Origin: Platanthera guangdongensis | Lineage: Eukaryota; Streptophyta; Magnoliopsida; Asparagales; Orchidaceae | NCBI GenBank assembly: GCA_039583875.1 | Contig: CM077162.1 | Span: 162,585,826-162,649,825, forward strand | Direction of reading: 5' to 3' | DNA: 64,000 bases | Part shown: piece by piece, positions 1-64,000 of the stretch | Layout: every line of letters starts with the position of its first letter | Position numbering within the stretch: the stretch's first letter is position 1 | The notes under the pieces: generated by a model | What the model saw: only the letters and a program-made list of their open reading frames with translations | Told to the model about the DNA's origin: nothing | The model's database searches: none | Made by a program: the position numbers and the translations under genes

Positions 1-1446
1 AAGAAATGATGCCTAATCTCTATGTGTTTTGTCGTACTATGGAGGACTGGATTTTGAGCTATAGAAATAGCACTGATGTTATCACAAAAGATTTTAGACT
101 TCTCTAAGTTGTAGCCATAGTCTAGGAGTTGGTTTTGAATCCACAAGATTTGTGAACAACAACTGCCTGCAGCCATATATTCAGCTTCAGCAGTTGAAGT
201 TGACACAGAAGTTTGTTTCTTACAAAACCAGGAGACAAGTCTGTCACCAAGGAACTGACAAGTTCCACTGGTGCTTTTCCTATCAATTCTGCATCCAGCA
301 TAGTCAGCATCAGAAAATCCAGTTAAATCAAATGCTGAATCTTTTGGATACCAGAGACCTAGATTTGGACAACTTTTAACATACCTGAGAATCCTCTTTA
401 CTAATGTTAGGTGTGACTCTCTAGGGCTTACTTGGAACCTAGCACATATACATGTAGCAAACATTATATCTGGTCTACTAGCTGTAAGGTACAGTAAAGA
501 GCCAATCATTGCTCTATATGTTGTCTGATCAACATGTTTCCCATGTTCATCAGCATCCAATACAACATTAGTAGGCATAGGTGTTTGCATACAAGATACT
601 TCAGACATGCCAAATTTCTTAACCAATTCATTTGCATACTTGGTTTGAGAAATGAAGATACCTTCAGCATGCTGTTTGACTTGCAATCCTAGGAAGAAGG
701 ATAGCTCACCCATGCTACTTATCTCAAATTTAGAATGCATTAGGTTAGAGAACCTTTTGCACAATTTTGAGTCAGTAGAACCAAAAATAATATCATCTAC
801 ATAAATCTGCACTAGTAGGGGTATGGGACTTATGAGTTCTAATGAAAAGAGTTTGGTCTACTCTACCCCTTATAAATCCATTTTCCAAAAGAAAGCATGC
901 TAGGGTCTCATACCATACTCTAGGAGCTTGCTTGAGACCATATAATGCTTTGTTCAATCTAAAGACATAATCAGGATAAGTTGGAGAGATAAAACCTGGA
1001 GGTTGTCTGACATATACTTCCTCTTTGATGTCTCCATTTAGGAATGCACTTTTGACATCCATCTGAAATACCTTGAAGCCTTTATGTGCTGCATAAGCTA
1101 AAAATATTCTGATGGCTTCCAATCTTGCAACTGGTGCAAAAGTCTGGTCGTAGTCTATTCCTTCTTCTTGAGAATATTCCTGAGCAACTAGCCTTGCCTT
1201 GTTCCTTACAATTACTCCTTGATCATCCAGTTTGTTTCTGAATACCCACTTTGTTCCAACAATGGAGTGATCCTTAGGCTTTGGCACTAGTTCCCACACT
1301 TTGTTCCTTTCAAATTGATGCAACTCTTCTTGCATTGCAATGATCCAGTGTGGATCTTGCTCTGCATCTTGAATGGACTGAGGTTCAATTTGAGATAGCA
1401 AGTAGGTGTGCAACAGGTTTTGGTTGACCTGATTTCTGGTTTGCAC
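1..1446 (-). pseudogene. C1 reverse transcriptase and RNase H, running off the left edge
   Basis: This is the 3' half of the copia polyprotein, which copies element RNA into DNA and degrades the RNA strand. From right to left it shows the copia RT opening ([31 protein letters not shown]), [17 protein letters not shown], the catalytic YVDD near 790-800, the post-RT block SRPDIMFATC, and the RNase H motifs SDADYAGC and STAEAEYMAA between about 150 and 315. A frameshift near 815-830 separates the RT fingers from the YVDD frame. From there to base 1 the frame is open. Upstream it shares a frame with integrase but two stops (one at 1552-1554) intervene. Conservation is otherwise good, so decay is recent. 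Confidence 0.9.
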
Positions 1447-2570
1447 ACCAGCTGAGATGTCTCCAATTATTTGGGAAATCAGATGGTCTCTTGATGTTAC
1501 TAAATCAACAGGGGGTGTTCATTGTTCACCAACCTGTGTTGTTGTTTCCTCTTATGGTACAACAACTGGCTCTTCAAGTTGTTCTTCAATATGTTGAGCA
1601 CTTTCTTCATCTTCACTGCTTTCATCCCTTTGGGTAACCTGTAACTTGTTCAAGTCTTCAACAAGAGAATGTTCCTGCAAAGGTTCTATGGTAGAAGGGA
1701 TCTTCTCCTTGAAAGACATGCTAGATTCATCAAATGATATATGAACAGATTCCTCAATTTTTAGAGATGATTTATTATAAACCCTATAAGCCTTGCTGAT
1801 CATAGAGTATCCCAGAAACACTCCTTCATCAGCTTTAGCTTGAAATTTTGCTAAGTTTTTCTTGTCATTATTATGTATGTAGCAAATACAACCAAAAACT
1901 CTAAAATAATCAACTTTAGGTTTCTTCCCTTTGAGTAATTCATAGGGAGTCTTTCCCTTTAGTTTATGTATCAAACTTCTATTCAGCATATAGTTGGAGG
2001 TGTTTACTGCCTCTGCCCAAAAGGATAGACGAAGATGAGCATCTGACAATAATGTAGTGGCAGATTCAATAAGGGTTCTATTTTTCCTTTCAGCTACCCC
2101 ATTTTGTTGAGGAGTTCTAGGAGCTGAGAAAGTATGCCTGATCCCTTCACTCTGACAGAACTCTTGCATAAAAAGAGAATCAAACTCTGTCCCATGATCA
2201 CTTCTGATCAGGGCAATGTGAGTATTGAAATCAATCTGTATACATTTGAGAAACTCTGTCAGACACTTAAAGTTATCAGACTTCTTCCTTAGAAAGAACA
2301 CCCAAGTGAATCTAGAGAAGTCATCTACAACTACTAAAGTATAAGATTTCCCTCCTAGGCTTTGTACTGTGATGGGTCTAAAAAGATCCATGTGTAACAG
2401 ATACAATATCCTAGGTGAATCACTCTTATTAAGTGACTTAAAGCTGTCTTTATTTTGCTTGCCTAATTGACAAGCCCTGTAGAGTCCTTCCTTCTTGTAG
2501 GGGCCAGAAGGTAGTCCTCTAACAAGGTTGTCCTTGGATAGTCTAGCAATAGTTCTAAGGTTTAGGTGTC
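1447..2570 (-). pseudogene. C1 integrase, 3' of the G1 insertion
   Basis: The fragment resumes exactly at the G1 border with the end of the GAG-pre-integrase zinc domain (RHLNLRTIARL, then ACQLGKQ). The rve core follows with the first Asp in LHMDLF, VVVDDFSRFTWV, the second Asp in IRSDHGTEFD and the Glu in NGVAERKNRT, so the DDE triad is intact. The copia-type tail (FRVFGCICYIHN, GVFLGYS, KAYRVYN) is present. The frame is open from the border to the TAA at 1552-1554, about 340 codons. A further TGA lies between it and the RT. Both stops could come from CAA or CGA by one C-to-T change. Confidence 0.9.
2566..2570. repeat. G1 target site duplication, left copy (GTGTC)
   Basis: GTGTC directly precedes the TGTACAACC start of the G1 5' LTR and recurs at 16311-16315 directly after the CA end of the 3' LTR. 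Five base pairs is the usual duplication for these elements. Deleting G1 plus one GTGTC brings the two halves of the C1 pre-integrase domain back into one frame across a Gly-His-Leu-Asn junction. Confidence 0.95.
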
Positions 2571-3341
2571 TGTACAACCTCGGGCTCGTAAAGAGCCCTC
2601 AAGAAGCAAATAGGTCAACAAGATGGGCAGATGGGGCCAGGGGGGCCCACTCGCAAGAGGCGAGGCGATGGACTCTCCAATGGGCAAAATACCCCCATCC
2701 AGAGGCGAGAGGGCCTCCAGGAGCGAGAGGACCTCCTGGGGCGAGAGAATCTCCATCAGCAAGGAGGTCTCGCAGTATAGGGCGAGAGGCGCCGGCGAGA
2801 CGGGCGGTGGGTCCCTCTCGCCGGCAGGTGCCTTTCCACTCGCCAGGGAGAGAAGAGGTCTTTTTATATCATATATTATATTTCCCTGCCAAACAGAGGT
2901 TTTTACTCTTCTACCCCGGGTGCTTTTACCCTCTTGCCCTTAGTGTACTGTATATAGCTCCTCAGAACAGCGGAGTTTGGCTATTGGCAGACCCAGCCAA
3001 GGGTACCCTGGTAATTTCAGACCGGTGCAGTTTTGTTATTGGTAGTTCAGATTCTGAAATCTATAAATAAGCCCATAGGGGTTCTTTAGAAGAGACTTTT
3101 TTTTAGACTCGGAGGAGGATTCATTGGTACAGTCTTCTGAGGAACTCCAAGCCCAGCTTTTGGCTTTGGAGGGGAAGCTCTCTGTGACCTTCCGGGTAAG
3201 CGGTGGGACCTCCCTACTGCGGCTTTGGGCCAGTTTTCTAATCCTACACGACCAGTCGGAGGTCGGAGCTTGGGCCAAGTAGGAGTCGGCTACGCACCTA
3301 TTTTTGTGAACATTCGTCGAAGTCGAATTTTGGCTTCAAAA
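2571..3341 (+). repeat. G1 5' LTR
   Basis: The LTR starts TGTACAACCTCGGG and aligns end to end with 15542-16310. Its U3 (2640-2850) is packed with the word GCGAGA or its reverse complement, about ten copies in 200 bp, mostly as GGCGAGAGG or GGCGAGACGG. A TATA box is at 3062-3069. The last two bases are AA rather than the CA seen at the 3' LTR end, probably a later mutation. Confidence 0.95.
3062..3069 (+). promoter_or_regulatory. TATA box of the G1 5' LTR
   Basis: TATAAATA lies 280 bp before the LTR end and is repeated identically at 16032-16039 in the 3' LTR. It is a canonical plant core promoter and should set the start of the genomic transcript about 30 bp downstream. Confidence 0.7.
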
Positions 3342-3398
3342 GTTCTGGTGCGGTGAGCGTGGAGGTAGCCGGTTCAAGAAAGGTTTGAGTTTGGTCCT
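3342..3398 (+). other. G1 leader with candidate primer binding site
   Basis: The leader is very short. A TGG-initiated stretch begins at 3346 (TGGTGCGGTGAGCG), four bases after the LTR, in the right position for a primer binding site, but I cannot match it to a particular tRNA. It is not the TGGTATCAGAGC type used by the copia elements here. Confidence 0.4.
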
Positions 3399-5950
3399 AT
3401 GGCAGGAGGTGAAGGAGAAGGATCTGGTTCTGGAGGTTCCCCCTCCTAGGTAGAAGAGGCGACGAGGAAAATGCTGGAGGACTTCAGGCGAGAGGTCATG
3501 CAAATCATAAGCTTGGCCTTCTCGGCAAGGAGCGAGTGGGCGACGCCTCAGGTCCCGATCGAGGTGGTCCCGCTCTTAGGCGAGAACGCCCCTGGTCAGC
3601 GCCCGAGGAAGGAGGTCCACGCGGAGGCTGGCGAGAGGGACGTAGCGGCGCGAGAGCTCTTCCCAGGCCAGCGTCCCGGGAAGGAGATCCCTGCGGAAGA
3701 TGTCGAGAAGGAGGCAGCTGTGCGAGAGCTCTTCCCTGGGCACGGTCTCGCAGATCGGGCCAGCCAGCCGAGGCCTCGAGACGTGCCCTCTCGGCAAGCA
3801 GTCGATGAGAGCCCGTTCAGTGAACTTGTCATCTCGGCTCCGGTGCCGGAGGGGTTTCGGGAGCCCGACATGTCCTACTACTCAGGGAATGATGATCCTG
3901 TACAGCATGTACAATGGTTTGAAGATGTGGTTTCGATCAGACAGATGACGGATGCGTTTAAGTGTCGACTGTTCGCCATCACCTTGAAGGAGAAGGCGCG
4001 AGATTAGTTCCACCAGTTACCAGCAAGATCGATTTATTGTTTCGAGGATCTGCGGAGGGGTTTCTTATTGAGGTTTTCAAAATCGAAGAAGCGTAAGAAG
4101 GAGGCGGAGTGCTTGTTCTCGGTAAGGCAGAGCCAGGATGAAACGTTGGGACACTACGTAGATCGGTTTCAGGAGGAGATCCTCTAGGTCCAGGAGGTCC
4201 CTGGGTATACACTGATGCTTGCATTCACCCTGGGACTGAGGCCGGGCTTCTTTAGCATGAAGTTGAAAAGGGTGCCCCCCTCTCTTTTGAGGAGCTTATG
4301 GAGAGGACGGCAAAGGAGACGGATTTCGAGAGGGCCAATCCGGCGTTTGCAAGGAGGTTAGCCAGGTTGGCGGAGGATGACGCAAAGGAACCAGGAGCAG
4401 GAAAGCAAAAGGAGCAGAGGGAGCAGAGAGAAGAGAGAAGGAGGGAGGAACCCCGAGGCTAGGGGCACCAAGGACAGAATCACCGTGGGGCTCGAGAACC
4501 GAACAACCGAATAGGTTGGAGGCCTCATGAGGGTCGCCCCCAGGAGTTAGGAGGAGGCTTCCAGGGAAGGGATAACTTCCGAGAGCCATGGAGGTTCGAT
4601 CAACCAGCATGGAGACAGGGAGTGAGGGATCGCTTTTAGCATCAGCAGGTTGCAATGGGGATCGGTCGAGGAAGAGGAGCTCGAGGAGGAGGAAGAAGAG
4701 GAAGAGGAGAAGGGAGAAGGGCTGGGGTGGCGTTGCTCTTTTGTGACTTCCATCAGGAGGGAGGTCACGCAACGGCCACGTGCCCAGAGTTCTTGGAGAT
4801 GAGAGAGGCCAGAGGATTGAGGAGGCAGGATCCACCGGTAAGGATCGTGGAAGTGCATCAAGGGGAGGCGGAAGACAGGTGCGAGGACCGGGTGGATGTA
4901 GGAACCAGGGGAGGAATCGGGGCCATCCATGGGGGGATTGGGATCGAGGCCACCCGGAAGGGGAGCCTCCAGACCATGTTCCAAAAGGGGGTAGCCTCGA
5001 CCTCCCAAACCCCGCCCCCGCTAGAAAAAATTACCTTCTCTTCAGAGGATATGCCAGAGTACGAGGACCCTTTCTGCGACGCCTTGGTGATCCAAACAAC
5101 GGTGGAAAACTTTACGGTCTCCAAGATCCTAGTAGATAATGGGAGCTCCGTAAATGTGATTTTTAAGAGGGCTTTCGATGAGATGCAGGTGGAAACCAAG
5201 AGGGTTTTGGCCTCAGATGGACCGTTGTTCGGATTCTCCGGGGAGAGAAAAGAAGTAGAAGGGGGAGTAGGGCTGCACGTGAGGTTGGGGGGCGTATCAC
5301 GGAACTGCCGGTTCGTGATTGTAGACGCCCCGAGCAGCTATAGTGCCATCTTTGGGCGTCCCCTCATCAGCTCCTTTCGCTGCGTCCCCTCCTCTTTCCA
5401 TCAATGTCTCAAGTTTAACAATGGAGGGGTGCAGGTCAGGGTCAGGGGGGATCCAAAAGTGGCAAGGCAGTGCTATGTCACAGCGGTTAACACCATATCT
5501 TGGATGGCAGAGGCGGAGGAGTTGGAGAAGGAGATGGAGGCGCAAGAAGAAGCTATCAGGGAAGAAGAGGTGAGCCCAGAGGAAACGGGAGGAGGAACCA
5601 AAAAGGAAGGCAGGGGAGAGGAGACCGAGAAGCAAAAAGGAGGAGGTGCGCAGGAGGCTCAGGGGGGTGTTAAGGTCGAGCAGCAACAGGAGAGCCCGAA
5701 GGGGGCAATGGAGATTGAGGAGGAGCAGAGGGGAGGAGATGCGCAGGAAGTCCGGAGGAGCGGGGAGTTGGAGCCACGGGAAAGAATGCAGGAGAAAGTG
5801 GGAGAAGAAGGGGCTGAGGAGGAAGCCCGAAGGGACATGGAAATTGAGCAGCAGCAGGACGAGGTGATATAAGTTGAGGGAGCAGGAGGGGAGGAAGAGC
5901 TGGAGCAGGAAGAAGAAGTAGGGGACGGCTGGGAGCAGTCACGGTTAGAG
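3399..5950 (+). pseudogene. G1 Gag and aspartic protease (broken)
   Basis: Gag packages element RNA and the protease matures the polyprotein. The likely start is the ATG at 3399. The Gag domain shows SYYSGNDDPVQHVQWFED, then after a stop the FHQLP block, and a Tat-type zinc knuckle, CDFHQEGGHATATC, near 4740-4780. The protease follows with ILVDNGSSVNVIF (DNGSS where many relatives have DGGSS) near 5130. A long Glu/Arg-rich linker leads into pol in the same frame. Stops interrupt at 3447, 4005, 4185, 4460, 4637 and 5870, and a frameshift sits at the C run near 4276-4290. Every stop can be reached from CAG, CAA or TGG by a single C-to-T or G-to-A transition. The antisense ORFs here are shadows of purine-rich coding sequence. 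Confidence 0.85.
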
Positions 5951-8032
5951 GTGGCCGAGGAAGTGGTGGAGATGGAGGTCCGCACCAGCCAGGGGCAGGT
6001 ACGAAGGGTACGGATCAGTGGGGGCTTGAGTCCCGAAGACCAGGAGCGGATGCGGGCCTGCATTCAGAGCAATATCGACGTCTTCGCTTGGAGCGCGGCG
6101 GACATGCCGGGCATTGATGCGGACGTGGCCTGCCACCGCCTAAATCTGGACCCTCGGACGCGCCCCATACGCCAGAAGATGCGAGCCATCGCCACTAAGC
6201 TGGAGGAGCCCATTCGCGAGGAGGTCAAGAAGCTCCTGGAGGCGGGCTTCATCTCAGAGATCCAGTACCCAGGATGGATCTCCAATGTTGTAATGGTGAA
6301 GAAGGGGGGAAGAAAATGGAGGATGTGTATTGACTTTTCGTTATTAAATAAATCATACCCCAAGGATTGCTACCCCCTGCCTCGAATCGACGCACTGGTT
6401 TATTCAGCCGTTGGTTTTTCTGTTATGAGTTTTCTGGATGCTTTTTCAGGTTACCATCAGATCCGGATGCACCCTCCTGACGTCAAGGACGTCTCCTTCA
6501 TCACAAGGGAAGGGTGCTTTAGTTATAACATGATGCCCTTTGGGTTAAAAAATGCGGGAGCAACATACCAACGGATGATGAATCGAGTTTTCCAGGGCCA
6601 GAGGGGCCGGAACCTAGAAGTCTACGTTAATGATCTCATGGTAAAGAGCAAGGGGGTGAACTCGCATCTCCAGGATCTGGAGGAGACGTTCGCCACCTTG
6701 AGGAAGTTCAAAATGAGGTTGAACCCCTTAAAATGTGTTTTCAGGGCCAGTCGTGGGAAGTTCCTTGGGCACCTTCTGACCCCGGCGGGGGTAGAACCTA
6801 ATCCTGATAAAGTAAAAGCCATTCTGGAGCTAGAATCACCGCGAAACGCTAAGGAGGTGCAGCGCTTGACAGGAAAGCTGGCCGACCTTAGCAGATTCCT
6901 CTCTAGGTCAGGAGAGAAGTGCTCACCTTTCTTTAAAGTGCTTCAAGGGAATCATAGATTTGAATGGACAGCGGAGTGCGAAGAAGCTTTTCAAAAGCTG
7001 AAGGAACAACTCTCCCTGGCTCCTCTGCTTCAGAGCCCAAAAGAGGGGGAAGATTTGACCCTGTACCTAGGAGTGGGAGCAGAGGCGGTGAGCTCCGTCC
7101 TAGTCAGAGAAGAGGGAAAGAAGCAGCTGCCCATTTATTATGTTAGCAGGATCCTGAGAAAGGCGGAGCTTCGTTACCCTATCCTAGAAAAACTAGCATA
7201 CGCCTTGGTTGTTTCAGCCAGGAAGCTCCGACCATATTTCCAAGCACATTCGATTAGGGTGGTGACAGACCATCCTCTCCAAAAGATTTTTGAAGGGGTA
7301 GAGCACTCGGGTAGGCTGGCCAAGTGGTCTATCGAGTTAAGTGAATTCAACATTTCCTTCGTGCCAAGGCTCTCCATTAAGGCACAGGTGGTGGCCGACT
7401 TCTTGGCAGACTACGTCGCGGAGGGCGGGGCCGAGGAGTCGCGGCCACCGGAAGCATGGAAGATAATGGTCGACGGGGCCTCGGGAAAGCACTCCCTTGG
7501 GGCAGGGGTGGTACTAACAAATCCTCAGGGGGTAACCATAAAACAAGCTGTCGCCTTGCATTTCCCCACAACCAACAACCAAGCAGAGTACGAGGCAGTG
7601 ATAGCCGGCCTTCGCTTGGCTAAGGAGCTCGAGATCAAGGACGTTGAGGTTTTCACGGACTCATTGGTGGTGGCGTCTCAGATACGTGGAGAGTTCGAGG
7701 TGCGGGAGCCCACCCTTGTGAAATATTTGTCCAAGGTCAGGACGATCATTGGGGGGTTCCGGACGTTCTCCATCCAACACGTCCCCAGAGAAGAGAACAC
7801 TGCTGCTGATCGATTGGCTAAGTTCGGACCTTGGGAAGGGGGTGCCCTGACTGATTTATTCCATCCAGCAATCGAAGAGGGGGAGCTAATGGAGGTGGAT
7901 CGGCGGCCCTCGTGGGTAGATCCTTTTATTACCTTCTTTCTGGCAGGAACCCTCCCTGAGGGGGTCAAGGAGGCAAGAAACTTCCGCCATAAGGCGGCCC
8001 ATTATCTCATGCATGAAGGAGGACTACACTGA
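5951..8032 (+). pseudogene. G1 reverse transcriptase, RNase H and second (archaeal-type) RNase H
   Basis: This 693-codon stretch is the best preserved part of G1. RT motifs run SNVVMVKK, RMCIDFSLLNK, FLDAFSGYHQI and MPFGLKNAGATYQRMMN. The catalytic box reads YVND (residues 225-228), with Asp changed to Asn by one G-to-A at 6629, which should inactivate the RT. The retroviral-type RNase H (YYVSRILRKAE..YPILEKLAYALV) is followed at about residues 505-630 by a second RNase H with all acidic positions: MVDGASG, QAEYEAVIAGL, VFTDSLVVASQ and AADRLAKFG. Dual RNase H places G1 in the Tat lineage. The ORF joins the protease upstream in frame after the TAA at 5870 and integrase downstream after the TGA at 8030. 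Confidence 0.93.
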
Positions 8033-9167
8033 AGGATGATTTCAGGTCTCCTAGCTCGATGCGTAACGGAGGAAGAGACTAGGCACATTCTAGAGGAGGT
8101 GCACTCCGGGGAATGTGGTAGTCATTCCGGAGGGAGGACATTGGAGGCAAGGGTGGTCAGACAAGGGTACTTCTGGCCCACCCTGAGGAAGGACGCGACG
8201 GAGTTTGCGAGGAAATGCCGGAAGTGCCAGCTCTACGCCCCCCTCCAGCTCTTGCCGGCTCAAAGGCTCCGAAGCATCACAGCACCATGGCCTTTCGCCA
8301 TTTGGGGAATGGATCTAGTTGGGCCTTTTCCTCCAGCTAGTGGACAAAGAAGATTCCTCCTGGTTATGATAGATTACTTCTCCAAGTGGCTGGAGGTTAA
8401 GGCGCTAGCAAAGGTGACCTCCCAAGTCAATCAGGAACTTCGTCTGGGGGGAGATCATCTGCAGGCATGGGCTTCCTCAGGCCATCGTCACGGATAACGG
8501 CCCCCAGTTTGCTAGCGAAGAGTTCATCAGCTTCTGCACTCAGCTGGGCATCGACCTCAGGTTTGCCTCCGTCCACCACCCCAGGAGCAACGGTTAGGTG
8601 GAGGCGGCAAACAAGATTATCGTTAACTTGCTAAAGAAGAAGGTAGAGAATCTGAGAGGGAATTGGGTGGAGCAGCTCCCCTCGGTCCTATGGGCTCTGA
8701 GAACAACCCCGAACACGGCCACTGGTGAGACCCCTTTCAAGCTTTTCCATGGTTGTGAGGCGGTACTACCGGTGGAGTTCGAGGTCCGATCCCCACGAGT
8801 TGCGGCTGCAGGTGATGGAGACGAGGCATGGAGGATGGAAAATGAGGAAGGCCTGCGCCTCTCACTAGACCTGGCAGAGGAGTTGCGAGATGTAGCAGCC
8901 ATCAGACAGGAAGAAATCAAGCGATGAATGGCAAAGCACTTCGACAAGCATATCAGGATAAAATAATTCGCGGAAGGAGACCTAGTACTAAAAAAGGTTG
9001 ATGCGGCAGGGAGGTCCGCCCCGGTGGGAAAGCTCAATCCAAATTGGGAGGGACCTTATATTGTAGAGAGAGTGTTGAAAGCGGGGGGTTACTACCTCCA
9101 AGATGTGGAGGGTAGGACCTTGAACCATTCCTGGAGTGGGGATGACTTAAAACGCTTCTACCCATGA
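8033..9167 (+). pseudogene. G1 integrase (broken)
   Basis: Integrase joins element cDNA to host DNA. The HHCC zinc domain is visible (EVHSGECGSH...CRKCQ, 8090-8235), followed by the core with Asp in GMDLVGPF, Asp in TDNGPQF and Glu in VEAANK, so the triad survives. A plus-one frameshift near 8435 moves the core to another frame. Stops occur at 8595 (in NG-stop-VEA, normally NGQVEA), 8925 and 8964, each explained by C-to-T in CAG, CGA or CAA. The C-terminal domain (FAEGDLVLKK, WEGPYIVERVL) ends at a TGA at 9165-9167. Confidence 0.88.
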
Positions 9168-9269
9168 GGGGGGAGAGCAGAAGATATGTACTCAAAGCAT
9201 AATTAATATAATGTACTTCTCAAATTATTTCTCGTTCATTATTTCTCGTGAAGTCCTAATGACAGGAAG
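9168..9269. other. Spacer between G1 pol and the tandem array
   Basis: About 100 bp of AT-rich sequence (AATTATTTCTCG, TATTTCTCGTG) with no ORF or recognised signal. Confidence 0.6.
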
Positions 9270-11391
9270 AGGTATCTTCATCGGCACCCCGAGCTCGGCT
9301 CGGCCCCAGGTAGACCCGCTGCGTAGGCTCTCATCTAGCTGGCAGGTCCGAAGGCTCGCCTGTGGGGGATAGGTTTTAGTTTGAGATCTTCATCGGCACC
9401 TAGAGCTCGGCTCGGCCCCAGGTAGACCCGCTGCGCAGGCTCCCATCTAGCTGGCAGGTCCGAAGGCTCGCCTGTAGGGGATAGGTTTTGGTTTGAGAAC
9501 TTCATCGGCACCCCGAGCTCAGCTCGGCCCCAGGTAGACCTGCTGCGCAGGCTCTCATCTAGCTGGCAGGTCCGAAGGCTCGCCTGTGGGGGATATGTTT
9601 TGGTTTGAGATCTTCATTGACACCCTGAGCTCGGCTCGGCCCCAGGTAGACCCGCTGCGCAGGCTCCCATCTAGCTGGCAGGTCCGAAGGCTTGCCTGCG
9701 GGGGATAGGTTTTGGTTTGAGATCTTCATCGGCACCCCGAGCTTGGCTCGGCCCCAGGTAGACCCGCTGCGCATGCTCTCATCTAGCTGGCAAGTCCGAA
9801 GGCTCGCCTGTGGGGGATAGGTTTTGGTTTGAGAACTTCATTGGCACCCCGAGCTCAGCTCGGCCCCAGGTAGAACCGCTGCGCAGGCTCTCATCTAGCT
9901 GGCAGGTCCGAAGGCTCGCCTGTGGGGGATAGGTTTTGGTTTGAGATCTTCATCGGTACCCCGAGCTCAGCTCGACCCCAGATAGACCCGCTGCGCAGGC
10001 TCCCATCTAGCTGGCAGGTCCGAAGGCTCGCCTGCGGGGGATAGGTTTTGGTTTGAGATCTTCATCGGCACCCCGAGCTCGGCTCGGCCCCAGGTAGACC
10101 CGCTGCGTAGGCTCTCATCTAGCTGGCAGGTCCGAAGGATCGCCTGTGGGGGATAGGTTTTGGTTTGAGATCTTCATCGGCACCCCGAGCTCGGCTCGGC
10201 CCCAGGTAGACCCGCTGTGCAGGCTCTCATCTAGCTGGCAGGTCCGAAGGCTCGCCTGTGGGGGATAGGTTTTGGTTTGAGATCTTCATCGGTACCCCGA
10301 GCTCGGCTCGGCCCCAGGTAGACCCGCTGCGCAGGCTCCCATCTAGCTGGGAGGTCCGAAGGCTCGCCTGTGGGGGATAGGTTTTGGTTTGAGAACTTCA
10401 TCGGCACCCCGAGCTCGGCTCGGCCCCAGGTAGACCCGCTGCGCAGGCTCTCATCTAGCTGGCAGGTCCGAAGGCTCACATGTGGGGGATAGGTTTTGGT
10501 TTGAGATCTTCATCGGCACCCCGAGCTCGGCTCGGCCACAGGTAGACCCGCTGCGCAGGCTCTCATCTAGCTGGCAGGTCCGAAGGCTCGCCTGTGGGGG
10601 ATAGGTTTTGGTTTGAGAACTTCATCGGCACCCCGAGCTCGGCTCGGCCCCAGGTAGACCCGCTGCGCTGGCTCTCATCTAGCTGGCAGGTCCGAAGGAT
10701 CGCCTGCGGGGGATATGTTTTGGTTTGAGATCTTCATCGGCACCCCGAGCTCGGCTCGGCCCCAGGTAGACCCGCTGCGCAGGCTCTCATCTAGCTGGCA
10801 GGTCCGAAGGCTCGCCTGTGGGGGATAGGTTTTGGTTTGAGATCTTCATCGGCACCCCGAGCTCGGCTCGGCCCCAGGTAGACCCGCTGCGCAGGCTCCC
10901 ATCTAGCTGGTAGGTCCGAAGGCTCGCCTGTGGGGGATAGGTTTTGGTTTGAGAACTTCATCGGCACCCCGAGCTCGGCTCGGCCCCAGGTAGACCCGCT
11001 GCGCAGGCTCTCATCTAGCTGGCAGGTCCGAAGGCTCGCCTGTGGGGGATAGGTTTTGGTTTGAGATCTTCATCGGCACCCCGAGCTCGGCTCGGCCCCA
11101 GGTAGACCCGCTGCGCAGGCTCTCATCTAGCTGGCAGGTCCGAAGGCTCGCCTGTGGGGGATAGGTTTTGGTTTGAGATCTTCATCGGCACCCCGAGCTC
11201 GGCTCGGCCCCAGGTAGACCCGCTGCACAGGCTCTCATCTAGCTGGCAGGTCCGAAGGCTCGCCTGTGGGGGATAGGTTTTGGTTTGAGATCTTCATCGG
11301 CACCCCGAGCTCGGCTCGGCCCCAGGTAGACCCGCTGCGTAGACTCCCACCTAGCTGGCAGGTCCGAAGGCTCGCCTGCAGGGGATAGGGT
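9270..11391 (+). repeat. Tandem array of 19 copies of a 112-bp unit in the G1 3' region
   Basis: The unit contains GGCACCCCGAGCTCGGCTCGG, CAGGTAGACCCGCTGCG, CTAGCTGGCAGGTCCGAAGG and GGGGGATAGGTTTTGG. Anchoring on TCGGCACC, copies start at 9281, 9393, 9505 and so on to 11297; 2016/112 is exactly 18, so no copy has a net indel. Copies differ by scattered point changes. Variants CTCCC versus CTCTC and GAGAAC versus GAGATC recur in combination, pointing to multi-unit duplications. The last copy decays into unique sequence. Because 112 is not a multiple of three, ORFs in the array are frame-rotating artefacts. Tandem repeats in the 3' region are known for Tat-lineage elements and can seed satellites. 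Confidence 0.95.
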
Positions 11392-11909
11392 TGGGTCAGG
11401 CAATCTCCATCAGCATCAAACCGACAGGACAGAGAATTCACTTTGGCGGAATAGAGTGAAAAGTCCCCTTAAAGCGACATTACACCTTAGTATCTCAACT
11501 TAGTCCTAAAGTACAAAAATAAACTAAGGGAGAAAGGGTGTGGAATAGGGCAGGAGGCAGTACTCGCAGCGGATGGCTGCTGAGGATCGTCTCGCCGGTA
11601 GCGAAAGGGCACTAGCGAGGCAAGGCTTTGCGCCAACTCGCGGTCGTTAAGCGCGTCGAGAAGTCGTCTCGCGTAGAACATAAAACAAAAAATATATATA
11701 TACAGAAAGGTTACGCGGTGAGACGAAGTGGTAGCACCGTCCCGCAGGAAAGAACAAACCAGAGATTAACTTCGCAAAATAGAAAATAAAAATAGAGAAC
11801 AAAAATGAGCACTCGCTCGTCACTCGGCAGATGCCACAAAAATATGGTTTAAAAGTTTTTACAACGTCAAAAAGAGGAGAGAGTGATTCTAAATCATGGA
11901 GGCGGCGCA
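11392..11909. other. Region between the 112-bp array and the antisense gene
   Basis: Roughly 500 bp without a convincing ORF. On the minus strand it would be the 3' untranslated region of the antisense gene ending at 11910, but I see no AATAAA on that strand. It contains an A/T-rich stretch (11683-11702) and several GCGAG/CTCGC words like those in the LTR. Confidence 0.5.
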
Positions 11910-13912
11910 TCAGTCCTCCTCGCCAGATGAAGAATCATCGCTCTCCTCGCTATAGAGCTCGGGGACAAAGTCGCGCGCAGTCACCGTCTCGGATTCGTCC
12001 TTCACGACCCCCAGGTCTTTCATCGTTTGCGGCACCAGCTCTGCCGCACGAACGCCGGCGTCTCGGCATTGTTCCTCGACTTCTTCATAAGAATAATGTG
12101 GCGGAGGCGTCTGGAAGGGCTCGCGGCGAGATGACGACGCAACATCAGCCTGAAGCCGCGCGTTCTCAGCTGTCAACACCTGGACCTCCTCCTCCAAAGC
12201 CGCCACACGTGAACGCAGTTGTTCCGCCGTCTCGGCATCCTGCGGGATGACCTAGCAGTTAGCCAAGAATGATGGGAAAGGAAAGAGACCCAAGAGAAAA
12301 GAAAGTCATGACTTACCATGCCGCCTTGGGCCTTCGCGAGGAGGGACTCGGCATCTGATAACCTTCTCGCTAGACCAGTGGATTTCTCCCGCTCCGCCTC
12401 CAGATTTTCCTCGCTGGCCTTCCACTTTGAATTAATATAAATGAGGCGGCGAGAGGAATGGTGCGAGAACTCCAAGGCCCGCATTTGGTGATGGCAAGTT
12501 TTCAGCACAAGGTCCTTGGTGGACTCGCTTTCAGGCGAAGTGGCTTCAAGGCCGCCATAGAGGCCGTACCCTATGGCAAAGGCGTGGCTGGAAGGGACCT
12601 CTTGCTCCTTCCATGATGGAAGGAGGGTGGAGATAGACACGCGGTTGGCGTCCCGCCCCCACAACAGAACCGGGTCGCCGACGGCATCATGAACCACGGG
12701 ACCCAGATTGTAATTCATGTGGGAGGAGGGAGCGGGACGGCCAGAGGAGTCGCCTTCACGGGAAGAGGTGGCAGCCGTCTGTTCAAGAGCAGCAGCTCGC
12801 GGGTTGGAAGCAGTGGCTGGCAGGTTGGAGGCAGCAGCAGGTTGATCAGGGAGTACCGTCTCGCGGGTAGGCGAAACGGCCTGGTGATTAGGCGAAAGGG
12901 GCGACAGAGTCTCCCCTATAGAGATAGGGCTCCCTTGGGGAGCTTTCTTCCTCTCCTTAGAAATAACTACTGCCTTCTTCATTTTCTTTTTGGGAGGGCT
13001 GGACCGAGTGGGAATCGTGTCGTCTCCGGGCCGCTATGGCGGGATGACCGCCAGAGACTCTCTCGCCGCCTCTGCCGCTGCATTGGCGAGATCAAGACCT
13101 TTGGCAGGGTGAATATTGCTCTTGTAAGGAGGGGACGCTGGAATAATTCGCTCACCTAAAAGCGAGCAGGGGTTAGGAAGAAGCGAGACGGCAAATAGCG
13201 AGAAGGGAGAAACGAAAGGATAAGAATACCTTCGCCCGGGAGCACTGGAAGAATCGAGTCAAGACCTCGCCGCAAGAAGTTGACCTCGAAATTCTTGCCG
13301 ACTAAGTACTCGCACAGCAGCTTTTCTGGACCGCTAACTTGGGGGGTGTCGTAGAAGCTCTCTGGCGGAGAGACCGACGCGAGAGGGATGCCGCCAAAGT
13401 CAGCACGGTCTCCCCGGATGAAGACGAATCGGGTGAGCCAGTGATGGTTCTTGTTTGGCATCTCGCATACCTTGAGCCCTTGTCCAGTAAAATACGAGAC
13501 GGCATCGGCATTGGCGTGGTAGATGAAAAGCTTGCAGAAGGCCGTCAAGCTGAACTCGATGCGCTCCCGGCGCATATAGCAGGCGAGCGCGATCAACACC
13601 GAGATGGCGTTAGGGTTGAACTGTGCCGGGACGACGCCAAAGTACTTGAAGGTCTGCTTCACCTCAGGCCAAAGGGGCAATCGCAACCCCGCCTCGAAAT
13701 GCGAGACGGGGAAGGCGAGTTCCCCCGGGTAATAAGTGTTGATGCACTCGTCGACCTTGGGGGGGGGGGGACTCGACCCCTTCTCCCAGGTACTCGCGAG
13801 CAAACTTATCATGATCTTCTCGAGGGAGCCGGCCGAGCGGGAAGTCATGGTCAGTGAATCTCTTCCCGCAGCGACTACGCCCCTCACCCTCCTCCACCTT
13901 CTTCTTACCCAT
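11910..13912 (-). pseudogene. Antisense gene B: Transposase_28-like domain, basic linker and C-terminal coiled coil (three exons)
   Basis: This minus-strand gene starts at the ATG at 13912. Exon 1 (13912-13230) encodes a domain resembling the plant family annotated as putative gypsy-type transposon protein (PELAFPVSHFEAGLRLPL, then FGVVPAQFNPNAISVLIAL). Exon 2 (13155-12317) has a basic, NLS-like PPKKKMKK, a Ser/Pro-rich stretch and a helix-forming segment. Exon 3 (12239-11910) continues a coiled coil (VAALEEEVQVLTAENARLQ) and ends in an acidic tail. Both introns are GT-AG (13229-13156, 74 bp; 12316-12240, 77 bp) and keep the frame. Two lesions exist: a 12-base homopolymer at 13759-13770, one base too long, and an in-frame TAG at 13036-13034. 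Repaired length would be about 616 residues. Function is unknown; assignment is from motif memory. Confidence 0.7.
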
Positions 13913-14384
13913 CTTCTTTGGCGAAATGGTCTTCGGCGAGACGAAGGAAGAAATAGGCGAGAGATCTAAGAGAGGAAGGCGAGAAGGGGCCGGCGAGACG
14001 GAAAGGTCAAAAAGCCAAGAACTCGGGTAACAGCAGAAGCGGAAAGTGCGGTATCTAATCCCGGACTAGGCATATTTATAACCGATACATAGCCAATGAT
14101 TAAAAGGGCGGGAAAACATGGGGGGAGAGGAAGAGCCGATGTCCCTTTTCTCTCTCCTAAACCTCGATCGGCGCGACCCATCACAATCAGGAAAATATAT
14201 ATATATAAATATATAGCATAAATTAAAAGGAGAGGCAAAAAAAGGAATGAAAAATTAAGCAATAAAATATATATGTCCAGAAATCGTCCCGCGTTGACCA
14301 AGCTCTCTGCATACTTTGGCGAGACTACCAATATTACAACTTTTGCGAGAAGAAGAAAAAGAAGAATAGCGAGACGGACATTCT
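13913..14384 (-). promoter_or_regulatory. Promoter interval between the two antisense genes
   Basis: On the minus strand this lies between the stop of gene A and the ATG of gene B. It holds an AT-rich block (14190-14220), a CCAAT-type box in inverted form (AGCCAAT at 14091-14097 on plus), TATAAATATG at 14080-14071 and several GGCGAGA words at 13930-14000. The spacing (CCAAT, TATA about 170 bp before ATG) fits a pol II promoter for gene B. Confidence 0.55.
14071..14080 (-). promoter_or_regulatory. TATA box of antisense gene B
   Basis: TATAAATATG on the minus strand, about 160 bp upstream of the gene B start. Nearly the same word (TATAAATATATG) precedes gene A at 15422-15411. Confidence 0.55.
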
Positions 14385-15340
14385 TCAGTACGGGTGCCAT
14401 TCCCAGCGGCCACCGCGAGCTCCCCCGCGAGGAGGTCTACTTCGCGAGTGGAAGGATCGGATGGATTGAAGACCACAGCGCACGAGACAGAGCTGCATAT
14501 CGGTCTCATTGATGATGGCCTCGGGGTCGGTGCCATCGACATCTAGCTCGGCATTAGCTCCAGAAGATAGACGAGCGCACTCGCCCTCCAGCGACTCGAT
14601 GCGCTTATCCGCGGCCTGCTTGTCCAGAGTCAAGGAGTGGATGAGGCGCGTGTGCTTCCGGAAAAGCTCGGCCATCCTCCGCTTCATCTCCACTGGGTTT
14701 GAAGGGTCACCCAGATAGTCTTCAATCCCGTCTGCAGGAGGAGGCGAGACGGAGAGTCGCTTTGGCTGCTCCTCAATAGGAGAGTTGGCCTGAGAATCTG
14801 CGCAAGGGGTGCAGAGGCAAAGTGGAAGAGGCACTCGCAGAAGGGAGTGAGAGTAGCGAAGGGGATTCAAAAGGGCGAGGGAAGGTCCCTTACCAGGATG
14901 GCGAGAGGTATCGGCGGCCGGGGAGGGGTCGTCCCTCCTCTCGCTGGGAGTAGTTGGGGGAGTAGATGAGGGCTGCGAATCGAACTCCTCGCAGCGGGCA
15001 GCAGAACCATCTCGCGGACTCTTCGGGGGCTGCGGAACCACAAGAACCCCCTGAAAAAGCATTAGTCAGCAAGAGAGAGCACCCAGTCGCGGAGATAATA
15101 GTGGTAGAGGCAAGTACCCACCTCTTTTTCCATGGAGGGCGCATGGGGAGTGGGGATGGTTTCCAAAGCGATGCGAGACAAATCTCCTGCGATAGGTGAT
15201 GGGCCCCCAGCCTTCGTCTTTTTCAGGCGAGACGACGGGGCGAGAGGGCGAACCAGGGAAGAGGTAAAAGAAGCCACGTTGGCCTTATGTTGCTCTCGTA
15301 CCAGTGCGAGACATTCACGAAAAAATTGACTGTGCGTCAT
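14385..15340 (-). CDS. Antisense gene A: unknown coiled-coil protein, three exons
   Basis: Start is the ATG at 15340. Exon 1 is 15340-15122, exon 2 is 15050-14894, exon 3 is 14797-14385. Intron 1 (71 bp) begins GTGGGT, ends TTTTTCAG and has a CTGACTAAT branch-point match; intron 2 (96 bp) begins GTAAGG and ends GCGCAG. Splicing is in frame at both joins (phase 0 and phase 1) and gives 789 nt, 262 residues, with no internal stop. The protein is Pro/Ser-rich at first, then has a helical segment (MKRRMAELFRKHTRLIHSL, then DKQAADKRIESLEGECARL) likely to form a coiled coil, and ends in an RGG-like tail. I recognise no family. It lies antisense to the element, with its own TATA box, upstream of gene B. 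Confidence 0.6.
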
Positions 15341-15524
15341 TCTAAGAGACTCAAGAATAGGGAAGAAGAAGAATATGCAGAGCGGGGCGCCAGGTGTGCG
15401 GAGCAGGAGTCATATATTTATAGGCCCCGGTGGAGGCCTCAGAAGATTCCTCATAAATACGTTTTTAATGCGCCTCAAATAACGAGCCTCGGTTGAACAT
15501 TCTTTTTGAGCTTAGAATAATCTC
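15341..15524 (-). promoter_or_regulatory. Upstream region of antisense gene A
   Basis: About 180 bp between the gene A start and the polypurine tract. It holds TATAAATATATG at 15422-15411 about 70 bp before the ATG, which matches the spacing of a plant pol II core promoter. Transcription from here would run away from the 3' LTR and against the genomic RNA. Confidence 0.55.
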
Positions 15525-15541
15525 AAAAAGAGCGGGGATTG
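15525..15541 (+). other. G1 polypurine tract
   Basis: The purine-rich AAAAAGAGCGGGGATTG ends directly at the start of the 3' LTR. This is the expected primer site for plus-strand DNA synthesis. Confidence 0.8.
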
Positions 15542-16310
15542 TGTACAACCTCGGGCTCATAAAGAGCCCTCAAGAAGCAAATAGGTCAACAAGATGGGCA
15601 GATGGGGCCAGGGGGCCCACTCGCAAGAGGCGAGGCGATGGACTCTCCAATGGGCAAAATACCCCCATCTAGAGGCGAGAGGGCCTCCAGGAGCGAGAGG
15701 ACCTCCTGGGGCGAGAGAATCTCCATCAGCAAGGAGGTCTCGCAGTACAGGGCAAGAGGCGCCGGCGAGACGGGCGGTGGGTCCCTCTCGCCGGCAGATG
15801 CCTTTCCACTCGCCAGGGCTAGAAGAGGTCTTTTTATATCATATATTATATTTCCCTGCCAAACAGAGGTTTTTACTCTTCTACCCCGGGTGCTTTTACC
15901 CTCTTGCCCTTAGTGGACTGCATATAGCTCCTCAGAACAGCGGAGTTTGGCTGTTGGCAGACCCAGCCAAGGGTACCCTGGTAATTTCAGACCGGTGCAG
16001 TTTTGTTTTTGGCAGTTCAAATTCTGAAATCTATAAATAAGCCCATAGGGGTTCTTCAGAAGAGACTTTTTTTTAGACTCGGAGGAGGATTCATTGGTAC
16101 GGTCTTCTGAGGAACTCCAAACCCAGCTTTTGGCTTTGGAGGGGAAGCTCTCTGTGACCTTCCGGGTAAGCGGTGGGACCTCCATACTGCGGCTTTGGGC
16201 CAGTTTTCTAATCCTTCATGACCGGTCGGAGGTCGGAGCTTGGGCCAAGTAGGAGTCGGCTACGCCCCTATTTTGTGAACATTCGTTGAAGTCGAATTTT
16301 GGCTCCAACA
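15542..16310 (+). repeat. G1 3' LTR
   Basis: It starts TGTACAACCTCGGG, ends GGCTCCAACA, and matches 2571-3341 at about 97 percent by eye, including the GCGAGA-rich U3 and TATAAATA at 16032. Confidence 0.95.
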
Positions 16311-16315
16311 GTGTC
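16311..16315. repeat. G1 target site duplication, right copy (GTGTC)
   Basis: Identical to 2566-2570 and placed directly after the CA end of the 3' LTR. Confidence 0.95.
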
Positions 16316-18780
16316 CTAGTCTCTTATGCCATAAAATATTTGGTCTACAAACAGAATTAAACAGGCAAATATCTACATCAGTTGAAAGAAAATCTACTAG
16401 ATAGATGTTACCTTTCCTTTTACCTGTCAACACAGTTGTGTTGTCCTCTAACTTGATTTTGCATAAGGCTTTGCTGAAGGTCACCTGGTAGCCTTCATCA
16501 CACATCTGACTGATGCTTATTAAGTTGTGCTTCAGTCCTTCCACATAAGCTACCTTCTTGAAAGTTACTGATCCAATCTAGACTCCACCATATCCTTTAG
16601 TCTGTCCAAAGTTTGAATCACCAAAGATAACTTTGGGTCCAAGCTTGGCTCTAAAGGATGTGAGGTTGTCCTTGTTCCCTGTCATGTGTTTAGAGCACCC
16701 ACTATCCAAGTACCATTGCTGGTTAGATGTTGGATAGGTCTTCACCTGCACATGAAATAATTCATTTGTTTTTGACCCAGTTTACCTTGGGCCTAGGTTG
16801 ATAACCTTTAAATTATGAAATAAAATACATCCCAGGTTGACACTTATATCCTTCAGGATGATATCTCCTTGGAGGTATAATCCATTCAGTATAAGGGTTA
16901 AAGGTTTGGGATGAAGGACCCTTAGGATTGAATTTTGATTTGCCCTTGAAAGATTTTCCAGAGCTCTGACCTCTGTTCGATGATCGTGGAGCTGCGTTCG
17001 ACGATCTTGGGTCAGATCGTCGAGCTCCGTTCGACGGTCGACTATGGCTGAGTTCAGGAACTTGAGATCGTCGACCTGAGTTCGACGATTTTGCCTGAGA
17101 TCGTCGATCTGCGTTCGGCGATCGTCGATCTCCGTTTGACGATTTCTGCTGGGACTTGGTTTTCTTTGGCAGATCAGAATTTTTCCTAGCTACCTCTACA
17201 ACTCCTTTTCCTTTATCAGAAATGAATTTGATTGGAGTTGTTAGAACTATGGGTTGGCTGGATGAAGCACCCAAGCCCAGTGTACTATTAAATCTAGAGT
17301 TCACTGTGCTTGTGATGTCCATCAGCTTGATGCTTCTCCCATTAAGGGATTCTTCAAGCTTCTTGGCCTCAGATAGCTCACTTTTCAGTGAAGCTATCTG
17401 CTCCCTACAGCACTCCAACTCCTGAGAGAGTTTGAGGTTTTCTGATTTTAAAGTATTATGTTCAGATAAATGATTTCTGAGAGAGATAATTTCTTTCTCA
17501 GATTTTAGCAGGTCTAAACACAATGCTTTAAATTCAGATTTAAAGTCCTCTGAATTAAAATCAAATGAACTGATTACCTGATCTTCTTCAAGCTGAGTCT
17601 CTGAGTCTGACTCTGACTTTTCTTCATCTGAGTTATGTTGTGAGGCATTGATTGCCATCATGCAGAACTCTTTTTCTTCTGCATCATCTTCATCATCACT
17701 GGAGCTGGATGAGGCTTCTGACTCCTCTTCAGTCTCACTCCAGGATTCAGCAACAAACCCCTTTCTTGTGTGTTTGTTTTTGCTTGATGAGGGTTTGCCA
17801 TTGCCATTCCTCTTGGAGTCTTTCTCCTTTCTTCTTTCTTTCTTGTCCCTTCTGTCCTTGTTTTTATTTTCTGGACAGGCAGAAACTATGTGCCCTGGTT
17901 TCCTGCAACCAAAGCAAACAATTTCTTTATTATTAATTGACTTGTCATACCTTGGCTTATCATGCTCCTTGTATGATCTCCTTCTAAAGTCCTTTCTGGC
18001 CATCTTGTAAAATCTTTTGGCCAACAGACTGAGCAGTTCATCATTGCCTGTAACTTTGTCTTCAGGCTAATCTTAAGTTGCCTTGAAGGCTATGGTCTTC
18101 TCTTTTCTTGTGGCTGGTGAGGCAGCCTTCTGTTCTTCTTCTCTATTCTTGATGAGTAGCTCATAAGATTTGAGCTTACCCAATAGAGCTTCAGTGGTGA
18201 TCTCATTCAAACTTCTGGCATCCTTGATTGGCCAGATTCTTGAATCCCAAGTGCTAGGGAAGCACATTAGAATTTTGTCATTGAGTTCAGTTAGTGAGAT
18301 CTCTTTATCCAATGTCCTGAGTTCACTGACAATTAGACTGAGCCTGTTGTACATATCTCCCACTGACTCAGTTTCTCCCTTCTTGAAATTCTCATATTAA
18401 GATATGAGGTGGGATCTCCTATCCTTTCTCTCATCAGCTGAGCCTGAGACTATTTCAGAGAGTTTGTCCCAAATTTCCTTTGCTGAATTGCATTCAGCCA
18501 CCTTTTGAAATATGTCACCAGACATTGTCTGGGCTAATATGTTCATAGCCTTGGCATCAGATACCTTCCATCTCTTGATGTCAGCATCTGTTCCTGATGG
18601 AGGTGGAACAGCATTTGTACTTGAGTTCTCTGGAGGTCTTGGACACACTGTCAAAACAGAGTTAAAAATATCCTCATCAATAGAATTCATGTATATTCTG
18701 ATCCTTGCTTTCCAAAGTGCAAACTTGGATAGATTGCACACTGGAGGTCTGGTGCTAGCATAATCTTTGTTTTGGGCCAT
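16316..18780 (-). pseudogene. C1 Gag, protease and start of the pre-integrase domain
   Basis: Gag starts at the ATG at 18780 (MAQNKDYASTRPP), has the copia UBN2-type body, a zinc knuckle CFGCRKPGHIVSAC near 17900, an acidic Ser-rich stretch, a coiled-coil segment (LKSENLKLSQELECCREQI) and a repeated SSN-GDRRS / SSNSGRRS peptide at 16975-17150. Those peptide repeats are encoded by the CGTCGA palindromes otherwise found in this family's LTR. Protease follows with WYLDSGCSKHMTG near 16690-16735, then the pre-integrase WHKRLGH, cut by G1. Stops occur at 18397 (LIS-stop-YENF), about 18073, and in the protease near 16578. Sister copy C2 confirms the original reading. Confidence 0.9.
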
Positions 18781-18912
18781 GATTTGTGAAAACAAAATCT
18801 AATAACAAACTTCAAAAGAAAACAAATCTAACCAGGGATCTTTGGGTTCAGGTGTTAGCCTGTGCAACCACCAAGGTGTGGTATGTTTAACCAACCTCGC
18901 TTTGATACCAAT
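18781..18912 (-). other. C1 leader with initiator-Met primer binding site (18899-18910)
   Basis: Read on the minus strand, TGGTATCAAAGC at 18910-18899 follows the LTR end after two bases. It matches the 3' end of plant initiator Met tRNA except for one base (usual TGGTATCAGAGC). The rest of the leader is alignable with 20422-20504 of C2 (shared AGATCC core after a GAACC block). Confidence 0.85.
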
Positions 18913-20421
18913 TGAAAGTGCAGCTAGATCTGATATACTCTAGAGGGAGGGTGAATAGAGTATATGGTGCTTGAAAACTTTTTACAACAATTGTTGTAAT
19001 GTGAGTGAGCAGGGAAGCAATTATAAATCTAATTACAGAACTAAACTAATCAAAAGCTAATCACAGAACAATCACAGCCAGAAACCAAAATAAAGATAAG
19101 CAAAACCAGATGACACAAGGAAATATAGTGGTTCCTCTAAACTTGGGTACATCCACTCTTCTACCACCCTAGGTAGGAATCCACTGCAGGATGAGTTGAT
19201 CAGGTGTCCTGGGCACCAATGAGCTTTTGATAAGGTGCTCAAAAACCAAATCAGATTTTTTTGATCAGGTGTCTTGCCACCAATGAGCTTTTGACAAGGT
19301 GCTCAAAAACCAAACTCAAACTTTTGAAGGGAGTTTGAGAAACCCTTTACAAAGATGGGGGTGAGAGAATGATGGAAGTCTTCTCTTTCTCAAACAGCTG
19401 AGAAGACTATGTGGATTGATGGTGTCAAAGCTCCCCCTGAGTCCTTGAGATCTTCAGGAAAAGAAGCTTTGCTGTAGGGTGATAGGCCTTCAAAAGTTGA
19501 TCTCCAACAAAAGATGATTTCAGCAACAGCTGAAATGTTAGGTGTCTGGAGTCTTGAAATATGTTGGCCTTGAACACTTGAGACAAGAGAGATCTGAGGA
19601 TTTCAGGAAGTTTGATCTCCTTGGATGTGTGTTCTTGAGAATTCTTTGAGACAAAGAGTATTTTTTGTGTACTTGTTCTTCTTGTCTGTGTGTGTGAGAG
19701 AGATTCAAAAATTCTTGTCTTTTATTCTCTGGTACTGAATAGAAAAGTATTCTCTGTCAAGAATAGCCGTTGGTCTGCATTAATTGCATCCTTAATTGCA
19801 AAATGTCTTCTGGAGGAAAGTCCATAGAAATATTCCTTGAAAATCCCTTGAAACTTGGTCCAGAGATAAATGAAAACGGCTAGAAATCTTCTGAGTTAAT
19901 TGCAGAATAACTCCTTAACTGATCTGAATTTGAATCGTGAAAAATCCTTGAAGTTATCTGAAAACGTCGAACTGAGCTCTGCTATCGTCGAACTGAGCTC
20001 AGCGATCTGGATTTATACTGCAACAAAATATCGTCGATCTGAGCTCAAAGATCGTCGAACTGAGCTCAGAGATAGAAATGCAAAGCTGAGTCAAGATCGT
20101 CGAACTGAGCTCACCGATCGTCGAATGGAGTTCGACGATATGAAGAAGTTGAGCTCAGCGATCGTCGAATGGAGTTCGATGATCTGTCGAAGTTGAGCTA
20201 GACGATCGTCGATCGGAGTTCGACGAATCGTCGTGCTGAGCTCGACGATATGACTTAGTCTCAAACTGAAAAAGTCTTGGTCTTGAGGGCAGCTTCTAAA
20301 CTTAGACTTCTAACCCTTAGACTCAATTCTAATTGACCTTTAGGACTATACATGTGGTCAAACATTGGTTTCCTAGAGGCATAGTGATCCTGACCCAAAT
20401 TAGTAATAGGGTGTTCCAACA
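18913..20421 (-). repeat. C1 5' LTR with palindrome cluster (19965-20255)
   Basis: In minus orientation it begins TGTTGGAACACC at 20421 and ends CACTTTCA at 18913, 1509 bp. The outer part holds about a dozen copies of the palindromic word CGTCGAACT...AGTTCGACG and variants (GAGCTCAGCGATCGTCGA). The inner part matches the LTR of C2 (CCACTCTTCTACCACCCT, GATCAGGTG repeats) and C5. Confidence 0.88.
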
Positions 20422-20504
20422 GGTTGTACAAGTTAGATCTTGAACCAAAAGATCCTTTGTAGATATACACATCACTTCATTCTCATTTAAATTATAAACA
20501 CAGC

Positions 20505-22020
20505 AAGACACAGAACAAGGATTATGCAAGCACCAGACCTCCAGTTTGCAACCTTAATAGGTTTGCCATCTGGAAGGCAAGAATTAGGTTATACATGAAT
20601 TCCATTGATGAAGACATCTATAATTCAATTTTGACTGGTCCCGCACAGGCATCTACATCTACAACATCTTTCAACAACAATGCAGTCCCACCACCTAAGT
20701 GGACTGAAGCCCAGAAGAAAGCAAAAGTTGCAAATGCCAAAGCTATGAATATCCTAGCACAAACTATGTCAGATGATATTTTCCAGAAGGTTGCTGAGTG
20801 CACCTCAGCAAAAGCCATTTGGGATTCCCTAAACCAAATGGCGGATGGATCAGCAGATGAGAGAAAGGATAGTAGATCAAATCTCATATCCCTATATGAG
20901 AACTTTAAGAAGGAGGAAGCTGAGATAGTTTCTGATATGTACAATAGGTTAAGCTCAATTATCAATGAGCTGAAAACCTTGGATAAGAACATCACTCTTA
21001 CTGAAGTGAATGACAAGTTCCTCATGTACTTCCCAAGCTCATGGGATACAATAATTTGGCCCATCAAGGAGGCCAGATGCCTGAATGAGATTTCAACTGA
21101 ATCTCTATTAGGTAAACTGAAGTCATATGAACAGCTGATAAAGACCAGGGAGGCAGCTGAACAAAGAACACCTCCAACTGCTAGAAGAGAACAAAGTATT
21201 GCTTTCAAAGACACTGAAGAGACAGAGACTGCAACATCAAATGAAGAGCTTATGAGTCTCTTTGCTAAAAGATTCTTCAAGATGGGCAGAAAGGATTTCA
21301 GGAGAAAGTCAGCAGAAAAGATGATAAGCCAAAATATGACAAGACACCAACCAAAGAAGTTGAGTGCTATGGATGTAGAAAGCTTGGGCACTTTATCTCT
21401 GAGTGTCCAGAGAACCAGAAGAAAGAGAAGAGAAGAGAGAAGGAAACCAGAAGACAGCACACCAGCAAACCCTCTTCCAGCAAGCACAAGAAGAAGGAAA
21501 AGGGCTTTGTGGCTGAGATCTGGAGTGAGACAGAAGATGAGTCAACATCTTCAAGCTCCAGTGAAGATGAGGAAGAAGAAAGAGCAAAGGAGGTTTGCCT
21601 CATGGCAATGATGCCTCCAGAAGTCACTCAGAAGAAGAAGAATCTGAAGATGAAGGAGTGTTTGAATCAGATGCAGATCAGGTGAAGAGTTGTCCAGGGG
21701 TAAATCAAACTTGGTACCTGGACAGTGGCTGCTCCAAACACATGACTGGCAGCAAGGACATCTTAACCAACTATAAGTCCAAGCTGGGTCCAAAGGTTAT
21801 CTTTGGTGACTCCAAATGTGGTCAGTCAGAAGAAATTGGAGAAGTATGTATAGGAGCTGTCACATTCAAAAAGGTGACATATGTAAGTGGACTCAAGCAT
21901 AGCCTCATCTCCATAAGTCAGTTATGTGATGATGGTTATCAGATATACTTTAACCCATCCACCTATTCTATTATTGATAAAAACAACCAAACAGTTTTAA
22001 CTGGAAGTAGTCAAGGTAAC
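20505..22020 (+). pseudogene. C2 Gag and protease (broken)
   Basis: Alignment with C1 puts the start at 20505, where AAG replaces ATG. The UBN2-type body (MNSIDEDIYNSIL, AKAMNILAQTMS, TLTEVNDKFLMYFP) is followed by a zinc knuckle CYGCRKLGHFISEC at about 21365-21410 in another frame, then the protease WYLDSGCSKHMTG at about 21712-21750 in a third frame. So there are frameshifts near 21330 and 21590. The gene stops abruptly at LTGSSQGN (22020), where C1 continues into the pre-integrase domain. The 289-codon antisense ORF here is a shadow. Confidence 0.85.
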
Positions 22021-22150
22021 CCCACGTCTGAGCCGTGCAACCGTGTACATGTGGTAACCCCGCCTCTGAGCCATGTGGGCCATGTGGTAACCCCACCTCT
22101 GAGCCATGTGGGCCATGTGGTAACTCCACCTCTGAGCCGACGGGTTGTGC
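22021..22150 (+). repeat. 33-bp tandem repeat at the C2 deletion junction
   Basis: Nearly four copies of a 33-bp unit (CATGTGGTAACCCCACCTC plus TGAGCCATGTGGGC) fill the point where pol is missing. The unit is 11 codons, so the protease frame reads through it. It is not seen elsewhere in the window. It may be filler from break repair. Confidence 0.85.
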
Positions 22151-22189
22151 TGAACGACGGGTCACCTTTTTTTAATTTATGTCTGCACT

Positions 22190-22572
22190 CGATGAATTTT
22201 CCAAAGTTCGTCGAACGGAGTTCGATGAACCGGGGAAAGTTTGAGAGATATTCGTCGAACGGAGATCGACGAACTCTGTGTGAGTGAAACAAGTTTCGTC
22301 GAACGGATTTCGACGAACTTGCTTCAGAAGATATTCGTCGAACGGAGTTCGCCGAACTGTCTTCAATTCTTCTGGATAAGATCGACGAATTATTTCATTC
22401 AAAATTATTTCGTCGACCTCAGTTCGAAGAATTATTTTTATTTTTATGGAACGGGGTCTGTCGATTCATATTCTTGAAAACACTATATTTAGGTTTTCTT
22501 CGACCTCCATCCCGTGCTTTCTGTTCCTTTGCACTTGATCGCCGTTTCTGTGTCTCTCTTGCAGGTGATTCC
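22190..22572 (+). promoter_or_regulatory. C2 internal promoter region: palindrome cluster, TATA-like box and acceptor-like site before the extra ORF
   Basis: At 22205-22440 there are about ten CGTCGAACGGAGTTCGACGA-type words, the same family as in the C1, C2 and C5 LTRs. They are followed by CACTATATTTAGG (22481-22493), about 90 bp before the ATG at 22573. A pyrimidine-rich TCTCTCTTGCAG ends at 22564, which could be a splice acceptor. So the ORF could be expressed from its own start or by splicing. Confidence 0.5.
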
Positions 22573-25543
22573 ATGACGATTCAGGCAAGCATTCTCACAG
22601 GCATGAAGTTCGATACAGGCTTTGACGTGGATTTTGATTCGTTTCAACACTCTGATCCCATCTTCCTTTATATTCTGGAACTCCTTGAAGAACAAGAACT
22701 CAAAACCTTGATAACTAGAAGAATCAAACTACACAGCACTGAAATCAGGGAATGGGTCTACACCCTATTGCCAACAAAGGAGAATATAATTACAGGCACC
22801 ATTGCGGGTAACTCCGTCTCCTTAACTCCCGCAATCTTAACTGAAATTTTTGGATTAAGGAATGGAGAAGAGCAACTGGAGATTGAAATAGAGGAATCTG
22901 ACGTGATGCTGAGCCTCATGGGTTATTCTGGAGATAACCCTAACAAATTCTTGAAGAAACACCTCTCTGCCCCTTATAAGTTTTTGGCAGATTTGGTTGG
23001 AAAGGTTCTGCTTGGGAAACATACTGCCCATGATTACATCACCAGACACTAGTTTTGGTCATGTGTGCAATTATAAACAAGAAACCAGTGGATTGGGCAC
23101 ATATTCTTTTTGATTTGATACAGAAGAAAAATAATAAAAAGGAAGTATGCTTTGGAAGGATCCTAGGGATCTTCTTACAATAAAAGGCTGCTGAATCACT
23201 GGTCTCCCAGACCATATTCATCAATGCCAGTAAAAGGCTAACCTGTGCCTTATTTGGCAGGTGGGAGAGGACAATAACCAAGCCAACCAAGGCTTCTACC
23301 TCTTCCACCCCAGCTTTAGAAGGCACCAGGGCTGTTAAAGCCACTCCCCCACCTGCTGAAGAGATTCATCCAACACCACCATCTCTTCCAGCTCCCCTTC
23401 CAGCAACACAACTCCCTCACTCTTCCACTATCTCTTCAACACCACAATCACAACAACATACTCATGTTCCTACTCCACTTCCATCTCAACATGCTTCACC
23501 AGCTCCATCTCCACCACTTGACATCACTGAAATTCTATCTTCCCCTCTTCAAGAAAATCAACCAACAACACCTCCTGATTCCCCTCATGACACCTACATT
23601 CCTACACCACCACAATCTCCTCTTCCCCCACATCTCTCTTCAATACCATCTTACCATCTACCAACAGACACCATCATGCAAGATACTACTCATCCATCCC
23701 CATCAACATCTACCATCCCTCTAGATGTTCACATACCTGATGCTCCACTTTCTATCCCTCACATAGTTCCCACTTCTACACCTTCTGCAACACCATCTAC
23801 CACTCCATCATTGGACCACTCCACCATATCTTCTATCATTTCCATAATCACTCCCTCCTCAAATCCCTTATAGCATAGGCCATTACACCTCTTGCTACCA
23901 CCATCTCCTCTCTCTCTGATAAAATCTCTGCTCTTACTGCTGCCCCATCCTCAAACAGGGGACTGGCCTTAGTTACCACTGAAACCAGGCAGGGGGAGAT
24001 GCTTGATGATGAAGCAGCAACTACAGCTCCAGAGGCTACAGCTTCAGCTCCAGCAGTAGATGCTCCAGCTACAACAATAACAGCATAGTGTACAGAATAC
24101 ATAGATAAAGATTTGATTGACTTTATTGAAACTGATATGGATTTTGATGAATCAGACTCTGAAGAGCCTAATACTGTTGGTGATTTCATTCTTAATCCCA
24201 TAGTTAATTTAGAAAATCTGTTGAGTATTTTTGATACTGTACATTTGCGTTACCTTCAAGCTGAGATTACTAAGCTATCCTTGGCTATTATACCATACAC
24301 TTTCCCCATCTCTTCAGAAGTTGCTAAGCAACTTAAGGACAGTTTTGCTATTGCACAATCAGCAGTCACTCCACCTCCAGAAGTAGTGGCTATTCCATCT
24401 TTCCCAATAATACCTTCATCATTAACTTTTGTCATGGATGACTCCCCCATGCCAGATCTAGATGAACTGATCTTGGCTGATATTGCAAATGAAAATAAGG
24501 CAACATCTGAAAGCTCTATCCAAGTTAGTTCTTATTTTTGTGTAGCTTCTCCTCCAACTCCTGCTAAAACTCCAACTCCTGCTTAAACTCCTGCTCCTGC
24601 TCCAAAAAAGCCTGCTATTTCTACTAAAGCTTTGAAAGCTTTGGATGATCTATATGATAACCCCCAGGGTTCTGACAATGATGATGATGAAGATGAGGAT
24701 GAGGATTCTGATGAGGAGGATACAAAGAAGAAGAAGCAAGTATCAAAGAAAAGAAAAGCTCCTCCTCCTCCTGCTCCTAAGCCTAATCCAAACAATGACA
24801 CCCCTTACTACATTCTTCAAAAGATAACTCCATACAAAGGGATGCCAGCATGGATGTGGCTATCTAAGAATCAGCAAAAGGAAAGGAAGAAGAGTAGAAG
24901 ATACTCTCCTCCACCAGTTCAAAGGTATAGAAAAGATCCACCACCTCCTCCTCCTCCTGCAGCTGGTGCTTATGGATCTAGTTCTCAAAGCTCTACCCCC
25001 TTTCAAACATATCAAAGACATCAAGGGAGATCTCATCAGGAAAGCAACCAACACAGGCAACAATCTTCAGAATAACAACATCAGCATTAACAACAACATC
25101 AACAGAAACAACAACATCAGCAACAAGAACATCAACAAGCTGAAAGTCCTAAAAGACCACTCTCTCCTCCTGTTCCTTATAAAAATCCAAAAACAGCCAA
25201 CACAGCTAAAATGGCCAGGTTCCAGGAGCTAGTAGGTCTTTCTATGATCAACAAGGAAAAGGATGAAGGGAAGGATATTTCTGAATACAATACAATGTCA
25301 AAATACAGGAGAGAAGAACTGAAAAGGATTGAAAAGGCTAACAAATTTTTTAATGTTGATGATTATATGAAATTACATCCTGAAGCAGTGGTCCCTAGAG
25401 CTACATCTCTGAAGATTATAGGGGCTGTTGACATGACAATGACTATGGAACAAGCTTTAAATACAAACAGGGAAATAATCTTTACCAAGCCAGGAGATAA
25501 GGGCAAGGATGTAAAGCATCAGGAGAAGAAACAGAAGAAGTGA
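22573..25543 (+). pseudogene. C2 extra ORF after pol (env-like/aORF), decayed
   Basis: Original length was about 990 codons. The N-terminal 190 residues (from MTIQASILTGMKF) resemble the 'putative plant transposon protein' domain and align by eye with the C4 extra ORF (FL.DLVGKVLLGK..HDYIT versus FLSEIVGKVILCK..VHDRIS; GRILGIFL versus GRILSLYL). A Pro/Ser/Thr-rich stretch (23340-23870), an acidic block, a poly-Asp/Glu then Lys-rich run near 24680-24770, a Gln/His/Asn-rich region and a Lys-rich C-terminus follow. Breaks: frameshift near 23045, TAA in LQ-stop-KAA near 23181, frameshift near 23865, stops at 24086, 24584, 25073 and nearby. No signal peptide or clear membrane segment is seen, so 'env-like' is positional only. 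Confidence 0.75.
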
Positions 25544-25728
25544 AATGTGAACTATTTTATTTCTATTTTTCTCTCTTAAACTGTTTCATATTGTCTGAAC
25601 AAAGCTTTTGTGTAAATATATCTGTTGCATGTGTTAATTATCTTTGCTAGATATATCTTTTTCCTGATTTTTTTACTTTATGTTTTTATTCTGAGTTTAT
25701 TAGTGACATCACCCAAATGGGGGGAGAT
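25544..25728 (+). other. C2 3' untranslated region and polypurine tract
   Basis: AT-rich sequence after the extra ORF, ending in the purine tract AAATGGGGGGAGAT at about 25715-25728, which abuts the LTR. Confidence 0.8.
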
Positions 25729-27842
25729 TGTTGGATCCCTAGTTTGATTTGGGCTAGGTTCACTAACTTAGGATAATGTGACCCAACATGTATAGCCAGA
25801 GTCATAGTTGTGTCCTAGAGTCTAGGCCAAGTCCTCAGTAACAACATCACATGGACAAGCCATCATCAGACTACCAGAGACACAAGACTTAAAGGTTTTC
25901 CAGAGATTCAGAGATTTATCAAGAAACTAAGTAAAATGAGTTCGACGTTCGTCGAACTCAGGTCGACGATAGTTGTTCTCAGCTCGACGATCTTAGAGAT
26001 ATTTTCTCTGAGCTGAGTTCGACGAACTTTAGTCACAGGTTGACGATCCTTGGACTCCACCTTCAACATTCTAAGTCTAGACTGTTCTCTAGACTCAGGT
26101 CGACGAATCTAGTTCTCAGGTCGATGAACTTCATTCTTTGCTCGACGATTGCTGGACTTTCACTTCAACTCTATTGCCAGAGGTTTATAAATTTTTCTCT
26201 AAGTCCAGAATCATTTTCAGCTCGACGAATTCAAGGTTCTCCAGACTTAGCTCGATGAACATTATTCTTTGGTCGATGAATCTTTGGACTATTACAATAT
26301 TCTGTCGAGACTATGTTCTCTAGTCTCAGGTCGACGAACTCAGTTCTCTGCCCAACGAATTCTGGAACCAGAAGACTTATGTCGACACTCAGAGTATATG
26401 TCGACATCAACTAAGTCGACACTAGAAGAATTTGTGTCGACATCCAGATCATCAGTCGACATTGTGGAAAGGCTATGTCGACATCACATAGAAGACTTAT
26501 GTCGACACACAAGAGTAATTGTGTCGCCACAAAATATTTGACAACTCCAAAATAATTGCTGAACTCCAGTCGACGAACACATTTACCAGCTTGACGAATA
26601 GGCAAAGATCAAAAGAGACAACAGTTCAGCTTCCAGCTCGACGATCATGGAACTCAGCTCGACAAACAGAGGCCGTCTGGTCGACGAATACAACATCTCA
26701 GCTCGACGAACTGTGGACTCAGCTCAACGAATTCTGCCAGCTATTCGACGATTCCAGACTTAGTTATTTCCGGCCTTCTGTCCCTACTCTAATGCGATAA
26801 TTCCTAAGTAATTAATGCTCTAACATTCTATGAATGTATCCGTTAGAGGGAGCATTAATTGTGGTCTTCTCCAGGATTATTGCTTGCCGTTTTTCCATGG
26901 GACAGTTGGAGAAATAAATCAATGCCGATTATTCTCAAGACTGTCAGCATTAATTACAGAGGCATTCAAATTTTTGAAAGATAGAGAAGAAGAGAACAAC
27001 GTAGACACAACTATACAGACTGATAGAGAGAATCAAGATCATTGAGAAAGCTTCATACAGAGCACAACTTACTTAGAAGCACACATAGACACAGTGAAAA
27101 ACATTTTGTCTTGAAAAATCTGCTCTGTCAACAAGAAGCATTTCTGATACACAGAAGCTCTTGACCAGAAGCTCATCAGCACTTGAAGAAGAAGAACAAC
27201 AATACCTATATCAAGAGTCTTCTTTCTTCAAGTACTCCAGGACACTTCAAAAGGACAACTTCAGTTCAATCTGTCAAAGAAGTTCCTGAAGATTATAGCT
27301 AGTCAAGGATTCAGTTTGAAGACCTATCACCCTGAAGCTTAGCTCCTATTTTTTCCTGATCCATTCTACATCTCAGGGGGAGCCATAAGCTATAATCAAA
27401 TCCACTAGTCTTCTCAGTTGTATATTGAGAAAGAGAAGACAAAATCATCTCTCACCCACACTGTATAAAGGGTTGTCATATCCCTTCAAAAGTGATTCCT
27501 TGGTTGCAAGTCTCCTGATCAAAAGACTTGGGTTGGTTTTTGAGCACCTGATCAAAAGCTCATTGGTGTTAGGCACCTGATCAAAAATCTGAGTGGATTC
27601 CTACCAAGGTTGGTAGAAGAGTGGATGTACCTAGGTTGGGGAACCACTATAAAATTCTTGTGTCGTGTGGTTGCCTCTTTTTCTTGTGGTCTTGGTGTGC
27701 TTGTGCTTTAGGTTTATTGTTTGCTATTCTATTAATTTCTGCACTTTTAAATTACAGCAAAGGTTGTAATAGCTGTTAATAATATTTAAGAATACTCTAT
27801 TCAACCCTCTCTAGAGTATTTCAGATCTAACTCTCACTTTCA
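25729..27842 (+). repeat. C2 3' LTR with mixed palindrome cluster (25938-26760)
   Basis: It begins TGTTGGATCCCTAG and ends CTCTCACTTTCA, 2114 bp. The U3 holds many CTCGACGAA / GTCGACGAA words and, at 26385-26530, a run of TGTCGACAC / TGTCGACATC words, the motif otherwise typical of C4 and C6. The downstream part matches the C1 LTR in reverse orientation. The LTR is about 600 bp longer than that of C1. Confidence 0.9.
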
Positions 27843-29945
27843 CAATGGAAACCATCCAACTAATATACAACGTACTACACAAAGTCATTCTAGCGGAAGC
27901 AATATTAATAGTTGCAAAAAAAGAACCATGTTACTAGCATGAATGTCCAATACAAAGCCAACATGAATGAACGTACAAATATACAAGTATTGGCCATAAG
28001 GCCTTACAATAGTTTGCTTGAATATCAATGTTTTCCAAACCTCAGCACGTAGTCGGCCATACATGAATAACATAAAACACTCAAAATTAGGCCTTCAAGG
28101 GCCGACTCAGCAACTTTGGCTTTAGCCCGATATTTAGCACTCGGCTCCGCAGCACCTGCAAGCAATAATCCACCGTACAGTGGCAAACAAAGGCAATGGT
28201 CAGCTATGCTGACCAAATTATAACGATCCCGCCCCCAACTCGGGGCGGCGATGCTCCTTCCCTGCACATTGTTAGCATAATACAACAGTAGTCTAATCAC
28301 ACAACAACACAAGCGTAGGCACTCACGACCATACACCCCGTGTGCTCAGGGCACATTCTCGATGAACCGGTCAATGTCACGTCAGTTTAAGCCATAGACA
28401 TCTCGGTCTCACCACCGCCACTTGGATGGCCAAATCTCATGAGCATTTAGTCTTTCCGACATTGGTCACGTCATTTTAAGCCATATACCGCCTAAGACCC
28501 TCATTATGCCAACGGCTCCAACCAAACGACATAGAACCGGTACGGTTCCGTGTAACCCATGCTCACATCGCAACGACAATTTAAGCCATATGCGTAGGTC
28601 AAACTTCTCCCGAGTCTCGTTTCCGTTACACACTGCACATAACCCGTTTATGTTCAAGTTGGCTCCCAAGCCACCATGTTAGCAGAATCACGCATCTGCC
28701 CAGTTTTCTGGGTGCACTTTGGAGTTAATCCCCAAGGCTCCCTGTTGCAATCTACTATGTAGAAAACCCGAAAAATAATCATTCGCATGGAGTCTTCTCC
28801 GGCCATTCAAGCAATTCAACATCACCGATCCAGACCAACTTGTCCGGGTAGGCTTCACATATCATGCCTATATCCGTTCTCGATTACGGACTCTACATGT
28901 ACAAAACGAGGACTATTCATGTCTACCCGAAGGAACGCCTCAACTCACCGCAAACTCGCGAGAGCGGGCTTCCTATGCAAAGAAAATGAGAGCTTCACGT
29001 GCTCAAGTAGAGAATCGCTACCCTAGCATTTTTACTTAGCGCCATGGAAATGTATGCGGATGGAAAGCACCCCAATCTCCTTGCCTCCATAGATCTGAAG
29101 TCGGCTCGCGATTTGGAGCTCTGAAACTTCGCCGGCCATCGGATTTAGCTTCCTTTCTTCTTCCTTGCTCTCCCCTCTCTCTAGACTTTAGAAAGAGACT
29201 TAAGTGAAAGAAGTGAGGGATTTGAAACCCTATTCCTAGGTATAACTAAGTAGGAACAACCCCCAGCCATCGGATCCCAAAATAAGGAAACGAACGGCTA
29301 TGATTCGTAGCTGAAATGTAAAACCTGGGCCGAACACGGCCTGCGACACACCAGTGTCCAGGGTCGTGTCCCCAATTTGGCGTCGAAATCGACGCGTGTC
29401 AAAAAACACACGGGCACCCGACACGCTCGTGTTCGACCTGACACGCCCGTGTCAGCCAGTACATGCCCGTGTTCTCGGGCGTGTTCCTCCATCAACACAG
29501 GACCAACACCAACCCGAGACTCACACGGGTCTTGGATACGCCCGTGTCCTATTTGACACACCTGTGTCAAACCCGAATACGCCTGGGATCCAGGCCGTGT
29601 TCACTGTCTCAACACTTCGTCTAGTACAGTTCGTCGACCACCTGACACGGCCTTGGACACGCCCATGTCCTAGGCCATGTTCCCTGTCTCAACACATCGT
29701 CGAGCGAAAATGTCGACTTCATGGGTAGATCGTCGACACGAGCTCGACATGCCCTGAGACACGCCCGTGTCTTAGGCCGCTCGACGATCGTCGATTATAA
29801 AATTCGCCAAACTCTCGGCCAAATCGTCGACCCAAACATGACACGCCCTGGGACATGCCCGTGTCCCAGGCCGTGTGCCCCCTGCCAAATTCCAAATTTG
29901 GCCCAAAATGCCTCCCATCACTCTTTTGAGTTTCGGGGCATTACA
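27843..29945 (-). repeat. G2 3' LTR, truncated by the C2 insertion
   Basis: It aligns with 34743-36875 and, in minus orientation, starts TGTAATGCCCCGAAACTC at 29945. The ~90 bp end found in the sister LTR (TATAACACCCCC... to TTACT) is missing because C2 entered here. The U3 at 29330-29870 is rich in CACGCCCGTGTC words. Small ORFs on either strand are not genes. Confidence 0.92.
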
Positions 29946-30007
29946 ATTCTCTCCCTCTTAAAAGAATTTCGTCCTTGAAATTTACATAAAGGAAAGAAAC
30001 ATAAAAC
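29946..30007 (-). other. G2 polypurine tract
   Basis: On the minus strand the purine-rich AAGAGGGAGAGAAT ends directly at the 3' LTR start. Confidence 0.75.
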
Positions 30008-33000
30008 TTAAACGGTACCGCAGTGAAACAACTCCGGGTACTCCTCAAGCATGGTCTGCTCTCGCTCCCAAGAGAGCTCTTCCCGACCGCAATTGTCCCA
30101 ACGGACCTTGACCATCCTGATATCTTTATTGCTTAGCCGCTTGACTTCCGAGTCCTCAATACGAACGGGCGTGACCTTCATCGTTAACCCATTCTCAACT
30201 GGCACTTTATCCACCGCGATCACATGTGAAGGCTCTTGCACCGCCTTCCGTAGTACCGATATATGAAATACATCATGTAGACTACTAAGCTTCACTGATA
30301 GCTTCAAACGATAAGCTGCTTCACCAATCCGCTCCAGAATCTCAAACGGTCCAAGGTACCTCGGGCTTAGCTTCTTTAAGCGCCGCACTCGCGAGACACC
30401 CTTGAACGGCTTGATCTTCAAGTACACCCAATCGCCAACAGCGAACTCCACATTCCTGTGCTTGGCATTATAGTACTTAGCCTGGTGGTCTTGAGCGATT
30501 AACAACCTTTCCCGAATCGTTCGAACCAATGAAGTAGCGTCTTCCACCTCTTGTCGCTTGTACAACTTTGACTCACCCGTTTCCAACCAAGACAACGACG
30601 TGCGGCATCTTCTACCGTAAAGGGCCTCAAAGGGCGCCATTTGTATGCTTGCCTGGTAGCTATTGTTGTACGTGAACTCCACCAAGTATAGGTGGTCCTC
30701 CCACTGCTTTCCAAAATCCAGGACGCACATGCGAAACATGTCTTCCATTGTCCTTTTGACCCTCTCGGTCTGCCCATCCGTCTGCGGATGAAAGGCTGTG
30801 CAGAAACTCAGCTTTGTACCCAACATCCGCTATACTAGCCTGCAATCATTGGACGTGAACCGCCCATCTCGGTCACTCACGATGCTGCGGGGCACACCGT
30901 GAAGCCGTACTATGTTGTCCACGTATAACTTTGCCAATCTCTCAACCGGGTCATCCTTCCTATGCGGAATGAAATGTGACACCTTCGTTAGACGATCTAC
31001 GACCACCCAAATGGCGTTGTTCCCTTTTTGCGACCTTGGCAACCCGTGCACAAAGTCCATGGTGATGTCATCAAACTTCCACTACGGAATAGGCAAGGAA
31101 TTCAAGAATATTCCCGACTTTTGGCATTCCGCCTTCACTAAGGCGCATGTTTGACACTTTGCCACGTACAGTGCAACATCCTTCTTCAGTCTTGGCCAGC
31201 GAAACAATTTCTTCACATTGCGGTACATCTTTGTGCTCCTCGGGTGAATCATGTACTTGGTATGATGCACCTTGTACAACAATTCCACCCACAAAGTGCT
31301 CACATTTGAGATGCACAGACGACCGTCTTTCCAAAGCAAACCATCCACAACCTCATATAGGGAATTTGACCCATCCAGAGCCTCTATCATAAGCTGCTTC
31401 ATGCTGCTATCAACATCCAAAGCCTACAGAATCCGATCAGCCAGGTCATACTGAACTTCTGTCCAGTTCAATAGTGCTTCAGCACTCGATTTCTTGTCTA
31501 CGCAAGAGATCTCCAACACATCCAACTCCCAAACCAACCGCTCATCATGGACCGACAACCAATTAGCTTGAGCTGGGGCCCGACAACTCAACGCGTTTGC
31601 AACCACATTGCCTTTACCAGGTACGTAGTGGATCTTGAATGTATAGTCCCCCAGGAACTCCATCCATCTACGCTGCCGTATGTTCAGATCTTTCTGATCC
31701 AACAAATATTTCAGGCTCTTATTGTCGGTATAGATATCGACCCTTACTCCATACAAGTAGTGCCTCCACAGTTTCAAGGCAAAAATCACGGCCGCTAACT
31801 CCAAGTCATGGACCAGATAATTCCTCTCGTGTACTTTCAGCTGTCTCGAGCCATACGCTATAACGCTTCCGTGCCGCAGTAGCACACAACCCAATCCACT
31901 GCCCGAAGCATCGCTATAGATTTCAAAGCCTTTGGTCCCACTCGGCAAACTCAGCACAGGTGCCGTGGTCAACTGACACTTCAACTCCTCAAAAGCTCGT
32001 GCGCACTCCGGCGTCCAAATAAACTTCTGATCCTTCCTCGTCAAAGTAGTGAGAGGTAACGCTATCCGCGAGAAGTTCTCCACGAAGCGCATGTAATAAC
32101 CGGTAAGCCCCAGAAAACTCAGGACTTTCGCTACCGTAGCAAGCACAGGCCACTCTCGTATCACAACAATCTTCGCCGGATCCACCGTAATCCCCTCTCC
32201 ACTCACTATATGACCGAGGAACGCCACTGAGGACAACCAAAACTCGCATTTCGAGAACTTGGCATGCAATTGATTCCTCCTCATCATTTCCAATACCAAG
32301 TGAAGATGCCTGAAGTGATCTTCCTCACTCTGCGAGTACACCTAAATGTAGTCGATGAAGACGATCACAAAATGGTCCAAGTACTCCCTAAAAGTCCTGT
32401 TCATCAAATCCATGAACACGGACGGCGCATTCGTCAGCCCAAACAGCATGACCGTAAACTCGTAATGCCCGTATCTCATACAGAACACTGTCTTAGGGAT
32501 ATCAGTCTCCCTTATTCTTAGCTGATAGTAAGTGGACTTAAGATCCAACTTTGAGTACACCATCAACCCGACTAACTGATCAAATAGATCATCAATCCTC
32601 GGGATTGAGTACTTCTTCTTCTCTGTCAACTTGTTCAGTTCTCAGTAATCAATACAAAGTCTCAAGCTCCCGTCCTTCTTCTTAACAAAGAGGACTGGTG
32701 CGCTCCAAGGCGACGAACTTGGACACACATACCTTTGCTCCAATAACTCTTGCAGTTGAACTTTCAGCTCCGCCATCTCCACTAGCGTAAAGAACAGCTC
32801 TGCTCCAGCACGAACCGCCTTCACCACCTGAAGAGCAGACATCAACGTCTTGCTCGACCCTTTCAAGCCTGTAAAAGTCGTCTCATGACCTGTTCCCAAC
32901 TTGACTTCCTTGCGACCGCAATCAATATAAGCTTGTTGCTCCGAGAGCCAGTCCATGCCAAATATTACATCGAACTCCACCAGCGGCAGTAGCGACGCTA

Positions 33001-33213
33001 GCAAATGGAACTCCTGACTCCCAATACGAATTTGAACGCCACAGATTCTCTCCGCGTGCATCGAACACCCATTGGGCAACAACACATCCAGTTTGTCCTT
33101 CGCCATCAAAGAAGGTACTCCGATGCGCGGTATGAACCCTTCAGACAAAAAGGAGTATAAAGCTCCCGCATCAAAGAGTGCTCTCACCGAATACTCGCAA
33201 ATCAAAACAAATC
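30008..33213 (-). pseudogene. G2 Pol: protease, RT, RNase H, integrase and chromodomain-like tail
   Basis: All pieces lie in one frame, interrupted only by stops at about 32642, 32342, 31424, 31082 and 30830. Protease reads [12 protein letters not shown] where a DTGAS motif is expected (G3 has DTGASHSF), so it is likely inactive. RT shows [10 protein letters not shown] and [14 protein letters not shown], but the catalytic box is FIDYI instead of FIDDI. RNase H (YSDASGSGLGCVL, DNKSLKYLLDQKDLN) and the integrase zinc domain (HHTKYMIHPRSTKM...CQTC) are clear; the core has DFVHGLP, SDRDGRF and DGQTERVKRT. The C-terminus (VHDVFHISVLRK, VKVRWDNCGREELSWE) is the chromodomain region thought to guide integration into heterochromatin. 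Splicing at 33214-33280 should join it to gag. Confidence 0.9.
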
Positions 33214-33280
33214 CTAAACAAACAGTGGTAAGGTAACACACACATAAAACAATTTGACTTGCTATAAATTTAAATCGTAC
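33214..33280 (-). other. Candidate 67-bp GT-AG intron between G2 gag and protease
   Basis: On the minus strand the segment begins GTACGATTTAAATTTATAGC and ends CTGTTTGTTTAG. Gag is read in one frame (phase of 33281) and pol in another (phase of 33211). Removing exactly this segment joins ACAG to GATTTG and restores Thr-Gly-Phe-Val-Leu across the join. The 75-bp equivalent in G3 (55232-55306) has the same borders. Confidence 0.65.
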
Positions 33281-34427
33281 CTGTCACCACATCCGCTTAT
33301 TTAATGGCCTCCTGTTGGCCAAGATTATAAACTCTCGGTTGAGCCGGAGCATAATGGGACGCGATTGACTCCACCGCCTTGTCCTTTTCTTCATAAGTTG
33401 CTCCCGGTTTCCTTTCGGACTTGGGACGCCCGCTTCAGCAGTCACGGGCAAAGTGCCCCGACTTTCCACAAGTAAAACATGACCTCGGGGTCCGACCCGT
33501 AGTCGCCCCAGAAGCACCGAAAGAAGGAGATGGACCCGAAGTCCTAGCTTTCTTAAAGAACTTACGGTACCCAGACTATGAGGTAGTCGACACCTTGAAC
33601 TCTGACTTCTTATCACCAAAGCTTTTCCTTGGTTGTACATTCTTCATATCTTTTTCCAATGAGCGGGCCGTGTTGACCAGGGTCAAGAAGCCCTGTGTCA
33701 TCGGCCCCGAGAGTAGTAGCCTCAAGTAATCCCTCAAACCTTCGTAGAAATGGTTGGTATTACGCTCCTCATCCGCGAACGTAGAGCTAGCATACCGACC
33801 CAACCGAGTAAATTCATGGAGATACTCATACACGCTACTCTCTCCTTACACCAATTTCAGAAACTCATTCTCCAAATAAATCCTCTGAGTCGGAGGGAGG
33901 TACCTAGCCAAGAACAGTCTCGAGAACTCCTCCATCGAGACGTCTGTAACTTGCCTTACCCTCAAGAGGTGCAGCTCCAAGCCTTCCCACCATAACCTAG
34001 CATCCCCGTCCAGAAGGAACGTAGCTATAATGGTCATCTGCCACTCCTCCGTCTCCGTTGCTGTCAAGACTCTCTTCACACGGGAGAGCCAGTCTTCAAC
34101 TTGCAATGGGGTTCCCAACCCCGAGAACACATGAGGATTAAAGCTCATAACGTGCTTGAGATGCCTTTTTGTTGCTCGCCTCAGCACCAAAGGCTCCACT
34201 ACTACCTGCTCCACTCTTCTCGTCTCAGCCTCTTGAAGAGGTACCTGCTCCATTGTAGGATTGGGCTACTGCATCTGCCTTGCAGGCTGCGCATTGATCA
34301 TGGAAAACACTGCTTCGGCCACCAATCATATGGTCTCAGTCGATGGAGGTGTTATAGGAGCATCATTTGGTGCACTATTAGCCTCAGAAACTCGGCGTTC
34401 TGACGGCCCAGCACCGCTTCTGGTCAC
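33281..34427 (-). pseudogene. G2 Gag (broken)
   Basis: The frame opens at GTG (34427) right after a TAG and has no ATG at its start; the first in-frame ATG is well inside. The Gag domain shows SFNPHVFSGLGTPLQVEDWL, FLLDGDARLWWEGL and FLARYLPPTQR; then LHEFTRLGRYAS, and a zinc knuckle CFTCGKSGHFARDC near 33435-33480. Stops break it, for example at 33846 (KLV-stop-GESS, KLVQGESS in G3) and 33576. The plus-strand ORFs opposite are shadows. Confidence 0.85.
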
Positions 34428-34653
34428 CTATAGTTGTACAAAACACCATCAAGTGACCATACAAAATTGTAAAAAGCAATTATAGGAACACGCAGGTTCC
34501 TCAAACATGTGTATTTTCATTCCTAAGGGGACATTCATGGGTTCTTTTGCTGTTATAACGATGACGCACACACATGTGCTCACCACCCCTTAAAAAGAAT
34601 TTGTCCACGAATTCAGTTTAAGCCTGACCGAAACTAGGAGTCTGATATCAAAC
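34428..34653 (-). other. G2 leader and primer binding site
   Basis: On the minus strand GTTTGATATCAGACTCC follows the 5' LTR; G3 has TTTGGTATCAGACTAC in the same place, so the site was an initiator-Met type and has mutated (TGG to TGA). A YAG site (ACAACTATAG) ends at the first Gag codon and looks like a splice acceptor. Confidence 0.7.
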
Positions 34654-36875
34654 TATAACACCCCCTATCCGTCGCATAACATATAGCAGTAGGTCCGGCC
34701 GGGGCCCGACACAATATGCCAAAGACAGACCTGGTGGTTACTCAATGGAAACCATCAAACTAATATACAACGTCCTACACAGAGTCATTCTAGCAGAAGC
34801 AATATTAATAGTTGCAAATAAAAGAACCCTGCTACTAGCATGAATGTCCACTACAAAACCAACAGGAATGAACGTACAAATACACAAGTATTGGCCTTAA
34901 AGACTTATAATAGTTTGCTTGAATATCAATATTTTCCAAACCTCGGCACGCCGGCCGGCCATACATGAATAACAAAAAACAATCAAAATTAGGCCTTCGA
35001 GGGCCGGCTCAGCAACTTGGGCTTTAGCCCGCTATTTAGCACTCGGCTCCGTAGTACCTGCAAGCAACAATCTACTGCACGGTGGCAAACAAAGACAACA
35101 GTTAGCTATGCTGACCAAATTATAATGATCCCGCCCCCAACTCGGGGCGACGATGATCCTTCCCCGCACTTTGTTAGCATAATCCAACAGTAGTGTAATC
35201 ACACAACAACATAGGCGTAGGTACTCATGACCACACACCCCGTGCACTCAGAGCACATTCTCGATGAACCGGTCAATGTCACATCAGTTTAAGCAATATA
35301 CATCTCGGTGTCACCACCGCCACTTGGACGGCCAAATCTCGTGAGCATTTAGTATTTCTGGCATTGGTCACATCATTTTAAGCCATAGATTTCCTAAGAC
35401 CCTCATCTATGCCAACGACTCCAACCGAACGACATAGAACGAGTATGGTTCCGTCTAACCCGTGCTCAAATCGCAACGATAATTTAAGCCATATGCGCCG
35501 GTCAAAGTTCTCCCGAGTCCCATTTCCGTTACACAATTCACATAACCCGTTTATGTTCAAGTTGGCTCCCAGGCCACCATGTTGGCAGAATCACGCATCT
35601 GCCCAATTTTCCGGGTGCACCTTGGAGTTAATCCCCAAGGCTCCCTGTTGCAATCTACCGTGTAGAAAACCCGAAAAACAATCATTCGCACAGAGTCTTC
35701 TCCAGCCATTCAAGCAATGCAACATCACCAATCCAGACTAACTTGTACGGGTAGGATTCACACATCATGCCTATATCCGTTCTCGATTACGGACTATACA
35801 TGTACAAAACGGGGACTATTCATGTCTACCCGAAGGAACGCCTCAACTCACCGCAAACTCGCGAGAGCGGGCTTCCTATGCAAATGAAACGAGAGCTTCA
35901 CGTGTTCAAGTAGAGAATTGTTACCCTAGAGTTTTTCCTTGGCGCCATGAAAATGTATGCAGATGAAAAGCACCGTAATCTCCTTGCCTCTGTATATCCG
36001 AAGTCGGATCACGATTTGGAGTTCCAAAACTCCGCCGACCACCGAATTTAGCCTCCTTTCTTCTTCCTTGCTCTCCCCTCTCTAGATTTTAGAAAGAGAG
36101 TTAAGTGAAAGAAGTGAGGGATTTGAAACCCTATTCCCGGGTATAACCCAGTAGGAACAACCCCCAGCCGTCGGATCCCAAAATAAGGAAACGAATGGCT
36201 ATGATCCGTAGCTAAAATGTAAAACCTGGGTCGAACACGACCTGCGACACGCCTGTGTCCAGGGCCGTGTCCCCCATTCGCCGTCGAAATCGCCGCATCT
36301 CGAAAAACACACGGGTACCCGACACGCCCGTGTTCGACCTGACATGCCCGTGTCAGCGAGTACACGCCCGTGTTCCCGGGCGTGTTCCTCCAAAAACATA
36401 GGACCAACACCAACTCGAGACTCACACGGGTCTTGGACATGCCCGTGTCCTATTTGACATGCCCGTGTCCTATTTGACACGCCCGTGTCAAACCCGAACA
36501 GGCCTAGGATCCAGGCCGTGTTCACTGTCTTGACACTTTGTCGAGCACAGTTCGTCGACCACCTGACACGGCCTTGGACACGCCCGTGTCCTAGGCCGTG
36601 TTCCCTGTCTCGACACATTGTCGAGCTAAAATATCGACTTCACGGGTAGATAGTCGACACGAGCTCGACACGCCCTGAGATACACCCGTGTCTCAGGCCG
36701 TGATCACTGCTCGACGATCGTCGATTCCAAAATTCGTCGAACTCTCGGCCAAATCGTCGACCCAAACACGACATGCCCTGGGACACGCCCGTGTCCCAGG
36801 CCGTGTGCCCCCTGCCAAATTCTAAATTTGACCCAAAATGCCTCCCGTCACTCTTTTGAGTTTCGGGGCGTTACA
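34654..36875 (-). repeat. G2 5' LTR
   Basis: In minus orientation it starts TGTAACGCCCCGAAACTC at 36875 and ends AGGGGGTGTTATA at 34654 (CA changed to TA), 2222 bp. U3 at 36230-36830 holds dozens of GACACGCCCGTGTC-type words plus several CGTCGACC words. Matches G3 LTRs in opposite orientation. Confidence 0.92.
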
Positions 36876-38095
36876 CAATGCATGGAATGAAACTGAGAAT
36901 TTGGCTAAGTCCACAAATGCTGACATCATCAAAAGTCAACAGAATTCAAATTAGTTGTGGGAAAGCTACAGTACGTAACCAATGACGCCGTAGACCTACT
37001 GTACATCTTTTACTGTTAAAGCAAGTTGCAACCAACAACTATAGGTGGTACCCACTGGCTCAAATAGCCGTTGAATGGTGGAAGATAAATGGGACAAGAT
37101 CAGGAGATGAAAATTAGTTTTTAGTGTTTACTCATTTCAAAAAGTAGCGGCTGCCTTCATCTTCCTCCTCACCATTGTTGCCGAGCTTGAAGCAGGAAGT
37201 TAAGCCAGCTTATCTAAAAGTTCCAGTGAGTTAGCTGTATCAATCTTCACCAGCTACAGCAAGATCAGAAAAGCTTTCTGGGAGAAGACTAAGCAGAGCC
37301 TTCAAATTTCTGCAGCCAAAGTTAACTGATTGAAGAGCATATCAATAGCAAGTTCAACGACCTTATCTCTGAGTTACTTCTAGCACAAGCAACAACTTAT
37401 TGAAGATCAGTTATATTATTACTGAGAAGAAGGTGGGGCAGAGTTTATCTTAGTTCAGAAAGCAGACACAGAGAAATCTCTCCGGTATCAAATTAACACT
37501 AACAAAACCCATTCCTTTTTTGTAGGATCCTTTTGGATCTGAGTTGTAAGCCTGATTTACAAAGGCTAAGCGTAGGGCCTATGTGCTTGAGGTAGGATCC
37601 AGTTATGGATCTGAGAGTAGGGCTTGTGTGCCTAAGGTAGGGCTGATTGCCTGAGGTAGGGCTGATTGCCTAAGGTAGGAGAGTTTTACTCTCTGAGTTG
37701 TAGGGCTAACCTCCATAGCATGAGCTATAAGACTTGTGTTCAAGTCTGAGGTATGTGATCTTTTGATCACTGAGTTATATGAGAAAGCTTGCTCTGAGGT
37801 AGGGATTTATGCCTGAGTTGTAGGTCTTGGAGGAGACTAAGAGATCCTGCGAGATCTGTGTTGTAAGCTCTTAGGAATCGAGATTGGAGAAGTGCCTTGT
37901 ATAATAAGTTGTTAGAGAGGTGGGAGGGACAGTAGATGTACCCTTAATTTGTGGAACCACTATAAATATTGTGTGTGCTTTTGTAGATTGTCTTGAAAGC
38001 AAGCTAATCTAGCTAACTCACAACACACTAAGTTAAATAAAGTCTAAAAGAGAGAAAACCTATTCACCCCCCTCTAGGTGTTTAGCTTTCCTTGA
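36876..38095 (+). mobile_element. C7: copia LTR remnant interrupted by G2
   Basis: No ORF. From about 37515 it resembles the R-U5 part of the C4 LTR: GGATCTGAGTTGTAAGCCTG, repeated GTAGGGCTGATTGCCTGAGG, AGTAGATGTACCC, GGAACCACTATAAATATTG and, near the end, CCTATTCACCCCCCTCTAGG. The upstream 600 bp would be its U3, but has no GTGTCGACAC words. The left part is cut at 36875 by the G2 LTR. Exact right end is uncertain. Confidence 0.65.
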
Positions 38096-38495
38096 AACTA
38101 AAGACTTTTAGGCAGATAGACCTTGGTCTGTTGGGCTGAGTTCTTTGGTGCTTACTTCCCAAAGACCAGTTGAGCCGGTTTGGCTGGGCTCCTTGGTGCT
38201 TACTTCCCAAAGACCCCTTTCGTGCTGTTTAGGCCAGTTGGGATGGGCTCTTGGTGTTTACTTCCCAAGACTCATTCTTTAGCGTAGTATGTAGGTGCTC
38301 CACTGTTGGTGTTGTTAGCATTGAGGCATATGAATGCCTAGGTCTGGTAGTGTGTATGCCCACTTAGTAGTGGAGATGTCTACTCCACTATCACCATTTG
38401 GCCACAACAGGTGATGCCTGAGAGGTTCGCTACATCTCGAAGAGTGGGAACTAAAGGTTTTTGTTTACACAGCAAGACATAGTGTGTGTGTGTAA
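38096..38495. repeat. Unassigned 400 bp with a degenerate ~60-bp triplicate
   Basis: Three imperfect copies of a unit ending CTTGGTGCTTACTTCCCAAAGAC lie at about 38110-38275. A short TG dinucleotide run (38482-38492) follows. No ORF or known element is recognised. It separates the C7 and C5 remnants and may belong to either. Confidence 0.55.
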
Positions 38496-38800
38496 TGAAA
38501 GTGAAGGGATAGATCACATTAGCTCTAGGAGGGGGGGGGGGGTGAATAGTGTTTTCAAAATCTTTTGATTAATTTTTATAGCGGATTAAAATAAGTAATA
38601 TCTATATGTATATGGGCAGAGATAAAACACAAAAATCACAACACAGAAAATAACAAATAAAGCAACCAGAGGACACAAAGATTTTATATTGGTTCCCCTA
38701 AAACTTGGTTACATCCACTCTTCTACCACCCTGGTAGGATTACATTATAGGTTTTTAATTAGGTGCCCTGCCACCACAGATTTTTGCTCAGGAGCCATAT
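38496..38800 (-). mobile_element. C5: copia LTR (C1/C2-like), inner part, split by G3
   Basis: Starts TGAAAGTG like the inner end of the C1 LTR and continues through TTGGTTACATCCACTC and CTACCACCCTGGTAGG as in C1. A 12-base G run is at 38531-38542. No primer binding site adjoins at 38495, so this is a 3' LTR or a solo LTR, not a 5' LTR. G3 begins at 38801; C5 resumes at 61820. Confidence 0.8.
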
Positions 38801-40678
38801 TGTAACGCCCCGAAACTCAAAAGAGTGACGAGAGGCGTTTCGAGCCAAGTTTGGAACTTGGTAGGGGTTACACGGCCTGGGACATGGCCCTGTCCCAGGG
38901 CGTGTCGTACTCCGGTCGACGATCTGGCCGAGAGGTCGACGAATTTTGGAGTCGACGATCATCGAGCAGCGAACACGGCCTGAGACATGGGCGTGTCCCA
39001 GGCCGTGTCCTTCTCGGGTGGTTGACCGAGTTGTGTTGGGGGAGAAACACGACCTGGATCCCAGACATGTTAGGGTTTGACATGGGCGTGTCAAATAGGA
39101 CACGGGCGTGTCCAATACCCGTGCACTTCACGGGTTGGTGTTGGTCCTGTGTAGATGGAGTAACACGACACACTACACAACTGTGTACTGTATCACACGG
39201 GCGTGTAAAGTTTGATACGGGCGTGTCGGGTGCCCGTGTTCTTTTCGGGACGCGTCAGTTTCGACGGCGAATGGGGAACACGGCCCTGGCCACGGGCGTG
39301 TCACAGGCCGTGTTCGGCCCAGATTTTGGATTTCAATGGAGAATCGTGGCCGTTCGTTTCCTTATTTTGTGATCTGACGGTCTGGAACTGTTCTTGCTTG
39401 GATATACCCGGGTTTAGGGCTTAAAACATTTTTACTTGGGTTAGTCTCTTTTTAAAGTCTAGAGAGAGGGGAGTGCAAGGAAAATGAAAGGAGGCTAGAT
39501 CCGTTCACCGGCGGAGCTTCGGAGCTCCAAATTGCAAGCCGACTTCGGATCTACGGAGGCGAGGAGATTGCGGTGCTTTTCATTCGCATAGATTTCCATG
39601 GAGCCAAGGAAAAATGCTAGGGTAACGATTCTCATCCTAGGACATGTGAAGTCCTCTTTTCTTTTTTATAGGAAGCCCGCTCTCGCGAGTTTGCGGTGAG
39701 TTGAGGCGTTCCTTCGGGTAGACATGAATAGTCCCCGTTGTGTACATGTAGAGTCCGTAATCAAAAATGGACATAGGCATGGTGTGTGAATCCTACACGA
39801 ACAAGTTGGTCTGGATCGATGATGTTGCATTGCATGAATGACCGGAGAAGACACCGTGCGATTGTTTGTTTTTCAGGTTTTCTACGTGGCAGATTGCAAC
39901 AGGGAGCCTTGGGGACTAACCCAAAGGTACACCCGAAAAATTGGGCAGATGCGTGATTCTGCCAAAATAGTGGCCTGAGAGCCAACTTGCACATAACCGG
40001 GTTATGTGAAGCATGTGATCGAATCGGGACTCGTGGAAGCTTGACCCGTGCAGACAGCTTAAGTTGATGTTGCGGTGTGAGCAACGGGTTATGCGGAACC
40101 ATACCCGCTCTATGTGGTTCGGTTAGAGAGACCTAAGGTACGTGGTACCCGCCGTTAGCATAGATAGAGGGTCTTAGGCAGTGGAGAGAAAGACCAAATG
40201 CTCACGAGATATTGCTGTCCAAGGGGCGGTGGTGAGTCAGCGGACTTTGACCGTGTTCAATGAGAATGTGCCCTGAGAGCATGGGGTGTGAGGCCGTGTA
40301 TGCCCATGCCTATGATGAGGTGTTTATTCACTATATTGCTTGGTTATCTAACAAAGTATAGGTAAAGGAGCATCGCCGCCCCAAGTTTGGGGGCGGGATC
40401 ATTATAATTTGGTCAGCATAGCAGACCGTTGCTTTTGTTTGCCACCGTTGCGGTGGATTGTTGCTTGAAGGTGCTGCGGAGCAGAGCGATAAATAGCGGG
40501 CTAAAGCCCAAGTTGCTGAGTTGGCCCTCGAAGGCCAAATTTTGAGTGTTTACTTGCTTTATTCATGTGTGACCGGCCTGCGTGCCGTGGTATGGAAGAT
40601 ACATTTTATTTGAGTAAACAATTGTAAGGCCTTAATGCCATTGTACTTGTGTATTGTACGTTCATTCTTGTTGGTTTG
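38801..40678 (+). repeat. G3 5' LTR, part before C4
   Basis: Starts TGTAACGCCCCGAAACTC. U3 at 38870-39310 is rich in ACACGGGCGTGTC / GGCCTGAGACATGGGCGTG words plus GTCGACGA words at 38915-38965. ORFs on both strands here (for example 38851-39372) are by-products of the palindromes. Continues at 53674 after C4. Confidence 0.92.
40674..40678. repeat. C4 target site duplication, left copy (GTTTG)
   Basis: GTTTG precedes the TGTTGGGTAC start of C4 and recurs at 53669-53673. The uninterrupted site is visible in the G3 3' LTR at about 61610-61625 (TTGGTTTGAGTAGTGG), which has a single GTTTG. Confidence 0.95.
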
Positions 40679-42702
40679 TGTTGGGTACATTGGTTTAAAT
40701 GTACCTGATTTGAAGAAGCCTCACCCTACTCAATGATATACATCAAAATGTATTTGATGTGTTTTGAGTTTAGTTGTGTAGGTTAAGTATTTGCAGGGAA
40801 AGTTGAAAAGTTTCTAAGTCCATGTGTCGACACCCAGAAGGGAAGTGTCGACACTTAAGAAAACTTGTGTCGACACCCAGACACGCAGTGTCGACACTTG
40901 GAGTAATTGTGTCGACACAAGGGATGCAGAGTCGACACCAGACAGAAAGTGTCGACACATACAGGTTGTGTCGACACTCAATGAAGAGAAGTCCAGAGAA
41001 GCTATGTCGACACTTAGAAGTAGTGTCGACACCCAGAGGAACTTCGTCGACATCAAAAAGTGTCGACACTTGGAGGCTGCGTCGACACTCAGCCAATTAC
41101 AACAGAGTCTAAGTATAAGTGTCGACATAATGAAGAATGTGTCGACACACAGCAGAAGATTCAACACATGAAGAAAGTGTCGACATAATAAAGAATGTGT
41201 CGACACTCAGCAGAAGACTCAATACATGAAGAAAGTTTTGACACTAGGAGGCTGTGTCGACACTCAGCAAAGTTCAACAAATTCTAAGTACAAGTGTCGA
41301 CACAAAGGAGATGTGTCGACACTCAGCCAAAGTCTCAACAAAAGAAGAATGTGTCGACACAAGAAGAAGTGTCGACACTCAGCAAGTATCAACACAGAAG
41401 GCAAGTGTCGACACCAAGAAGATGTGTCGACACTGAACAAGTTCAACACAAGAAGATGTGTCGACATAAAGGAGTTGTGTCGACACTTACAAGAATTCAA
41501 CTAAGTACTAAAGAACAAGAAGTTGTGTCGACACACAATATCAATGTCGACACATGATGAAGAAGCAGTGTCGAGACATAAATTCTACAACACAAGGAGT
41601 TGTGTCGACACCTTGAAGGCTAGTGTCGACACTTAGTCTACTTGTGTCGACACTTGGTCTATAAGTGTCGACACTTAAAGACAGACTGTCTCGACACTTT
41701 CAGACAGTTACAGATATTTCAAGAAGTGACTGGATGACATGACAGCTGCCATTCCAGCCGGTCTACTGCAACTGTCAGAGATGTCAGAAAGCTGTTAGAA
41801 ACCGGATCAGCCTGTCACCATGAAGAAGGCCTATATATAGGCTTATTCTATCAACAGAAGATGATGATTAATCAGAGGATTCAATACAGATTAACACAAA
41901 TCAATTGAAGTGATCAGAAGATCCAAGTAGTTGGAGAGAGAGAGCTCCTTCCAAGAAGACAGCCGTTGGAACCAGGCTGTAAAGAAGGGTTCAGACCTAG
42001 TTCTAAATCTTAAGTTGCAGTGATTGAAGATCAGCTGCAGAGAGTTTCAACCCTATTGTTCTACATTCAAGAAGCTTTGAAGAAAGCCAAGTGAGGTTGA
42101 TCTCAGCAGAGTTCTTTCAAGAACTCATCAAGAACCTATCAAATCTTCTCTCTTATTCAGAGTTGTAGGTATATACTTTGTATTCTAAATTTCTTGTAGG
42201 ATTCTTAGGGATCTGAGTTGTAAGCCTGTAATTATAAAGGCTGAGTGGTAGGGTCTGTGTGCCTGAGTGTAGGAGATCTATTTCTCTGATTGTAGGCCTG
42301 TTGTGGCTGAGTGTAGGCCTTGTGGCTGAGTGTAGGCCTTGTTGAAGGCTGAGTGTAGGTCTTTGTGAAGACTGAGTTGTAGGGCCTTGGGCCTGAGCTG
42401 TAGGAACCTGTTTGGGGTTCTGAGTGTAAGATCTGAGGATCTGAGGAATTCTGAAGGAGTTTGGCCTAATCTAGTACACTACTAGATAGGCTAAGGGGGA
42501 AAGTGGATGTACCCAAACCTTGGGGAACCACTATAAATCTGTGTGTTCACTGTGTGCATGTGTGATTCTGTGATTGCTGATTGATTGCTATGAAGAAGTA
42601 GTTATAACTCTGTGATATAATCTGCAATCTGCCTAAAAAGTTTAAAAAAGATTTAGTCACCTATTCACACCCCCTCTAGGTGATTAGGTACAATTTATTT
42701 CA
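40679..42702 (+). repeat. C4 5' LTR
   Basis: Starts TGTTGGGTACATTGG and ends TTTATTTCA. TATATATA at 41832-41839 is the likely TATA box. It is preceded by the GTGTCGACAC cluster and followed by R-U5 sequence with repeated GTAGGCCT words at 42240-42400. Same length as the 3' LTR and more than 95 percent identical by eye. Confidence 0.95.
40824..41700 (+). promoter_or_regulatory. Cluster of more than 30 GTGTCGACAC palindromes in the C4 5' LTR U3
   Basis: About 34 copies of GTGTCGACAC or one-base variants occur at irregular spacing averaging about 26 bp. The word is a perfect 10-bp palindrome with a SalI core. The cluster ends about 130 bp before the TATA box. The same cluster is present in the 3' LTR (51789-52675). 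Spacers are not conserved with each other, so the word, not a longer tandem unit, is what repeats. Confidence 0.9.
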
Positions 42703-42815
42703 AGTGGTATCAGAGCCAGGTTCCTCAAAAAAGGGACATAACTGTCTGAGTAGATCCTGTTGGCAGATTCAGTGAAATCAAGGACAGATTCAGCATAATC
42801 AAGAAAATCAAGAAA
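42703..42815 (+). other. C4 leader with initiator-Met primer binding site
   Basis: TGGTATCAGAGCC at 42705 matches the 3' end of initiator Met tRNA and starts two bases after the LTR. Confidence 0.9.
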
Positions 42816-44853
42816 ATGGGTTCAACAGAGAATCATAAGGAACTTGGATCCATGAAGTTGCCCATTTGCAGAAAAGAGATTTTTAGCATCTGGAAAGAAA
42901 GGGTGAGACTGTTTATGGAAGCTTCAGACCCTAGAATCTATATCACAGTTAAAGAAGGGTCATATGTGCCTATGAAGGTTTCAGTCCTGCATGCAAATCA
43001 GAGAACACCTAAAGACTTTTCTGAAATGACAAAAGATGAGATTATTCTAGCCACCATGGACAAGAGGGCTCAGAATATCATTGTGAGTGCCATAAATGAT
43101 GCTACATTTCAGAACTTGATACACTGTAAGACATCAAAGGAGATGTGAGATACTCTTATAGTGTATATGGAGGATTCAGAAGAAGTTAGACAAGACAGAA
43201 AGTCTTTGTTAAACCAAGAATATGAGAGCTTCAGACAAGGCAGGTCTAATAGCATAACAGAATGCTATAAGAAATTCTATAGGATAGTGAATGAGTTAAT
43301 GTCCTATGGAAGAGATTTCAGCAATTATGAGCTGAATGATAAGTTCTTAAGGTCCCTAACAAAGGACTGGGACACCAAGATCTGTGTCATAAGGGAAATG
43401 GCCAAGTTAGCAGATATCCCTCCTCCAACTTTGTTTGGAAAACTGTTATCCTATGAAATGCAGTTGATGGTAAGGAAGGAGGAGGAGAAGACTACAAGAA
43501 GTGAGCATAAAGAAAGAACAGTAGCATTCAAGACAGAAGGCACTAGAAAATACAAAAGTAAGTCTCCATCTCCACCTCCAAGGGTTGCTGGATCTGAGAC
43601 AGATGAGACAGAATTCAGGAATTCTGAAAGCAGTGAGAGTGATGAGGATTTTGCAGCTTTCACAAGACACTTTCAGAAGTTTCTAAAGAAGAAACAGTGG
43701 AGGTCAAAGCCATCCACTTCACAGGGAAAAGATGACTATTATCAGAACAAGAAGTCATCAAAGAAAGACAGGAGAAACCCCAAGTCAAGCAAAGCAACTT
43801 TATCAAAAATTGTATACTGTTGCTGTAACAAGCAAGGACATGTTGTTGCAGACTGTCCAGAGAAAAGAAAAGAGTCAACAGATAAGAAAAAGACTCAATT
43901 CAAGGGAAAGAAGGAAAGGTCCTTTGTTGCCAAGAAGGACAAAGGCCTGTCAGACATGTCTTCTTCAAAAACTGAGTCAGAAGCTGAAGCTTACATAGGA
44001 CTGTTTGCTGAAGAAGAGGAAGAGGAGTTCATTCAGCTAATGAACTCTATATATGAGCAAGAGGACAATCAGTGACAAGGACTGATGGCATTGTCAGAAG
44101 GTGACAAAATCCAGGATCAGCCTGGACCTAGTCAGGTACAAAATTGTTCTTTAAGTTCAATTTCTAGTGCTAGTTCAGATTCAGTTACATCAGCATCAAA
44201 TGATGCCAGTGGATCTGAATCAGAAGTGGATATTCATCAGTTGATTGATGAATATAGAGTTCTGTTGCAAGCTTTTAAGAAAAGCAAATCCTTGGCCAAG
44301 AGTTAGGAAAAAGGAAATTGCTAGTCTCAAAGAGGCTGCAACTAATTTTGATAAGTTAATTGATCAGAAATTAAATGAAATAGCCAGGCTGAAAAACATA
44401 ACTGTTATTCAGTTGGGGACTATGGCATTTAAGAATGATCAAATCAGAAATCTAGAGATTAGTCTTCAGAAGGAGAGAGACATTGTTACAAGGTTTTCTA
44501 AAACAAAGTCTGTTCTACCTTTAATTGATGAATTTGTACATCAAAAGGGTAAAGCTGGACTGGGGTTTACTAAACCTGCTAGGACTGTTCAGTCCAAGTC
44601 TAAGGGCAAAGCCCCAGCTATCAACAAGCCAGCTGTAGATAAAACAGCTAGGGTTATACCTAAGCAAAGGTACAATAGATTTGAGTGCTGGTGCTGTGGC
44701 AAGATAGGCCACTTTGCCATAGACTGTTGTCACAATTCTAGTGCCAAGATGAGTAGCAAAGTGCCTGTTGGAAGATCTGCAGGTAGCTTTGTTAAGAGGC
44801 AAACTAACCAGCACCAAGGACCCAAGAATTCTTTGGGTTTTAAGGTCAACTAA
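42816..44853 (+). pseudogene. C4 Gag with two zinc knuckles (broken)
   Basis: Starts at ATG 42816 (MGSTENHKELGS). The UBN2-type Gag body ends with ELNDKFLRSLTKDWD and TLFGKLLSYE. A first CCHC knuckle, CCCNKQGHVVADC, is near 43820. A long acidic and Ser-rich region and a coiled-coil segment (KEIASLKEAATNFDKLI) follow, then a second knuckle, CWCCGKIGHFAIDC, near 44690. The knuckles are about 290 codons apart. Breaks: TGA at 43146 (KEM-stop-DTL, expected Trp), TGA at 44073, a frameshift near 44290 and TAA at 44851. The frame then continues into protease. Confidence 0.85.
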
Positions 44854-46510
44854 TCTGTTTTGCAGGTAAGTCCAAGTGGCCATGCCCCAATATGGTACTT
44901 GGACAGTGGATGTTCCAGATATATGACTGGAACTAGGGGATTGCTGAAGGACTACACACAAATCAAGGATGGTCCTAAAGTCACCTTTGGTGGTTCTGAA
45001 AAAGGAATCATCAAAGGTTTTGGTAACATTTCTTGCACCCATATAACAATTACTCAAGTGGCTTATGTTAAAGGTTTAAAACATAACCTTATCAGTATAA
45101 GTCAACTGAGTGATTTAAGATATGACATCTCATTTGTCAAAGGTGGTTGTCATATCAGGAGATCAAATGATCAAGAGATCATTTTGACTGGTTACAGAAA
45201 GAGAAATGTCTATTGCCTAGACATTGTGTGAGAATAATGTTTCTCCAGTGTGTCTTGTAGCTAATGAGAAAGTCTCTCATTGTGTCAAATGGCACATGAG
45301 GCCAGCCCATCTTAACTACAAGACAATTGGCCAACTCTATAGCAAAGAGTTAGTGAGGAATGGTCCTCAGGTTAAGTGTATTAAAGATGAGATATGTTCA
45401 GCTTGTCAAAAGGGCAAGCAGACTAGATCCACCTTTAATAGCATTGAGAACAAAGATGCTGTGAGGTGTTTATACCTCTTGCATATGGATCTCTTTGGTC
45501 CTATGCCAGTTCACAGCCTAGGTAGGAAGGTCTACACATTTGTGGTTGTAGATGACTACTCAAGGTTTTCCTGGGTGTTCTTCTTTAGATAGAAATCTGA
45601 AACACATAATATCTTTTATAGCTTTGTCAAACAAATTCAGAATGAGTTAGACAGTACAATGGTCAAAATAAGAAGTGACCATGGTACTGAATTTCAGTCT
45701 GATAGTATGACAAAACTATGTGAAGAATTTGGGATATTTCAGGAATTTTCTTCACCAAGAACACCTCAGCAAAATGGCATTGCTGAAAGGAAAAATAGAA
45801 CCTTGATTGAGGCTGGTAGAACCCTATTAAGTGACACATCTCTCCCAGAATATTTCTGGGCTGAGCCAGTTAATACTGCATGCCATGTAATTAATAGAGC
45901 TACCATTACTAAAGGCTACAACAAGACCCCCTATGAGATTGTGAAAGGCAGAAAACCAAATTTATCCTATTTCAGGATCTTTGGTTGTAAATGCTTTATA
46001 CCTAATAATGGAAAATCTTACTTGACCAAGTTTGCTGCCAAATCCCAAGAGGGGATCTTTGTTGGGTACAACAATAATAATAAGGCTTATAGAGTCTACA
46101 ACTTGACTACTCAAGTTGTAAAAGAGTCAGTACATGTAGTATTTGATGAAGCTAGACTTATTAATAATGAGTTGTCTAGAAGTATTTGCAGCTCCACAGG
46201 TGTGACTAAGAAGATGGACAAGCTCACTATTGAAGAAGGATCTACTACAAGTCAGCATGTAGATGATAGTGGCTGTTATCCAGGGGGAGTACTACATGCA
46301 CCTGATGCAGAAGAAGACCAAGGAGTGCAGTAAGTTGAAGAAGCTAAAGGAGTTCAACCTGAAGTCAGGAACCCTCCAGCTACTAGGCATCTAAGAGATC
46401 ATCCAGCAAATCAAATTATTGGTGATCTAAGTCAAGGGGTACAAACAAGGAGCAAAAATCTAAATGCAGTACTCTACTCCAGTTTTCTATCCCAAGTAGA
46501 GCCAAAGAAA
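44854..46510 (+). pseudogene. C4 protease and integrase (broken)
   Basis: Protease opens with WYLDSGCSRYMTG near 44890. A frameshift at about 45228 leads to the pre-integrase domain (WHMRPAHLNYKTIGQLY...CSACQKGKQTR) and the integrase core: LHMDLFGPMP, VVVDDYSRFSWVFF, IRSDHGTEFQ and NGIAERKNRT, so DDE is intact. The copia tail (FRIFGCKCFIPN, GIFVGYN, KAYRVYN) follows. Stops at 45590 and 46331 interrupt the otherwise single frame that leads into RT. Confidence 0.88.
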
Positions 46511-48025
46511 TTTGAAGAAGCCATCCTAGACCCTCATTGGATTGAGGCAATGCAAGAAGAGCTGAATCAGTTCAAGAGATGCAAAGTCTGGGAGCTTGCT
46601 CCTAAACCAAAAGACCACAACATAATTGGAACGAAGTGGATCTTTAGGAACAAGATGGATGAACATGGAGTGATTATTAAGAACAAAGCAAGACTGATTG
46701 CCAAGGGATATAGGCAGGAAGAAGGTATTGACTTTGATCAAACCTTTGCTCCAGTAGCCAGACTGGAAGCCATAAGGATGTTCCTGACCTATGCAACCTA
46801 TCAAGGATTTAAAGTATACCAAATGGATGTTAAGTCAGCCTTTCTGAATGGTAATCTGAAGGAAGAGGTCTATGTGGAACAGCCATCAGGTTTTGTTGAT
46901 TCAACTCAACCTAATTATGTCTATAGACTTAGGAAGGCTTTGTATGTGTTAAAACAAGCCCCTAGGGCTTGGTATGAAACCCTGTCTAGTTTCCTCATTG
47001 AGAATAAATTCACAAGGGGGAAAATAGACAAGACTCTATTCCTTATGGAATCCAGAGGCAAGATAATACTAGTCCAAATATATGTTGATGACATCATATT
47101 TGGGTCTACTGAAAGTAGTCTTTGCAAAAAGTTTGCAAAACTTATGCAAGGACAATTTGAGATGAGCAGTATGGGGGAACTTAAGTTCTTCTTGGGTCTC
47201 CAAGTTAGACAGACTGAGAATGGTTGATCCATATGCCAGTCTAAGTTCACCCTAGAATTAATAAGGAAGTATGGTATGAAATCATCCAGTACCATGAAAA
47301 CTCCTATGGGGTCAAGTATGTCTCTTAGCAAAGATGATGCATGGAAACCTGTAGATGAGACTTTATATAGATGGATAGTTGGATCCCTATTTTATTTGAC
47401 TGCAAGTAGACCAGATATCATGTATGCTACATGTGTCTGTGCTAGGTACCAAGCATGCCCTAAAGAGTCTCATTTGACAGCAGTCAAAAGGATTCTGAGA
47501 TATCTAAAGGGCACTCCTTATCTAGGCCTTTGGTAACCTAGGAATGGAGACTTTGAACTGACAGGTTATTCAGATGCAGATTTCGCAGGCTGCAAGGAAT
47601 ATAGGAAAAGTACAACTGGAACCTGTTAATTCCTAGGTGGAAGACTGATATCATGAAGTTGCAAGAAGCAAACAAGTGTGGCTATCTCCACAGCAGAATC
47701 AGAGTATGTGGCTGCAGGAAGTTACTGTGCTCAACTTCTATGGATACAACATCAGCTAGAAGACTGTGGTATTCAAGTAAGTAGAACACCACTGTTTTGT
47801 GATTATACTAGTGCTATATCTATTGCAAACAATCCTGTTTCCCATAGTAGAACTAAACACATTGAAATAAAATATCATTTTCTAAGGGAACATGTAGAAA
47901 AAGAAGATATTTCACTGGAGTATGTTAATACAGATAATCAACTAGCTGACATGTATACTAAGCCTTTAGAAGAAACCAAATTCAATAGGTTTAAAATTGA
48001 ATTAGGTATGATAAACTTAGAATAA
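46511..48025 (+). pseudogene. C4 reverse transcriptase and RNase H (broken)
   Basis: RT has [45 protein letters not shown] and an intact catalytic [12 protein letters not shown] near 47080. RNase H has YSDADFAGC near 47570 and STAESEYVAAGS near 47690, ending TKPLEETKFNRF. Stops at 47225, 47534, about 47626 and 47654 break one frame; the last two fit CAA-to-TAA and TGG-to-TGA. End is TAA at 48023-48025. Confidence 0.9.
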
Positions 48026-48049
48026 GTTTACAGAAATGGCTAAGTAAAA

Positions 48050-48412
48050 TAGTGTCGTCACACAGAGTAGTCTGTGTCGAGACAGAGAATTGGTGTCGAC
48101 ACATCTTGGAAGTCTGTGTCGACACTTCAGAAAATTAGTATCGACACATACAGGGTAGGTGTCGACACATCCAAGATGGTGTCGACACTTAGACTTTATG
48201 CAGAATTAGTGAAGTAAAGTCTCGACTAAGTGTCGAGCTAAGCCGTGTCGACATATAAACAAGTGTCGACATATATATTCTGTCGACTATACTTGTGTCG
48301 ACACATAGTTGTCGAGACATTATAAGTCTGTGTCGACACTTTTCAACAGTGTCAACACAATTTAAGTTTCTTGACGCGCCCTTTCATCTTCAATCCTAGA
48401 AAGGTATAAATA
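48050..48412 (+). promoter_or_regulatory. C4 internal promoter: GTGTCGACAC cluster plus TATA box before the extra ORF
   Basis: About 15 copies of GTGTCGACAC and variants lie between the end of pol and TATAAATA at 48405-48412. The ATG of the extra ORF is 99 bp after the TATA box. This repeats the layout of the LTR (same word cluster, then TATA), so it looks like a second copy of the LTR enhancer serving the extra ORF. Confidence 0.65.
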
Positions 48413-48510
48413 GGATTTCGCCATTGTCTGTCGACACGCTCACCAAAGTTTCGAGACCAAACTTGTGTGTTGACACCTCTCTTCTCTCAATTCAAATTCT
48501 TCAAACCCTA

Positions 48511-51369
48511 ATGGCACCCAAGCTCGAAGAGAACGTGAATGAAGGATATGAACTAGTGCGGCATGCGTTTGATGACGCAGAACCAGAGATCAAGGATGTG
48601 GTAACCCTAGTTGCAAACTCAGGGTTAGATTTTCTTGTTTCAGAGCCGACCAAGATATGGAAGAAAGAAGTTCTAGAATTTCTGAATGGAGCAACCCTAG
48701 AAGAATCTGGACTCAAGATAAAGTCAAGGGTTCATGGAGAAAAGGTGAAAATCTCATCTAAGAGTTTGAGAAAGGTACTAAACCTACCAAGGACTAAGGA
48801 AGAAGATGAAGTTTCTGCTTCTAAGACCAGAGAAGCTTTAACATGGTGTGGACTGGATTCCAAGATGAAAATTGGATCAGTATTTAACAGAAAGGGAATG
48901 AACAGCCAAGGCAAATTTCTCTCTGAAATTGTTGGCAAGGTGATCCTGTGCAAGTCTGGAGTACATGACAGGATTTCAGCTTATATGTTCAATCTAATTA
49001 CAAGGTTAATCTTCCAGGTACATACTGATTGGTCTGTAGTAGTGTTTGAGAAGATTAAGGAGAGCCTGAAGAAACATAATTTGGGTAGGATACTAAGTCT
49101 TTACTTGGCTGGTAGTATACCAGAAGTAATGAGCCAAGCTGCTGGATCTAAAATCAACCACATGAGGAAGATGGACATGAGAATCTTCTCTAGATGGGAT
49201 AGGGTCTTGACCAAGGAAATGCCAACTCCCGAGAAGGAAACCCCACTAAAGAAGAAGAAGAAGACAACCCCAGTGGCTCAAGATTCCTCTAGTAGCTCTG
49301 AAGAGCAAGTTGTGTTTACCCCAGATGATGAATAAGAAACTGGAACTACTGGAAAGTCTCCAGCTGGACAAGATGATGCAGAGAGGCAGGGGGAGCTGCC
49401 ACAAGCTAGCCCAGTACACCAGGATTCCATCCAGGGGGAGTCTCTACTAGTGGAAGAGCCAACTCCACTAGAAAGTGAACAAGCAACCCACACCATACTT
49501 GAGGTAATCACTGACATCAATAAATTAAACTTCCCTATTAAGGATGATGTTTTGTCTGATTCATTACATAATGTTAATCAGCAAACTCAAACACATAGCC
49601 AACCCCAAGATGTTGTCATGGAGGACACATCTGTTGCAGATCAAGTGAAACCAAATCAAGTAATTGATGAGATAAGAGAATCTCCACCACAACCTCAACA
49701 AGAGTTTACTTTGGAAGAACTATTCCCTGATCTACTCCAAACAGACTTTGAGAAGGAAAGTGCTACTGCTGAGGGGGAGAAGGCCCAAGTTGAGGGGGAG
49801 AAAGTGGAGATTCTAGAAGAAACTGCAAGCAAAGAGACTGAAAAGCCTAAGAATGCTGAGGAATTACCTAGGAAGGATTTGCCTCCAAGCCCTAAGGACA
49901 GGGTTGATATAGCTAGTACATCTGCATCTGAAGATGAAGAGGCTGCCAGAGCCAAAAAGAGGAAATTCCAAGTATTTAAGAGAAGGCGCCAAACTTATAA
50001 AAAGGCTTTACAAACCATTTCACAACAGCCTACCCCACAGCCTGCACCATCAACAGATTTCAGTTCTTTGATGGTTGCATTACAGATAAAGCTTGATGAG
50101 CAAAGGCAAGCTCTTGAAAAGTATGTAGATGAAGGGCAAAAATCTCTACAATTTGATCTGGCCCAGGATATTAAGTCCATCAGATTTGAGATGAATCTGA
50201 TAAGAAATAGATGACTGACTGCTTCCACAAGGGAGGGAATGCAGTGGTTTACTTGGCTACACATCAAGAGAAGATAAAAGCTCAAGTGGATGATATTGCA
50301 CTGAATCAAGGATATGTTCTGGAGAACCAACTCAGGATGAATGATAATTTAACTGCTTCACACAATGCAATAGTCACAAAAATGAAGAATATAGCTACTG
50401 GGCAGACTACAACTAATGCTACAGCTAAGGCAGAATTTGATAAAGCACTACAAGAGGGAATAACTGCTGTTACAAATGCTATACAAGACTCTCAAAAAGG
50501 CTATAACTGACAAGCTCCCAAGGTTGAAACCTCTCTTTAAGGATGTAGTAAACTATTTGGATGCCCAAATAAGATTTTAGAAAGATGATCTGAGGGATCA
50601 TATTGTTAGAAAAGTCATAAAGGGGGAGAGGGTGTTAGTCAAAACCAGCTCTGATCATGCAAAATGGATTTCCAATTCCATCAGAGCCACCCTTGGATAT
50701 CCTCCATTGTGTGATGATGACAATGTAGCAGAGTCTGGGATTAATCCTGCTTATCTTGGAGGGGAGCAAGTTGAAGTGGCTCAAGTCATATATCCTCCAC
50801 CAGACTTTGATATGGTACAAGTAGATATACAGTCCATGTATAGCCCACCTGAGGGAAAGCAAAATGTCATCATAGAAAAAGTGGTTCAGCCAGTGCCAGA
50901 GTCTATACTGAAAGAACAAGAAGCCTTGTTGCTGAAGGAACAAGAGACTCAGTTGTCTAAGAAGAGGTTCAGAGAGCAAGCTGAACAAAGACCTGATTTT
51001 GAACAGTGGAGCCCCACTTCAAGGAATATTATTTTGACTGCTTGGAAAGCTGCCAAGGATAATATTCAAGATAAAAACAAGTGGTATTCTGAACTGGAAT
51101 GGAGAAAGCATGAGTCCAGGCAGGAAGCCATTGTGCAATACATAAGAAAGACTAAGATGGGAAAGCTACCTCCTACTGCCCAGGAGCCTAGCAAGTACTT
51201 TCCTAAGCCTTATCATTACTTTGAAAGGCAGAAGATTAAAGCTAAAGAGATAAAGAAGAAGGATCTTAAAAGCAAGAAGCCTGCTGCTGCTGAAGATACT
51301 GAAGCCCCAGTCCAAGCAAAGATACAATCTGGAAAGGGCATAGTGATCAAGGAGGCTGAACAGAAATAG
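48511..51369 (+). pseudogene. C4 extra ORF after pol (env-like/aORF), decayed
   Basis: Start is ATG 48511 (MAPKLEENVNEGYEL) rather than the earlier in-frame TTG, because the TATA box is at 48405. The first 260 residues resemble the 'putative plant transposon protein' domain (ALTWCGLDSKMKIG, FLSEIVGKVILCKSGVHDRIS, GRILSLYLAGSIPE). An acidic linker with repeated GEK.QVEGEKVE, a basic KKRKFQVFKRRRQ near 49955 that could be a nuclear signal, a helical region (LQIKLDEQRQALEKYVDEG) and a Lys-rich tail follow. Breaks: TAA at 49333, frameshifts near 50212 and 50505, TAG near 50578. No signal peptide or membrane segment. Homologous to the C2 extra ORF. Confidence 0.78.
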
Positions 51370-51644
51370 AATAGAATTTATCTTTAGTTTACAGTTGTAA
51401 TCTTTTGATTTTAAACACTCTGTAAACTTTTGTATAATGAATATGATAAAGTTCTTAGAACTATCTGATGTATGTTAATTCTATTACATAATTGTTCTGA
51501 GATATTAGTATATACATGTTTTGTTTTGATGCATGTTTATGTTTTCCCTGATTGTATAATCCTGTTTTACATCATACTGTAATTTTATTATGTATGGTGT
51601 ATATCATTGACTAAGGGTTATGACTTCTCCAAATAGGGGGAGAT
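51370..51644 (+). other. C4 3' untranslated region and polypurine tract
   Basis: AT-rich sequence without an ORF, ending in the purine tract AAATAGGGGGAGAT (51631-51644), which abuts the 3' LTR. Confidence 0.85.
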
Positions 51645-53668
51645 TGTTGGGTACATTGGTTTAAATGTACCTGATTTGAAGAAGACTCACCCTACTCAAT
51701 GATATACATCAAAATGTATTTGATGTGTTTTGAGTTTAGTTGTGCAGGTTAAGTATTTGCAGGGAAAGTTGAAAAGTTTCTAAGTCCATGTGTCGACACC
51801 CAGAAGGGAAGTGTCGACACTTAAGAAGACTTGTGTCGACACCCAGACACGCAGTGTCGACACTTGGAGTAATTGTGTCGACACCAGGGATGCAGAGTCG
51901 GCACCAGACAGAAAGTGTCGACACATACAGGTTGTGTCGACACTCAATGAAGAGAAGTCCAGAGAAGCTGTGTCGATACTTAGAATCAGTGTCGACACCT
52001 AGAGGAACTTCGTCGACATCAGAAAGTGTCGACACTTGGAGGCTGTGTTGACACTCAGCAAATTACAACAGAGTCTAAGTATAAGTGTCGACATAATGAA
52101 TAATGTGTCGACACACAGCAGAAGATTCAACACATGAAGAAAGTGTCGACATAATAAAGAATGTGTCGACACTCAGCAGAAGACTCAATACATGAAGAAA
52201 GTGTCGACACTAGGAGGCTGTGTCGACACTCAACAAAGTTCAACAAATTTTAAGTACAAGTGTCGACACAAAGGAGATGTGTCGACACTCAGCCAAAGTC
52301 TCAACAGAAGAAGAATGTGTCGACACAAGAAGAAGTGTCGACACTCAGCAAGTATCAACACAGAAGGCAAGTGTCGACACCAAGAAGATGTGTCAACACT
52401 GAACAAGTTCAACACAAGAAGATGTGTCGACACAAAGGAGTTGTGTCGACACTTACAAGAATTCAACTAAGTAATGAAGAACAATAAGTTGTGTCGACAC
52501 ACAATATCAGTGTCGACACATGATGAAGAAGCAGTGTCGAGACATAAATTCTACAACACAAGGAGTTGTGTCGACACCTTGAAGGCTAGTGTCGACACTT
52601 AGTCTACTTGTGTAGACACTTGGTCTATAAGTGTTGACACTTAAAGATAGACTGTCTCGACACTTTCAGACAGTTACAGATATTTCAAGAAGTGACTGGA
52701 TGACATGACAGCTGCCATTCCAGCCGGTCTACTACAACTATCAGAGATGTCAGAAAGCTGTTAAAAACCGGATCATCCGGTCACCATGAAGAACACCTAT
52801 ATATAGGCTTATTCTGTCAACAGAAGATGATGATTAATCAGAGGATTCAACACAGATTAACATAAATTAGTTGAAGTGATCAGAAGATTCAAGTAGTTGG
52901 AGAGAGAGAGCTCCTTCGAAGAAGATAACCGTTGGAACCAGGCTGTAAAGAAGGGTTAAGACCTAGTTCTGAATCTTAAGTTGCAGTGATTGAAGATCAG
53001 TTGTAGAGAGTTTCAACCCTATTGTTCTACATTCAAGAAGCGTTGAAGAAAGCCAAGTGAGGTTGATCTCAGCAGAGTTCTTTCAAGAACTCATCAAGAA
53101 CCTATCAACTCTTCTCTCTTATTCAGAGTTGTAGGTATATACTTTGTATTCTAAATTTCTTGTAGGATCCTTAGGGATCTGAGTTGTAAGCCTGTAATTA
53201 TAAAGGCTGAGTGGTAGGGCCTGTGTGCCTGAGTGTAGGAGATCTATTTCTCTGAGTGTAGGCCTGTTGTGGCTGAGTGTAGGCCTTGTGGCTGAGTGTA
53301 GGCCTTGTTGAAGGCTGAGTGTAGGTCTTTGTGAAGACTGAGTTGTAGGGCCTTGGGCCTGAGCTGTAGGAACCTGTTTGGGGTTTTGAGTGTAAGATCT
53401 GAGGATCTGAGGAATTCTGGAGGAGTTTGGCCGAATCTAGTACACTACTAGATATACGAAGGGGGAAAGTGGATGTACCCAAACCTTGGGGAACCACTAT
53501 AAATCTGTGTGTTCACTGTGTGCATGTGTGATTCTGTGATTGCTGATTGATTGCTGTGAAGAAGTAGTTATAACTCTGTGATATAATCTGCAATCTGCCT
53601 AAAAAGTTTAAAAAAGATTTAGTCACCTATTCACCCCCCCTCTAGGTGATTAGGTACAATTTCTTTTA
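51645..53668 (+). repeat. C4 3' LTR
   Basis: Starts TGTTGGGTACATTGG; the end reads TTTCTTTTA, with CA lost relative to the 5' LTR. The palindrome cluster spans 51789-52675 and TATATATA is at 52798-52805. Several words have decayed relative to the 5' LTR (for example TGTGTTGACAC). Confidence 0.95.
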
Positions 53669-53673
53669 GTTTG
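53669..53673. repeat. C4 target site duplication, right copy (GTTTG)
   Basis: Identical to 40674-40678; G3 LTR sequence resumes directly after it. Confidence 0.95.
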
Positions 53674-53875
53674 AGTAATGGACATTCATGCTTATGGTTG
53701 GGTTCTAAATTTGTAAATATTAAATTGTTTCTGCTAGAATGACTCTGTGTAGGACGTTGGTTATTAGTTGGATGGTATTCCATTGAGTAACTTCCCGATC
53801 TGTCTATGGTATATGGCGTAGGGCCCCGACCGGACCTACTGCTATATACTATGCGACAGATAGGGGGTGTTACAA
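53674..53875 (+). repeat. G3 5' LTR, part after C4
   Basis: Continues AGTAATGGACATTCATGC and ends AGGGGGTGTTACA. Matches the last 200 bp of the G3 3' LTR (61623-61819). Confidence 0.93.
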
Positions 53876-54097
53876 TTTGGTATCAGACTACTGGTTTCAG
53901 TGAGGCTTAAATGAATTCGTGGACGAATTCCTTTAAGGGGTGGTGAGCACATGTGTGTGCGTTATTGTTATAACATCAAAAGAATACATGAATGTCCACT
54001 TAGGAATGAAAATACACGTGTTTGGGAACCTGCATGTTCCTATAATTTCTTTTTACAATTTTGTATGGTCGCTTAATGGTGTTTTGTACAAATATAG
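53876..54097 (+). other. G3 leader with primer binding site and acceptor-like site
   Basis: TTTGGTATCAGACTAC directly follows the LTR. The leader ends TTTTGTACAAATATAG, a YAG acceptor-like site placed exactly at the opening of Gag; G2 has the same feature. A GT donor candidate (TGGTGAGC) is at 53941, but joining it to 54098 puts a TGA early in the Gag frame, so the pair is not proven. Confidence 0.6.
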
Positions 54098-55231
54098 GTG
54101 ACCAGAAGTGGTGCAAGGCCGTCAGAATGCCCGGTTTCTAAGACTAGTAATGCACCAAATGATGCTCCTGCAACACCTGCCTCGACTGAAACCATACGAT
54201 TGGTTGCCGAAGCAGTGTTTGCCATGATAAATGTGCAGCCTGCAAGGCAAATGCAGCAGCCCACTCCTACGATGGAGCAGGTACCGCTTCAAAGGGATGA
54301 ACTGAGAAGAGTGAAGCAGGTAGTGGTGGAACCTTTGGTGCCGATGAGAGCAACTGAAAGGCAGCTCAAGCACATTATGAGCTTTAATCCTCCTATGTTC
54401 TTAGGGTTGGGAACCACATCCCAAGCTGAAGAATGGCTCTCCTAAATGAAGAGAGTCTTGACAACGACAGAGACAGAGGTGTATCTATAGCTACATTCCT
54501 GTTGGACGAGGATGCTAGGTGGTGTGAAGGTTTGGAGCTGCATCACTTGAGGGGAAGGCAACTCATGGATGTCTCGATGGAAGGGTTTTCCAGATTTTTC
54601 TTGGCAAGGTACCTCCCTTCGACGCAGAGGATAGCATTGGAGAATGAGTTCCTGAAATTGGTGCAAGGAGAGAGTAGCGTGGATGAGTATCTCCACGAGT
54701 TCACTCGATTGGGTCGGTACGCTAGCTCTACGTTCGCGGATGAGGAGCGCAAAACAAACCGATTCTATGAAGGTTTGAGAGATGACTTGAGGCTACCGCT
54801 CTCGGGGCCTATGACACAGGGCTTCTTGACCCTGGTCAATACGACCCTGTCTTTGGAGAAGGACTTGAAAAATGTGCAAGTAAAGAGAAACTCTGGTGAC
54901 AAGAGGACAGAGTTTAAAGTGCCGGCTAATGCGAAGTATGGGTATCGCAAGTTCAATAAGAAGGCTAGGATTTCGGGTCCAACCCCTTCTTCTGGTGCTT
55001 CTGGGGCGACTACGAGTAGAACCACGAGCACATTCTTTACTTGTGGAAAGCCGGGGCACTTTGCCCGTGACTGCTGGAGCAGACGTCCCAAGTGAGAGAG
55101 GAAGCCTGGAGCAACATATGAAGAGAAGGGCAAGGCGGTGGAGTCAAATGCATTCCATTATGCTCCGGCTCAACCTAGAGTTTTTAATCTTGGCCAGCAG
55201 GAGGCCATTAAGCAAGCGGATGTGGTGACAG
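54098..55231 (+). pseudogene. G3 Gag (broken)
   Basis: The frame opens at GTG right after TAG, as in G2, with no initiating ATG. It shows SFNPPMFLGLGTTSQAEEWLS, then TAA at 54443 (Gln expected), a frameshift near 54470, FLARYLPSTQR, LHEFTRLGRYASSTF and FFTCGKPGHFARDC near 55035-55080, where the first zinc Cys has become Phe. A TGA at 55093 (PK-stop-ERKP) precedes the end GQQEAIKQADVVTG, at the intron border. Confidence 0.85.
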
Positions 55232-55306
55232 GTACGGTTTAAATTTATAGCAAGTTAATTTTTAAATACTTGTTATACGTGTGTTACCTTACCACTGCTT
55301 GTTTAG
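55232..55306 (+). other. Candidate 75-bp GT-AG intron between G3 gag and protease
   Basis: Begins GTACGGTTTAAATTTATAGC and ends CTGCTTGTTTAG. Unspliced reading hits an in-frame TAA within four codons; splicing gives Thr-Gly-Phe-Val-Leu into the protease. Both ends are conserved with G2 (33280-33214), while the middle differs by indels. Confidence 0.65.
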
Positions 55307-55478
55307 GATTTGTTTTGATTTGTGAGAATCTGACGAGAGCACTCTTTGATACGGGAGCTTCACACTCCTTTTTGTTTGAAGGATTCATATCACGCATCAG
55401 AGTACCTTCTTCGATGGCGAAGGACAAACTGGATGTGCTGTTGCCGAATGGGTGTTTGATGCGCGTAGATAGAATCTG
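55307..55478 (+). pseudogene. G3 protease fragment, cut by G4
   Basis: FVLICENLTRALFDTGASHSFL keeps the DTGAS catalytic motif that G2 has lost. The frame ends at GCLMRVDRI where the G4 LTR begins at 55479. The rest of G3 pol is not in the window. Confidence 0.85.
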
Positions 55479-57086
55479 ATGGAGCCGACTTCCCACGACA
55501 TGTGGCCAAGGAGCGTCCTCCCTCTGACGATGATGGTGACCCGGTAGATTTGAATGGAGACGTCGGCCCGCAACACTTTGATGACGACGACAACATGCTT
55601 ACGGATGACCCTTGGAAGCGTCGCCACAATAGCCGTCCGGAGCGCAAGCCCAATTATTATTTATTAATAATATATATTAATAAATAATAATTGAGTAATA
55701 ATATATTTTATTAGTTGTTTTATTTCAAAATTATCATTTTCATTTCATGTTTAATTTCATGTATTATTTGTGACATGGTTATGTTATAAAACCATGGTGT
55801 ATGATTGTGTTTTATTTCATTTTCATGTTGGGCTGCATGTAGCCATTTTCCCTTGATTGTAAAGCCTATATAAATGCATGTACTCCTTTGTTTTTCCCAA
55901 GTGAATAAATGAAAAGAAAACCTAATTTCAAGATTGAAATCCTCCTCCTTCTCTAAGGCAAATTTCGGCCCCCTCTATTCCTCTTCTTCTTTAGCCGCCG
56001 ACCACCCTCCCCCTCCCCCCTCTCTCGGCCTCCCTTCCCCTCCTTCCTCATCTCTACCTTGTCTCCATGCTACCCGAGCCATCTCTTTTCCCCAACCTCC
56101 AAGCCGTCACCTCCACTCTCACAAGTCCGGCTACCACCACCACCCTTCACACACCCGAGCAGCCCCCTCCCTCTAAAACTGAGCAGCTCCTCCTCTCCAT
56201 AACCCGAGCCCCACCACCACCACCCTTCACAAATCCGGCCACCCCACCTCTCACCCGAGGCCCCCTCCTCCTCCTCACCAAATCTGACCCCCACCCTACT
56301 CCCCTTCTAAAAAAAACCTTAAAGATCCTCTACCATATTCATCCCTTATTTACCATATTCAAAATATATCCCCTTCTATAAATTCTCTACCTACCATATT
56401 TGAATTATATCATTCCTCAACTATTTCCGATATCCTACCACCTTTCTCTCTCCTATCTTATTAGGAAATATTATTTCTATATTCAGAAAATTTCGACGGG
56501 ACTTTCCAAATATAACGTGATACGAAGAAGGTGACAAATTTCTCTCCCTCCAGCGTATCTCCGACGGAGCCGTTGAAGAACGATTCGAGTAGAGTGTACC
56601 AGATTCATCAAATCCGGTTGGGTAATGAACATTTCCACCTTTATGTGTTTCTATTCTTTAGATAGATCTTGTGGCATTGGCAAATTGCGTGGCTTGTGTA
56701 ACGCTTGAATTTTCGTGGCTAATTTCTTTTAGTTATTGTCGTGTTTATTTCTTTCGTTCAAGTTCGTGAGGTGTGGCGACCCTCATTTGTATTTTGTTGG
56801 GAGAGAACCACCCTTGCCCGAATCTTTTGTTTTTCGATGGCTTCTCTTTTTGGTACAACACGCTTGATCGAACCGTGTAGGTTCTTTTCGCTTGAGAGGA
56901 CCTCGACATATCGCCTTTGTATTATCTTAAGGGGCCTTGCGAACCCCCCCTGTAATCTTTAATTAGTAACAATATTAATTGTGTCGTTGCTGCGTTAAAT
57001 GCTTGAGTGTGATGTGAGAGTTATCGGTGAACGTCGTGTTAGTTCCGTCGGCCACCCATAACGCTCGAAAGAATGAGCCTACATCA
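55479..57086 (+). repeat. G4 5' LTR
   Basis: TG...CA ends. TATATAAA-type box at about 55868 (GCCTATATAAATGCATG), followed by a Pro-codon-rich, C-rich stretch (55965-56300) that gives spurious ORFs on both strands. First ~510 bp match 59922-60433 at roughly 95 percent by eye. Confidence 0.85.
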
Positions 57087-57434
57087 ATTTGGTATCAGAG
57101 GGAGGTTCACGTCAATTTCTTAATTACCACCCTCCCCCTTTTATTTAGCACATTAACACGCACTTTGTATGCACGTTCAGAGTCAAAATAATAATAAAAA
57201 AAATTTTCTGGTCTGCAAATAGCTGCTTAAATTCCTTATTTTTCAGCAAAAAATCAAAAACAAAATTAATTAATAATCTTCATAGTTTATTCTGCAAGAA
57301 AATCTAATTTATATTAATATTACCCTAGTGGTTAAGCGAGAACAATTACGACAAACCTATTTTAATTGGGTCAGAAGCGTTTCTCATTGTATGTGCACAA
57401 ATTCCGGATCAAGTTTTCTCTCCGGTTATCACAA
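57087..57434 (+). other. G4 leader with primer binding site
   Basis: TTTGGTATCAGAGG begins one base after the LTR. The remainder is AT-rich. The frame used by the long ORF is already open from 57328 but has no ATG before 57435. Confidence 0.7.
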
Positions 57435-59805
57435 TATGGCCTACGACGTCAATGTTTCCCGAGAAAAATCAATAGGTTCCATTAGGGACATTAGAAAGCC
57501 ATTCCAACGCCCGGTAGTGGATGAGATTAAGGCGTTGATTGGCCAATTAAAGGCTAGCCAAGTAGTACCATTTCTCCCAAGGTAACACCCTAGTTATCCT
57601 ACGGACGACGCTAGTTCCATACCGATCTTTAGGAATGAAGATAAACCAGTCGCCCATGCCAAACGGTAAATAACTGATGATTTGACTACCCTTAAACAAG
57701 GGAATAAGTCGGTCTCAGATTATATGCAACTCTTTAAGGATTTGACGGTTAGGAGTGGTGTGAAGGAATCGCCGGAGGTCACCCTTTCCAGGTTTCGTAG
57801 GGGGTTGAGCCCCTACATCCAGGGGAAGTTATTGCGATATGGTCACACCGATCTCGACACCACCTTTTGCATGACATTGGAAATTGAGAAGCACCAGATT
57901 CCTAGGAGTAAATTTCCCTCATATCAGACGATTACTATAGGTGAGTCTAGTGGCGAATCTGGTCTTGGCTCCATTGTGCGTCCTACCCTGATTATGCCCG
58001 TAGACCATTTTGAGTCTCCCCATGAGTTGCATGATTTAGTTGTAGACTCCCCTGATGAGTCTAAGGTCGTGACTAGGACTGTGCCCGTCACTGAGGGCGA
58101 GGCTGATTACATTGGCGATTTGAGTGACGATGAGGAGATTGGTTATCCTAGTGACCTGAACGAGGACTTCTCCTCTGAGGAATCGTCTCCTCTTCCTTTC
58201 AGCGATGTTTCTGAGGCGTCTCCCATGATAGTTACAGAGTCTTCTGATGACCTTGAGTCAGAAGACATTCCTGTTGAGTCACCCAATGTTGAGAGCTTAC
58301 CTGTTACTGATTTAGGTGATGACCTGCTAGAACACGAGCTAGTTCCTTCTATCTCGGAACATATTGAGGTGCCCACTTATTTAGCTTCCCCGTTTAATCA
58401 ATCCAGTCGGATAAGTGCGAGTGAGGATCACAATATTATAATGGATGACGCAGAATTAATAGGTGTTTCAACGGTATTGGAAGAGTCACCTTGGGATGGT
58501 CGTTCAATTTGGGATAATCTTAGTGTGATACATCCGGGAGTTAGTTCGTTTACGTTATCAACGCCGCTTAAAAGTCAAGTTAATTTTGATACTCCCTGGG
58601 ATTTGATTTGCCCATCCCTCTATTTTGCTTTAGGTAATGTACCCACCTCATGGGAAGAGCTGGTCAACGAAGGTTGTGAAGCTTTGGTAGATTTACCATG
58701 GACAAAAGAATTTTCTTTGGAGGACGGTTGCACTGAGGGTCCGATAGACATTTCATTGATAGCTCCTTCGCCTGGGGCCCATGTTAGTTTAGAAATTTTG
58801 TCAGGTACGATTTTGCCAACCTATGATACGATCACTAATTCTGAATTAAATGAAGTATCGAATGAGTTGTCAGCTGAGTTTTCAGTGAGGATGAATCCAC
58901 TGCTTAACTTTTCCTATGATTTTAACGACTTGCAATCAGAGGCTTGTTCTTGGACGAGTAATACATATTTTGACGTTGAGTGTGACTTAACTTCCCCTAT
59001 GGAAGCACCCATGTCGACTCTCCCTCCGGTTCATTTAACTCGAGTAGATGATTTGTCAGGACACGAGCTAGTCATTCCTAGCCCTTTATATTTGAAGAAG
59101 TTTATTATTACCGCCTCCCCATTAGGCTTACTTAGATGGATGTGGGTAAACGTAGTTGGTGACGAGCATTTTCTGCTGGCTATTCATTACGAAATTTTTA
59201 AATCAAAATATAATTCCAAATTTAAAACGAAAACGTTAGGCTCCACTGAAATAATATTTGAATTTAAAGAGCACGTGCCACCTGACATAGTTCTGTTATT
59301 TTCTACTATTAATTCTAGTCATTTTGCACATGGGTTCACCCCACATGGTTTTAAGTTAATTAGACGCATTCTTATCCTTTTAATCCATCAAAATGCGTCC
59401 TTTAATTTACTTGCGAGTTTGTGTCAAAAAGTCTCCCACCGTTATGTCATTGATTTGGTTTTGGATTGTCTCACCCCTGAACGGATGCTCCCGGGTACCT
59501 TAGAAATAATAACGAATCGGCTTGTCTATTCTTTACGAATTTTACGGAAGTTTGGTGACATGACATTTCTTTTAAAAGTTTCCACTCATTGGGGCATAAC
59601 TCCTATTTTCATCGTTACATACTTTAAGCTTTATGCTTTTATGCCACTTGACATATCTACCTCTCCGTATATATTTTCCACTATGCGTTCTATTGGGTTG
59701 GGTCGTGACAGCTTCCTAGGATCGTTCTCCTTCTCGGTCTCCATCGGAGGTATGTTGGTGGATGTTGTTGAAATTTTTTTCCTTCTTTGGATAACGTGTA
59801 TTTGA
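57435..59805 (+). pseudogene. G4 ORF: partial Gag domain fused to a long acidic region and an unrecognised C-terminal domain
   Basis: From ATG 57435 the frame runs to 57583 (TAA), reopens, hits TAA at 57667, then is open for 712 codons to TGA at 59803. Residues from LTTLKQGNKSVSDYMQLFKDL to FCMTLEIEK are the C-terminal half of a retrotransposon Gag domain (Q.. SV.DY...F; F..GL; L..A..ME-like). A ~170-residue Ser/Asp/Glu-rich acidic stretch follows, then about 450 residues I do not recognise (LLRWMWVNVVGDEHF, FKEHVPPDIVLLF, FGDMTFLLKVSTHW). The end is hydrophobic (SIGGMLVDVVEIFFLLWITC) and could be a membrane segment. No zinc knuckle. Long survival among decayed neighbours suggests recent function or a recent source. 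Confidence 0.65.
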
Positions 59806-59921
59806 GGTCCCTCCAAGACCACCTTTTGCCATGCAGGTTCTTCTTCCCCGCCGATGACCTTCCAGGAGAGTACACACAGGTATACTCATCAGTGATGAGT
59901 ATTTTTAGGAGGGGGAGGATT
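59806..59921 (+). other. G4 3' untranslated region and polypurine tract
   Basis: Ends in TTTTAGGAGGGGGAGGAT (59904-59921), a good polypurine tract abutting the 3' LTR. Confidence 0.8.
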
Positions 59922-60433
59922 GATGGAGCCGACTTCCCACGACATGTGGCCAAGGAGCGTCCTCCCTTTGACGATGATGGTGACCCGGTAGATTTGAATG
60001 GAGACGTCGGCCCGCAACACTTTGATGACAGCGACAACATGCTTACGGATGACCCTTGGAAGCGTCGCCACAATAGCCGTCCGGAGCGCAAGCCCAATTA
60101 TTATTTATTAATAATATATATTAATAAATAATAATTGAGTAATAATATATTTTATTAGTTGTTTTATTTCAAAATTATCATTTTCATTTCATGTTTAATT
60201 TCATGTATTATTTGTAACATGATTATGTTATAAAACCATGGTGTATGGTTGTGTTTTATTTCATTTTCATGTTGGGCTGCATGTAACACTTTTCCCTTGA
60301 TTGTAACGCCTATATAAAGGCATGTACTCTTTTGTTTTTCCCAAGTGAATGAATGAAAAAAAAACCTAATTTCAAGATTGAAATCCTCATCCTTCTCCAA
60401 GGAAAATTTCGGCCCCCTCTATTCCTCTTCTTG
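59922..60433 (+). repeat. G4 3' LTR, truncated
   Basis: Matches the first ~510 bp of the 5' LTR and then switches at CTCTTCTTGATCCAACAAGT to G3 LTR sequence. The last bases before the switch may be filler. Confidence 0.85.
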
Positions 60434-61819
60434 ATCCAACAAGTAGTGCCCCGGGCTTCAGAGCTCCAAATTGCAAGCTGACTTCAAATCTACGGAGGCG
60501 AGGAGATTGCGGTGCTTTTCATCCGCATAGATTTCCATGGCACCAAGGAAAAATGCTGGAGTCACGATTCTCATCCTAGGACATGTGAAGTCCTCTTTTC
60601 CTTTGCATAGGAAGCCTGCTCTAGCGAGTTTGCGGTGAGTTGAGGCGTTCCTTCAGGTAGACATGAATAGTCCCCATTATGTACATATAGAGTCCGTAAT
60701 CGAGAACAAACATAGGCATGATGTATGAAGCCTACCCGAAAAAGTTAGTCTGGATCGGTGATGTTGCATTGCATGAATAGCCGGAGAAGACTCCGTGCGA
60801 TTGTTTGTTTTTCGGGTTTTCTACGTGGTAGGTTGCAACAGGGAGCCTTGGGGACTAACCCCAAGGTGCACCCGGAAAACTGGGCAGATGCGTGATTCTA
60901 CCAACATGGTGGCCTGAGAGCCAACTTGCACATAACCGGGTTATGTGAAGTGTGTGATCGAATCGAGACTCGGGGAAGCTTGACCCACGCAGATGGCTTA
61001 AGTTGATGTTGCGGTGTGAGCAACGAGTTAGGCAGAACCTTACCCGCTCTATGTGGTTTGGTTAGAGAGACCTAAGGTACGTGGTACTCGCTCTTGGCAT
61101 AGATGGAGGGTCTTAGGCAGTGGCCAGAAAAACCAAATGTTCACGAGATATTACCATCCAAGGGGCGGTGGTGAGTCAACGGACTTTGACCGTGTTCACT
61201 GAGAATGTGCCCTGAGAGCACGGGGTGTGAGGCTGTGTGTGCCCATGCCTGTGATGAGGTGTTTATTCACTATACTGCTTGGTTATGCTAATAAAGTGCA
61301 GGGAAAGGAGCATCGCCGCCCCAAGTTTGGGGGCAGGATCCTTATAATTTGGTCAGCATAGCTGACTGTTGCTTTTGTTTGCCACCATTGCGGTGGATTG
61401 TTGCTTGCAGGTGCTTCAGAGCCAAGCGGTAAATAGCAGGTTGAAGCCCAAGTTGCTGAACCGGCCCTCGAAGGCCAAATTTTGAGTGTTTACTTATTTT
61501 ATTCATGTGTGACCGTCCTACGTGCCATGGTATGGAATACACATTTTATTTGAGTAAACAATTGTAAGGCCTTAAGGCCATCGTACTTGTGTATTGTACG
61601 TTCATTCCTGTTGGTTTGAGTAGTGGACATTCATGCTTATCGCTGAGTTCTAAATTTGTAACTATTAAATTGCTTCCGCTAGAATGACTCTGTGTAGGAC
61701 GTTGGTTATTAGTTGGATGGTATTCCATTGAGTAACCTCCCGGTCTGTCTGTGGTATATGGCGCCGGGCCCTGGCCGGACCTACTGCTATATGCTATGCG
61801 ATGGATAGGGGGTGTTACA
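60434..61819 (+). repeat. G3 3' LTR, 5'-truncated
   Basis: Aligns from GAGCTCCAAATTGCAAGC with 39520-40678 plus 53674-53875 and ends GGGGGTGTTACA. The palindrome-rich U3 is missing. It preserves the empty C4 target site. ORFs here (for example 61546-61845) are not genes. Confidence 0.9.
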
Positions 61820-63031
61820 AATGTCATCACAAGATATATTTTCAAGGGAGATCTAGAAACCCTTTGGGCTTTTAATCAGGTGACCAAAAACCAAACTAAG
61901 TCTTTTGATCAAGAGACTTAACAACCAAGGGATTAACTTTTGAAGGGAGTTAGAAACCCTTTAATAGTGAGGTAAAAATAAAATTGATGTTGTCTTCTCT
62001 TCCTCAATGTTCTGAGAAGACTAGTGGATTGTTGTTGTTGTCAAAGCTCCCTCTGAGATGTAGAATGGTTCAGGAGAATGAAAGCTTTGCTCAGGGTGTA
62101 GGCCTTCACGATGAGCACTTCTTCTTGCAGTAAATATCTCTGAGTGATTGAGCTGTTGGTCTCAGATTTGTATGTTGTGTTGCCGGAAGTAAAACGTGGA
62201 GAAGAAGAATGAAGATGAACAAGATATTCTGTGTCACTATTTCTTGTTCTCAGAATGCAGATATTTTCTTCTTATTTTTCCCGACACAGTAAATTCTAAC
62301 TGTTAGACTCTTGCACGACAATCTTCTGAAAAATCTTTTTATATCTGATTGCTAATTTTGAAATTGAAATCCTTGAAGTCCTCTGTATATTCTTTGGGAA
62401 TTGGAATGGCTGAATATTGTCTTCAATGCATTTCACGAACTATCCCAATAAATATATTAAGTAATAATTCTATGAAATCCTTAATTAATGATGCAAAAAA
62501 CGACTATATTCTTGAGAATATGAGCATTAATTATCAGAGTTTTACTGTTTGAATAATTGAAATAATCTAAAATCGAATTGCCTTAGATGGTCTAAGAAAC
62601 TGAGAGAAGATAGTCGAACAGAACCTGGATGGAGTTAGTCGAACTAAGGAAAGTTTTCGGCGACCTAAGCTCCAAGTTCGACGAGCTGATAATTCTCCTT
62701 CGTAGAGCTGAGCTCCAAGATCGTCGAACAGAAAAAGCACTTGCCAAACTGAGCTCCAAGTTCGTCGAGCTGAGAAGGCACTTCATCGAGCTGAGATCTG
62801 GAGATAAGCTCACAGTTCGTCGACAAGAGATAGAATTTCTTCGAGCTCAACTCAAAGAAGGAACTCTGAGTTCGTCGATCTGAGATTGACGATTGTCGAG
62901 CTGAGTTCAGCTATCGTTGAACTCCTTTTTCTGCAATATTCAATACTGCCTTGTCTCTTAAGTCTTGAGTCTCTAAAGTCTTCTGAAGGTAGGTCTCAGT
63001 GAACTATCCTAAAGTAATTGACCTTAACCCT
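61820..63031 (-). mobile_element. C5: copia LTR, outer part, resumed after G3
   Basis: Continues the C1/C2-type LTR in minus orientation (ACTTTTGAAGGGAGTTAG, GAGAAGACTAGTGGATTG, AAAGCTCCCTCTGAG). A cluster of CGTCGAGCTGAG / GTTCGACGA words lies at 62610-62930. The outer ~100 bp of the LTR are missing because C6 starts at 63032. Confidence 0.8.
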
Positions 63032-64000
63032 TATTGGGTACATTGGAAAATATGTACCAGATTTGGAGAAGCCTCACCTAACTCAATGATATGCATCAAG
63101 TTGTATTTGATGTTGTGTTGAGTTATCATGTGCAGGTTAAGTAAATGGAAAAATTTTTTTCTAAGTACAAGTGTCGACACTTGGGAATGGGTGTGTCGAC
63201 ACCAAGGGTCAGATTGTGTTGACACCCAGAATTTGTGTCGACACACAGAAAATCTGTCGACAACGCTGTGTCGACACCAAGGGCCAGATTGTGTCAAGAC
63301 CCAGAATTTGTGTCGACACACAGAGAAGATGTCGACACATTCCAGAATTCTGTCGACAACGACTGTGTCGACACACAGAACTTGTGTCGATACACACCAG
63401 AATTCTGTCGACACCAACTTTGTCAAGACAAGGAATGATTGTGTCGATACACAGGACATATATCGACACATTCCACAGAAGTCGGGTCGAGAAGTAAAAG
63501 TGAAGCTGTGTCGACATCATCAAGACTTGTATCAACACATGTACTATGTGTGTCGACACATGTGAAGTATTCACTCGACAGTCTCTGCTGCTGAGTCAAA
63601 GTCCAATGAAGGTTGAAGTAATACAACTAGAGACTTGACAGCTATCATTACTGACATTACTGTCACATCTGTCAGAGGTATCAGAAGACCGTTTGGAACC
63701 AGAACAGCCGGTAACCATGGATGAAGCCTATATATAGATATGCCCTCTCAACAATTAGAATAATTATCGATTGTGAAGAAGTGATCGTGAACACGATTAG
63801 TGAATAAAGAGTAATCTCTGAAGGATTGAGGATCCAGAAGAAGAGAAAGAAGAAACAGTCAACAGATTGTAGAGAGAGAAAAACAAGAAGGAGAGAAGTC
63901 CTCATCTCGTGAAGGCAGATCCTGAACAGTCTGTCAGAAGAATTCAGATCAATTCTGAAGAAGAATTCAGATTAATTTCTGAATAAGAAGGAAGCTGATT
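63032..64000 (+). mobile_element. C6: copia LTR of the C4 type, running off the right edge
   Basis: Starts TATTGGGTACATTGG (TG changed to TA), aligning with the C4 LTR start. A cluster of about 20 GTGTCGACAC words is at 63171-63560 and TATATATA at 63729-63736, about 170 bp later, the same layout as C4. Sequence between words is strongly diverged from C4, yet the word is kept. Confidence 0.85.

What the first reader, a model, noticed from the sequence alone, without database searches (positions are those of the whole stretch)
2571..63736. Hypothesis: family-specific motif plus extra protein anti-silencing system in LTR retrotransposons
Four families in one window each reiterate their own CG-containing word: GGCGAGA (G1 LTR, gag leader and antisense genes), CGTCGAACT/AGTTCGACG (C1, C2, C5), GTGTCGACAC (C4, C6), GACACGGGCGTGTC (G2, G3). 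Three of them carry extra non-replication genes, several with basic, NLS-like stretches. Established parallel: VANC proteins of VANDAL DNA transposons bind short motifs amplified in their own elements and counteract silencing. Inference: the antisense genes of G1 and the extra ORFs of C2/C4 could be such factors. Weak point: G2/G3 show the motif but no extra gene.
Basis: inference. Interest (0 to 1): 0.9.

Follow-up and report, generated by a model that had tools for sequence, protein, structure and literature searches.

The report
Retrotransposon gene resembling anti-silencing protein VANC21
In an orchid genome, jumping genes of one class carry dense arrays of a short DNA word before their own promoter and before an extra gene, and that gene's predicted shape best matches VANC21, a protein with which another mobile element escapes silencing; this gives a testable role to a gene long filed as envelope-like.

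Summary
The word arrays are real. All four word families exceed dinucleotide shuffles. GTGTCGACAC occurs 2,076,908 times in the 4.25 Gb assembly, against 2,228 for its reversal.

C4 (and C1) are Sireviruses by PBS junction. Arrays in the LTR upstream of TATA, and again upstream of a third gene, are the published Sirevirus 'repeated motif' plan (PMC2829016).

For G1 (a Retand with the known TRP28 gene) it stays open: model unusable. G2/G3 have words but no recognised extra gene.

DNA binding, demethylation and word-protein co-evolution are untested. CpGs in C4's own LTR pair have decayed, so this copy shows no protection from methylation.

The parts
40679..53668 (+). C4: Sirevirus-type Ty1/copia element with both LTRs, inside G3, flanked by GTTTG target-site duplications
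   Evidence: LTR pair 96.9% identical; flanks read; Pfam gag, integrase SH3 and RVT_2
40824..41690 (.). C4 5' LTR U3 array: 29 TGTCGACA, 24 exact GTGTCGACAC; TATA at 41832 downstream
42703..42716 (+). C4 Sirevirus PBS junction AGTGGTATCAGAGC
   Evidence: signature in PMC2829016 section 12
48094..48436 (.). C4 linker array: 9 TGTCGACA between RNase H and third gene
   Evidence: conserved against spacers in 30 copies
48405..48412 (+). TATAAATA, putative core promoter of the third gene, 106 bp before its ATG
   Evidence: present in 28 of 30 copies
48511..49335 (+). C4 third gene, first open piece (274 aa): VANC21-like predicted fold, sub-threshold PF20167 match
49450..51369 (+). C4 third gene, further open pieces (49450-50214 and 50632-51369) with basic NLS-like runs; this copy is interrupted
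51635..51642 (+). Terminal polypurine tract AGGGGGAG, 10 bp before the 3' LTR; five more starting at 49388-50621
51790..52600 (.). C4 3' LTR U3 array, 26 TGTCGACA
19957..20243 (.). C1 5' LTR (minus strand, about 18913-20421) array with CGTCGAACT/AGTTCGACG half-sites, 21-bp period
22206..22430 (.). C2 linker array: dyads TTCGTCGAAC-nnn-GTTCGACGAA about 39-44 bp apart
22484..22492 (+). TATATTTAG, putative core promoter of the C2 third gene
   Evidence: in 10 of 12 fetched relatives
22573..23052 (+). C2 third gene, first open piece; homologous to the C4 third gene; remainder to about 25543 is interrupted
25940..26750 (.). C2 3' LTR array: 8 TCGACGAA plus a block of 5 C4-type TGTCGACA (26380-26507)
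62613..62878 (.). C5 remnant with GTCGAAC / TCGACGAA words
63171..63558 (.). C6 LTR array, 12 TGTCGACA
36323..36795 (.). G2 5' LTR (minus strand, 34743-36875) array of ACACGGGCGTGT-type palindromes
39099..39300 (.). G3 5' LTR array of the same palindrome
2704..2822 (.). G1 5' LTR cluster of GGCGAGA, upstream of TATA at 3062
13935..13998 (-). G1: four TCTCGCC (GGCGAGA) within 64 bp just upstream of the antisense TRP28 frame; TATAAATA at 14080-14073
13156..13887 (-). G1 antisense gene with PF04195 Transposase_28 (TRP28) domain

Best explanation
The C2/C4 elements are Sireviruses whose third gene, in the place usually called envelope-like, encodes a nuclear DNA-binding protein with a VANC21-like fold. 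The protein most likely binds the CpG-containing dyads arrayed in its own family's U3 and in front of its own internal TATA box. Binding would keep or reopen both promoters under host methylation: a self-amplifying activator and anti-silencer whose site is multiplied within the family. Shown: arrays at both places, TATA positions, constraint on linker words and gene among C4-family copies, homology of the C2 and C4 genes. Predicted by model: the fold. Inferred: that the TATA boxes are used, binding to these words, nuclear entry, and anti-silencing rather than plain activation. G1 may run an analogous scheme with a TRP28 protein; that is not shown.
Confidence: 0.52

Rival explanations
1. The arrays are enhancer repeats read by host transcription factors (one view of Sirevirus RM boxes), and the third gene does something else, for example assembly or movement of particles. 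Sharing of words by U3 and linker only means that both promoters use the same host activator.
For: Published RM boxes matched mainly stress-related plant cis-elements, and their authors thought of different nuclear factors without finding a common one. G2/G3 have arrays and no recognised extra gene. Four Sireviruses without ENV still have LTR RMs. Constraint on words fits any reader.
Against: It does not predict a VANC21-like fold for the neighbouring gene, nor that homologous third genes go with different words, nor the coupling of linker arrays to the presence of the gene (77 of 79 linker copies lie upstream of ENV).
Confidence: 0.28
2. The third gene product binds the words but acts as an ordinary transcription activator or an autorepressor, like a retroviral transactivator, with no effect on methylation.
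For: Two putative promoters with the same sites give a feedback loop. PMC11963269 proposes regulatory roles for accessory Retand proteins (passages).
Against: VANC21 itself causes methylation loss around its sites (PMC5735166, passages), so the fold match favours anti-silencing somewhat.
Confidence: 0.15
3. The arrays are neutral minisatellites made by slippage during reverse transcription; the words look conserved only because units are young copies of one another.
For: Tandem-repeat calls overlap the arrays; tandem repeats are common in Retand elements.
Against: Spacers differ while words stay. Private mutations hit words and spacers alike, but shared variants avoid words, which neutral decay does not give.
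Confidence: 0.05

Closest known systems
Sirevirus repeated-motif (RM) boxes and ENV-like gene (Bousios et al. 2010, PMC2829016)
   Same: High-copy dyad words in the LTR upstream of TATA and again upstream of the third gene; CpG-rich islands; PBS and PPT signatures.
   Different: Core is TCGA, not CGG-CCG (one published element, Tnd-1, also lacks CGG-CCG). Here a TATA box lies between linker array and gene; the authors could not conclusively identify the internal promoter. The third gene has no transmembrane segment and has a VANC21-like predicted fold.
VANC anti-silencing proteins of VANDAL transposons (Hosaka et al. 2017, PMC5735166; PDB 9lnj)
   Same: Short motif accumulated in the element's own non-coding DNA, differing between families with related proteins (C2 and C4 pieces 23% identical); predicted fold of the C4 domain.
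   Different: Host element is a Ty1/copia LTR retrotransposon, not a Mutator-like DNA transposon; no DUF1985 match by sequence; words are palindromic; no binding or methylation data.
Retand TRP28 antisense accessory gene (Vicient 2025, PMC11963269)
   Same: G1: antisense PF04195 gene between pol and 3' LTR, tandem repeats in that region.
   Different: Word cluster in LTR and just before the TRP28 gene is added here; no usable fold could be obtained.
Transposase_32 (PF20167) accessory gene of Athila elements (sunflower Athila 14, PMC11728184)
   Same: C4/C2 third genes give collinear sub-cut-off PF20167 matches; NLS-like runs.
   Different: Below Pfam's cut-off; hhalign against the orchid full-PF20167 proteins not significant; different superfamily of element.
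Spm TnpA of maize (recalled; only a reference title was seen)
   Same: Element-encoded protein acting on a methylated promoter of its own element.
   Different: DNA transposon, unrelated protein; not compared here.

Membership tests
Sirevirus (Ty1/copia) | PBS junction CA-A[TG]TGG-TATCAGAGC | tested here: met
   C4 at 42701-42716; C1 on the minus strand at 18899 with one change in the PBS; C2's 5' end is missing
Sirevirus (Ty1/copia) | AGGGGGAG polypurine tract 10 bp before the 3' LTR, several copies in the linker | tested here: met
   C4: 51635 and five more at 49388-50621. C2: terminal tract is a variant, GGGGGGAG; one AGGGGGAG at 23991
Sirevirus RM system | Symmetrical repeated motif in LTR upstream of TATA and upstream of the ENV-position gene | tested here: met
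Sirevirus RM system | CGG-CCG core | tested here: not met
   Core is TCGA in GTGTCGACAC and TTCGTCGAAC; Tnd-1 in the published table lacks it too
Envelope protein | Transmembrane segment | tested here: not met
   Maximum 19-residue Kyte-Doolittle mean 1.46 over six open pieces of the C2 and C4 third genes
VANC | DUF1985 (PF09331) by sequence | tested here: not met
   No match at E up to 10 in 10 proteins (filters drop most hits above 0.1) and at E up to 0.5 in 9; a genome search with PF09331 did not complete
VANC | VANC21 fold | tested here: inconclusive
VANC | Motif repeated in non-coding DNA of the encoding element | tested here: met
VANC | Encoded by a VANDAL Mutator-like DNA transposon | tested here: not met
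   C4 has LTRs, gag, integrase, RT
VANC | Sequence-specific binding and loss of methylation | not testable with these tools
   Needs EMSA/DAP-seq and methylation data
PF20167 Transposase_32 | Score over Pfam cut-off 45 bits | tested here: not met
   12-26 bits for C2/C4 and relatives; a match in 8 of 10 members
Retand (G1) | Antisense PF04195 gene between pol and 3' LTR | tested here: met
   27.7 bits against cut-off 26.2
Retand (G1) | Second RNase H domain after RT (recalled feature), long pol-3'LTR region with tandem repeats | tested here: met
   PF17917 and PF13456 in one ORF; 19 copies of a 112-bp unit

The most novel reading that the evidence does not exclude
LTR retrotransposons of the Sirevirus genus encode VANC-fold anti-silencing proteins: the 'envelope-like' gene binds the RM boxes of its own family in the LTR and in its own promoter, removes methylation there, and this pairing explains both the RM boxes and their coupling to the third gene. 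Gene and word diversify together, so that families in one genome run parallel, separate anti-silencing channels.
Probability: 0.35. Interest if true: 0.93.

Novelty: new variant of a known kind. Interest (0 to 1): 0.8.

Why it matters
The function of the third gene of plant Sireviruses and the reason for their RM boxes were left open in the 2010 paper. A VANC21-like fold beside a matching array at both promoters turns these into one testable question, and would extend element-encoded anti-silencing from Mutator-like DNA transposons to a major class of LTR retrotransposons. In this genome the C4 word alone accounts for about 2 million sites.

Tried and rejected
Envelope reading of the third gene: rejected (no transmembrane segment; no viral fold match). 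Pure composition or dinucleotide chance: rejected. Neutral minisatellite: disfavoured. Hypomethylated arrays inferred from lack of CpG decay: not supported. Private CpG changes were not raised in the C4-family linker arrays (10.6 per 1000 cells at word CpG, 16.2 at other word C/G; few events, 9 and 26), but were mildly raised in the C2 family (37.3 vs 28.8) and raised in C4's own LTR pair. Fold of the G1 TRP28 protein: model of its P. zijinensis relative P0010 had pLDDT 44.5 and was not searched. By profile comparison the C4 and C2 third genes do not match the orchid full-PF20167 proteins significantly. The label 'Athila-like' for the elements of L009-L038 and L069-L074 rests on reading the integrase-like end of L009 by eye and on the published Athila/PF20167 link; they were not classified by a search. 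In L069 the words seen downstream lie in a G2/G3-like LTR, so no LTR array is claimed for that family; the other five long loci (L070-L074) show no CGTCGACC cluster before the gene. Sequence search of solved structures gave one unrelated weak hit, CONSTANS-like 2. Planned word-protein co-evolution test (subfamily of P0001) did not complete. The 30 C4-family copies are the best-scoring relatives of the C4 gene and include the window's own copy (30 of 141 scored, of 104,453 first-look candidates), so the constraint test describes that subfamily only. One search stopped with an error after printing; its numbers were redone. Novelty searches: in the open-licence PMC library only; no listed title or abstract start links Sireviruses to VANC folds, and the passages read of PMC11728184, PMC12844716, PMC10398659 and PMC13317346 do not either. 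PMC12844716 leaves open whether Tork and Athila encode such ORFs. Bousios 2016 on maize Sirevirus palindromes (recalled) and the 2022 EMBO J VANDAL paper are not held.

Full report
WHERE. The window lies in a 4.2456-Gb assembly of 274 contigs, at C16:162585826-162649825. Two contig lengths (183,157,185 and 152,486,348) equal the contigs of proteins named KSP40_PGU, Platanthera guangdongensis, so the host is almost surely that orchid.

WHAT IS THERE. Nested LTR retrotransposons. G1 (2571-16312) has LTRs 96.6% identical, pol with two RNase H domains, a 112-bp satellite of 19 copies and an antisense PF04195 gene: it is a Retand element. C1, C2, C4, C5 and C6 are Ty1/copia or LTR remnants like theirs. 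C4 has both LTRs, the Sirevirus PBS junction, the polypurine tract 10 bp before the 3' LTR and five more tracts in the linker. C1 has the junction with one change. C2 has gag, linker array and third gene, but no integrase or reverse-transcriptase frame of 120 aa or more between them. G2/G3 are Ty3 elements without a recognised extra gene; G3's interior is mostly missing (inferred), so G3 cannot tell.

WORDS. The C4 word is a 10-bp palindrome; its core TGTCGACA occurs 29 times in the 5' LTR, 26 in the 3' LTR and 9 in the linker. In the two LTRs 51 of 53 spacings are 18-22, 34-40 or 53-59 bp, near two helical turns and multiples. The C2 family word, seen over 13 aligned copies (the window and 12 relatives), is a dyad of two 10-bp half-sites with three bases between. 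Genome counts: C4 word; C2 dyad. In C4 the array is followed by a TATA box in U3 (41832) and again in the linker, 106 bp before the third gene's ATG; in C2 the linker TATA is about 90 bp before the ATG. 28 of 30 and 10 of 12 fetched copies keep the linker TATA.

PUBLISHED PLAN. PMC2829016 (abstract and sections 6, 9-12, 19, 20 read) describes RM boxes in 13 Sireviruses: dyad words, high copy number, in the LTR upstream of TATA; 77 of 79 linker copies lie upstream of ENV, and the four elements without ENV have none in the linker. The window's C2 and C4 are new members of that plan with a TCGA core. The authors suspected but could not conclusively identify an internal promoter; the TATA boxes seen here are candidates.

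THIRD GENE. Relatives of the C4 gene are Platanthera proteins, mostly named hypothetical. C4 and C2 proteins are homologous over 209 columns. Both give PF20167 matches below Pfam's cut-off, 8 of 10 members of the alignment. Full PF20167 genes in this genome (150 scored of 24,535 first-look candidates; the best 30 fetched with flanks) sit in what look like Athila-type Ty3 elements; 30 of 30 have at least two GTCGACC upstream. These 30 are mainly one subfamily; of six long loci only the one from that subfamily shows it. Open frames of up to 1026 aa exist among the 141 scored C4-like copies, so longer open copies exist; the window's copy is interrupted.

CONSTRAINT. Thirty C4-family copies, the window's own among them, were aligned. 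Private changes, mostly after insertion, hit words and spacers alike: A/T sites 6.7 vs 8.4, non-CpG C/G sites 16.2 vs 15.6 per 1000 cells. Shared changes, which passed through transposing ancestors, avoid words: 7 in 111 non-CpG word columns, 75 in 326 spacer columns (Fisher p 3.7e-5). The gene shows the same contrast between non-synonymous and synonymous changes. Words and protein thus both seem needed by copies that spread. Diversity dips over about eight to ten columns, the length of the word. The test covers linker arrays of one subfamily; LTR arrays were not tested this way.

CPG. C4 gag-pol has 2 CpG in 5,320 bp (observed/expected 0.01), its third gene 0.07; C1 and C2 coding parts 0.03-0.23; the arrays 0.78-2.29; G1, G2 and the small element N1 0.76-0.85 internally. 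Long-term methylation of bodies or avoidance of CpG could both give this; the arrays escape it. Whether arrays are unmethylated now is unknown, and C4's own LTR pair lost 11 of 46 CpGs. A sunflower study reports strongly reduced CG methylation between the LTRs of SIRE elements (PMC12844716, passage).

LIMITS. No binding, expression or methylation data. The co-evolution test did not complete. The fold rests on one model with ten sequences. G1 and G2/G3 do not yet fit one common scheme.

VERDICT. Observation mostly right, with corrections. Interpretation partly supported: for C2/C4 now a serious, testable hypothesis with structural support; for G1 open; for G2/G3 without a candidate protein.

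Noticed in passing
42701-48020, 1-2570, 20440-22020: Coding DNA of the orchid Sireviruses is nearly CpG-free (observed/expected 0.01-0.03) while GpC is normal (0.93-0.94); Ty3 neighbours are at 0.76-0.85.
   Followed up: partly
26380-26507: The C2 3' LTR holds a block of five C4-type TGTCGACA words between its own TCGACGAA words, as if words had been exchanged between families.
   Followed up: partly
22550-22575 and L075-L086: A splice-acceptor-like TTGCAG|GTG just before the ATG of the C2 third gene (in 9 of 12 relatives), besides the TATA box; a spliced mRNA is possible.
   Followed up: no
55477-60432: A small element with 512-bp LTRs (96.7% identical) inserted in G3; one 707-aa frame with a sub-cut-off gag match at its start and otherwise no Pfam match at E up to 0.5.
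   Followed up: no
9274-11396: 112-bp satellite of 19 copies in G1 between pol and the antisense genes.
   Followed up: no
L009-L038, about 800-1010 in gene orientation: Elements with full PF20167 genes carry CGTCGACCGG about every 26 bp before that gene; the TATA pattern used was absent from the first 1600 bases in 29 of 30 loci.
   Followed up: partly
P0003 (Platanthera zijinensis): Its C-terminal part reads into G2/G3-type LTR sequence, so annotated proteins in this genus include retrotransposon chimeras.
   Followed up: no
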